Below, in pieces: positions 1 through 38,530 of a stretch of 38,530 nt of DNA; the first letter of the stretch is position 1; every line of letters begins with the position of its first letter. Under the pieces are notes generated by a model that saw only the letters and a program-made list of their open reading frames with translations, was not told the DNA's origin and made no database searches. The DNA is from Rhodocyclaceae bacterium (GTDB lineage: Bacteria; Pseudomonadota; Gammaproteobacteria; Burkholderiales; Rhodocyclaceae). The stretch covers positions 1-38,530 of the forward strand of contig JACDZI010000025.1 of NCBI GenBank assembly GCA_013426785.1. The letters are read 5' to 3'. The position numbers and the translations under genes are program-made.

Positions 1-30
1 AGCATGACAATGAAATCGTTCACTCCAATC

Positions 31-47
31 AACACTTATTCAGTGTT
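31..47. terminator. weak hairpin downstream of the MFS gene
   Basis: A 6-bp perfect inverted repeat, AACACT-TATTC-AGTGTT, lies about 30 nt beyond the stop codon of the minus-strand MFS gene. It has a 5-nt loop and no convincing U-run, so it is at best a weak terminator. The remainder of positions 1-78 shows no gene. Confidence 0.22.
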
Positions 48-78
48 TCCCTAATCAAGTTTTCTTTTGGTTTCACGT

Positions 79-1284
79 TCAGTGCGAAGAACGTAGTTGA
101 CCAAGGTAAACGACGCCGAGGCTTGTTGCCAGCACGCCACAAGCGATCAGGGTCGGGCGCACACCCAGTGATGCGCTGATCGCGCCGACGGCCAGGCTGC
201 CCAAAGGCGCGATACCGAGAAACGCCGTCGAAAAAATTGCCATGACCCGGCCGCGATAGGCTTCCGCGACGATCATCTGTATCTGCGTATTGGTACCTGC
301 CACGGCCAGTACGACCGAGAAACCCAGCACGGCCAGCATCGGATAGGCCAGCATTGGTGTGGTAATGCTGGCGAAACAGGCCAGGGCCATGCCCCCGGTG
401 AGGTTGGCGCGGGCGATCAGTCGATCCAACCCGTTTGCCTCCTTGCGGCTACCGCGCAGTGCAAGATACAGGGCAGCACCCAGGGAGCCGAAACCGGCGC
501 TGCCAATCAGGAAACCATAGGTTGCCGCACCCCCGGAAAAGAGGTCGCGTGCGAAGACCGGCATCATCGCTGCGTAAGGGGTGACGAAAAAACTGAATCC
601 AGCCACCATGAGCAGCAGAAGGCGAATCTGCGGGTGCTGGAAAGAATACTCGAAGCCGGCGCGCAAGGCGGAAAGCGCTGTCTGCGTCGGCGGCGAGGGG
701 TGCGGGGCGAGTCGGATGGCCGACAGCGCCAACAAGACGCCCAGATAGGACAGGGCGTTCAGGAGGAAGCAGGCTGCTTCCCCCAGGGCTGCGACGATCA
801 GGCCTGCGATGGCCGGGCCGATGAAACGCGAGGCGTTCATCAGGAAGGAATTGAGACCGATCGCATTGGCCAGGTCGGCCTTTTCATGCACCAGTTGGGC
901 GACGAAGGCCTGCCGCGCCGGCAGGTCGACGGCGTTGATGCAACCGAGCATTGCTGCCAGCAACACCAGCCCGACCGGTGTTGCCGCCTCGGTAAGGGTG
1001 AGGGCAAACAGCAGGAGTGCTTGCGCCATCGACAGGGCTTGCGTCAGCATCAGCAGGCGGCGGCGGTCGAGGCGATCGTTCCAGACACCGGCCAGCGTGC
1101 TGAACAGCAGGATCGGAATCTGGCTGGCAAAGCTGACGAGGCCGAGCGTAATGGTGGAATCGGTGAGCCGGTAAGCCAGCCAAGTCATCGCGATCTGTTG
1201 CATCCAGGTGCCGACCAGCGAAATCATCTGGCCAGCGAAAAACAGACGGTAATTGCGCGAGCGGAAGGCAGGAAATGACGGCAC
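79..1284 (-). CDS. MFS transporter, MFS_3/EntS-like exporter
   Basis: A 401-residue, very hydrophobic protein with about 12 predicted membrane segments, so an inner-membrane permease. The start (PAFRSRNYRLFFAGQMIS, then GTWMQQIAMTWLAYRLT) is characteristic of the MFS_3 group, which includes the enterobactin exporter EntS and many drug or metabolite exporters. The A-motif-like cytoplasmic loop after TM2 is visible as GVWNDRLDRRRLL. Length is normal for the family and the frame is intact. The substrate cannot be deduced: the gene stands alone, divergent from the broken response regulator at 1416, with no siderophore or drug genes nearby. A copy of the 24-nt interspersed repeat lies 23 nt upstream of the start codon. 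Family assignment is firm; any specific substrate would be speculation. Confidence 0.9.
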   Translation of the reverse strand: MPSFPAFRSRNYRLFFAGQMISLVGTWMQQIAMTWLAYRLTDSTITLGLVSFASQIPILLFSTLAGVWNDRLDRRRLLMLTQALSMAQALLLFALTLTEAATPVGLVLLAAMLGCINAVDLPARQAFVAQLVHEKADLANAIGLNSFLMNASRFIGPAIAGLIVAALGEAACFLLNALSYLGVLLALSAIRLAPHPSPPTQTALSALRAGFEYSFQHPQIRLLLLMVAGFSFFVTPYAAMMPVFARDLFSGGAATYGFLIGSAGFGSLGAALYLALRGSRKEANGLDRLIARANLTGGMALACFASITTPMLAYPMLAVLGFSVVLAVAGTNTQIQMIVAEAYRGRVMAIFSTAFLGIAPLGSLAVGAISASLGVRPTLIACGVLATSLGVVYLGQLRSSH

Positions 1285-1307
1285 TTGTCGAAGGGAAACC
1301 GAAGCAG

Positions 1308-1331
1308 AAAAGTCGGCGCTGGCAGGACGGC
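1308..1331 (+). repeat. 24-nt interspersed repeat, copy 1
   Basis: Exact match to the window consensus AAAA-GTCGGCGCTGGCRGGACGGC with A at the degenerate position R. It is intergenic, between the divergent MFS gene and the broken response regulator. The rest of 1285-1415 holds no other feature I can name. Confidence 0.9.
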
Positions 1332-1415
1332 GGTATTTTCGCTAATCAAGCAATTCAAGGGGCTACGGCATCGAATCGTCGCTCCTGATCACGGAACCGT
1401 GGCGCCTGGTCGGCA

Positions 1416-2388
1416 ATGAGTACCAGCAACGAAAAGCCGATTGTACTGGTGGTGGATGACATGCCTGAGAGCATGGCGGTTCTTGGCGAGTTGCTGCAGC
1501 CGGATTACCACGTGCGGATTGCCAATTCCGGACAGCGTGCCCTTGATGTCGCCACTAGCGAACCCCATTCCGACCTGATCCTGCTCGATGTGATGATGCC
1601 CGGCATGGAAGGCTACGAGGTACTGACGCATTTGCGTGCCAAACCGGAGGCTTGCGATATCCCGGTCATTTTTGTTACCGCGATCGGCTCCGTAGCCAGA
1701 ACCTCTGGTTCGAATCCGAGGTTGCCCGTCGCATGCGCGAGAACCAGATCGTCCAGGATGTCTCGATGCGGGCGCTGGCCAGTCTGGCGGAGACCCGGGA
1801 TAACGAAACCGGCAACCACATTCGTCGCACTCAGGGTTATGTCGAAGTGTTGGCACTTGCCCTAGTCAATCCCTCCCGCTATGCTGCGTTACGCTCGCAC
1901 GACATCATTGAGGTCATCGTCAAGGCCACACCTTTGCACGATATCGGCAAGGTCTGCTTTACCGACACATCTTGCTCAAGCCGGGGCCGTTCAATCCCGA
2001 CGAATGGGAGATCAAGAAAACCCATGCGCGTCTCGGCGTCGAGGCCATCGAGGAAGCCTTGCAGGGCGAAGAAAACCACGTACCGCTGTCCTTCCTGCAC
2101 ATCGCCATGGACATCGCGCATTCCCATCACGAGAAATGGGATGGCAGCGGCTACCTGGATGGCATCGGTGGCGAGGTCATTCCCTTGCCGGCGCGGCTGA
2201 TGGCGGTAGCGGATGTCTTCGATGCATTGATCTCGAAGCACGTCTACAAGCCGGCCATGTTGATCGATGAAGCAGCCAAGATCATAATGTCCGGGCAGGG
2301 CAGTCATTTCGATCCCGAGATCGTCGCTGCTTTCCAGACTCACCTCGATGGGTTCTGGCAGATCGCCGCGCGCTATGGTGACGACTGA
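1416..2388 (+). pseudogene. REC/HD-GYP response regulator, internally deleted and frameshifted
   Basis: Reads as a two-domain response regulator in which REC would control a c-di-GMP phosphodiesterase (HD-GYP), but it is broken into three frames. Frame A (1416 to about 1685) has a REC start with VLVVDDMPES and the phosphoacceptor stretch LILLDVMMPGMEGYEV, ending at VIFVTA. Frame B (from about 1695) resumes with LWFESEVARRMRENQIVQ, then ETRDNETGNHIRRTQ and HDIGKV. Frame C (about 1965 to 2388) continues LLKPGPFNPDEWEIKKTHA, then HSHHEKWDGSGYLDG (the HHExxDGxGYP signature) and VFDALIS. Between A and B about 40 codons of the REC domain, including the conserved Lys region, are missing. Between B and C a single base appears lost (GACACATC where GACCACATC would restore HDIGKV...PDHILLKPG). 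It lies just upstream of gltX. A sequencing error could explain the 1-nt lesion but not the deletion. Confidence 0.85.
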
Positions 2389-2425
2389 GCCCGTGCCGCA
2401 GTGATTGCCGGCTGGCATGGGTAGG

Positions 2426-2431
2426 TAGAAT
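2426..2431 (+). promoter_or_regulatory. possible -10 box of gltX
   Basis: TAGAAT lies 28 nt upstream of the chosen gltX ATG (2460), with a TTGCCG hexamer about 15 nt further upstream. The spacer is short, so this is only a candidate. Confidence 0.25.
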
Positions 2432-2459
2432 GCTCGCCTTACTCATAATCGAGCCTGTC

Positions 2460-3866
2460 ATGTCTTCATCGCTTCCCGTAGTCAGAACCCGATTTGCCCC
2501 CAGCCCGACCGGTTATTTGCATATCGGCGGCGCACGCACGGCGCTATTCGCCTGGGCCTATGCCCGCCGCCATGGTGGCCAGTTCATCCTGCGCATCGAG
2601 GACACCGATGTAGCCCGCTCGACACCCGAGGCGGTGCAGGGGATCCTCGACGGCATGCAGTGGCTGGGCCTGGCGCACGACGAAGGCCCCTTCTACCAGA
2701 TGCAGCGCATGGAACGCTACAAGGAAGTCATCCAGCAGATGCTCGCGGCCGGCACGGCCTACCAGTGCTACATGGCGAAGGAAGAACTCGATGACCTGCG
2801 CGCCGCGCAGGAAGCCCGCAAGGAAAAGCCCCGCTATGACGGCCGCTGGCGGCCTGAGCCAGGAAAAACCCTGCCGCCGATCCCGCCGGGGCACAACCCC
2901 GTGGTGCGCTTCAGGAATCCGACTACCGGCGTGGTGGCCTGGGACGACCAGGTCAAGGGCCGCATCGAGATTGCCAATGCCGAACTCGACGATTTCATCA
3001 TCGCACGTGCCGATGGCACGCCGACCTACAACTTCTGTGTGGTGGTGGATGACCGGGACATGGGCATTACCCACGTGATTCGCGGCGACGACCACGTGAA
3101 CAACACCCCGCGCCAGATCAACCTGCTACAGGCGCTGGGCGCGCCGGTGCCACGCTACGGCCACCTGTCGATGATCCTCGGCGACGACGGCACCAAGCTG
3201 TCCAAGCGCCACGGCGCGGTATCGGTGATGCAATACGACGAGAACGGTTATCTGCCCGAGGCCGTGCTCAACTATCTGGGGCGACTCGGCTGGTCGCACG
3301 GCAACGAGGAAGTGTTTTTGATGGCGCAGTTCGTCGAGTGGTTCGACCTCGACCACATCACCAGTTCGGCCGCTCAGTTCAATACCGAGAAACTCAACTG
3401 GCTCAACGCCCACTATCTCAAGCTGGCCGACGACGCGCGGCTCGGTGCGGAGATCCGGCGCCGCTTGTCACGCGAGGGCGTCACGGCAACCGACTGTCCC
3501 GATGCGGCCGCCATCGCCGCACTCTACAAGGACCGGGTGCAGAACTTGAACGAACTGGCCGATTGTGCCCATCCCTTCTATATTGCCCCGCATGCATCGG
3601 CAGAACTGGTGGCCCAGCATCTGACGGATGCCGCGCAAGCCGCATTGGCCGATCTCAGGAGCCGTCTCGCCAGAGCCGACTTTTTGCCCGAGGTGCTGGG
3701 CAAGGCACTCAAGGAAACCCTCGTCGCCACCGGACTGAAAATGCCGCAAGTGGCGATTCCGTTGCGCGTCGCCTTGCTCGGCCAGCCGCAAAGTCCTGCC
3801 ATCGACCGGGTGCTGGCAGTACTGGGACGCGACCGTACCTTAGAACGGCTCGACCGCCTACCTTGA
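2460..3866 (+). CDS. gltX: glutamate--tRNA ligase
   Basis: Class I aminoacyl-tRNA synthetase that charges tRNA-Glu with glutamate in the cytoplasm. The N-terminus [20 protein letters not shown] carries the HIGH-type motif (HIGG), and [11 protein letters not shown] is the KMSKS-type loop. Between them are typical GluRS elements such as LRIEDTD, GPFYQM and [16 protein letters not shown]. The helical anticodon-binding C-terminus ends [23 protein letters not shown] chose ATG 2460 (468 aa), which gives the usual [16 protein letters not shown] start. An in-frame ATG at 2430 would add ten unconserved residues. The stop codon overlaps the TTG start of the next gene by 4 nt, implying translational coupling. 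The frame is full length and intact. Confidence 0.97.
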
Positions 3867-4969
3867 ATCCCCGCGCCGCATTGCCGGTCCTGGCCTTGCT
3901 GGCCTGGGGCGGCTTTGCGGCGCCCGCCTCAGCCGAACGGTCGCGGCTGGTCGCGCCAGCCGAAATTGGCGCGGTCTATTCCGAAGCTGAATTGCAAGCA
4001 CGCATGGCCTTCGTGCCGGCCATGATCTGCCCGCCGGAAGATTGCGACGGGGCAAAGGCATTCCGCGAGCGTGTCAGCCTGCTGGGGCAGCGCCTTTTGC
4101 CCAGTGCAGTCCATTTAGCCGAGGAACAGGGTATCGAGATTCCTCTTATCGCGGTGACGGTTCCCGGCAAGGACGATCTCGGTACCCTGTCGAGCGCAGC
4201 CGGCAACGTCATCGTGTTCGACGGCATGCGGGCGCTGGCCTTGTCTGACACGGCACTTGCCTTCGTGATCGCCCGTGAAATGGGCCACATCATCGCCAAG
4301 CATCATGAGGAGAACGCGGGGACCGGGCTGGCCGTCTCGGCTGCGGTGGCGATCCTGTTTCCGGTGGTGGGTCTGATGCAGGGGGTCGAATTGGCCTATA
4401 CCGCTGCTACGACCGTTGCCTCTACCGCTACCTCCTTTGCCGGTTCCCGCATCGTGCGCAACTTCTATGCGGATGACCAGAGGCGTGAGGCAGACGGCTA
4501 TGCAATGCAGATTCTGGCCCAGACAGGCTGGTCTCCGCGCGAGGTCGCGCACGCCTTGCACGATGCCGAGGCGCGACTGGCGGGGGACGGCTGGCTCGCC
4601 GACTTGCGCATGTCGAAACAGTGGCTGGACGCCATCGTGACGGGACCACATCTCGATGCACCGGCACCTGCGGCGGCATTACCCGTCAATACGCCGGCTG
4701 CCACCTTGCTGCACCATCACTTTGGTCCGGGCTACGATGCCGAGACCCTGTGGGTCGTCGGGCTATTGCAAGGTGTCGAGGGTATCCAGCGCATCTGTAG
4801 CGGAGCTTCGCCGGTCGTGATGCGGGGGCCGGATGTCAAGTCTTCCACCAGTAAAACGGTCAAGCAGGGGCGGAACAATAAAGTTGTCAAAGGCAAGCCG
4901 ACGAAAGCCAAGAAAGCCGCGAAGCCAGGAGCAAAGCGCGCGGCCAAACCGCGCGGCAAGCCACGCTGA
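3863..4969 (+). CDS. exported M48-family metallopeptidase-like protein with RExxH and a basic tail
   Basis: I place the start at TTG 3863, overlapping the gltX stop (TTGA). It gives a clean signal peptide, [13 protein letters not shown]...APASA followed by ERS, so the protein (368 aa) is probably exported. The open frame continues upstream into gltX, but that part is a shadow. The body resembles M48 (Oma1/HtpX/BepA-type) zinc peptidases: [17 protein letters not shown] at the metal site, a hydrophobic stretch after it, and [17 protein letters not shown], supplying the third-ligand Glu. The first His of HExxH is replaced by Arg (codon CGT at 4274-4276, residue about 138), so a normal zinc site is not expected. 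The last 42 residues hold 12 Lys and 4 Arg, no acidic residues, and [18 protein letters not shown]. Active peptidase, pseudo-enzyme or sequence error cannot be separated here. Confidence 0.82.
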
Positions 4970-4982
4970 TCCACCGCCTTTT

Positions 4983-6884
4983 CTACAAAGTCCCCTTCCA
5001 CGCAAACCGTCCCGGATCGACGGCGGCGGCCAGTTCGTTCCCGACCGGCAGCGGGTCGCCGAGGATCTGGCTGGCGAGCAGTTCTGCCATCAGTGGCGCC
5101 CAGACGAAACCGCGCGCGCCATAGCCGCTGGCGACGAACAATCCCGGCCAGCGCGGCCATTCGACATGGGCGGGTGGGCGCGGCTCGCAGTGCGGCAGCG
5201 GCAGTGCGCCGACCATCGGCAGTTTATCTGGCGAGACCGGGCGCAGGCCAACACGGCCTGTCAGGGCAGCGGGGTCGAAGTGGCCCGCGGCATCCGGCAG
5301 CAGCGCGGCGAGGCGCCCAAGGTTCGACTCATGGTCGGCGGCATGAGCACCAAGGTCTTGGCTGCGCTGGAAGGTCGCCCCGAGGCCGGCGAGTCCATCG
5401 TGGGGCGGTGCGAGATAACCCTCGCGGCACACCACGCTGCGCGGCCAAATTGCGAGTTGCCCTGCGGGCAGGTGGCTGACCTGGCCGCGGAAGCAGCGCA
5501 GCGGCAGGTGGGCGGATTGGGACAGCTCACGCAGGCCGTGCGCATGAGCGAGGACGACGGTATCGCCGTTCCACAGGCACTGGCCAGCGGTCCCGAGGAT
5601 GTTCCAACCACCGTCCGTCGGTTCCAGTGCAGAAATCCTGGTCCCCAGCCGGCATTCGATGCGTTCGCCGCCCGCTGCTTGCAGTGCTGTGGCCAGTGAC
5701 ACCGGCGAGATCCAGCCGGCCTGTGGAAACCACCAGCCATCGCCCGATACGCGCGTACCGACGATGCTTTCCGCAGCGGCGGTATCGATGAACTGCGCGA
5801 AGTCGCCGGGCAATTGCTGGTCGCGCACGATGGCGGCCTGCTTGCGGGCATGCTCGGCATCGCGGGCGATCTGAAACACCCCGCAGGGCTGCCAAGTGAC
5901 GCCATGTCCAGCTTCTGCCAGTTCGCGCAGACGGCGCAGCGCGTAGAAAAACGCTTCCTGGTTCAGGCGTGACAGCCGCGTCGGGTCGACGGCGAGTACC
6001 GGCAGCAGGATGGCCTGGCGGTTGCCGGAGGTTTCGGCGGCGATCGTGTCGTGTCGTTCGAAGAGTGTCACCGCGCAGCCCCGTGCGGCCAGCCGTTCGG
6101 CGCAGGCAATGCCGGCGATGCCGCCGCCGATGACGGCGATGCACTCGGGCGATGGCGCCAAGTCGGCAATGTGGGGGTTGCCGGGATGCGTGGCCACCAA
6201 CATTTCGCGCTTGAAGCCATAGCCCGACTGCCGATCAACGGAAAAGTCGGCGCTGGCGAGACGGCGGCGCACATCGCCGGCGATGGTCCAGGTGGAGAGC
6301 GTGGCACCCGGAGCGGCCAGCCAGGCGAGGTCGTTGATCAGTTCCTGAGACCACATCTCTGGATTCTTCGCCGGGGCGAAGCCGTCGAGGTAGAAGGCGT
6401 CGAAGCGGCCACCGATGCTGGGGACGGCGGTGCGTGCGTCGCCGAAAATCAGCGTTAGCGTAACCTTGCCATTCTCGAAATGCAGGCGATGAAAGCCGGC
6501 GACAAGGCTCGGCCAGAAGGCCCGTAGTTGCGCGGCGAGATCGGCAACTTCCGGCAATTGCAAGTGAAGTCGCTCGAGGTCTTCAACCCGGAACGGATGT
6601 TTCTCGACCGAAAAGAAGTGCAACTGGCGTGGCCGCTGCGGGTCGCTACGCCAGGCCTGCCAAGTGGTGAGGAAGTTGCCGCCGAGGCCGAAGCCGGTTT
6701 CGAGGATGGTGAAGCGCCTACGCCCGTGCCAGCGCGCCTGGGCTCCGAGCAGGCGGTTGCCGCCAAGAAAGACATGGCGCGAGTGCGCCAGCGGGTCGCC
6801 GACGCCGTGATAGATGTCGTCATAGGCGGCGGAGTAGGGATTGCCTGCACCGGCGAACGCGAGTTCGGCCGGAAGCAGTGGCAC
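4983..6884 (-). CDS. mnmC: bifunctional tRNA mnm5s2U34 biosynthesis protein MnmC
   Basis: Completes the wobble uridine modification (c)mnm5s2U34 of tRNAs for Lys, Glu and Gln. Residues 1 to about 240 form the SAM-dependent methyltransferase: LETGFGLGGNFLTTW is the SAM-binding motif, followed by FDAFYLDGFAPAKNPEMW and FKREML. Residues from about 250 form the FAD-dependent oxidase that removes the carboxymethyl group, opening with IAVIGGGIAGIACAERLA. It ends with RVGLRPVSPDKLPMVGALP and VASGYGARGFVWAPLMAELL. At 633 residues the length is normal. The start is GTG (6882-6884), 11 nt after the lysS stop, so it is the last gene of prfB-lysS-mnmC. Codons near residue 210 coincide with a copy of the 24-nt repeat, read as RRLASADF where relatives usually have an AGF-type stretch. 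Confidence 0.95.
   Translation of the reverse strand: MPLLPAELAFAGAGNPYSAAYDDIYHGVGDPLAHSRHVFLGGNRLLGAQARWHGRRRFTILETGFGLGGNFLTTWQAWRSDPQRPRQLHFFSVEKHPFRVEDLERLHLQLPEVADLAAQLRAFWPSLVAGFHRLHFENGKVTLTLIFGDARTAVPSIGGRFDAFYLDGFAPAKNPEMWSQELINDLAWLAAPGATLSTWTIAGDVRRRLASADFSVDRQSGYGFKREMLVATHPGNPHIADLAPSPECIAVIGGGIAGIACAERLAARGCAVTLFERHDTIAAETSGNRQAILLPVLAVDPTRLSRLNQEAFFYALRRLRELAEAGHGVTWQPCGVFQIARDAEHARKQAAIVRDQQLPGDFAQFIDTAAAESIVGTRVSGDGWWFPQAGWISPVSLATALQAAGGERIECRLGTRISALEPTDGGWNILGTAGQCLWNGDTVVLAHAHGLRELSQSAHLPLRCFRGQVSHLPAGQLAIWPRSVVCREGYLAPPHDGLAGLGATFQRSQDLGAHAADHESNLGRLAALLPDAAGHFDPAALTGRVGLRPVSPDKLPMVGALPLPHCEPRPPAHVEWPRWPGLFVASGYGARGFVWAPLMAELLASQILGDPLPVGNELAAAVDPGRFAWKGTL
6242..6265 (+). 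repeat. 24-nt interspersed repeat, copy 2 (inside mnmC, one mismatch)
   Basis: Differs from the consensus at one position (GGCGAGACGG for GGCRGGACGG). It lies antisense within the methyltransferase domain of mnmC and is read there as part of RRLASADFS without disturbing the frame. With one mismatch inside a conserved gene, chance similarity is less easily excluded than for the exact copies. Confidence 0.6.
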
Positions 6885-6895
6885 CTCGGGTGGCC

Positions 6896-8401
6896 TTACT
6901 CTGGACGCATCTGCGGGAACAGGATCACGTCGCGGATCGAGGGCGAGTTGGTCAGCAGCATCACCAGCCGGTCGATGCCGATGCCGCAGCCGCCGGTGGG
7001 GGGCAGGCCATATTCGAGGGCGCGGATGTAGTCGGCGTCATAGAACATCGCCTCCTCGTCGCCGGCATCCTTGGCTTTCGCCTGATCGAGGAAGCGCGTG
7101 GCTTGGTCCTCGGGGTCGTTCAACTCCGAGAAGCCATTGGCGATCTCGCGGCCGACGATGAACAGCTCGAAGCGTTCCGTAACATCTGAGTTCTTGTCCG
7201 AACGACGCGCCAGCGGCGAGACTTCGGTCGGATAGTCGATGATGAAGGTGGGATCCCACAACTCGGCTTCGGTGGTCTCTTCGAACAACTGCATTTGCAG
7301 CGTGCCGAGGCCGGCGGTGGGCAACACGTCCACCTTGAGGTCGGAGAGCTTCTGACGCAGCCAGCCGGCGTCGTTGAGCATCGTGACGCTATAGCCTGGA
7401 TGGTGAGTGTGGATCGCCTCGACCGTGGTCATGCGGCGGAAGGGCTTGGAGAGGTCGAGAGTGCGGCCCTGATAGTCGAAGGTTTCGGCGCCGAGGGCAT
7501 CGCGCGCGGCATGGCGAATCAGTCCTTCGGTGAAGTCCATGAGCGTCTGGTAATCCGCGTAGGCCTCGTAAAACTCCATCATGGTGAATTCAGGGTTGTG
7601 GCGTGGCGAGAGGCCTTCGTTGCGGAAATTGCGGTTGATCTCGAACACTTTCTCGAAGCCGCCGACGACCAGGCGCTTCAGGTACAACTCAGGCGCAATG
7701 CGCAGGAACAACTGCATGTCGAGCGCGTTGTGGTGGGTGGTGAACGGCTTGGCCGAGGCGCCGCCGGGGATCGGGTGCATCATCGGCGTTTCGACTTCGA
7801 GGAAGCCGTGGTGGGTCATGTGGTTGCGGATCGAGGCGATCATGCGGCTGCGGGCAACGAAGGTGAAGCGCGTTTCCTCGTTGGTGGCCAGATCGAGATA
7901 GCGCTGGCGGTATTTCTGTTCGACATCGGTGAGGCCGTGAAACTTTTCCGGCAGCGGCCGCAGGCATTTGGCCAGCAGGCGAATCTCGCCGCAGGCGACG
8001 GTCAACTCACCCGTTCGGGTCTTCATCAGGGTACCGACCGCACCGACGATGTCGCCGAGGTCCCACTTTTTGAAGTCTTCATAAATCGCTTCACCGATGG
8101 CATCGCGGGTGACATAGCACTGGATGCGGCCGGAAAGGTCCTGGGTGGTGATGAAGCTGGCCTTCCCCATCACGCGCTTGAGCATGATGCGACCGGCGAC
8201 CTTGACGGCGATCGGCGTGGCTTCGAGTTCTTCCTTGGTTTTTTCTCCATACAGTTCGTCGAGGCGTGCGGCCAGATTTTCGCGACGGAAGTCGTTGGGG
8301 TAGGCACGGCCGCTGGCGCGCCATTGGGCGAGTTTCTCGCGCCGCTCGGCGATGATGTGGTTCTCGTCCTGTTGCGGTGCGGCGGGGGTGTTGTCGCTCA
8401 T
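6896..8401 (-). CDS. lysS: lysine--tRNA ligase (class II)
   Basis: Class II lysyl-tRNA synthetase, 501 residues, full length. The N-terminal OB-fold anticodon-binding domain contains [18 protein letters not shown]. The catalytic core shows [20 protein letters not shown] (start of motif 1 region), [20 protein letters not shown] (motif 2), and [19 protein letters not shown] with VILFPQMRP at the C-terminus (motif 3). It starts 13 nt after the prfB stop, the classic prfB-lysS pairing of proteobacteria, and mnmC follows. Only a weak AAAGAAAG Shine-Dalgarno element precedes the ATG, so its translation may depend partly on prfB. Confidence 0.97.
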
Positions 8402-8414
8402 GGCAATGCTTTCT

Positions 8415-9519
8415 TTAAACGCCCTGTTTCAGGCTGGCTTCGATGAAGGCATCGAGGTCGCCGTCGAGCACCTTCTGCGTCGCGGAAATCTCGACGTTGG
8501 TGCGCAGGTCCTTGATGCGCGAGTTGTCGAGTACGTAGCTGCGAATCTGGTGGCCCCAGCCCACGTCGGTCTTGCCGGCTTCCAGCTTGTCGGCCTCGGC
8601 CTGGCGTTTGCGCAGTTCGAGTTCATAGAGGCGCGACTTCAGCATCGCCATCGCCTCGGCGCGGTTGCGGTGTTGCGAGCGGTCGTTCTGGCATTGCACG
8701 ACGATGCCGGTCGGCGCGTGGGTGATGCGGATCGCCGAATCGGTCTTGTTGATGTGCTGGCCGCCGGCGCCGGAGGCGCGGAAGGTGTCGATGCGCAGGT
8801 CGGCCGGGTTGATCTCGACCTCGATGCTGTCGTCGATTTCGGGGTAGACGTAGAGACTGGCAAAGCTGGTGTGGCGACCGCCCGAGGAGTCGAACGGCGA
8901 CTTGCGGACGAGGCGGTGTACGCCGGTCTCGGTGCGCAGGAAGCCATAGGCGTAGTCACCTTCGACTTTCAGCGAGGCGCTGCGGATGCCGGCCACGTCG
9001 CCGTCGGTCTGTTCGAGGATCTCGGTCTTGAAGCCCTTTTTCTCGCAATACTTGAGGTACTGGCGCAACAGCATGCTGGCCCAGTCGCAGGCCTCGGTGC
9101 CGCCGGCGCCAGCCTGGATGTCGATGAAGCAGTTGTTTGGGTCGGCCGGGTTGGCAAACATGCGGCGGAATTCGAGGTCGGCGACCTTGGCCTCGACGCC
9201 GGCCAGGTCGCTTTCCACCGCGACCAGCGTATCTTCGTCGTCCTCTTCTTTCGCCATGTCGAACAGGTCGCGGGCGTCAATGAGCCTGTTCTTCACGCCT
9301 TCCAGCGTGAGGACGACGGCTTCGAGTGATTTTTTTTCCTTGCCTAGGGCCTGGGCACGCTCGGCATCGTTCCAGATGCCGGGATCTTCCATCAGCTGAT
9401 TGATTTCAGAGAGCTTCTCCGACTTCGTAGCAAAGTCAAAGATACCTCCGCAGTTGATCGCTGCGGCCTTCCAGGTCGGCGATGTGATGGGCGATGGCGT
9501 TGATGCGTTCGGCTTCCAT
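8415..9519 (-). CDS. prfB: peptide chain release factor 2, with programmed +1 frameshift
   Basis: RF2 terminates translation at UGA and UAA. The gene is in two frames by design. The first part starts at ATG 9519 and encodes 27 residues ([18 protein letters not shown], then RSDQLRRYL) up to an in-frame TGA at 9438-9436. A +1 shift resumes at GAC (9437) and continues [19 protein letters not shown] to the end at 8415. The stop-recognition tripeptide SPF is present in [19 protein letters not shown]. The peptidyl-hydrolysis GGQ motif is in [20 protein letters not shown]. The product is close to the usual RF2 length. A start at 9392, taken from the single open frame, would lose the conserved N-terminus. 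It is the first gene of prfB-lysS-mnmC. Confidence 0.97.
9435..9449 (-). promoter_or_regulatory. RF2 programmed frameshift site
   Basis: On the minus strand the site reads GGAGG-TAT-CTT-TGA-C: an internal Shine-Dalgarno-like GGAGG (9449-9445), the slippery CTT, and a UGA stop followed by C. This is the known autoregulatory prfB signal. When RF2 is scarce, termination at UGA is slow and ribosomes slip +1 to make RF2. Spacing and sequence match the canonical E. coli-type site. Confidence 0.95.
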
Positions 9520-9547
9520 GACGGTCTTTCTTTGCGGAAAGGTGCGG

Positions 9548-9553
9548 ATTATA
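9548..9553 (-). promoter_or_regulatory. candidate -10 box of prfB-lysS-mnmC
   Basis: A perfect TATAAT followed by CCG lies 28 nt upstream of the prfB ATG, in the 53-nt gap after frdD. A CTGATT hexamer 17 nt upstream is a poor -35. It belongs to a set of TATAATC boxes at similar distances from starts in this window. Confidence 0.45.
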
Positions 9554-9572
9554 CGGCGCGCCGCCGGGCGAA

Positions 9573-9929
9573 TCAGAACCCGATCACGAGCAGTAGGCCT
9601 GCCGTGAGCAGGGTGGCTAGGGTTGCCACCCCGTAGAACGCCACCTTGGCGCCAGTGCCGGTGTGCACGCCCAAGTCGTGCAGGCTGTGCAGCGTGCGGT
9701 GGCAGCCGTGAAACATGAAGAGCGAGATCACCACCAGCACGGCCAGCTTGGCGAGGGGATGCTGGGCGAAGGCCAGCATGCGGTCGTAGCTCATGGTGTC
9801 CTGCGGCAGCAGCAGCCCGAACGGCACCAGGATGCCGGTGACGAGGATCAGCACCGGCCCAATCAGTGCAGACAGCATGCCGCCGCCGCCGAACAGCATC
9901 CAGAAGATGGGTTCGCTGGAAGGTTTCAT
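9573..9929 (-). CDS. frdD: fumarate reductase membrane subunit D
   Basis: A 118-residue hydrophobic protein with three membrane segments (GPVLILVTGILVPFGLLL, then LAVLVVISLFMFHGCHRTLH, then the C-terminal ATLATLLTAGLLLVIGF). FHGCHRTLHSLHDLG is typical of FrdD. Together with FrdC it anchors FrdAB and provides the quinol site. I chose ATG 9929, which overlaps the frdC stop as ATGA (9926-9929) and gives MKPSSEPIFWMLFGGGGM, a typical FrdD start. The longer open frame upstream is a shadow of frdC. Last gene of frdABCD. Confidence 0.93.
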   Translation of the reverse strand: MKPSSEPIFWMLFGGGGMLSALIGPVLILVTGILVPFGLLLPQDTMSYDRMLAFAQHPLAKLAVLVVISLFMFHGCHRTLHSLHDLGVHTGTGAKVAFYGVATLATLLTAGLLLVIGF

Positions 9930-10333
9930 GGTGCCCCCCATAGCAGCGCCGCCAGAATCAGCACCGACACGGCCACGGCCGCAGCGATACCGCCGCCGGT
10001 GATGAGCTTCGGGTCGATCGGCTGGTCCGGTGCGGTCTTCGGCATCACATCGAACCAGGTGTAACTGTGATACACCACCATCACCAGTCCGACGGCGTGG
10101 AACACGACCGACAGCGGCGAGGCGAGCGCGGCGCGCCAGGCGTCGAAAGCCGCTGCGCCCTGGCTCAGCCGCCACAGGCCGACCAGCAGCACCAGCGCGT
10201 AGGCGGTCAGCAGCAGCGCGGAGCCCTCGCGGACCATGTAACGCACGAAGTAAGGGTTCTTCGTCCACCAACCGGCCATCGGCTGCATGTAGGTTCTGGC
10301 TGCGGTTTTGGCTGTTGATCGGTAGCGGCTCAT
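9926..10333 (-). CDS. frdC: fumarate reductase membrane subunit C
   Basis: A 135-residue membrane anchor. The start region MQPMAGWWTKNPYFVRYMVR followed by EGSALLLTAYALVLLVGLW is the FrdC signature, and VVFHAVGLVMVVYHSYTWFD forms the second membrane helix. A third hydrophobic helix ends the protein. Two separate three-helix anchors, FrdC and FrdD, indicate the E. coli-type quinol:fumarate reductase that normally lacks haem b. The start overlaps the frdB stop by 4 nt (ATGA, 10330-10333) and the stop overlaps the frdD start. Confidence 0.95.
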   Translation of the reverse strand: MSRYRSTAKTAARTYMQPMAGWWTKNPYFVRYMVREGSALLLTAYALVLLVGLWRLSQGAAAFDAWRAALASPLSVVFHAVGLVMVVYHSYTWFDVMPKTAPDQPIDPKLITGGGIAAAVAVSVLILAALLWGAP

Positions 10334-11094
10334 TCGGTGCCTCCTTTGTTCATCAGCTTCAACACGCCGAAAAAGTCCATTGCGCTGTTAACCTTGTTCT
10401 GGTTGATCGCGTGCGCGGGGTCGACCGCCTTCGGGCAGACCTCGGAACAATACCCCACCAGCGTACAGCCCCACACCCCCGCGTCGGCGTTGATGACCTC
10501 GGCGCGCACCTGCCAGCCCTGGTCGCGCGAGTCGGCGTTGTAGCGGTGCAGCAGGGCCAGCGCGGCCGGGCCGGTGAAATCGCTGTTCAGTCCGTACTGC
10601 GGGCAGGCCGCATAGCACAGCAGGCAGTTGATGCATTGCGAGTAGGCGTAGTAGCGGTTCAGTTGCTGCGGCGTCTGGAGGTGGGGGCCGGCCGCCAACG
10701 GCTTTTCGAGTTTCGTCACCAGATAGGGTTTGACGGACTCCAGTTTGTCGAGAAAGTCATTCTGGTCGATCACCAGGTCGCGGATGATCGGAAAGTTGTT
10801 TAGTGGCTCGATGCGCAGTTTGTGCGGGAAATAGTCGCGGAGGAAGGTGTGGCACGACAGCACCGGCACGCCATTGACCTCCTGGCCGCAACTGCCGCAG
10901 ATCGCCATCCGGCACGACCAGCGGAAGGTCAGGCTGCCGTCGAGCTGGTCCTTGATGTATTGCAAGCCCTCTAGCACCGACATATCGTCGCTGAACGGCA
11001 CCTGGTAGCTGCTGAAGTGCGGTTCGGTATCGGTCTGCGGGTCGTAGCGCAGACACTCGATCTCGATCGTGCGGGTGGTGGTGTCGATGGGCAT
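10330..11094 (-). CDS. frdB: fumarate reductase iron-sulfur subunit
   Basis: A 254-residue electron-transfer subunit carrying electrons from the membrane quinol site to FrdA. The [2Fe-2S] ligands are in SCRMAICGSCG plus a later Cys in VPVLSCHTF. The second cluster motif is CINCLLCYAACP and the third is CTLVGYCSEVCPKAVDP, very close to the E. coli FrdB sequence. I chose ATG 11094 (MPIDTTTRTIEIECLRYDP), 23 nt after the frdA stop and with CCGGAGCACC upstream. The open frame continues upstream, but that part is antisense/out-of-frame frdA. Confidence 0.96.
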   Translation of the reverse strand: MPIDTTTRTIEIECLRYDPQTDTEPHFSSYQVPFSDDMSVLEGLQYIKDQLDGSLTFRWSCRMAICGSCGQEVNGVPVLSCHTFLRDYFPHKLRIEPLNNFPIIRDLVIDQNDFLDKLESVKPYLVTKLEKPLAAGPHLQTPQQLNRYYAYSQCINCLLCYAACPQYGLNSDFTGPAALALLHRYNADSRDQGWQVRAEVINADAGVWGCTLVGYCSEVCPKAVDPAHAINQNKVNSAMDFFGVLKLMNKGGTE

Positions 11095-11117
11095 GGGGCG
11101 GTGCTCCGGGCGGGGCG

Positions 11118-12887
11118 TCAGGTCAGCACCACCTGCTGGCCAGCACCGCCGTAACTGCGGGTCTTGGGCGGCGAGGTGGTGATTGCCACCGGCGCGTAGC
11201 CGATGTGCGGCGGGTCGTCGCCATTGCGGGTGGCCAGCGAGTGCTTCAGGAAGTTCTCGTCGTCGCGTGTCTGGTAGTCGTCGAGCCGCACGTGTGCACC
11301 GCGCGACTCCTTGCGCTGCAAGGCCGAATGCGCAACCGCTTCGGCCACTTCCAGCATCGAACCCAGTTCGATCGCCGTCAGCCATTCGGTGTTGAAAGAC
11401 AGGCTGTGGTCGTCGAGCCTGATGCCGGCGTGGTAGCGCTCGCGCAGTTGCGCCAACTTGTCGCAGGTGGCCTGCATGCCGGATGCCGAACGGAAGATGC
11501 CGATGCCTGCTTCCATGCTGTCGCCCATCTCGTTGCGCAGCGTCGCGATGCGCTCGCCACGGTCGCCGCCCATTAGCTCGAGTACGCGCTGCTCCGCGGC
11601 TTCGGCCTGTTGCCGGATCGTCCGCGACCCCGCCTCCGGCACATCGCGCACATAGGCTGCTGCGCGCTCGCCCGCTACCTTGCCGAAGACGACGATTTCG
11701 GCCAACGAGTTCGAGCCGAGCCGGTTCGCGCCATGAATGCCGACGCTCGAGCATTCGCCGGCCACGTATAGCCCGGCGAGCGAGGTTTCGGTGTGGCGGT
11801 TGCTCGCGATGCCCCCCATCGTGTAGTGCGCCGCCGGCCGAACCGGAATGGGGTGGGTCACCGGGTTAATGCCGGCAAAAGTCTTTGCCACCTCGGTGAT
11901 CAACGGCAGACGCTCGTGGATCTTCTTCGCCCCCAGGTGCCGCAGGTCCAAGTGGACGACATGGCCGTGGGGCGAGCCGATCGTATTGCCCTTCTGCTCT
12001 TCGTGCCAGAAGGCCTGGCTCAGGCGGTCGCGTGGGCCGAGTTCCATTGCCTTCGGGCGTGGCCAGGGGTCGAGTGGACCGAGGCCGTAGTCCTGCAGAT
12101 AGCGGTAGCCGTGCTTGTTGGTCAGGATTCCTCCCTCGCCACGACAGCCTTCGGTGATGAGGATGCCGCTGCCGGCCAGCGCGGTCGGGTGGTACTGCAC
12201 GAATTCCATGTCGCGCAAGGCCACGCCGTGGCGGTAGGCCATGCCCATGCCGTCGCCGGTGACGATGCCCGCATTGGTGTTCTGGCGGTACACGCGCCCG
12301 GCGCCGCCGGTGCACAGGATCACAGCCTTGCTTTCGAGCAGGAACCTCGCGCCCGTGGCGATCTCGATCGCCAGCACGCCGCGTACGCGACCGTCCTCGA
12401 CAACCAGATCGACGACGAAAAATTCGTCGAAGCGCTGGATCGCGGGGTACTTGAGCGAGGTCTGAAACAGCGTGTGCAGGATGTGAAAGCCCGTCTTGTC
12501 AGCAGCGAACCAGGTGCGTTGCACCTTCATGCCGCCGAAGAAACGCACGTTTATGCTGCCGTCGTCTTTGCGGCTCCACGGGCAGCCCCAGTGCTCGAGC
12601 TGTACCATCTCCGCGGTGCAATGCTCGACGAAGTACTGCACCGCGTCCTGGTCGCACAGCCAGTCGCCGCCGGAGACGGTGTCGTCGAAGTGGTTGGCCA
12701 GCGAATCGTCGCTGCGGATTACGCCCGCCGAGCCGCCTTCGGCAGCCACGGTATGGCTGCGCATCGGCACCACTTTGGAGACCAGAGCCACCTTGAGCTG
12801 CGGGTCAGCCACATGGGCGGCAATTGCGGCGCGGAGCCCGGCACCGCCACCACCCACGACAACGATATCGACCTTGATGACTTCCAT
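11118..12887 (-). CDS. frdA: fumarate reductase flavoprotein subunit
   Basis: Catalytic subunit (589 aa) reducing fumarate to succinate on the cytoplasmic face. The N-terminal FAD-binding motif is VDIVVVGGGGAGLRAAIA. The His that covalently binds FAD lies in MRSHTVAAEGGSAGV. Active-site and capping-domain sequences include QYHPTALAGSGILITEGCRG, RPAAHYTMGGI and GLYVAGECSSVGIHGANRLG. The Frd rather than Sdh assignment rests on length and on the frdABCD order with two small anchors. Because menaquinol is the usual donor, the operon implies anaerobic fumarate respiration or succinate/propionate formation; this is inference. A TATAAT box precedes it. Confidence 0.96.
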   Translation of the reverse strand: MEVIKVDIVVVGGGGAGLRAAIAAHVADPQLKVALVSKVVPMRSHTVAAEGGSAGVIRSDDSLANHFDDTVSGGDWLCDQDAVQYFVEHCTAEMVQLEHWGCPWSRKDDGSINVRFFGGMKVQRTWFAADKTGFHILHTLFQTSLKYPAIQRFDEFFVVDLVVEDGRVRGVLAIEIATGARFLLESKAVILCTGGAGRVYRQNTNAGIVTGDGMGMAYRHGVALRDMEFVQYHPTALAGSGILITEGCRGEGGILTNKHGYRYLQDYGLGPLDPWPRPKAMELGPRDRLSQAFWHEEQKGNTIGSPHGHVVHLDLRHLGAKKIHERLPLITEVAKTFAGINPVTHPIPVRPAAHYTMGGIASNRHTETSLAGLYVAGECSSVGIHGANRLGSNSLAEIVVFGKVAGERAAAYVRDVPEAGSRTIRQQAEAAEQRVLELMGGDRGERIATLRNEMGDSMEAGIGIFRSASGMQATCDKLAQLRERYHAGIRLDDHSLSFNTEWLTAIELGSMLEVAEAVAHSALQRKESRGAHVRLDDYQTRDDENFLKHSLATRNGDDPPHIGYAPVAITTSPPKTRSYGGAGQQVVLT

Positions 12888-12916
12888 GGTGGGGCTTTCA
12901 GTGGCTAGGGGGACCG

Positions 12917-12922
12917 ATTATA
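12917..12922 (-). promoter_or_regulatory. candidate -10 box of frdABCD
   Basis: A perfect TATAAT followed by CGG, 29 nt upstream of the frdA ATG, in the 53-nt gap after the SulP gene stop. The adjoining CCTGCGGCAGG is a small inverted repeat. No good -35 is visible, which could mean an activator-dependent promoter or simple chance. Confidence 0.42.
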
Positions 12923-12940
12923 CCTGCCGCAGGCGCTGCT

Positions 12941-15151
12941 CTAGCCGCGCAGTGCCTGTAATTCGGCGATGGTAACGTGCAGGCGGGTGGACAGGGTGCG
13001 GGCAATGTTGCCGAACAGCGCGAACAGCAGATCGTCGTGCAGCAGCGCCAGCAGTTCAAAATGCTCGCGGGAGAGCATGAACACTTCGCAGTCGGACACG
13101 GCCAGTGCATCGACGGCGTGGCTGCCGGATTCGATGAAACCCATGTCGCCGATCAGGTCACCGGGCCCGCAGGTGGCGAGGTGATAGTTTTCCTTCTTGC
13201 GCAGAGGCACCATGAGTTTGACGGTGCCCTGACGAATGATGAACAGCTCGTTGCACTCGGCGCCCGACTTGAAGATGCGCTTGCCCGCCTTGATCGTGCG
13301 GAGTTCCATTGCGGCTTCAAGTGCGGCCACGGCCTCTTTCGAGCAGCCGGTCAGCAGCGGCATGGTGCGCAGGTCGAGATGCTTGACAGCGGCCACCACC
13401 GTCTGTTCGCCCGCGAGTTCACGGGCCTCCATCCACTCGATGGCATCATCCATTTGGCGAAACGCGAAAGCCTTGTTGGTGGGCCGCACCACGCCGGTTT
13501 CCTTGAGGAAGCGCTTCATTTTCAGGCCGCTGGGCAGTCCCTTGGGAATCTCGCAAAACACCAGGTAGGCGTTGTTTTCCTCCAGCCGGTCCTTGATCTG
13601 TTCCAGCACATGGGTCGCCGTCACATCCAGGGATTGCACGCGGCGCATGTTGAGGATGACGTATTTGCGCTTGCCGGCCTCCGGTTCCAGCGCGGTGAAT
13701 AACTGGTTGGCCGTGCCAAAGAACAGGCTGCCCTGCAATTCGAACACCACTACGGCGCTGCCTTCGCTTTCGAGTCGCTCGATGTCTTCCGGCGTGCGGG
13801 CCCGCTTGGTGAGAATTTCGCTGCCCTCGATGCGGCTGCGCACCACTGAGCTCTTGGTCTGTTCGCGGATGAACAGCAGGATGGCGAGTGCTACCCCGAC
13901 ACCCGATGCGGCGATCAGGTTGCCGAATACCGCCACGAGGATGACCGCGAGAATGACGAAGAAATCGATTCGAGTGGATGGCGAAAAGAAGAAGCTCAGG
14001 CTGTGGGTGTCGATCATGCGGAAGCCGATGACGACCAGGATGGCCGCCAGCGCCGCGACCGGCACCCAGGCGATCAGTGGGGCGAGCAGCAGGAACGCCA
14101 CCAGCGAGAAGATGCCGCTCATCAGTCCGGCGGTCCTGGTGGTGCCGCCGCTCGAGATGTTAATCAGCGAGGCGCCCATCGTGCCGGCGCCGGGAATGCC
14201 GCCGACCAGTGCCGAGCCGATGTTGCCGAGGCCTTGGCCGACCAGTTCGCGGTTGGAATCGTGATGGCCGCCGGTCATGGCATCGATGACGACGCAGGTT
14301 TTCAGGGTATCGATCGATAGCAGCACTGCCAGCGTCAGGGCCGGCACGGCCACCTGGATCGCCACGTCGAGGCCGAGGCCGCGCAGCGCGGCGATATGGC
14401 GGCTGATGCTGTCGCCCAAACCGCCGTCGCCACTGGTCAGCGCGCCGATCAGCAGGGGGTTGTTGTCGGTCCTGAGGAGTTCCGGCTTGAGCAGGCCGAG
14501 CAGCAGGTAGCTGCCGACGCCGGCCAACAGGGCGAGGATGGCAGCGGGTACCTTGGTGGTCAGTCGCGGGGTGACCAGCATGGCCAGCATGACCACCGAG
14601 CCGACGATGATGCTTGGCAGTTGCCATTCGCCCGGCGCGCCGAGCGTCGCAAGGAAGCCGGTGCCACTAGGCGTACCCAGCCATTTGGGCAACTGGCTGC
14701 CGATGATGAGGAGGCCGACGCCCGACAAGTAGCCGCTGACAACCGGATAGGGAATGTACTTGATGAGCCGGCCGATGCTGGCCAGTCCCAGCGCGATCTG
14801 TATCCCGCCTGCCAGCAGGCCGATCAGCGCCAGCAGGAGCAACGCGGTTGTCGGCGCGATGCCCTGCTGGGCGTAGCCGAGGGCCAGCGCCGACAACACC
14901 GCTGCGGCCGGGGCGCAGGGCGCCGTGATCAGGCGCGAACTGCCGCCAAAGTACGGCGCGATCAGCCCCAGCGCAGTGGCGCCGAGGATGCCGGCCATGG
15001 CGCCCTGCACGGCCAGGCTGCCGCCCAGCGGGGCGAAGATCGTTACGCCGAAGGCGATGGCCGAGGGCAGCGCCACCAGCATCGCCGCCAGCCCGCCCCA
15101 GATGTCGCCGGTCAGGCGGGCGCGGTTTTGCGTGGGAGCGGCGTCGGGCAT
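12941..15151 (-). CDS. SulP-family anion transporter with STAS and cyclic-nucleotide-binding domains
   Basis: A 736-residue inner-membrane protein. Residues about 15-430 are a SulP permease: WGGLAAMLVALPSAIAFGV at the start, SSRLITAPCAPAAAVLSAL, and GGIPGAGTMGASLINISSGG. Residues about 460-560 form a STAS domain (VVVFELQGSLFFGTANQLF, then LNMRRVQSLDVTATHVLEQI). The last ~140 residues are a cNMP-binding/Crp-like sensor domain (FKSGAECNELFIIRQGTVKL, GPGDLIGDMGFIESG). Relatives transport sulfate, bicarbonate or dicarboxylates. The substrate is unknown here, though C4-dicarboxylate uptake would suit the frd operon just downstream on the same strand. The sensor domain suggests ligand-gated transport. 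Confidence 0.92.
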   Translation of the reverse strand: MPDAAPTQNRARLTGDIWGGLAAMLVALPSAIAFGVTIFAPLGGSLAVQGAMAGILGATALGLIAPYFGGSSRLITAPCAPAAAVLSALALGYAQQGIAPTTALLLLALIGLLAGGIQIALGLASIGRLIKYIPYPVVSGYLSGVGLLIIGSQLPKWLGTPSGTGFLATLGAPGEWQLPSIIVGSVVMLAMLVTPRLTTKVPAAILALLAGVGSYLLLGLLKPELLRTDNNPLLIGALTSGDGGLGDSISRHIAALRGLGLDVAIQVAVPALTLAVLLSIDTLKTCVVIDAMTGGHHDSNRELVGQGLGNIGSALVGGIPGAGTMGASLINISSGGTTRTAGLMSGIFSLVAFLLLAPLIAWVPVAALAAILVVIGFRMIDTHSLSFFFSPSTRIDFFVILAVILVAVFGNLIAASGVGVALAILLFIREQTKSSVVRSRIEGSEILTKRARTPEDIERLESEGSAVVVFELQGSLFFGTANQLFTALEPEAGKRKYVILNMRRVQSLDVTATHVLEQIKDRLEENNAYLVFCEIPKGLPSGLKMKRFLKETGVVRPTNKAFAFRQMDDAIEWMEARELAGEQTVVAAVKHLDLRTMPLLTGCSKEAVAALEAAMELRTIKAGKRIFKSGAECNELFIIRQGTVKLMVPLRKKENYHLATCGPGDLIGDMGFIESGSHAVDALAVSDCEVFMLSREHFELLALLHDDLLFALFGNIARTLSTRLHVTIAELQALRG

Positions 15152-15186
15152 GGGTTACGGTGGCGGTGCGGTTTCGCGGTGGGATG

Positions 15187-15212
15187 AATTGTCTATGAAT
15201 TTCAGGACAATT
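15187..15212. promoter_or_regulatory. 7-bp perfect dyad, possible operator
   Basis: AATTGTC-N12-GACAATT, a perfect inverted repeat in the 124-nt gap between the divergent SulP and methyltransferase genes, 35 nt upstream of the SulP start. Arm length and spacing suit a dimeric regulator. A further GACAAT half-site lies at about 15264-15269. No regulator is encoded next to it. Confidence 0.45.
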
Positions 15213-15236
15213 ACCTGCTTTTCACGCGTTTCATGT

Positions 15237-15260
15237 GCCGTCCCGCCAGCGCCGACTTTT
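15237..15260 (-). repeat. 24-nt interspersed repeat, copy 3
   Basis: Exact consensus copy in minus orientation, 15 nt upstream of the ATG of the decayed methyltransferase gene. Confidence 0.92.
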
Positions 15261-15275
15261 TGGGACAATGCAGGT

Positions 15276-17349
15276 ATGACACCGGAAAAATTCGTCGCCC
15301 GCTGGAGTCGGAAATGGACTGGCGCAACATCGACCCGTCAATCTTCGGCACGCTGTTCGAGCGCGGGCTGAACCCGGCCAAGCGTTCGCAACTCGGCGCG
15401 CACTACACCGACCCGGCTACCATCCTGCGGCTGATCGAGCCGGTCATCGTCCGGCCACTTGCTGCCGAATGGCAGGTGGCGAAAGACCGCATTGCCGCGC
15501 TGCTGGTCAAGTCGAAGAAGCAGGGCGACAAGGCGCACAAGGACGCCACGGCGCTCTTCCAGCACCAGCTCGAACGCCTGCGCAATTTTCGCGTGCTCGA
15601 TCCGGCCTGTGGCAGCGGCAACTTTTTGTACCTCGCGCTGAAAGCCTTGAAGGACCTGGAGCGCCGCGCCAACGTCGAAGCCGAAGCGCTGGGCCTGCAA
15701 CGGCAGGTGAGCATCGAGGTTTCGCCCGCCAATGTGCTGGGCATCGAACTCGACCCCTACGCGGCCGAACTGGCGCGCGTCACGGTCTGGATCGGCGAAA
15801 TCCAGTGGATGCTGCGCAGCGGCTACACGGTGTCGGCGCAGCCGATCCTCAAGCCGCTCGACACCATCGAGAACCGCGACGCGTTGATAAAAGTCGGCGC
15901 TGGCGGGACGGCGGTGGAAGAGGCGGAATGGCCGGCCTGCGATGCGATTGTCGGCAATCCGCCGTTCCTCGGTGGGACGCGAAAGCGCGGGGAACTAGGC
16001 GATGCGTATTTCGATGCACTGGCGAGCTTATTTGATGAGCGTGTGCCACCCGGCGCTGATCTGGTGTGCTATTGGTTTGAGAGGGCGCGGGGCAGATTAC
16101 CGCTGGCCAGTCCAAAGCGGCGGGGCTGGTTGCCACCAACAGTATTCGCCAGCCGGCGAATCGAAAGGTTTTGGAGCGGATTGCCGATAGCACTCGAATC
16201 TTCGAGGCATGGAGCGACGAGCCATGGATTAATGATGGCGCGGCGGTGCGCGTTTCACTGGTGTGTTTTGGCAACAATGAGGGGACTCGCCTCGATGGCT
16301 TCGATGTGTCCGAAATTCATGCGGACCTACGCTCAGGCGAAAACCTGACGACGGCAAGCCGTTTGGCCGAAAATGCCGGAGCATCTTTCTTCGGACTTGC
16401 ATTGGCTGGAGATTTCAGCGTTGATTACCCGATAGCCTCAGCTTGGCTACGCTTGCCCAATCCCAATGGCAGACCTAATAGCGATGTTGTTCGCCCACTA
16501 TGGAATGGCAAGGATCTGACGGCTCGTTGGGAAGGGCGCTGGACGGTCGATTTCGGACCGACGATGGAAGAGGGCGATGCAATGCTCTACGAAGCCCCCT
16601 TCGCTCATGTCTTGGCAAATGTGAAGCCAGTTCGGGTAACTAACAACCGTAAGTCGCGAGCCGAGAAGTGGTGGCGTCATGGCGAAGCACGACCGGCAAT
16701 GCGTAAAGCACTGTCCGGGCTCGGGCGTTACATTGCAACTTCAGAAAAGTCGAAGCATCGCTTTTTTGTTTGGTTGGACGAGCGCATTGCACCAGATAAC
16801 CGATTGGTTGTAATCGCACGTAATGACGAAGTGACCTTTGGCATTCTCTCCTCACGAATTCACGTCTGCTGGGCGCTTGCCGTTGGCTCAACACTTGAAG
16901 ATCGCCCGGCTTACGCTACAACCACTTGTTTCGACACTTTCCCCTTCCCCGAGCACCTGACGCCAAGTGACTCGGCAGAGTGGGGCAACGCCATCCCGCT
17001 GTGCGCTCAAGCCATCGCGACTGCCGCAAAAAAACTCAACCAACTCCGCGAAAACTGGCTCAACCCGCCCGAATGGACGGAGCGCTTCCCGGAAATCGTC
17101 CCCGGCTACCCCGACCGCATCGTCGCCAAACCCGGCCACGAGGCCGACCTGAAAAAGCGCACCCTGACCAATCTCTACAACGCCCGCCCGGCCTGGCTGG
17201 ACAATGCCCACAAGGCGCTCGACGCCGCCGTTGCCCAAGCCTACGGCTGGACGGACTACGCGCCGGAGATGGCGGACGAGGAAATCCTGCGGCGGCTTCT
17301 TGCTCTAAACTTGATGCGCTTCGCCCAATCTTCGGAAGACAAATCATGA
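15276..17349 (+). pseudogene. MmeI-like (type IIG) DNA methyltransferase, N-terminal deletion and frameshift
   Basis: The start survives at ATG 15276 (MTPEKFVARW, typical of this family), but after about a dozen codons the sequence jumps, in another frame, to MDWRNIDPSIFGTLFERGL at 15314. The nuclease/linker part, roughly 250-300 codons, is missing. The methyltransferase core follows: VLDPACGSGNFLYLALKAL (SAM motif) and CDAIVGNPPFLGG (catalytic NPPF, adenine-type). Near 16089-16092 a G appears lost from a G-run: the first frame ends in a run-on, while the other continues AGQSKAAGLVATNSI, then RKVLERIADSTRIFEAW, to the C-terminus ending RFAQSSEDKS. The target-recognition part (about 16250-16970) is visibly more A/T-rich. 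A 24-nt repeat adds KVGAGGTA before the NPPF motif. The stop overlaps the antitoxin ATG. Probably non-functional, at least as a nuclease. Confidence 0.85.
15889..15912 (+). repeat. 24-nt interspersed repeat, copy 4 (inside the methyltransferase gene)
   Basis: Exact consensus copy read in frame as KVGAGGTA between RDALI and EEAEWPACDAIVGNPPF. From memory of the family this spot is a short variable linker before the NPPF strand, so the copy looks like a tolerated in-frame insertion. Confidence 0.92.
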
Positions 17350-17546
17350 CCATCGCCGAACAAATCGCCCGTATCGCCGGTACCCTGCCTGAATCGCTGG
17401 CCAAGGAGGCGCTCGACTTTGTTCAGTTCCTGCAGGCGCGCGAGCGCGGCGAGATGAACGAATGGCAGAACGCCCAGACAGTCTCGCTCTCCCACGTGTG
17501 GGACAACGCCGCAGATGAGGTCTGGAATGACGTTCCGCTCCGGTGA
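17346..17546 (+). CDS. DUF2281/VapB-like antitoxin
   Basis: A 66-residue acidic protein. AEQIARIAGTLPESLAKEAL followed by DFVQFLQARE is the pattern of DUF2281-type small antitoxins. The C-terminus, with two tryptophans (VWDNAADEVWNDV), is a plausible toxin-binding tail. The ATG overlaps the methyltransferase stop (ATGA, 17346-17349). The 3' end overlaps the toxin gene by 20 nt if the toxin starts at 17527. The product would bind and neutralise the downstream PemK/MazF-like toxin. Family is recognised by pattern; the function is inferred mainly from the neighbour. Confidence 0.75.
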   Translation: MTIAEQIARIAGTLPESLAKEALDFVQFLQARERGEMNEWQNAQTVSLSHVWDNAADEVWNDVPLR

Positions 17547-17913
17547 CATCATTCTGGTGCCTTTCCCTTTTACCGACTTGTCTTCCAGCAAGCGTCGGCC
17601 GGCATTGCTGCTGCGTAGCCTTGGAGAATTCGGCGATTGGCTTTGTTTGCCGGTGACAACGCAGAATGCGCACCAGCAGAGCCAACGATTGCAGGACGAA
17701 GATTTTGCCGAGGGCGAGTTGCCTCAAGCGAGTTGGGTACGAATCAACCGGCCTACCCTGTTGAGCGAGTCGATCATGCTCGGCAAGATTGCCACCCTCA
17801 AACCCGAAGCCATCGCGGCAATCCATTTTTCTCTATGCAAGGCGCTCGACTGTGGCGGCTACGCAGTGATGGAAGCCGTCTCTCCGCCTTACCTGAATAC
17901 CGTGGGGAAATGA
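17527..17913 (+). CDS. PemK/MazF-like type II toxin
   Basis: A 128-residue protein of the MazF/PemK fold. The N-terminus FRSGDIILVPFPFTDLSSSK followed by RRPALLL is diagnostic (GDI..VPFPFTD...KRRPALVL). Family members are ribosome-independent mRNA endoribonucleases that arrest growth when the antitoxin is lost. I prefer ATG 17527 (MTFRSGDI); an in-frame ATG at 17515 adds four residues. It overlaps the antitoxin gene, as usual for type II modules, and ends 10 nt before a copy of the interspersed repeat. The frame is intact. Confidence 0.88.
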   Translation: MTFRSGDIILVPFPFTDLSSSKRRPALLLRSLGEFGDWLCLPVTTQNAHQQSQRLQDEDFAEGELPQASWVRINRPTLLSESIMLGKIATLKPEAIAAIHFSLCKALDCGGYAVMEAVSPPYLNTVGK

Positions 17914-17923
17914 GCACCGCTGC

Positions 17924-17947
17924 GCCGTCCCGCCAGCGCCGACTTTT
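17924..17947 (-). repeat. 24-nt interspersed repeat, copy 5
   Basis: Exact consensus copy between the convergent toxin and prfC genes, 10 nt from the toxin stop and 6 nt from the prfC stop. It fills most of the 40-nt gap. Confidence 0.92.
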
Positions 17948-17953
17948 GCAGGC

Positions 17954-19528
<1,575 letters not shown>

Positions 19529-19558
19529 GGCAGGACGGTTGGACGATCAAGGGCGCCG

Positions 19559-19564
19559 ATTATA
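19559..19564 (-). promoter_or_regulatory. candidate -10 box of prfC
   Basis: A perfect TATAAT followed by CGG, 30 nt upstream of the prfC ATG. The interspersed repeat (19575-19598) sits where the -35 region should be, and no good -35 hexamer is visible. If real, the repeat is part of this promoter's upstream region. Confidence 0.42.
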
Positions 19565-19574
19565 GTGTGCGGCA

Positions 19575-19598
19575 AAAAGTCGGCGCTGGCGGGACGGC
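19575..19598 (+). repeat. 24-nt interspersed repeat, copy 6
   Basis: Exact consensus copy between prfC and the stop of the PAS/GGDEF/EAL gene, 7 nt beyond that stop and just upstream of the prfC -10 box. Confidence 0.92.
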
Positions 19599-19605
19599 GG
19601 CGCGA

Positions 19606-22434
19606 TCAGGCCTGCTTCGCCATCGCCTCGAATTGACCGAACGGCAACGGGCGACTGAACAGATACCCCTGGTAGGCATGGCAGCCGTGACAGGCCAGAA
19701 ATTCCTTTTGGCCCTCCAGCTCCACCCCTTCCGCGATAACTGACAGCCCCATGGTTTCCGCCAGGGCGATGACCATCTTGGCGATGGCCGCATCGTTGGC
19801 ATCGTTGAGGATGTCCCTGATGAACCCCTGGTCAATCTTCAGTTGGTCGAGCGGCAGCCGTTTCAAATACGACAGCGAGGAATAGCCGGTACCGAAGTCA
19901 TCAAGGGAAAATCCAACTCCACTGGCTTTGAGTTCGGCCATTTTCCTGATTACGCCCTCAACGTCGCTGACCAGCAGACTCTCGGTCAATTCCAGCTTGA
20001 GCCGGTACGGATTGGCGCCGGTATGGGCGAGAATCGCCAGCACCTCCTCGACGAAATTAGGCAAGCGGAACTGGCGGGCACTGACATTGACGGCCAGCGT
20101 GAGATGCTCCATTCCGGGGTCTGCCGCCATCGCCACCAGTTGCTGGCAGGCAGAAAAGAGTACCCAATGACCCAAGGGCAGGATCAGTCCGGTTTCTTCC
20201 GCCAATGGAATGAAATCGGCGGGGGACACAATGCCGCGTTGGGGGTGTTGCCAGCGCAATAGAACTTCCGCGCCCGTCAGGCGATCAGCCCCGACGATCT
20301 GGGGCTGGTAGTACAGAATAAACTGCTTGTCTTCGAATGCGCTGTGCAAGTCGGTTTCAAGTGCGGCGCGGCTCATGGCCGCGACTTGCATCTCGGGCTC
20401 GAAAAAGCACAGCGTATTCCGACCGGCCGCCTTGGCCTGATACATGGCCAGGTCGGCATGTCTCAATAATTCGTCCATCGAGCCTTGGTGGTCGATGAAC
20501 AAGGTCACACCGATGCTGGACGTATTGCGATATTCGGTGCCGGCAAGTTGATAGATGCGGTTCAGCGCCGCCAGCAGCTTCTCGCCGACGATTTTCACCT
20601 GGGCAGCAGCTTCCTGGGCGATTTCGCTCAGATCTTCGAGAACTACCACGAACTCGTCGCCTCCCAGTCGGGCGACCGTATCGCCCTCGCGTACGCAACT
20701 CACCAGGCGTTGCGCCACCTGCTTGAGCAGCAGATCGCCGATATCGTGGCCGAGGGTGTCGTTCAGGGTCTTGAAGTTGTCGAGATCGACAAACAGCAGG
20801 GCTCCATGCTTGCCGCTGCGGGCTCTTGAAACCAGAACCTGCTTGAGGCGGTCAATCAGCAGGCGGCGATTGGGCAGGCCGGTCAGCGGGTCGTAAAAGG
20901 CCAGTTCATAGATTTTCTCTTCCGCCAGCTTGCGTTCGGTGATGTCCAGATAGGAACCGATGTAGTTCGTTACCGCACCGTCGCTGCCTTTGACGGCCGT
21001 GATGGTCAGCCATTGGGGGAATACCTCGCCGTTTTTGCGGCGGTTCCAGATTTCACCGTGCCAGCTATCCGATTCGCGGATGTTTGCCCACATGGCAGCG
21101 AAGAATGCTGCGTCGTGCCGGCCCGAGGCGAGCAAACACGGTTGTTGGCCGACGATATCCTCGGCCGCATAGCCGGTCATTTCCGAAAAAGCCCGGTTGA
21201 TGCGCAGGATGACATTGTCGGCATCGGTGATCATCATGCCTTCCTGCGATTCGAAGGCCGATGCGGAAATGCGCAGATCCGCTTCGGCACGCTTGAGTTC
21301 GGAGATGTCGGCATAAACCCAGATGCTGCCCTCGTGGGGTTTGTTGGCGTCGACTGCACGGCCGCTCAATGCTCCCCAGAAAATGCTGCCATCCTTGTGC
21401 TTGAGTTTGACTTCGGTATTGAAGTTCCTGTTCTCTGCGACGGTATCGTAGGCGACTTTGCCGATCATTTCGAAGGTATCGTGCGTGTCGTAAAGCTGTT
21501 CGGTCGATTTTCCGATCAATTCTCCCGGGTCATACTGGAAAATCTCTTCCAGCCGACGATTGCAGGAAGCAATGCGCCGATTCTTGAGGTAGATGATGCC
21601 AATCAGGGTGTTGTTGAAGATCATTTCATGCTCGATGAGCAGTTGGCGAATTTGCTCTTCCTGCTGCTTGCGCTCGGTAATGTCGATGTAACTGGTGACA
21701 AACCCGCCCTCTGGCAGGGGCGTACCGCGCACCTCGATTACCGTGCCATTGGGACGCACGCGCTCGACTCGGTGGGCCTGGAAGTTCTTGGCGAGTTTGA
21801 CCGCGGCCGCAACTTGTTCCTCGACATCTCCGGGGCCATATTCGCCGCGTTGTGCGTTGAAACGGATTAAATCCTCGAACCCCAGTTCCGCCTGAGCGAA
21901 CAGCGAGTCGGGGAAATCCATCACGCTTCTGAATTCGGCATTGTGTGCAACAAGACGAAGTTGTCGATCGAACAGGGAGATGCCGCCGGGAAAGTTGTCG
22001 ACGATGGCTGACAGGGTGGTGTTTTGCCGCAGCAGGCTGGCTTCGGCGCGCTTGCGGTCAGTGATATCCCGCCAGACACAGTGAATGAACTGCCGGTGGT
22101 TTATCTGGAAGGTGGCAAGGCTGACTTCTGCGTCAAAGTTTGTTCCGTCCGCTTTGGTATGTATCCATTCGAAGCGATGTCGGCCCTGGTCGCGGACAAT
22201 TGCCAGCAATCGTTCGGCTTTTTTGAAAGATTCCTCGCCATCGGCTTGCCTTGCCGGTGAGAGTATGGAGGGATGAACATTCAGCAATGCTGCGCGACTT
22301 GCATAGCCCAGGACGCGAACCGCAGCCTCGTTGCATTCGATAAATTGATTGCCTTCGATGATCCATGAGGGATCGGGCAAGGAATCAAATATCTGTTTGA
22401 ACCAATGATCCGAATGATGGCTGGAACGAAGCAT
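19606..22434 (-). CDS. PAS-PAS-PAS-PAS-GGDEF-EAL c-di-GMP regulator
   Basis: A 942-residue soluble sensor with no membrane segment. Four PAS-type modules fill residues 1 to about 510: DSLPDPSWIIEGNQFIECNE; IVDNFPGGISLFDRQLRLVA; FNNTLIGIIYLKNRRIASCN; ESQEGMMITDADNVILRINR. PAC segments such as HKDGSIFWGALSGRAV lie between them. The GGDEF domain has an intact RLGGDEFVVVLEDL (about residue 590), so diguanylate cyclase activity is possible. The EAL domain has GAEVLLRWQHP (EVL variant, about residue 720), KLELTESLLVSD, LDDFGTGYSSLSYLKRLP and IAEGVE, so phosphodiesterase activity is also plausible. A perfect AGGAGG (22446-22441) lies 6 nt before the ATG. The signal sensed is unknown. Confidence 0.94.
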   Translation of the reverse strand: MLRSSHHSDHWFKQIFDSLPDPSWIIEGNQFIECNEAAVRVLGYASRAALLNVHPSILSPARQADGEESFKKAERLLAIVRDQGRHRFEWIHTKADGTNFDAEVSLATFQINHRQFIHCVWRDITDRKRAEASLLRQNTTLSAIVDNFPGGISLFDRQLRLVAHNAEFRSVMDFPDSLFAQAELGFEDLIRFNAQRGEYGPGDVEEQVAAAVKLAKNFQAHRVERVRPNGTVIEVRGTPLPEGGFVTSYIDITERKQQEEQIRQLLIEHEMIFNNTLIGIIYLKNRRIASCNRRLEEIFQYDPGELIGKSTEQLYDTHDTFEMIGKVAYDTVAENRNFNTEVKLKHKDGSIFWGALSGRAVDANKPHEGSIWVYADISELKRAEADLRISASAFESQEGMMITDADNVILRINRAFSEMTGYAAEDIVGQQPCLLASGRHDAAFFAAMWANIRESDSWHGEIWNRRKNGEVFPQWLTITAVKGSDGAVTNYIGSYLDITERKLAEEKIYELAFYDPLTGLPNRRLLIDRLKQVLVSRARSGKHGALLFVDLDNFKTLNDTLGHDIGDLLLKQVAQRLVSCVREGDTVARLGGDEFVVVLEDLSEIAQEAAAQVKIVGEKLLAALNRIYQLAGTEYRNTSSIGVTLFIDHQGSMDELLRHADLAMYQAKAAGRNTLCFFEPEMQVAAMSRAALETDLHSAFEDKQFILYYQPQIVGADRLTGAEVLLRWQHPQRGIVSPADFIPLAEETGLILPLGHWVLFSACQQLVAMAADPGMEHLTLAVNVSARQFRLPNFVEEVLAILAHTGANPYRLKLELTESLLVSDVEGVIRKMAELKASGVGFSLDDFGTGYSSLSYLKRLPLDQLKIDQGFIRDILNDANDAAIAKMVIALAETMGLSVIAEGVELEGQKEFLACHGCHAYQGYLFSRPLPFGQFEAMAKQA

Positions 22435-22489
22435 GTAATTCCTCCTGTCTGGGGCGGATCAAGCCATAGTCAATCGTCCGGCAGGCTTT

Positions 22490-22816
22490 TCAGCCGAGCG
22501 CCGCGCTGCTTTCGTGAAAGCGCACCTTCGGCCGTTGTTCGCCAAATGCCATCAGGTAGGTGAGCGGCATGGCGTGCGACCGCTTGATGCGGCGCAGGCC
22601 GATGGTGGAACGGACCATTTTGACGCCCGTTAGCTTGATCAGGTCGCCGGTGATCAACTTGGCGAAAGCGACCAGGTCGGGGACGACGATACGCAGGATG
22701 TAGTCGGATTGGCCGGTGACGGCCATGCAGTCGAGGATTTCATCACAGGCGTGCGAGAGCTTGGCGTTGCGCTGCAAGGCTTCCAGAATGCGGATGTCGG
22801 TACGGTCGATGTCCAT
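22490..22816 (-). pseudogene. Lrp/AsnC-family regulator, internally deleted
   Basis: A 108-residue open frame with an Lrp/AsnC beginning (MDIDRTDIRILEALQRNAKL) and end (ILDCMAVTGQSDYILRIVVP, later STIGLRRIKRSHAMPLTYL). Full-length members are about 150-165 residues. Here the sequence passes directly from the first helix (RNAKLS) to the ligand-binding domain (HACDEILDCMAV). Most of the helix-turn-helix and the linker strand, about 50 codons, are missing without a frame change. DNA binding is therefore unlikely, although the RAM (ligand/oligomerisation) part could still fold. It could be a remnant, or a small dominant-negative partner if expressed; the first is likelier. Confidence 0.78.
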
Positions 22817-22839
22817 GGTGCGTCAAATTATCGAGAAAA

Positions 22840-22849
22840 TAGCATGCTA
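22840..22849. promoter_or_regulatory. 10-bp palindrome upstream of the AsnC remnant
   Basis: TAGCATGCTA, a perfect palindrome 23 nt upstream of the AsnC-remnant start and directly at the beginning of the LivK remnant. It may be an old autoregulatory operator half or a deletion junction. Evidence is weak. Confidence 0.25.
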
Positions 22850-23215
22850 CGCTTGAAGCCGCCTCGCTGGCGATGATCGACATCGCGGCCGAGGCCGAGA
22901 CGCTGATGATTTCGATGGCGGCTTCCTCGCGCATCGTCGATACGGCCAACCCGAAGGTCAAATGGGTGTTCAAGACGCCGCAGAACGACATCCAGATGTC
23001 CACGGCCATCGTCGAGCACATGAAGGCCAAGCCCGGATCGAAGGAGTTCCGCAGTGGAATTCCGCAGTGCCTTGCGCGATGCCCTCGAAGCCACCAAGAA
23101 TCAGGCCGGGGCGCATGGCGTTTTCAACGTCGGCGACCGATCGCCTCGGCCTCGACCAGCGCGCGCCCGTGTGATGGTGGTGATCAGGAACGGCGTCTGG
23201 AGTCTGGTGAAGTAA
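22843..23215 (+). pseudogene. remnant of a LivK-like (branched-chain amino acid type) ABC substrate-binding protein
   Basis: Positions 22843 to about 23022 read LEAASLAMIDIAAEAETLMI, then WVFKTPQNDIQMSTAIVEHM, an interior segment of a type I periplasmic binding protein. Without the large middle part it jumps to KPGSKEFR, then in another frame ALRDALEATKNQAGAHGVFN, and ends VMVVIRNGVWSLVK with a stop at 23213-23215, the usual C-terminus of the family. The signal peptide and N-terminal lobe are absent. Lesions: a 10-nt direct repeat TTCCGCAGTG at 23047-23056 and 23060-23069 (period 13) shifts the frame, and two compensating 2-nt changes surround TDRLGLDQRA. This accounts for most of the gap between the AsnC remnant and the next gene. 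Confidence 0.75.
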
Positions 23216-23228
23216 CCGGCTGGCCGGC

Positions 23229-24551
23229 CTAAGGCTGGGCAGTACTCGCCACCGCCGCGAAGTATTGGACGTTGTTGCGACCCTGGAGCTTGGCTTGATA
23301 CATTGCCGCATCGGCATTTTTCATCAGTGAAGCGATATCTCGACCGTTGATCGGGTAGATGCTGATGCCGATGCTGGGGGTCGAGAGCAAGTCATGTCCC
23401 TCGATCCGGTAGGGTTGCGCCAGCGTGTGCATCAGCTTGCCCACCACCGCTGTCGTTACCGCGTCTATCGTCGTGTCGGTCAGGGCGACGACGAACTCGT
23501 CGCCTCCGAGCCGGGCGACAATGTCCGATTGGCGCACGCAGGCCTTCAGTCGCTGCGCCACCTCCACCAGCAACAGGTCGCCGATATGGTGTCCGAGAGT
23601 ATCGTTGATGGTTTTGAACCGGTCTAAGTCGATGAACATGACTGCCAGCTGGGTGCCGTTGCGCTGGGCTTCGGCCAATGCCTGCTCGAGGACGATGGTC
23701 AGGTAGAGACGGTTCGGCAGGTTGGTCAGTGCATCGTGGTGGGCGATGCGGCGAATGCGCTCCTCGTTGGCTTTCTGGTTGCTGATGTCGGAAAAGCTGG
23801 CGATGTGATAATCGATTTCGCCGCGCGCAGTTACTATCGTCGAAATTGTCATCAACTTGGGATAAACGTCGCCGTTCTTGTGCCGGTCCCACATTTCTCC
23901 CTGCCAGAAGCCATGGGTCAGAATGGCCTGCCACATGGCTTGATATTCCTCGGGCGTGGTGCGCCCGGAAGTAAGAAATTTTGGATCGCGTCCACGCACC
24001 TCATCCATGTCATAGCCAGTGAGTCGCGTGAAGGCCCTGTTGACCTTGATGATCAGGTTGTTGCGATCGGTGATCAAGATCGCGTCGCCGCTGAATTCGA
24101 ACACATGCGCGGCTAGACGCAGTTGCCGCTCGGTACGTTTGTTGGCCAGCAGGTTCTTGACGCGGGCGCACAGCACGGTGATGACTACGGGTTTGGTCAG
24201 GTAATCATCGGCACCCAGTTGCAGGCCTTCGATCTGGCTCAGCTCCGAGATGTCTGCGGAAATGAAGATTACCGGGATATCGCGCGTATCGGTCTTCGCC
24301 TTCAGGTCCCGTATCACCTCGATGCCGCTCATGCCTGGCATCATGACATCGAGCAGGATCAGGTCGGGACGGTCGGGGTGTGTCACCAGTTCGAGCGCGG
24401 CCACGCCGTTGGTGGCGGTTTTCACCCGATAGTCGGATTTGAGGGCAGCCGCCAGCACGTGCAGGTTGGCCGGCATGTCGTCAACCAGCAATAACAAGGG
24501 CTTTTCTTCGTCGTAGACTTGCTGTGCGGGATCGAAGGCGGGAGTGTTCAT
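23229..24551 (-). CDS. REC-PAS-GGDEF response regulator (diguanylate cyclase)
   Basis: A 440-residue two-component output protein. REC (about residues 17-130) has VDDMPAN, phosphoacceptor D68 in LILLDVMMPG, and K120 in DDYLTKPV. A PAS domain (about 150-265) reads FEFSGDAILITDRNNLIIKV and GEMWDRHKNGDVYPKLM. The GGDEF domain has an intact RLGGDEFVVALTD (about 349-353), so phosphorylation probably controls c-di-GMP synthesis. I prefer ATG 24551 (MNTPAFDPAQQVYDEEKPLL) because the 27 residues added by an upstream ATG at 24632 look non-coding. No sensor kinase is adjacent. It shares its REC-linker style (VDDMP...LLDVMMPGM) with the broken HD-GYP regulator at 1416. Confidence 0.94.
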   Translation of the reverse strand: MNTPAFDPAQQVYDEEKPLLLLVDDMPANLHVLAAALKSDYRVKTATNGVAALELVTHPDRPDLILLDVMMPGMSGIEVIRDLKAKTDTRDIPVIFISADISELSQIEGLQLGADDYLTKPVVITVLCARVKNLLANKRTERQLRLAAHVFEFSGDAILITDRNNLIIKVNRAFTRLTGYDMDEVRGRDPKFLTSGRTTPEEYQAMWQAILTHGFWQGEMWDRHKNGDVYPKLMTISTIVTARGEIDYHIASFSDISNQKANEERIRRIAHHDALTNLPNRLYLTIVLEQALAEAQRNGTQLAVMFIDLDRFKTINDTLGHHIGDLLLVEVAQRLKACVRQSDIVARLGGDEFVVALTDTTIDAVTTAVVGKLMHTLAQPYRIEGHDLLSTPSIGISIYPINGRDIASLMKNADAAMYQAKLQGRNNVQYFAAVASTAQP

Positions 24552-24638
24552 GGGGACGATTTTAGTGCAACAGTGCCGCAATGGCTTCAGGAGCGAGCGG
24601 AAAGGCCTTGGCGGTTGGGGCAGCCTCTCCATTGCAAT

Positions 24639-24662
24639 GCCGTCCTGCCAGCGCCGACTTTT
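24639..24662 (-). repeat. 24-nt interspersed repeat, copy 7
   Basis: Exact consensus copy (A at R) in the 132-nt gap between the REC-PAS-GGDEF start and the hydrolase stop, 21 nt beyond the latter. Nothing else is recognisable in the gap. Confidence 0.92.
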
Positions 24663-24683
24663 GCGGGAACAAGACTAGATTTG

Positions 24684-25502
24684 TCAGGATCGCAAATCAC
24701 GAATGCTTCGCCGATGGTGCCGATCGCCTAGCGACAAGATGAAAGCACCCATCAGGGACAGCAGTCGCGGCGGGTTTTCCTTGTGCGGCGAATGAGCACA
24801 GCCATCGACGATCGCGGCTTCCGCCGGACCGGCAACCTTGCCGACTATCGTATCGACCTGTGCCAGTGTGCCGTACTGGTCGTCGCGCCCCTGAATCACG
24901 AACAGGGGGCAATGGATCGATGGTAGCAGGTATTCAAGGTTCCAGTACGCGAACCATGGACTCAGCCAAGTATCCGACCAGGCCTTGAAAATGATTGGGG
25001 TCTTGTCCCCGTGAAAGCGCGCCAGTCCCTGAAGTTTTCCTGCTTCATAGGCGGCGTCGGCTCGGCGAATGCCTTCCAGCGTGATGGCTTCGACGAAGAC
25101 ATGCGCCGCTTCGGTGATCACGCCCTTGAGTTGTGGCGGGCGCTCGGCGGCATGGATCAGAGCGATGCTGCCGCCGTCGGAATGGCCGACGAGGATGTAG
25201 TCCTGCCCCGGAATCAGGGCTTCAAGCACGTGCGTCAGTTCGGCCAGCGCCGCCTCGTGCATGTAATGGATGCTGCGCGGATGCTCCAGAGAGGCGGAGC
25301 GACCGTAGCCGGCACGGTCGTAGATGAGTCCAGGACAGCCGGTTGCGGCACAGAGTTGTTGCGGGAAATCGCCCCACATCTCGATGCAGCCCAAGCCTTC
25401 ATGCAGAAAGACGAGACAGGGGCGCGCCCCGCCGCCGGCAACGCGTTCGTACTGGAGTTCCGGGCACGGATTGCCCGGAGCCGTGTGCTGCAACAAAATC
25501 AA
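24684..25502 (-). CDS. alpha/beta hydrolase
   Basis: A 272-residue alpha/beta-hydrolase-fold enzyme. The oxyanion region is LVFLHEGLGCIEMW. The nucleophile elbow is ILVGHSDGGSIALIHA (Ser), the acid is in VIQGRDDQYGT, and the catalytic His is in VDGCAHSPHKENP. The HEGLG and GCAHSPH patterns resemble uncharacterised proteobacterial hydrolases rather than a known esterase class, so the substrate is unknown. It follows the MaoC gene by 13 nt and closes the MaoC-Pta/ackA/MaoC operon, which suggests an acyl-ester or acyl-CoA/polyester-linked role (inference). The start is less certain because it lacks a clear Shine-Dalgarno element. Confidence 0.87.
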   Translation of the reverse strand: MILLQHTAPGNPCPELQYERVAGGGARPCLVFLHEGLGCIEMWGDFPQQLCAATGCPGLIYDRAGYGRSASLEHPRSIHYMHEAALAELTHVLEALIPGQDYILVGHSDGGSIALIHAAERPPQLKGVITEAAHVFVEAITLEGIRRADAAYEAGKLQGLARFHGDKTPIIFKAWSDTWLSPWFAYWNLEYLLPSIHCPLFVIQGRDDQYGTLAQVDTIVGKVAGPAEAAIVDGCAHSPHKENPPRLLSLMGAFILSLGDRHHRRSIRDLRS

Positions 25503-25515
25503 TCCTGCCGGGCAA

Positions 25516-25926
25516 TCAGCTGGCAGCGGGAACCAGCAGGGTGGCTTCGCCGTCGATCACCTTGGTTTCGCCCACATAACAGGCGGTCTGGCAGATCACG
25601 CGGCGCTTCTCGGCATGGATCTCCTTGACCGTCACCACGGTTTTCACCGTGTCACCGGGACGTACCGGTGACAGGAACTTGAGGTTCTGGCCGAGATAGA
25701 TCGTGCCCTTGCCGGGCAACGTGGTGCCGAGGATGGCCGAGATGAACGAGGCCGACAGCATGCCGTGGGCGATCACGCCCTTGAACGGCGTGGCGGCGGC
25801 GAAAGCGGCGTCCAGATGGACGGGATTGTGGTCGCCCGAGACGGTCGCAAACATCTTGATGTCCTGCTGGGTAATGATCTTGCTGGTTTCGGCGCTCTGG
25901 CCGATGGATAGTTCATTGATGTTCAT
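25516..25926 (-). CDS. MaoC-like (R)-specific enoyl-CoA hydratase
   Basis: A 136-residue single-hotdog protein. FATVSGDHNPVHLDAAFAAA contains the hydratase-2 motif with catalytic Asp and His, and FKGVIAHGMLSASFISAILG follows as in PhaJ. Family members hydrate trans-2-enoyl-CoA to (R)-3-hydroxyacyl-CoA, a supply route for polyhydroxyalkanoate, or run the reverse. It starts 9 nt after the ackA stop in the same operon. Its N-terminus is closely similar in style to the MaoC half of the fusion protein at 27128-28549, so the two may be paralogues within one operon. Confidence 0.9.
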   Translation of the reverse strand: MNINELSIGQSAETSKIITQQDIKMFATVSGDHNPVHLDAAFAAATPFKGVIAHGMLSASFISAILGTTLPGKGTIYLGQNLKFLSPVRPGDTVKTVVTVKEIHAEKRRVICQTACYVGETKVIDGEATLLVPAAS

Positions 25927-25935
25927 TGGATTTCC

Positions 25936-27120
25936 TCAAATCAGCTCGGCCGTGTGGCGCGCGAGCATCCATTCCTCGTTGGTGGGCAGCACGAGTGCGG
26001 CGACGCGGCTGGCGTCCGTGCTGATACGACTTGCTCGCTTGGCATTGGCAGCGGCATCGAATTCCAGCCCCAGCCAGTTCAGTTTTGAACAGATCTGCTC
26101 CCGTACCGGCACGGCGTGTTCGCCAATGCCGCCGGTGAACACCAGTGCATCCAGACCGCCCAGCGCGGCGGCCAGCGAGCCGATCTCGCGCACGATGCGG
26201 TAACAGAACAGGTCGACGGCTTCCCTGGCCTCGGGCCTCTCGGATTCGAGCAGCACGCGCATGTCCTGCGAAATGCCGGAAACGCCAAGCAGGCCGGATT
26301 CCTTGTAAAGCAGCTTGGTCAGGGCCTTGACGTCCATGCCGTCGTAGTCCATCAGGTACAACAACACGCCGGGGTCGAGCGCGCCGGTGCGCGTGCCCAT
26401 CATCAGGCCTTCGACGGCGGTGAAGCCCATGGTTGTGACCTGGCTCTTGCGGCCGAGCATGCCGCACATCGAGGCACCGTTGCCGAGGTGGGCGACAATG
26501 ACACGTCCGTTGGCGCGTGTTTCGTCCAGATGTAGCGGCAGCACGTCCGCGATGTATTCGTAGGACAGGCCGTGGAAGCCATAGCGGCGCACGCCTTGCG
26601 CGGTGATGCGGCGCGGCAGGGCGAACAGTTGGGCAATGGCCGGTTGCGAGCGGTGGAAGGCGGTATCGAAACAGGCAATCTGCGGGATGCACGGCAGCGC
26701 GGCGCGCATCGCCTCGATGCCGGCGAGGTTGTGCGGCTGGTGCAGCGGCGCGAGCGGGATGAATTCCTTCAGGTGGGTGACGTTGGCGTCGTTGAGCCTG
26801 ACCGGCCGCGAAAAACTCTCCGCTCCATGCACCACGCGATGGCCGACGCCGACGATCCGCCAGCCGGCTTCGTGGCTGTGCAGCCAGTTGACCAGATGAT
26901 CCAGGGCGGCGCGGTGCGGATGATCACCGCTCAGGCTCAGGTCGATGTCGTCCAGCACCTTGCCGGCCTTGTCCTTTGCCTTGAGGTGGGCCTGGGCGGT
27001 GCCGATGCCATCGTACTGGCCGACCAGCTCTGGCTGGGCGGGGACCGGGGAGCTAAGTTGGAAAAGGGCAAACTTGATCGAGGACGACCCGGCGTTGAGG
27101 GTGAGGAGTGCAGTACTCAT
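25936..27120 (-). CDS. ackA: acetate (or propionate/butyrate) kinase
   Basis: A 394-residue acetokinase-family enzyme making ATP and carboxylate from acyl phosphate. Motifs: LTLNAGSSSIKFALF at the N-terminus, VGHRVVHGAE, CFDTAFHRSQP, RRYGFHGLSYEYIAD, VAHLGNGASMC and FTGGIGEHA. I chose ATG 27120; the upstream in-frame ATG would add 13 poorly conserved residues. It lies 7 nt after the MaoC-Pta stop. Pairing with a phosphotransacetylase makes acetate kinase the natural call, but the fused hydratase leaves room for a C3-C4 acyl phosphate. Confidence 0.95.
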   Translation of the reverse strand: MSTALLTLNAGSSSIKFALFQLSSPVPAQPELVGQYDGIGTAQAHLKAKDKAGKVLDDIDLSLSGDHPHRAALDHLVNWLHSHEAGWRIVGVGHRVVHGAESFSRPVRLNDANVTHLKEFIPLAPLHQPHNLAGIEAMRAALPCIPQIACFDTAFHRSQPAIAQLFALPRRITAQGVRRYGFHGLSYEYIADVLPLHLDETRANGRVIVAHLGNGASMCGMLGRKSQVTTMGFTAVEGLMMGTRTGALDPGVLLYLMDYDGMDVKALTKLLYKESGLLGVSGISQDMRVLLESERPEAREAVDLFCYRIVREIGSLAAALGGLDALVFTGGIGEHAVPVREQICSKLNWLGLEFDAAANAKRASRISTDASRVAALVLPTNEEWMLARHTAELI

Positions 27121-27127
27121 GGCAGTC

Positions 27128-28549
27128 TCACTTGGGAATGGCGTTGTTGCGGCGGGCATGCGCCATCACCACGGCGATGGCGGTCGAAGCGGTGCGGGTC
27201 TGTGCGGAGTCGGCCCGGCTGGTCAGCACGATCGGTACGCGCGCGCCGAGCACGATGCCGGCCGACAGCGCGTCGGCGAGGTATTCGAGCTGCTTGGCGA
27301 GCATATTGCCCGATTCGATGTCCGGCACCAGCAGGATGTCGGCCTGGCCGGCGACCACCGACTTGATGCCCTTGGTGCGCGCGGCGACCACCGAGATGGC
27401 GTTGTCGAAGGCGAGCGGACCGTCGAGGATGCCGCCCTTGATCTGGCCACGATCGGCCATTTTGCACAGCGCGGCGGCGTCGAGCGTGGCCTGCATGTCC
27501 GGGTTGACGGTTTCCACGGCGGCGAGGATAGCGACCTTCGGGTCAGCGATGTGCAGCATGCGCGCCAGGTCGATGGCGTTCTGCACGATGTCCACCTTGG
27601 TCACCAGCGTCGGCGCCACGTTGACGGCGGCATCGGTGATCAGCAACGGCCGTGGGTAGGTCGGTACGTCCATCATGAACACGTGGCTGATGCGCCGGTC
27701 GGTGCGCAGGCCGGTGGCCTTGTCGACCACTTCGCCCATCAGTTCGTCAGTATGCAAGGAGCCCTTCATCAGCGCCTCGACGAGTCCCTCGCGCGCCAAG
27801 GCGACGCCGGATTCCGCTGCGGCGTGGCTGTGCGGCACGTTGAGGAATTCGCAGCCATAGAGGTCGAGGTTCATTTCCTCGGCCAGCGCGCGAATCTTGT
27901 CCTCCGGGCCGACGAGGGTCGGTACGATCAGGCCGCGATCGCGTGCCAGCAGCGCGCCCTTCAGCGATTCCGTATCGCAGGGATGGATGACGGCCATCTG
28001 GATTGGACTGAGTCCCTGGGTGATTTCGAGCAGATGCTCGTAGCGCGATGATTTTGTCGCTGAGAGCTTGATTTCCGGCAGGGTGACCTTCGCCCGCTTG
28101 ATCTTGTCGGCCGGGGCGATGACTTCGGCGGTGCCGTGGATGACGCGCTCGTTATCCTGGTTGGTGCAATTGCAGTCGAACAGGATGTGACGATTGTGGT
28201 CGAACTTGCGCTTGCAGGTGACGGTGACCGTGAGTGTGTCGCCGACGCGCACCGAACGCTCGAAGTGCAGGCTCTGGTCGACATATTCGGTGCCGGGGCC
28301 GGGGAACTGCATGCCGAGGACATTTGAGAACAGCATGCCGCCCCACATGCCATGGGCGACGACTTCCCGGAACTGAGAGGAACGGGCATATTCGGGGTCG
28401 ACGTGGGTCGGGTTCATGTCGCCGGAGATGATGGCGAACATCTGGATGTCTTCCGGACGTAGCGTGCGCACCAGGGTGGAGACATCGCCGACCTGGATTT
28501 CGTCGTAAGTGCGGTTCTCGATGGTGTCGATCAGGGTGGGTTTATTCAT
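27128..28549 (-). CDS. bifunctional enoyl-CoA hydratase (MaoC) / phosphate acyltransferase (Pta/Ptb)
   Basis: A 473-residue fusion. Residues 1 to about 150 form a MaoC hotdog domain with FAIISGDMNPTHVDPEYA (hydratase motif with Asp and His) and FREVVAHGMWGGMLFSNVLG. Residues about 165-473 form a PTA_PTB domain: AVIHPCDTESLKGALLA, VDKATGLRTDRRISHVFMMD, LITDAAVNVAPTLVTKVDIV, GPLAFDNAISVVAARTKGI, and QADILLVPDIESGNMLAKQL. I chose ATG 28549 because the MaoC fold starts there and the upstream extension is a shadow of the peptidase gene. The acyltransferase converts acyl-CoA and phosphate to acyl phosphate for AckA. The fusion is known in databases as a bifunctional protein; the physiological substrate is uncertain. 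No strong Shine-Dalgarno element is visible. Confidence 0.93.
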   Translation of the reverse strand: MNKPTLIDTIENRTYDEIQVGDVSTLVRTLRPEDIQMFAIISGDMNPTHVDPEYARSSQFREVVAHGMWGGMLFSNVLGMQFPGPGTEYVDQSLHFERSVRVGDTLTVTVTCKRKFDHNRHILFDCNCTNQDNERVIHGTAEVIAPADKIKRAKVTLPEIKLSATKSSRYEHLLEITQGLSPIQMAVIHPCDTESLKGALLARDRGLIVPTLVGPEDKIRALAEEMNLDLYGCEFLNVPHSHAAAESGVALAREGLVEALMKGSLHTDELMGEVVDKATGLRTDRRISHVFMMDVPTYPRPLLITDAAVNVAPTLVTKVDIVQNAIDLARMLHIADPKVAILAAVETVNPDMQATLDAAALCKMADRGQIKGGILDGPLAFDNAISVVAARTKGIKSVVAGQADILLVPDIESGNMLAKQLEYLADALSAGIVLGARVPIVLTSRADSAQTRTASTAIAVVMAHARRNNAIPK

Positions 28550-28580
28550 GGGGTATGCAGTGTTCTTGGTAAGCAGAGCT

Positions 28581-29363
28581 TCATTCTTGCGCGTCTGATG
28601 TTGCAATGCAATAACGCAAAGGGTCCTGGCGATAGAAGTCGCGTAGTTGCCCATAGACCGCCGGGTATTCTGCGAGCAGCAGGTCGGGTGCCTCGAAGAA
28701 GACTTCGCTGGTGACAGCGAAGAATTCGGCCGGATGTTCCGCAGCATAAGAGTCGATGGCCGTGTCCTCTCCGGCATCGATGCGCCGGCATAAATCCTCG
28801 TAGGCGGGCGTAAAGGCGTCACGCCATTCAGCCTGATTCATGTCTTCATGCAGGGGCGGCATGCCATCGGTGTCGCCATTGCGCATGTCCAGCTTGTGGG
28901 CGAATTCGTGGATGACGATATTGACGTCGCCGACCTCGCCCATATTGGCAAACCATGACAACAGTAGCGGCCCGCCTTCCCAGGCTTCGCCGAGCACGGC
29001 ATCCTCGTATTCGTGGACGATGCCGTCCGCGTCGACCGTGTGGCGCGGGATGATGAAGTCGCCGGGATAGACGACGATGCCCACCCAGCCGTCGTACCAG
29101 TCGAGGCCGAGTTCGAGGATCGGCAGGCAGGCCTGTAGGGCGATGGAAAGCTGGATGGCAGCGGTGAGTTGCAGGTTCTGCGCACCGTTCCACTCCTTGG
29201 TGGCAATAAATTCGCTAGCCAGAGTCCTCAGGCGCTGGCGCTCGTTGTTATTCAGCCGGTCGAGGAAGGGCAGGGCGTATTCGGCTGCCTGCCACTGAAC
29301 CTCGCTAATAGCCAACCTGTCTGCCGCGCGTCGGCGGCGCCACGAACTGAAGCTAACGATCAT
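28581..29363 (-). CDS. M90-family zinc peptidase, MtfA-like
   Basis: A 260-residue protein of the MtfA/M90 group. The zinc site is NIVIHEFAHKLDMRNGDTDG (HEFAH). Other family landmarks are LTAAIQLSIALQACLPILEL, YPGDFIIPR, GPLLLSWFANMG and AAEHPAEFFAVTSEVFFEAP. MtfA in E. coli is an aminopeptidase that also sequesters the repressor Mlc and so affects glucose uptake. Whether that applies here is unknown. I chose ATG 29363 (MIVSFSSWRRRR), overlapping the EamA stop as ATGA (29360-29363). The much longer open frame seen upstream is antisense/out-of-frame sequence of the permease gene. Confidence 0.92.
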   Translation of the reverse strand: MIVSFSSWRRRRAADRLAISEVQWQAAEYALPFLDRLNNNERQRLRTLASEFIATKEWNGAQNLQLTAAIQLSIALQACLPILELGLDWYDGWVGIVVYPGDFIIPRHTVDADGIVHEYEDAVLGEAWEGGPLLLSWFANMGEVGDVNIVIHEFAHKLDMRNGDTDGMPPLHEDMNQAEWRDAFTPAYEDLCRRIDAGEDTAIDSYAAEHPAEFFAVTSEVFFEAPDLLLAEYPAVYGQLRDFYRQDPLRYCIATSDAQE

Positions 29364-30250
29364 CTTCGCAGGTTGCGCACGGTGGTCAGGAAAATACCGC
29401 CGAAGATCAGGGCGATACCGATGAAGTGAAATCGCATCAGTTGCTCGCCGAGGAAGATGGCGGCGAGGAGGATGCCGAAGGCCGGCATGAGGTGGATGAA
29501 CAATCCGGCGCGCGAGGCACCCAGCGTTTCCACGCCTTTGTTCCAGAAGATGAAGCCGAGGAAGGCCGGGAAGACGCCGGCATAGCCGATGGCCAGCCAG
29601 GCGTTCACCGACGGCGTAATGTGGCGGCCGCCGGACAGTTCGATCAGATAGAGCGGCAAGGTCGCCAGCACGCCGATGGTGGCGATGGCGAACAGGAAAG
29701 CCAGCGGATGGGTAGCGGGCCGTTTCGGTAGCAGCAGCGTATAGATGGCCCAGGCGAAGACGGACAGCAGGATCCAGACATCGCCGAGGTTGAGGCGCAA
29801 CTGCATGAGCGTTTGAAATTCGCCACGGGCCACGATGGTGACCACGCCGATCAGCGAGGCAAGGATGCCGATGCCCTCGACCGGCTGTAGTCGCTTGCCT
29901 TGGAAGATCCACGCCAGGGCGACGATGACGATCGGAATGAAAGAGTTGAGCAAGAGGCCGTTGATGGCCTCGGTCTGCTGCAGGCCGATATAGGTGAGCG
30001 CGTTATAGAGGCAGGTGCCGAGGATGCCGAGGATGACCAGCCAGCGCCAGTTGGCCAGCAGAACGGTGCGGTCGCGTTTCAGGTAAGGCCAGGCGAAAGG
30101 CAGCAAACAGGCCAGCGCGATGATCCAGCGCCAGAACGACAGGGCGATCGGTGGCACGTCGGCGCGCATGCCGCGCCCGACGATCCAGTTGCCGGCCCAG
30201 AACAGGTTAGCGAGGGTCAGCAGCAGATAGGGTGATGGATGCAGTTTCAT
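29360..30250 (-). CDS. EamA/DMT-family permease
   Basis: A 296-residue membrane protein with about ten helices arranged as two EamA repeats: LLLTLANLFWAGNWIVGRGM begins the first, and LGDVWILLSVFAWAIYTLLL begins the second. It ends with FHFIGIALIFGGIFLTTVRN. Members export amino acids or other metabolites; the substrate is not deducible. I chose ATG 30250 because the first helix begins right after MKLHPSPY. The stop overlaps the start of the M90 peptidase, indicating coupled translation. A hairpin at 30265-30286 lies 14 nt before the start, so its transcription is probably separated from the parvulin operon upstream. Confidence 0.93.
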   Translation of the reverse strand: MKLHPSPYLLLTLANLFWAGNWIVGRGMRADVPPIALSFWRWIIALACLLPFAWPYLKRDRTVLLANWRWLVILGILGTCLYNALTYIGLQQTEAINGLLLNSFIPIVIVALAWIFQGKRLQPVEGIGILASLIGVVTIVARGEFQTLMQLRLNLGDVWILLSVFAWAIYTLLLPKRPATHPLAFLFAIATIGVLATLPLYLIELSGGRHITPSVNAWLAIGYAGVFPAFLGFIFWNKGVETLGASRAGLFIHLMPAFGILLAAIFLGEQLMRFHFIGIALIFGGIFLTTVRNLRR

Positions 30251-30264
30251 GGGGTTGAACTGAT

Positions 30265-30286
30265 AACGGGGACCGAAGTCCCCGTT
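30265..30286 (-). terminator. cUUCGg hairpin after the parvulin gene
   Basis: AACGGGGAC-CGAA-GTCCCCGTT on the plus strand is a 9-bp perfect stem. On the minus strand the loop reads TTCG closed by C-G, the extra-stable tetraloop. It is 31 nt beyond the parvulin stop. The minus-strand T-run is short, while TTTT follows on the plus strand, so it could work in either direction. It could also act as an attenuator ahead of the EamA gene. Confidence 0.7.
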
Positions 30287-30292
30287 TTGAGA

Positions 30293-30316
30293 GCCGCCCT
30301 GCCGGCGCCGACTTTT
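30293..30316 (-). repeat. 24-nt interspersed repeat, copy 8 (two mismatches)
   Basis: Differs from the consensus at two positions. It begins one nucleotide after the parvulin stop codon, in sense orientation (TAA-C-AAAAGTCGG), between the stop and the terminator hairpin. Confidence 0.85.
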
Positions 30317-30317
30317 G

Positions 30318-31109
30318 TTATTCGACCTTGGCTTTGGCGCGCAGGTCGAGGATGTGCTTTTCGACCGCCTGCTGGCGCATGCGCTGGATGATCTGCGGCT
30401 TGACTTCGTCGAACGGCGGCGTCTTGAGTTCGCGGACGTCGTCGAGCTGGATGACGTGCCAGCCGAAGCTGCTCTGTACCGGTGCCTGGGTATATTGGCC
30501 GGGCTGAAGCTTGACCATCGCTTCGGCAAAGGGCGGTACATAGCTGGCCTTGTTGGCCCAGCCGAGGTCGCCACCACGTTCCTTGGAGCCTGGGTCCTTC
30601 GAGGCTTTGGCGAGTTCATCGAACTTGCCGCCCTTGTTCAGGCTGACGATGATGTCCTTCGCTTCGCTTTCTTTCTCGACCAAGATGTGGCGGGCCTTGT
30701 ATTCCTTGTCGCCGACCGCAGTCCTGATGCTGTCGAATTCCTTCATCACATCGGCATCGGAAATCTTGACGTTGCGGGCATATTCGTTGAGGTAGGCACC
30801 GATCACCACCCCCTGGCGGGCAAGATCAAGCTGGGCCTGTACTTCCGCCTTCTTGTCGATGCCCTTCTTGCTGGCTTCCTGGGCCAGTATTTCACGCCGC
30901 ACCAGTTCTTCGCGGACGGCGTTCTGCAGTTCCGGCGTATTGGCCTGACCTTGGGAAAGCTGGTTGGCCATCAGGACATTGGCGCGAGCGACGGGGATGG
31001 CTTTGCCGTTTACCGTGGCGACCGACTTGGCATCGGCCGCAAAAACAGGAGCAGCAGCAAAGGCGGTGACAAGGGCGAGCAGGGAAGCGGAGCGGATGGC
31101 GTGTCTCAT
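30318..31109 (-). CDS. periplasmic parvulin-type peptidyl-prolyl cis-trans isomerase
   Basis: A 263-residue exported folding factor. The signal peptide is RSASLLALVTAFAAAPVFA followed by ADAKS. The N-terminal SurA/PrsA-like helical chaperone region contains VATVNGKAIPVARAN and VREELVRREILAQEA. The rotamase domain (about residues 135-230) shows KARHILVEKESEAKDIIVSL, KDPGSKERGGDLGWA and QSSFGWHVIQLDDVRE. Length is typical of betaproteobacterial PpiC/PrsA-like proteins. It is last in the msrB-yciB-yciI-bolA cluster, 36 nt after bolA, and is followed by a repeat copy and a hairpin terminator. Confidence 0.94.
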   Translation of the reverse strand: MRHAIRSASLLALVTAFAAAPVFAADAKSVATVNGKAIPVARANVLMANQLSQGQANTPELQNAVREELVRREILAQEASKKGIDKKAEVQAQLDLARQGVVIGAYLNEYARNVKISDADVMKEFDSIRTAVGDKEYKARHILVEKESEAKDIIVSLNKGGKFDELAKASKDPGSKERGGDLGWANKASYVPPFAEAMVKLQPGQYTQAPVQSSFGWHVIQLDDVRELKTPPFDEVKPQIIQRMRQQAVEKHILDLRAKAKVE

Positions 31110-31145
31110 GTTTGTCCTGATGTTGGGTTGGGATCAGTGTGTCTG

Positions 31146-31400
31146 TTATTCGGGGGTTCTGGCATCGATGCTCAGGGCATGGATACCCTGATCCATCAGA
31201 CTGCTGACGGCATCATACACCAGGCGATGGCGCTGAACGGTAGACAGGCCGGCGAAGCGGGCGGAGACGATGCGGACGGCAAAATGCCCCCCTTTTTGCG
31301 CGCCGGCATGGCCGGCATGCTGGGCGCTGTCGTCGCGGATTTCGAGTAGCAGTGGATCGAGTACTGCCAGTTGCTGGCGCAGGGCGTCGGCCATGCTCAT
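31146..31400 (-). CDS. BolA-family protein
   Basis: An 84-residue BolA-like protein: [20 protein letters not shown] with [19 protein letters not shown] is the family core, and [15 protein letters not shown] the end. BolA proteins partner with monothiol glutaredoxins in iron-sulfur trafficking or act as regulators. The ATG overlaps the yciI stop (ATGA, 31397-31400), so the longer start is favoured over a second ATG two codons in. Confidence 0.93.
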
Positions 31401-31696
31401 GGCAGCACCTTCTTGAAGGGCTTGACGCTAATCCGCGCATAGACGCCGGCCGCGACGTAGGGGTCGGCATCCGCCCAGGCCTGCGCATCAACCAGCGAGG
31501 GAAATTCGGCCACGATCAGGCTGCCGGAGAAACCGGCCGGGCCGGGATCGGGGCTGTCGATGGCCGGGCAGGGGCCAGCGAGGATCAGGCGACCCTCGGC
31601 TTGAAGTGCCTGCAGGCGGTCGAGATGGGCCGGTCGGGCGGCGAGTCGCTGTTGCAGCGAGTCGGCGTTGTCTTCACTATGAATCATGTAGAGCAT
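31397..31696 (-). CDS. YciI family protein
   Basis: A 99-residue YCII-domain protein: [20 protein letters not shown] at the start with the typical [19 protein letters not shown], and [20 protein letters not shown] near the end. The ferredoxin-like fold has a conserved His-Asp pair of unclear enzymatic role. The gene begins directly after the yciB stop and overlaps bolA, the usual conserved order. Confidence 0.93.
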
Positions 31697-32248
31697 CTAG
31701 GGGGTGTCCTTTTTTGTTTCTTCGGGTTCGATATATTTGGCGAGCAGCAGCCCCTGGGCGACGATGAACAGGAGCATCAGGCCCATGCCGCCGAACAGCT
31801 TGAAATTGACCCAGTCGGACTCGCTGAAGTTGAAGGCGACATACAGGTTGAGCACGCCCATCACGGCAAAGAAGGCGACCCAGGCGAGATTGAGCCTGGC
31901 CCACAGCGCATCCGGAAGGCTGACCTGGGCTTCCATCATCGTACGGATGAGATTTTTCTTGAAGAGCAGTGCCGAACCGAGCAGGACGGTGGCGAACAGC
32001 CAGTAGAGCACCGTCGGCTTCCACATGATGAAGGTCGGATCGCGCAGGATCAGCGTCATGCCACCGAAGACCACGATCAGGCCGAGGCTGACCCAAAGCA
32101 TCTTGTCGACCTTGCCGTGGCGGAAATGTACCCAGCCGATCTGAGCGAAAGTCGCAGCGATGGCGACGCCGGTTGCCGCGTAGATACCCGCGAACTTGTA
32201 GGTCGCGAAGAACAGGATGATCGGAAACAGGTCGAAGAGGAACTTCAT
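31697..32248 (-). CDS. yciB: septation protein A / intermembrane protein YciB
   Basis: A 183-residue inner-membrane protein with about five helices: [79 protein letters not shown] and [28 protein letters not shown] and [13 protein letters not shown] are family hallmarks. YciB (IspZ) affects cell-envelope integrity and septation. It starts 11 nt after the msrB stop. Confidence 0.95.
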
Positions 32249-32259
32249 GGTTGATCAGT

Positions 32260-32649
32260 TTACTTGGGTTCCAGTTTCAGCGAAACGGAGTTGATGCAAT
32301 AGCGCAGTCCAGTCGGGCGCGGGCCGTCGGGAAAAACGTGGCCCAGGTGCGCGCCGCACTGCTGGCACATGACTTCGGTGCGCAGCATGCCTTGGGTGGA
32401 ATCGCGGGCTTCGGCGATGTTGCCGTCCACTTTCAACTGAAAGAAACTTGGCCAGCCGCAACCGGCATCGAACTTGTGGGCGGCATCGAAGAGCGGTGCG
32501 CCACAACAGATGCAGACATAGGTGCCGGGATCAGTGCAGTTCCAGTATTCACCGGTGAAGGGGCGCTCGGTGCCTTTCTGGCGGGTGACGTAATACTGCT
32601 CGGGCGTGAGGCGGGCCTGCCAGTTTGCCTGCTTATAATCGTTTTCCAT
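32260..32649 (-). CDS. msrB: peptide-methionine (R)-S-oxide reductase
   Basis: A 129-residue MsrB repairing oxidised methionine. Zinc-binding pairs are CICCGAPLF and [10 protein letters not shown], and the catalytic Cys is in [25 protein letters not shown] is the substrate-site signature. I chose ATG 32649 ([10 protein letters not shown]) because AGAGGA lies about 5 nt upstream. An ATG at 32670 would add seven residues and overlap the dadA start. First gene of the msrB-yciB-yciI-bolA-parvulin cluster, divergent from dadA with only 19 nt between start codons. Confidence 0.95.
32634..32639 (+). promoter_or_regulatory. candidate -10 box of dadA inside msrB
   Basis: A perfect TATAAT followed by CGT, 29 nt upstream of the dadA ATG, the same distance as the frdA and prfC boxes. 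It lies within the first codons of the divergent msrB gene. No good -35 is visible. Confidence 0.38.
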
Positions 32650-32668
32650 TTGTTCCTCTTGTGTTGGC

Positions 32669-33916
32669 ATGCGCATTGTAGTGCTCGGAGCAGGTTTGAT
32701 CGGCGTAGCCTCGGCATGGTTCCTGGCCGAGGATGGCCATGAGGTCGTCGTGATCGATCGCCAGCCCGGCCCCGGCCTGGAGACCAGCTTTGCCAATGGC
32801 GGACAGATCTCGACCAGCCATGCCGAACCTTGGGCCAACCCGTCGGCACCCCGAAGAATTCTCAAGTGGCTGGGCCGCGAGGATTCTCCCCTGCTGTGGC
32901 GGCTTCGCGCCGATCCGGCCCAGTGGGCCTGGGGTCTGCGCTTCCTGCGCGAATGCAGCCCGCAGCGTACCCGCGCCAACATTCGTTCCATTCTCGCCCT
33001 GGCACTGGACAGTCGGGCAAGGGTGAAGCAGTTGCGCCGCGAACTGGGTCTGAAATACGACTGCCTGGAGCGCGGCATCCTGCATTACTACACCGATTCG
33101 GCCGAGTTCGAGCACGCCGTTACCCAGGCGGCGCTGATGCGCGAATTCGGCTGCGAACGCGTGGCCAAGACGGCCGCGGAGTGCGTCGCCATCGAACCGG
33201 CACTGGCGCAGTCGACCTTGCCCATCGTTGGCGGTACATTCACGGCCGACGACGAGTCCGGCGATGCCTGCCAATTCACCCAAACACTGGCGGGACACTG
33301 CGCTGAGCGCGGGGTGGAGTTTCGCCATGGCACCGAGGTGGCCGGATGCGAGCAGGAAAAAGGGCGCTTCGCCGCCGTGCGCCTCGCGGAAGGCAGTCAC
33401 GTTCCAGCCGATGCCTGCGTGGTTGCCCTCGGCAGTTACACCGCACAGTGGCTCAAGCCATTGGGAATTTCCATTCCGGTCTATCCCGCCAAGGGTTATT
33501 CGATCACCATTCCGCTTGCCCCCGACCGGCCTGCACCGGAAGTCAGTCTGATCGACGATGGTGCCAAGCTCGTCTATTCCCGCCTCGGCCAGCGCCTGCG
33601 CGTGGCGGGTACCGCCGAATTTGCCGGCCATGACCTGAGCCTGAATCCGGCCCGCATTGCCCCCCTGATCGATCGTGTGCGCGCAATTTTTCCGCCGCTC
33701 GAAGTGCGCGAAGATTCTTGCGAGCCGTGGGCCGGGCTGCGGCCGGCTACGCCCAGCAATGTGCCGCTGATCGGCCCGACCCGCGTGCCGGGGCTGTACC
33801 TCAATACTGGCCATGGCACCTTGGGCTGGACCATGGCGGTCGGCTCGGGACAACTACTGGCCGACCTGATCGCCCGCCGCGCGCCGGCCATCGATGCCCG
33901 TCCCTACCTTCCTTGA
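32669..33916 (+). CDS. dadA: D-amino acid dehydrogenase
   Basis: A 415-residue FAD-dependent dehydrogenase oxidising D-amino acids (typically D-alanine) to 2-oxo acids and passing electrons to the quinone pool. The FAD motif is [20 protein letters not shown], followed by [20 protein letters not shown] and WGLRFLREC, all typical of DadA. The C-terminal FAD region has [20 protein letters not shown] and [20 protein letters not shown]. Length is near the usual value. No alr/dadX racemase is adjacent. Confidence 0.95.
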
Positions 33917-33925
33917 GAGCTAGCC

Positions 33926-34303
33926 ATGCCTGCACCCAAGACGCCCGATCATGCCCGTCTAGACCAACTCGTCGCCGACGTCCGGCGCACAGCAGAACGA
34001 CGCGAAAAGGACTACCGTGAACAAGCGCTCAAAATTTACCCGTGGATCTGCGGACGCTGTGCCCGTGAGTTCACCCAGGCCAACCTGCGCGAACTGACGG
34101 TGCACCACCGCGACCACAATCATGACAACAATCCGTCCGACGGCAGCAACTGGGAACTGCTCTGCCTGTATTGCCATGACAACGAACACCAGAAACAAAT
34201 CGAAGCCAGTGCCGGCCGCAGCATCGAGACAAACCGCGGCTCCCTGGCGTCCCATTCGCCGTTTGCCGATCTGAAGGCCTTGCTGCAGAAGGATCGCAAA
34301 TAA
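33926..34303 (+). CDS. YajD-like HNH nuclease
   Basis: A 125-residue HNH-domain protein. Zinc pairs are in WICGRCAREF and LCLYCHDNEH, and the HNH core is ELTVHHRDHNHDNNPSDGSN. The remainder matches YajD of gamma/betaproteobacteria, whose role is unknown. It begins 9 nt after the dadA stop with a GAGAG element upstream, so it may be co-transcribed with dadA. Confidence 0.92.
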   Translation: MPAPKTPDHARLDQLVADVRRTAERREKDYREQALKIYPWICGRCAREFTQANLRELTVHHRDHNHDNNPSDGSNWELLCLYCHDNEHQKQIEASAGRSIETNRGSLASHSPFADLKALLQKDRK

Positions 34304-34335
34304 CACCGAAGACAAACCCATACAGGAGACTCCCC

Positions 34336-35421
34336 ATGCCCACGCTTTTCGACTCCGTCCAGATCGGCGACATTGCCCTCGCAAACCGCATCGTCATGGC
34401 GCCCCTGACACGCAACCGCGCCACGGACGGCTTGCCCGGCCCGCTGACCGTCGAGTATTACCGCCAGCGCGCCAGTGCCGGCCTGATCATCTCCGAAGCC
34501 AGCCAGATCAGCCCGATGGCGCAGGGTTACCTCGATACGCCCGGCATCCACTCGCCGGAGCAGGTCGCGGCCTGGCGCACGGTAACGGACGCGGTGCATG
34601 CGGCCGGCGGCCGCATCGTCATTCAGCTCTGGCACGTCGGCCGCATCTCGCATGTGTCGCTGCTGCCCGGCGGGGCGTCGCCCGTTTCGTCCACCAACCG
34701 CCAATCGCCGGCCATGACCTTCACCCGCGAGGGCTTTGTGCCGGTATCCGCGCCACGTGCCCTGCGTGACGACGAACTGCCCGGACTGATTACTGACTAC
34801 GTCACGGCGGCGCAGAACGCAATCGATGCCGGCTTCGACGGCGTGGAGATCCATGCTGCCAATACCTACTTGCTCGAACAGTTCCTGCGCGACAGCATCA
34901 ACGATCGCAGCGGTCCTTACGGTGGCAGCATCGCCAACCGCACGCGACTGCTGGTCGAGGTGGTGGAGGCCGTCACGCAAAAAGTCGGCGCTGGCAGGAC
35001 GGCGATCCGCATCAGCCCGATGACCACTTTTGGGAACACGGCAGCGCTCGACAGCGATCCGCAGGCCCTCTACAACCATGTGGTCGAGCAACTGGCCCGC
35101 TTCAAGCTGGCCTACCTGCACGTGATCGAGGGCGAGACCGGCGGCCCCCGCCTGCCTGACGTGGCCGTGCCCTTCGACTATGCGGCGTTGCGCAGTCGCT
35201 GGCCGGGCGCCTGGATGATCAACAACGGCTATTCACTGGCCGACGCGCTCGCCGCCGTCGACAGCGGTGCGGCCGATCTGGTCGCCTTCGGCCGGTACTT
35301 CATTGCCAATCCGGACCTGGTGCGACGCCTGCGCGAAGATGCTCCCCTCAATGCGCTGCGCGCCGACAAGCTTTACGGGGGCGCCGCCGAGGGCTACACC
35401 GATTACCCCACGCTCGACTGA
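34336..35421 (+). CDS. alkene reductase of the old yellow enzyme family
   Basis: A 361-residue FMN enzyme, NemA-like, using NAD(P)H to reduce activated C=C bonds, quinones or nitro esters. Motifs: NRIVMAPLTRNRA at the FMN site, QLWHVGRISH, GFDGVEIHAANTYLLEQFLR, RSGPYGGSIANRTRLL and FGRYFIANPDLVRRL. A Shine-Dalgarno element, AGGAG, lies 7 nt upstream of the ATG. The segment TQKVGAGRTAIRISP, where relatives have something like GADRVGVRISP, is encoded by an exact copy of the interspersed repeat. An alcohol dehydrogenase follows after 32 nt, perhaps forming an aldehyde/enone detoxification pair (inference). Confidence 0.95.
   Translation: MPTLFDSVQIGDIALANRIVMAPLTRNRATDGLPGPLTVEYYRQRASAGLIISEASQISPMAQGYLDTPGIHSPEQVAAWRTVTDAVHAAGGRIVIQLWHVGRISHVSLLPGGASPVSSTNRQSPAMTFTREGFVPVSAPRALRDDELPGLITDYVTAAQNAIDAGFDGVEIHAANTYLLEQFLRDSINDRSGPYGGSIANRTRLLVEVVEAVTQKVGAGRTAIRISPMTTFGNTAALDSDPQALYNHVVEQLARFKLAYLHVIEGETGGPRLPDVAVPFDYAALRSRWPGAWMINNGYSLADALAAVDSGAADLVAFGRYFIANPDLVRRLREDAPLNALRADKLYGGAAEGYTDYPTLD
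34980..35003 (+). repeat. 24-nt interspersed repeat, copy 9 (inside the alkene reductase gene)
   Basis: Exact consensus copy (A at R) read in frame as KVGAGRTA, the same frame used by copy 4 in the methyltransferase. It falls on a moderately conserved loop just before the RISP strand, so it replaced or coincided with native codons rather than adding length. Confidence 0.9.
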
Positions 35422-35453
35422 CCAACCCGCAGCGAACCCACCAGGAATCAACC

Positions 35454-36503
35454 ATGATCAAGACCAAAGCCTATGCAGCCCAAACGGCGGCCAGCCTGCT
35501 CGCTCCTTATGAATTCCAACGCCGCGCTCCGGGCGCGGACGATGTGCAGATCGAGATCCTCTACTGCGGTGTCTGCCACTCCGACCTGCACACGGCGCGC
35601 GGCGAATGGAAAGGGACGCAGTTTCCCTGCGTGCCCGGCCACGAGATCGTCGGCCGGGTCGTCGCCGTCGGCAGCCAGGTCGACAAGTTCAAGGTCGGCG
35701 ACCTGGCCGGTGTCGGCTGCATGGTGGACAGTTGTGGTCACTGCCATTCCTGTGCCGAAGGCGAGGAGCAATACTGCGAAAACGGCTTTACCGGCACCTA
35801 CAACGGCCCGATGTTCGGTGGCGAGAACACCTATGGCGGCTACTCGCAGACCATAGTCGTCAAGCAGTCCTTCGTCCTGCACATCCGCCACGCGGAGGCC
35901 GACCTCGCCAGCGTGGCACCGCTGCTATGCGCCGGCATCACCACCTGGTCGCCGTTGCGCCACTGGGGCGCCGGACCCGGCAAGCAGGTCGGCATCGTCG
36001 GCCTGGGTGGCCTCGGCCACATGGGCGTCAAGCTGGCGCACGCGATGGGTACGCACGTGACGTTGTTCACCACCTCGCCGGGCAAGGTTGAGGATGGCAA
36101 ACGCCTGGGGGCCGATCGCGTCTGCGTATCCACCGATCCTGCCCAGATGGCCGCGCTGGCCAACCACTTCGACCTGATCATCAATACCGTCGCCGCCCCG
36201 CATAACCTGGATGCCTTCCTCGGTCTGCTCAAGCTCGATGGCACCATGACGCTGGTGGGCGCCCCGGCGGAACCGCATCCTTCTCCCGGCGTGTTCAACC
36301 TGATCTTCAAACGTCGCAGCCTGGCCGGTTCCCTGATCGGTGGCATCCGCGAAACGCAGGAAATGCTCGATTTCTGTGCCGAACACGGAATCGTCTCGGA
36401 CATCGAGATGATCCCGATGGATTACATCAACACGGCCTACGAGCGGATGCTGAAGAACGACGTGAAGTATCGTTTCGTGATCGATCTGGCGACCCTCGGG
36501 TAA
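35454..36503 (+). CDS. zinc-dependent NAD(P) alcohol dehydrogenase, YahK/CAD-like
   Basis: A 349-residue medium-chain dehydrogenase. The catalytic-zinc Cys is in YCGVCHSDLHTARGEW and the His in CVPGHEIVGRV. The structural-zinc cysteines are in DSCGHCHSCAEGEEQYC. The nucleotide-binding loop is VGIVGLGGLGHMGVKLAHAM. These features place it with aldehyde reductase/cinnamyl alcohol dehydrogenase-like enzymes, usually NADPH-dependent and broad for aldehydes. AGGAA precedes the ATG. It is 32 nt downstream of the alkene reductase and probably co-transcribed with it. Confidence 0.94.
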   Translation: MIKTKAYAAQTAASLLAPYEFQRRAPGADDVQIEILYCGVCHSDLHTARGEWKGTQFPCVPGHEIVGRVVAVGSQVDKFKVGDLAGVGCMVDSCGHCHSCAEGEEQYCENGFTGTYNGPMFGGENTYGGYSQTIVVKQSFVLHIRHAEADLASVAPLLCAGITTWSPLRHWGAGPGKQVGIVGLGGLGHMGVKLAHAMGTHVTLFTTSPGKVEDGKRLGADRVCVSTDPAQMAALANHFDLIINTVAAPHNLDAFLGLLKLDGTMTLVGAPAEPHPSPGVFNLIFKRRSLAGSLIGGIRETQEMLDFCAEHGIVSDIEMIPMDYINTAYERMLKNDVKYRFVIDLATLG

Positions 36504-36544
36504 GCCATTACCCCTTGTTGGGACTGCGCCAAAGATAGCCGGTC

Positions 36545-36859
36545 ATGCCCGGGCCCGAAATCACCATCATCGTCCTGCTCGCCGCCGGGGTTTGGCTGTG
36601 GCTGGGAAGTCTCAGGGTCCGTGAAGTGGCCGTCAAGGCGGCCCGGGCTGCCTGCCAGGCCGAGGGCTGCCAGTTTCTCGACGAGACCGTGTCGATTGCC
36701 GGCATCAACCTGACGCGCGATGACAACGGCCAACTGGCCTTGCGCCGGACCTACGCCTTCGAATACAGCGATACCGGGGATAACCGCTGTCCTGGAAGCA
36801 TCGTCATGTTGGGTCAGGAGGTACTGCTGTTGAATATCGGACTGCGCCTCGTCGGCTGA
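36545..36859 (+). CDS. DUF3301 protein
   Basis: A 104-residue protein with one N-terminal membrane helix (ITIIVLLAAGVWLWLGSLRV) and a short soluble domain containing AARAACQAEGCQFLDETVSI and LRRTYAFEYSDTGDNRCPGS. This matches the DUF3301 family of beta/gammaproteobacteria, with no known function. It is 41 nt after the alcohol dehydrogenase and convergent with the DUF2914 gene; no clear terminator is visible between them. Confidence 0.88.
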   Translation: MPGPEITIIVLLAAGVWLWLGSLRVREVAVKAARAACQAEGCQFLDETVSIAGINLTRDDNGQLALRRTYAFEYSDTGDNRCPGSIVMLGQEVLLLNIGLRLVG

Positions 36860-36875
36860 CGGGTGTCCCCGCCGC

Positions 36876-37949
36876 TCACAATTCACGCTCGACCATGTTT
36901 TCACCCGCCGCAGCTCCGTATTCGACGCGAAAGCTCAGCATGTCGATGATGCGCCCATCCTGGGTGGCGACCGTGAAGCGCCAGTCGCCGGACAGCGTCT
37001 GCTGCACCCAGGAGTAGCCGCGGAAACCCTTCTCCCGCCCGCCGGTCGTCTGGAAGCGGACTACCGCGATTGACTGCCAGCCTGCCGGTCCCCGGTATTC
37101 CCAGCGATGCTCGAGAGGGGCGCTCATGCCGCGTGGCGCGAATACCGCGGAGATGCCGTAGATGCGTTCGCTTGCCGCCACATGGACCGTCATCGCTTGG
37201 ACGCGCCAGAACTGCCACAAGGGGGCTGTTTCGATCCGGATCAGGTAGCTTCCGCCCACCTGCCGGAATTCGTGGCCGACCAGCAGTTCCCGCTTGACGA
37301 GGGGCACTGGCGCGATCATGTTGAGCTGGAAGGCGGCCATCAGGGCGAGGCCGACCGCCCATGCTGGCCAGATTTTGCCCGGGTGGCCCGGCGCCAGTTC
37401 GCGGACCAGCTGCGTCAGCAGTATGCCGGCCGCAGTAGACAAGTAGAACCAGCAGGCCTCCAGGCTGCCGACGACATGGGGCAGCACGAAGTTGAGCAAC
37501 AGGATGCTATTGAGGGCGAGCAGCGCCCAGGTCGTGGTGAAGCGCCTGCCGTAGTGGTCTCGGGCGAACTCGTTGCCCACCAGTAAGGCGCCGAGGATGG
37601 CCGTCGTCAGCCAGGTGCCGAGATAGCCGGAACTCTTGAAGTAGAGGATGAACAGCGCCGAAAAGATCCCACCGAAGAAAAACTGCATCAGCAGGTAGGG
37701 GCCGCGCCACACGGCCGTCTCAGCCAGGCCGCGCATGCCCGTGCCCGGCGGGGGCGGCTGGCAGTGGTGCGTGTGCCGGTACGCCAGCCAGACGGCCAGC
37801 AGCGCCGCGCACAGCAGGTAGGTCCCCAGGCTCCAGAAGGCTGCGGGGGTGACGCGCTGGCCGAGGGTCAGTGCATCCCAAGCGAACCCGCCGAGGAAGG
37901 CCGCCAGTGGGGAAAATCGTCGCACCAGCACCGAAACGCGGGAAATCAT
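36876..37949 (-). CDS. DUF2914 multi-pass membrane protein
   Basis: A 357-residue protein with about six or seven membrane segments in residues 10-215 (for example WSLGTYLLCAALLAVWLAYR, LMQFFFGGIFSALFILYF and WAVGLALMAAFQLNMIAPVP). A soluble C-terminal domain follows, with HRWEYRGPAGWQSIAVVRF, GGREKGFRGYSW and GDWRFTVATQDGRIIDMLSF, which is the DUF2914 pattern. Function unknown. It starts 9 nt after the stop of the pilin-like gene upstream, so the pair is probably one transcript. Confidence 0.85.
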   Translation of the reverse strand: MISRVSVLVRRFSPLAAFLGGFAWDALTLGQRVTPAAFWSLGTYLLCAALLAVWLAYRHTHHCQPPPPGTGMRGLAETAVWRGPYLLMQFFFGGIFSALFILYFKSSGYLGTWLTTAILGALLVGNEFARDHYGRRFTTTWALLALNSILLLNFVLPHVVGSLEACWFYLSTAAGILLTQLVRELAPGHPGKIWPAWAVGLALMAAFQLNMIAPVPLVKRELLVGHEFRQVGGSYLIRIETAPLWQFWRVQAMTVHVAASERIYGISAVFAPRGMSAPLEHRWEYRGPAGWQSIAVVRFQTTGGREKGFRGYSWVQQTLSGDWRFTVATQDGRIIDMLSFRVEYGAAAGENMVEREL

Positions 37950-37958
37950 CGTTCAGTG

Positions 37959-38384
37959 TCAGTCGCAGCGGTCTTCGGTTAGCTTGCGAAACGCCTCGTC
38001 AGCCTCCGTGTGGCAGGCGATGCTGATCACCATGCCGCTGATGATCACGGGACGGAAGAACAGGCGTTTGCCGGCGATGGCCGGGTAGCTTGGGTTTTGC
38101 AGGGTGACCACCACTTCGCCGGCCTCAGGCGACAGTGATACTTTCGCTGCCGGGATGTCCGCGATTTTTTCCGCGAGGTCAGCCAGTGCCGCCGGCAGCT
38201 TCCCTTCCTTGATGAGGTAGTTGCCGACAGCGCTTGCCCCCCGATTCCCCAGACTCACGCCAGCGTCGATGTCGGCCAGCACCGCCTTGTCGGTGTAATC
38301 GTTAATCAGGTGTGACAGATAGATTCCCGTCACGATCGCCACGACGGCGAGCGTTGCGAACCACCTAGGGTTGATCTTGATCAC
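37959..38384 (-). CDS. pilin-like membrane-anchored protein without a prepilin signal
   Basis: A 141-residue protein starting at GTG 38384. An N-terminal hydrophobic helix (RWFATLAVVAIVTGIYLSHL) is followed by NDYTDKAVLADIDAGVSLGN, then GNYLIKEGKLPAALADL. That spacing resembles type IV pilin after its first helix (YT.RA...E.L.LA...K.AV...Y...G.LP). The C-terminal half has GEVVVTLQNPSYPAIAGKRL and two cysteines near the end (ISIACHTEADEAF...DRCD), like the pilin disulfide loop. It lacks the GFTLIE-type prepilin peptidase site, so it would stay an uncleaved membrane protein. Homology to pilins is inferred from pattern only. It heads the pair with the DUF2914 gene. Confidence 0.6.
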   Translation of the reverse strand: MIKINPRWFATLAVVAIVTGIYLSHLINDYTDKAVLADIDAGVSLGNRGASAVGNYLIKEGKLPAALADLAEKIADIPAAKVSLSPEAGEVVVTLQNPSYPAIAGKRLFFRPVIISGMVISIACHTEADEAFRKLTEDRCD

Positions 38385-38388
38385 AGCG

Positions 38389-38530
38389 TTACCTACGGGC
38401 GCCTAGCACGCATGCCACGCGGATGATCCGTGCGGTCTTCGCGTCGTCGAGTTGCGCATGGCCGCGCAGCACGGCATATCGGCGGACGACCATTGCCTGC
38501 CTTCGGATAGTGCGACTCAACCACGGCGCA
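38389..38530 (-). other. window edge, possible 3' end of an upstream gene
   Basis: A minus-strand frame is open from the window edge to TAA at 38391-38389, 4 nt before the GTG of the pilin-like gene. It contains a stretch beginning MVVRRYAVLRGHAQ. A second minus-strand frame is open over nearly the same stretch, so coding status cannot be decided and I recognise no family. Confidence 0.2.

What the first reader, a model, noticed from the sequence alone, without database searches (positions are those of the whole stretch)
1308..35003. A 24-nt interspersed repeat, nine copies in 38.5 kb
The consensus is AAAA followed by GTCGGCGCTGGCRGGACGGC. Seven copies match it exactly (starts 1308, 15237, 15889, 17924, 19575, 24639, 34980) and two have 1-2 mismatches (6242, 30293). 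They occur in both orientations at unrelated loci. Chance cannot explain seven exact 24-mers. There is no internal dyad strong enough for a REP/BIME-type hairpin, no regular spacing as in CRISPR, and no flanking terminal repeat. Six copies are intergenic and close to gene ends or starts. Possibilities: a miniature mobile or retro-copied element, a genome-wide protein-binding or segregation motif, or a transcript 3'-end element. I do not recognise it as a named repeat.
Basis: seen in the sequence. Interest (0 to 1): 0.78.

Follow-up and report, generated by a model that had tools for sequence, protein, structure and literature searches.

The report
Probable DNA-uptake watermark in Rhodocyclaceae
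A 24-25 letter DNA word is scattered hundreds of times through these environmental bacteria, evolves in place with species-specific spellings, and looks like a tag by which cells recognise and take up DNA of their own kind, something reported so far in only two bacterial families.

Summary
It is the most over-represented 12-mer in the sampled genome. Of 297 genomes of the family, 39 (7 of 68 genera) hold at least 50 copies. Spelling differs by genome. Copies are not insertions: of 128 orthologous alignments 91 keep the motif, 21 show an ungapped degenerate version, 15 are partly gapped, 1 lacks it. Of 114 sampled copies 72 lie inside genes, in preferred reading frames; spacing is more even than random. 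REP/RAYT and phage readings find no support. This is the genomic signature of DNA uptake sequences (DUS/USS), which a 2025 paper calls known only in Neisseriaceae and Pasteurellaceae. ComEC, DprA and type IV pilins are present, but also in motif-less relatives. Uptake and receptor are not shown. Best reading: a third, unusually long uptake-sequence system.

The parts
1308..1331 (+). exact copy, intergenic, 23 nt upstream of the start of an MFS transporter ORF (79-1284, minus)
6242..6265 (+). copy with 1 mismatch inside a FAD oxidoreductase / methyltransferase fusion gene (4983-6884, minus), encoding RLASADF; relatives G017 and G002 have NLAAAGF and HLAAAGF at the same place
15237..15260 (-). 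exact copy, upstream of an MmeI-type methyltransferase gene (15314-16348, plus); inside the ORF if the start codon at 15233 is used
15889..15912 (+). exact copy inside the MmeI-type methyltransferase gene; kept ungapped in three relatives, one of them with silent differences
17924..17947 (-). exact copy 6 nt after the stop codon of a release factor 3 type gene (17954-19528, minus)
19575..19598 (+). exact copy 7 nt beyond the 3' end of a PAS/GGDEF/EAL gene (19606-22434, minus)
24639..24662 (-). exact copy, intergenic, upstream of a response regulator/GGDEF gene (23229-24632, minus)
30293..30316 (-). copy with 2 mismatches, 1 nt after the stop codon of a PPIC-type rotamase gene (30318-31109, minus), followed by a terminator-like hairpin (by inspection)
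34980..35003 (+). exact copy inside an NADH:flavin oxidoreductase gene (34336-35421, plus)

Best explanation
The repeat is a self-specific DNA uptake sequence, working like the DUS of Neisseriaceae and the USS of Pasteurellaceae. A surface DNA receptor, most likely a type IV minor pilin, binds the 24-25-nt motif on free DNA in either orientation. The pilus pulls such fragments in, ComEC passes a single strand, and DprA/RecA recombine it. Since motif-bearing fragments are taken up preferentially, recombination keeps repairing and spreading the motif (molecular drive). This gives hundreds of near-identical copies, one spelling per species, even spacing, and a concentration in tolerant places such as gene borders and permissive reading frames. 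Shown here: abundance, dialects, in-place origin, distribution, presence of ComEC, DprA and pilins. Inferred: that the cells are competent, that uptake prefers the motif, and that a pilin binds it.
For: 734 copies on both strands. Most over-represented 12-mer in the samples of G000, G001, G017, G026, G009 and G007. Dialects: G016 prefers C at position 5 and G at position 20, G017 and G002 have A at position 25, G001 splits A/T at position 4, G026 splits T/C at position 10; G086 uses TCGACGCTGG, 47 exact copies against at most 13 in any other of 297 genomes. In-place origin: 91 of 128 orthologous pairs keep the motif, 21 ungapped degenerate, 1 lacks it, with residue-by-residue changes at constant length; the same test and answer were published for USS (PMC1626085 section 7), where 65% of H. 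influenzae USS are coding against 63% here (72 of 114). Preferred reading frames. Spacing CV 0.77 against 0.99 in simulation, P 0.0012. ComEC in 55 of 61 and DprA in 59 of 61 relatives, both in G000; seven pilin-type N-termini in G000, six over the cut-off. Exact 20-mer rare in viral contigs.
Against: No uptake or competence data for these bacteria. ComEC, DprA and the minor pilin P0001 also occur in motif-less genomes, so they do not track the motif; P0001 has no match in motif-bearing G012 (76% complete). G005, labelled same genus, has ComEC and DprA but no motif. G019 has 453 copies but only a weak, sub-cut-off DprA match. The motif is twice as long as the 9-12 nt quoted for known uptake motifs. 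Copy number is lower than, for example, the 2787 and 3603 copies quoted for Kingella. Close inverted pairs, common in DUS genomes, are rare here: 1 in the sample.
Confidence: 0.78

Rival explanations
1. The motif is the binding site of an abundant cytoplasmic protein (nucleoid organiser, segregation or recombination factor) spread over the chromosome and kept by selection at each site.
For: Genome-wide, fairly even spread on both strands; a long site fits a multi-domain DNA-binding protein; sequence data alone cannot exclude it.
Against: 72 of 114 sampled copies are inside genes and change protein sequence; near-total identity at 24 positions in hundreds of copies is more than binding specificity needs, which is the argument made for USS in PMC1626085 (passage); no firm orientation bias by arm in G017 (44 against 31, hand count, not significant); whole-genome spelling shifts are easier by drive.
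Confidence: 0.14
2. A miniature mobile element or a REP-like repeat copied into new sites by a transposase or reverse transcriptase.
For: High identity among copies; a Y1 transposase gene exists in G000.
Against: 1 of 128 orthologous pairs lacks the block and that region differs more widely; coding copies keep protein length; no Y1_Tnp match in complete G002 and G017, which carry 256 and 416 copies; no flanking repeat or dyad (and inspection); reading-frame preference.
Confidence: 0.03
3. A transcript 3'-end or terminator element.
For: Intergenic copies lie a median of 12 nt from a gene border in G000; on one strand the motif ends in TTTT; the copies at 17924 and 30293 follow stop codons.
Against: Most sampled copies are coding; the nearest border of intergenic copies is a 3' end in 21 and a 5' end in 17 cases, in both orientations; one close inverted pair in the sample; no Rfam match in the window.
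Confidence: 0.03

Closest known systems
DNA uptake sequence (DUS) of Neisseriaceae, receptor ComP
   Same: Hundreds to thousands of dispersed copies, intragenic and intergenic, both orientations, species dialects (PMC3630211, passages), placement in permissive regions of the core genome (PMC2397512 section 11); also Betaproteobacteria.
   Different: Unrelated sequence, except that the minus strand of the motif begins with GCCGTC like the neisserial GCCGTCTGAA, which may be chance; 24-25 nt instead of about 10-12; fewer copies; few inverted pairs; receptor unknown; no ComP orthologue established here.
Uptake signal sequence (USS) of Pasteurellaceae
   Same: Strong consensus, about two thirds coding, arises by substitution and not insertion (PMC1626085 section 7).
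   Different: Different sequence and family; a conserved block of 24-25 nt throughout; receptor unknown here.
REP/BIME repeats mobilised by RAYT
   Same: Hundreds of short dispersed copies.
   Different: Not palindromic, largely intragenic, no Y1_Tnp match in complete motif-bearing G002 and G017, not inserted.

Membership tests
DNA uptake sequences (DUS/USS as a functional class) | Very high copy number on both strands, the dominant repeated word of the genome | tested here: met
   734 copies, 378 and 356 by strand; top 12-mer
DNA uptake sequences (DUS/USS as a functional class) | Species-specific dialects | tested here: met
   several genomes rest on few copies (G003 5, G019 6, G007 13)
DNA uptake sequences (DUS/USS as a functional class) | Copies arise in place and not by insertion | tested here: met
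   few intergenic sites could be aligned
DNA uptake sequences (DUS/USS as a functional class) | Permissive placement: intergenic excess and preferred reading frames | tested here: met
   home-made gene calls
DNA uptake sequences (DUS/USS as a functional class) | Transformation machinery present | tested here: met
   ComEC, DprA and pilins in G000, but not specific to motif carriers
DNA uptake sequences (DUS/USS as a functional class) | Close inverted pairs common | tested here: not met
   one pair within 150 nt among 120 copies in the sample, one more visible; a frequent feature of DUS genomes, not a defining one
DNA uptake sequences (DUS/USS as a functional class) | Preferential uptake of motif-bearing DNA | not testable with these tools
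   needs a wet experiment
Neisserial DUS (ComP-DUS) | Sequence with the core CTG and a ComP receptor | tested here: not met
   different motif; P0001 matched pilins in the PDB but no ComP entry was named among its matches, and it is found regardless of motif
REP/RAYT | Palindromic repeat with a RAYT transposase in the genome | tested here: not met
   no Y1_Tnp match in complete G002 and G017; one in G000
Replication-oriented motifs (KOPS, Chi) | Strong orientation bias along the replichores | tested here: inconclusive
   21 sampled blocks of G017: 44 against 31 by arm, hand count, not significant

The most novel reading that the evidence does not exclude
A third, independently evolved self-specific DNA uptake system, in Rhodocyclaceae: a 24-25-nt uptake sequence, longer than the 9-12 nt quoted for known ones, with dialects across at least seven genera and a receptor that reads a much longer site than ComP does.
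Probability: 0.68. Interest if true: 0.9.

Novelty: new variant of a known kind. Interest (0 to 1): 0.77.

Why it matters
Uptake sequences are described as known in only two families (PMC12616744, passage). A third case, in environmental bacteria and with dialects, would allow an independent test of the open question whether such motifs serve sexual isolation or are by-products of receptor bias plus recombination. It offers new receptors to find and new systems for transformation genetics. It also suggests that other interspersed repeats in environmental genomes could be unread uptake tags.

Tried and rejected
Mobile element: rejected by the orthologous-site tests. REP/RAYT: no Y1_Tnp match in complete motif-bearing G002 and G017 (15 of 37 genomes had one, G000 among them). 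Phage origin: the exact 20-mer occurs in 63 stretches of the viral collection, 60 of them with a single copy. RNA family: no Rfam match in the window. Receptor: the four-cysteine minor pilin P0001 looked attractive but 56 of 61 genomes have a match regardless of motif, and the 15 homologues that I could extract are alike in length and cysteine number; I name no receptor. Substitute motif in motif-less genomes: nothing comparable in samples of G005, G036 and G028 of 58-60 kb each; the 46-kb sample of motif-bearing G019 also gave no such 12-mer, so small samples have limited power. Plasmid search with a window stretch: two weak matches, uninformative. Literature: searches listed no report of this sequence or of uptake sequences in Rhodocyclaceae; two searches showed only 20 of 948 and 20 of 49 papers, and the library is open-licence PMC without preprints.
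Full report
Observation. The pattern AAAAGTCGGCGCTGGCRGGACGGC matches ten places in the window at up to 3 mismatches, seven exactly; 100 dinucleotide shuffles gave none. In the genome (3,240,435 bases, 241 contigs) there are 378 forward and 356 reverse copies and none for the reversed control, about one per 4.4 kb.

Anatomy. In 435.7 kb of this genome (window plus 20 stretches) I extracted 114 copies at up to 3 mismatches. Positions 1-24 are conserved, position 25 is A or G, and the flanks carry little information, 0.21 bits at most. Summing the per-position values by hand gives about 40 bits, inflated by the selection at 3 mismatches. The mismatch spectrum has a valley at 5-6 mismatches (3 and 6 copies; reversed control 1 and 3). 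There is no strong dyad, and three similar blocks (GTCGGC, GCTGGC, GACGGC) are visible, both by inspection.

Distribution among organisms. Among 61 relatives, 18 of 19 same-genus genomes (own included) carry 199-734 copies and G005 none; of 18 genomes from other genera of the family G019 (g2) has 453, G026 (g9) 743, the other 16 have 0-7; of 24 genomes from other families G047 has 4 and the rest 0. With a dialect-tolerant pattern (2 mismatches) in 297 genomes of the family, 39 genomes from 7 of 68 genera (g1, g2, g9, g62, g69, g70, g88) have at least 50 copies; G064 has 43, G097 21, G232 15, and the remaining genomes 12 or fewer; reversed control at most 4 per genome (hand tally).

Dialects. 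Re-deriving the consensus genome by genome (copies at up to 5 mismatches of the G000 consensus) shows coherent spelling changes: G016 (23 copies) prefers C at position 5 (74%) and G at position 20; G017 (90) and G002 (74) have A at position 25 (94%, 91%) and mostly C at 26; G001 (49) splits A/T at position 4; G026 (40), another genus, splits T/C at position 10 and has G at 25. G003, G019 and G007 rest on 5, 6 and 13 copies. G086 uses TCGACGCTGG: 47 exact matches to that spelling, against at most 13 in any other of 297 genomes. Hundreds of copies shifting together is what a drive process predicts.

Origin of copies. I queried 445 sites against the sampled genomes with the motif masked and obtained 175 aligned pairs from 130 sites. 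I dropped 47 pairs whose 60-nt flanks were under 60% identical, leaving 128 pairs from 107 sites: 91 with the motif at up to 4 mismatches of the subject's dialect, 8 ungapped with 5-7, 13 ungapped with 8 or more, 15 partly gapped, 1 lacking the block. An earlier version with the motif unmasked gave 159 alignments: 87 present, 18 ungapped degenerate, 53 partly gapped, 1 large gap; it required no flank identity. Coding examples change residue by residue at constant length: RLASADF to NLAAAGF or HLAAAGF at window 6242, AVPPAPTF to AVPHAETL, KSALAGR to LAPLAGK. The test and its result mirror 'USS are not insertions' (PMC1626085, section 7 read). Caveat: of the 72 pairs that could be classed by gene calls, 61 were coding, 8 overlapped a gene edge and only 3 were intergenic.

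Placement. With a home-made gene caller, 72 of 114 G000 copies are coding, 39 intergenic and 3 at an edge, in sequence that is 90% coding. Coding copies favour frames giving KVGAG[GR]TA (27), AV[PL]PAPTF (16), KSALAGR (14) and R[PL]ASADF (11), over KSRRW[RQ]DG (2) and PS[RC]QRRL (2); G017 shows the same order (17, 17, 5, 3, 2, 0); the peptides are my translation of the phases. Neighbour spacing is more even than random (122 copies, CV 0.77 against 0.99; P 0.0012). In 21 blocks of complete G017 orientation by arm is 44 against 31 (hand count, not significant). One inverted pair, 34 nt apart, was found in the G000 sample.

Mechanism. High copy number on both strands, dialects, in-place origin, permissive placement and even spacing together form the known signature of uptake sequences. 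[quoted passage not shown] ComEC is found in 55 of 61 and DprA in 59 of 61 relatives, DprA over the cut-off in 57. G000 has seven pilin-type N-termini, six over the cut-off, including PilA-like P0002 and a four-cysteine minor pilin P0001 that sits beside pilin genes resembling fimT, pilV and pilW (names recalled, by inspection). P0001-like proteins, ComEC and DprA do not track the motif, so the receptor is open. Uptake itself is inferred, not shown.

Against. G005 has ComEC, DprA and pilin matches and no motif; G019 has the motif and only a weak DprA match; the motif is longer than described ones and inverted pairs are rare. A chromosome-organising protein is the main rival and sequence alone does not exclude it.

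Verdict. A real motif, spread over several genera and shaped as if by drive; most likely a new uptake-sequence system in Rhodocyclaceae (0.78).

Noticed in passing
window 15237-16348: The MmeI-type methyltransferase gene looks shortened at its 5' part: in L182 and L183 about 0.77-0.79 kb separates the stretches that match 15237-15306 and 15311 onward.
   Followed up: no
L234 near 18812 (G017) and L383 near 13904 (G002): The same orthologous place carries the motif in opposite orientation in the two genomes.
   Followed up: no
G000 contig C68 near 19799; contig C14 13031-13108: Two close inverted pairs of the motif (34 and 30 nt apart), possible stem-loops like those reported for DUS.
   Followed up: partly
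L247 1216-2193 (G000 contig C171): A pilin-like reading frame has the motif-encoded peptide AVPPAPTF just before its pilin-type N-terminus.
   Followed up: no
G097 contigs C66, C104, C557: A genome with 21 copies in all, of which eight listed ones fall on three contigs: an island, contamination or a remnant.
   Followed up: no
G005: Labelled same genus, 87% complete, yet no motif copy and no match to a 5.3-kb window stretch that 18 of the other 18 same-genus genomes match at least in part.
   Followed up: partly
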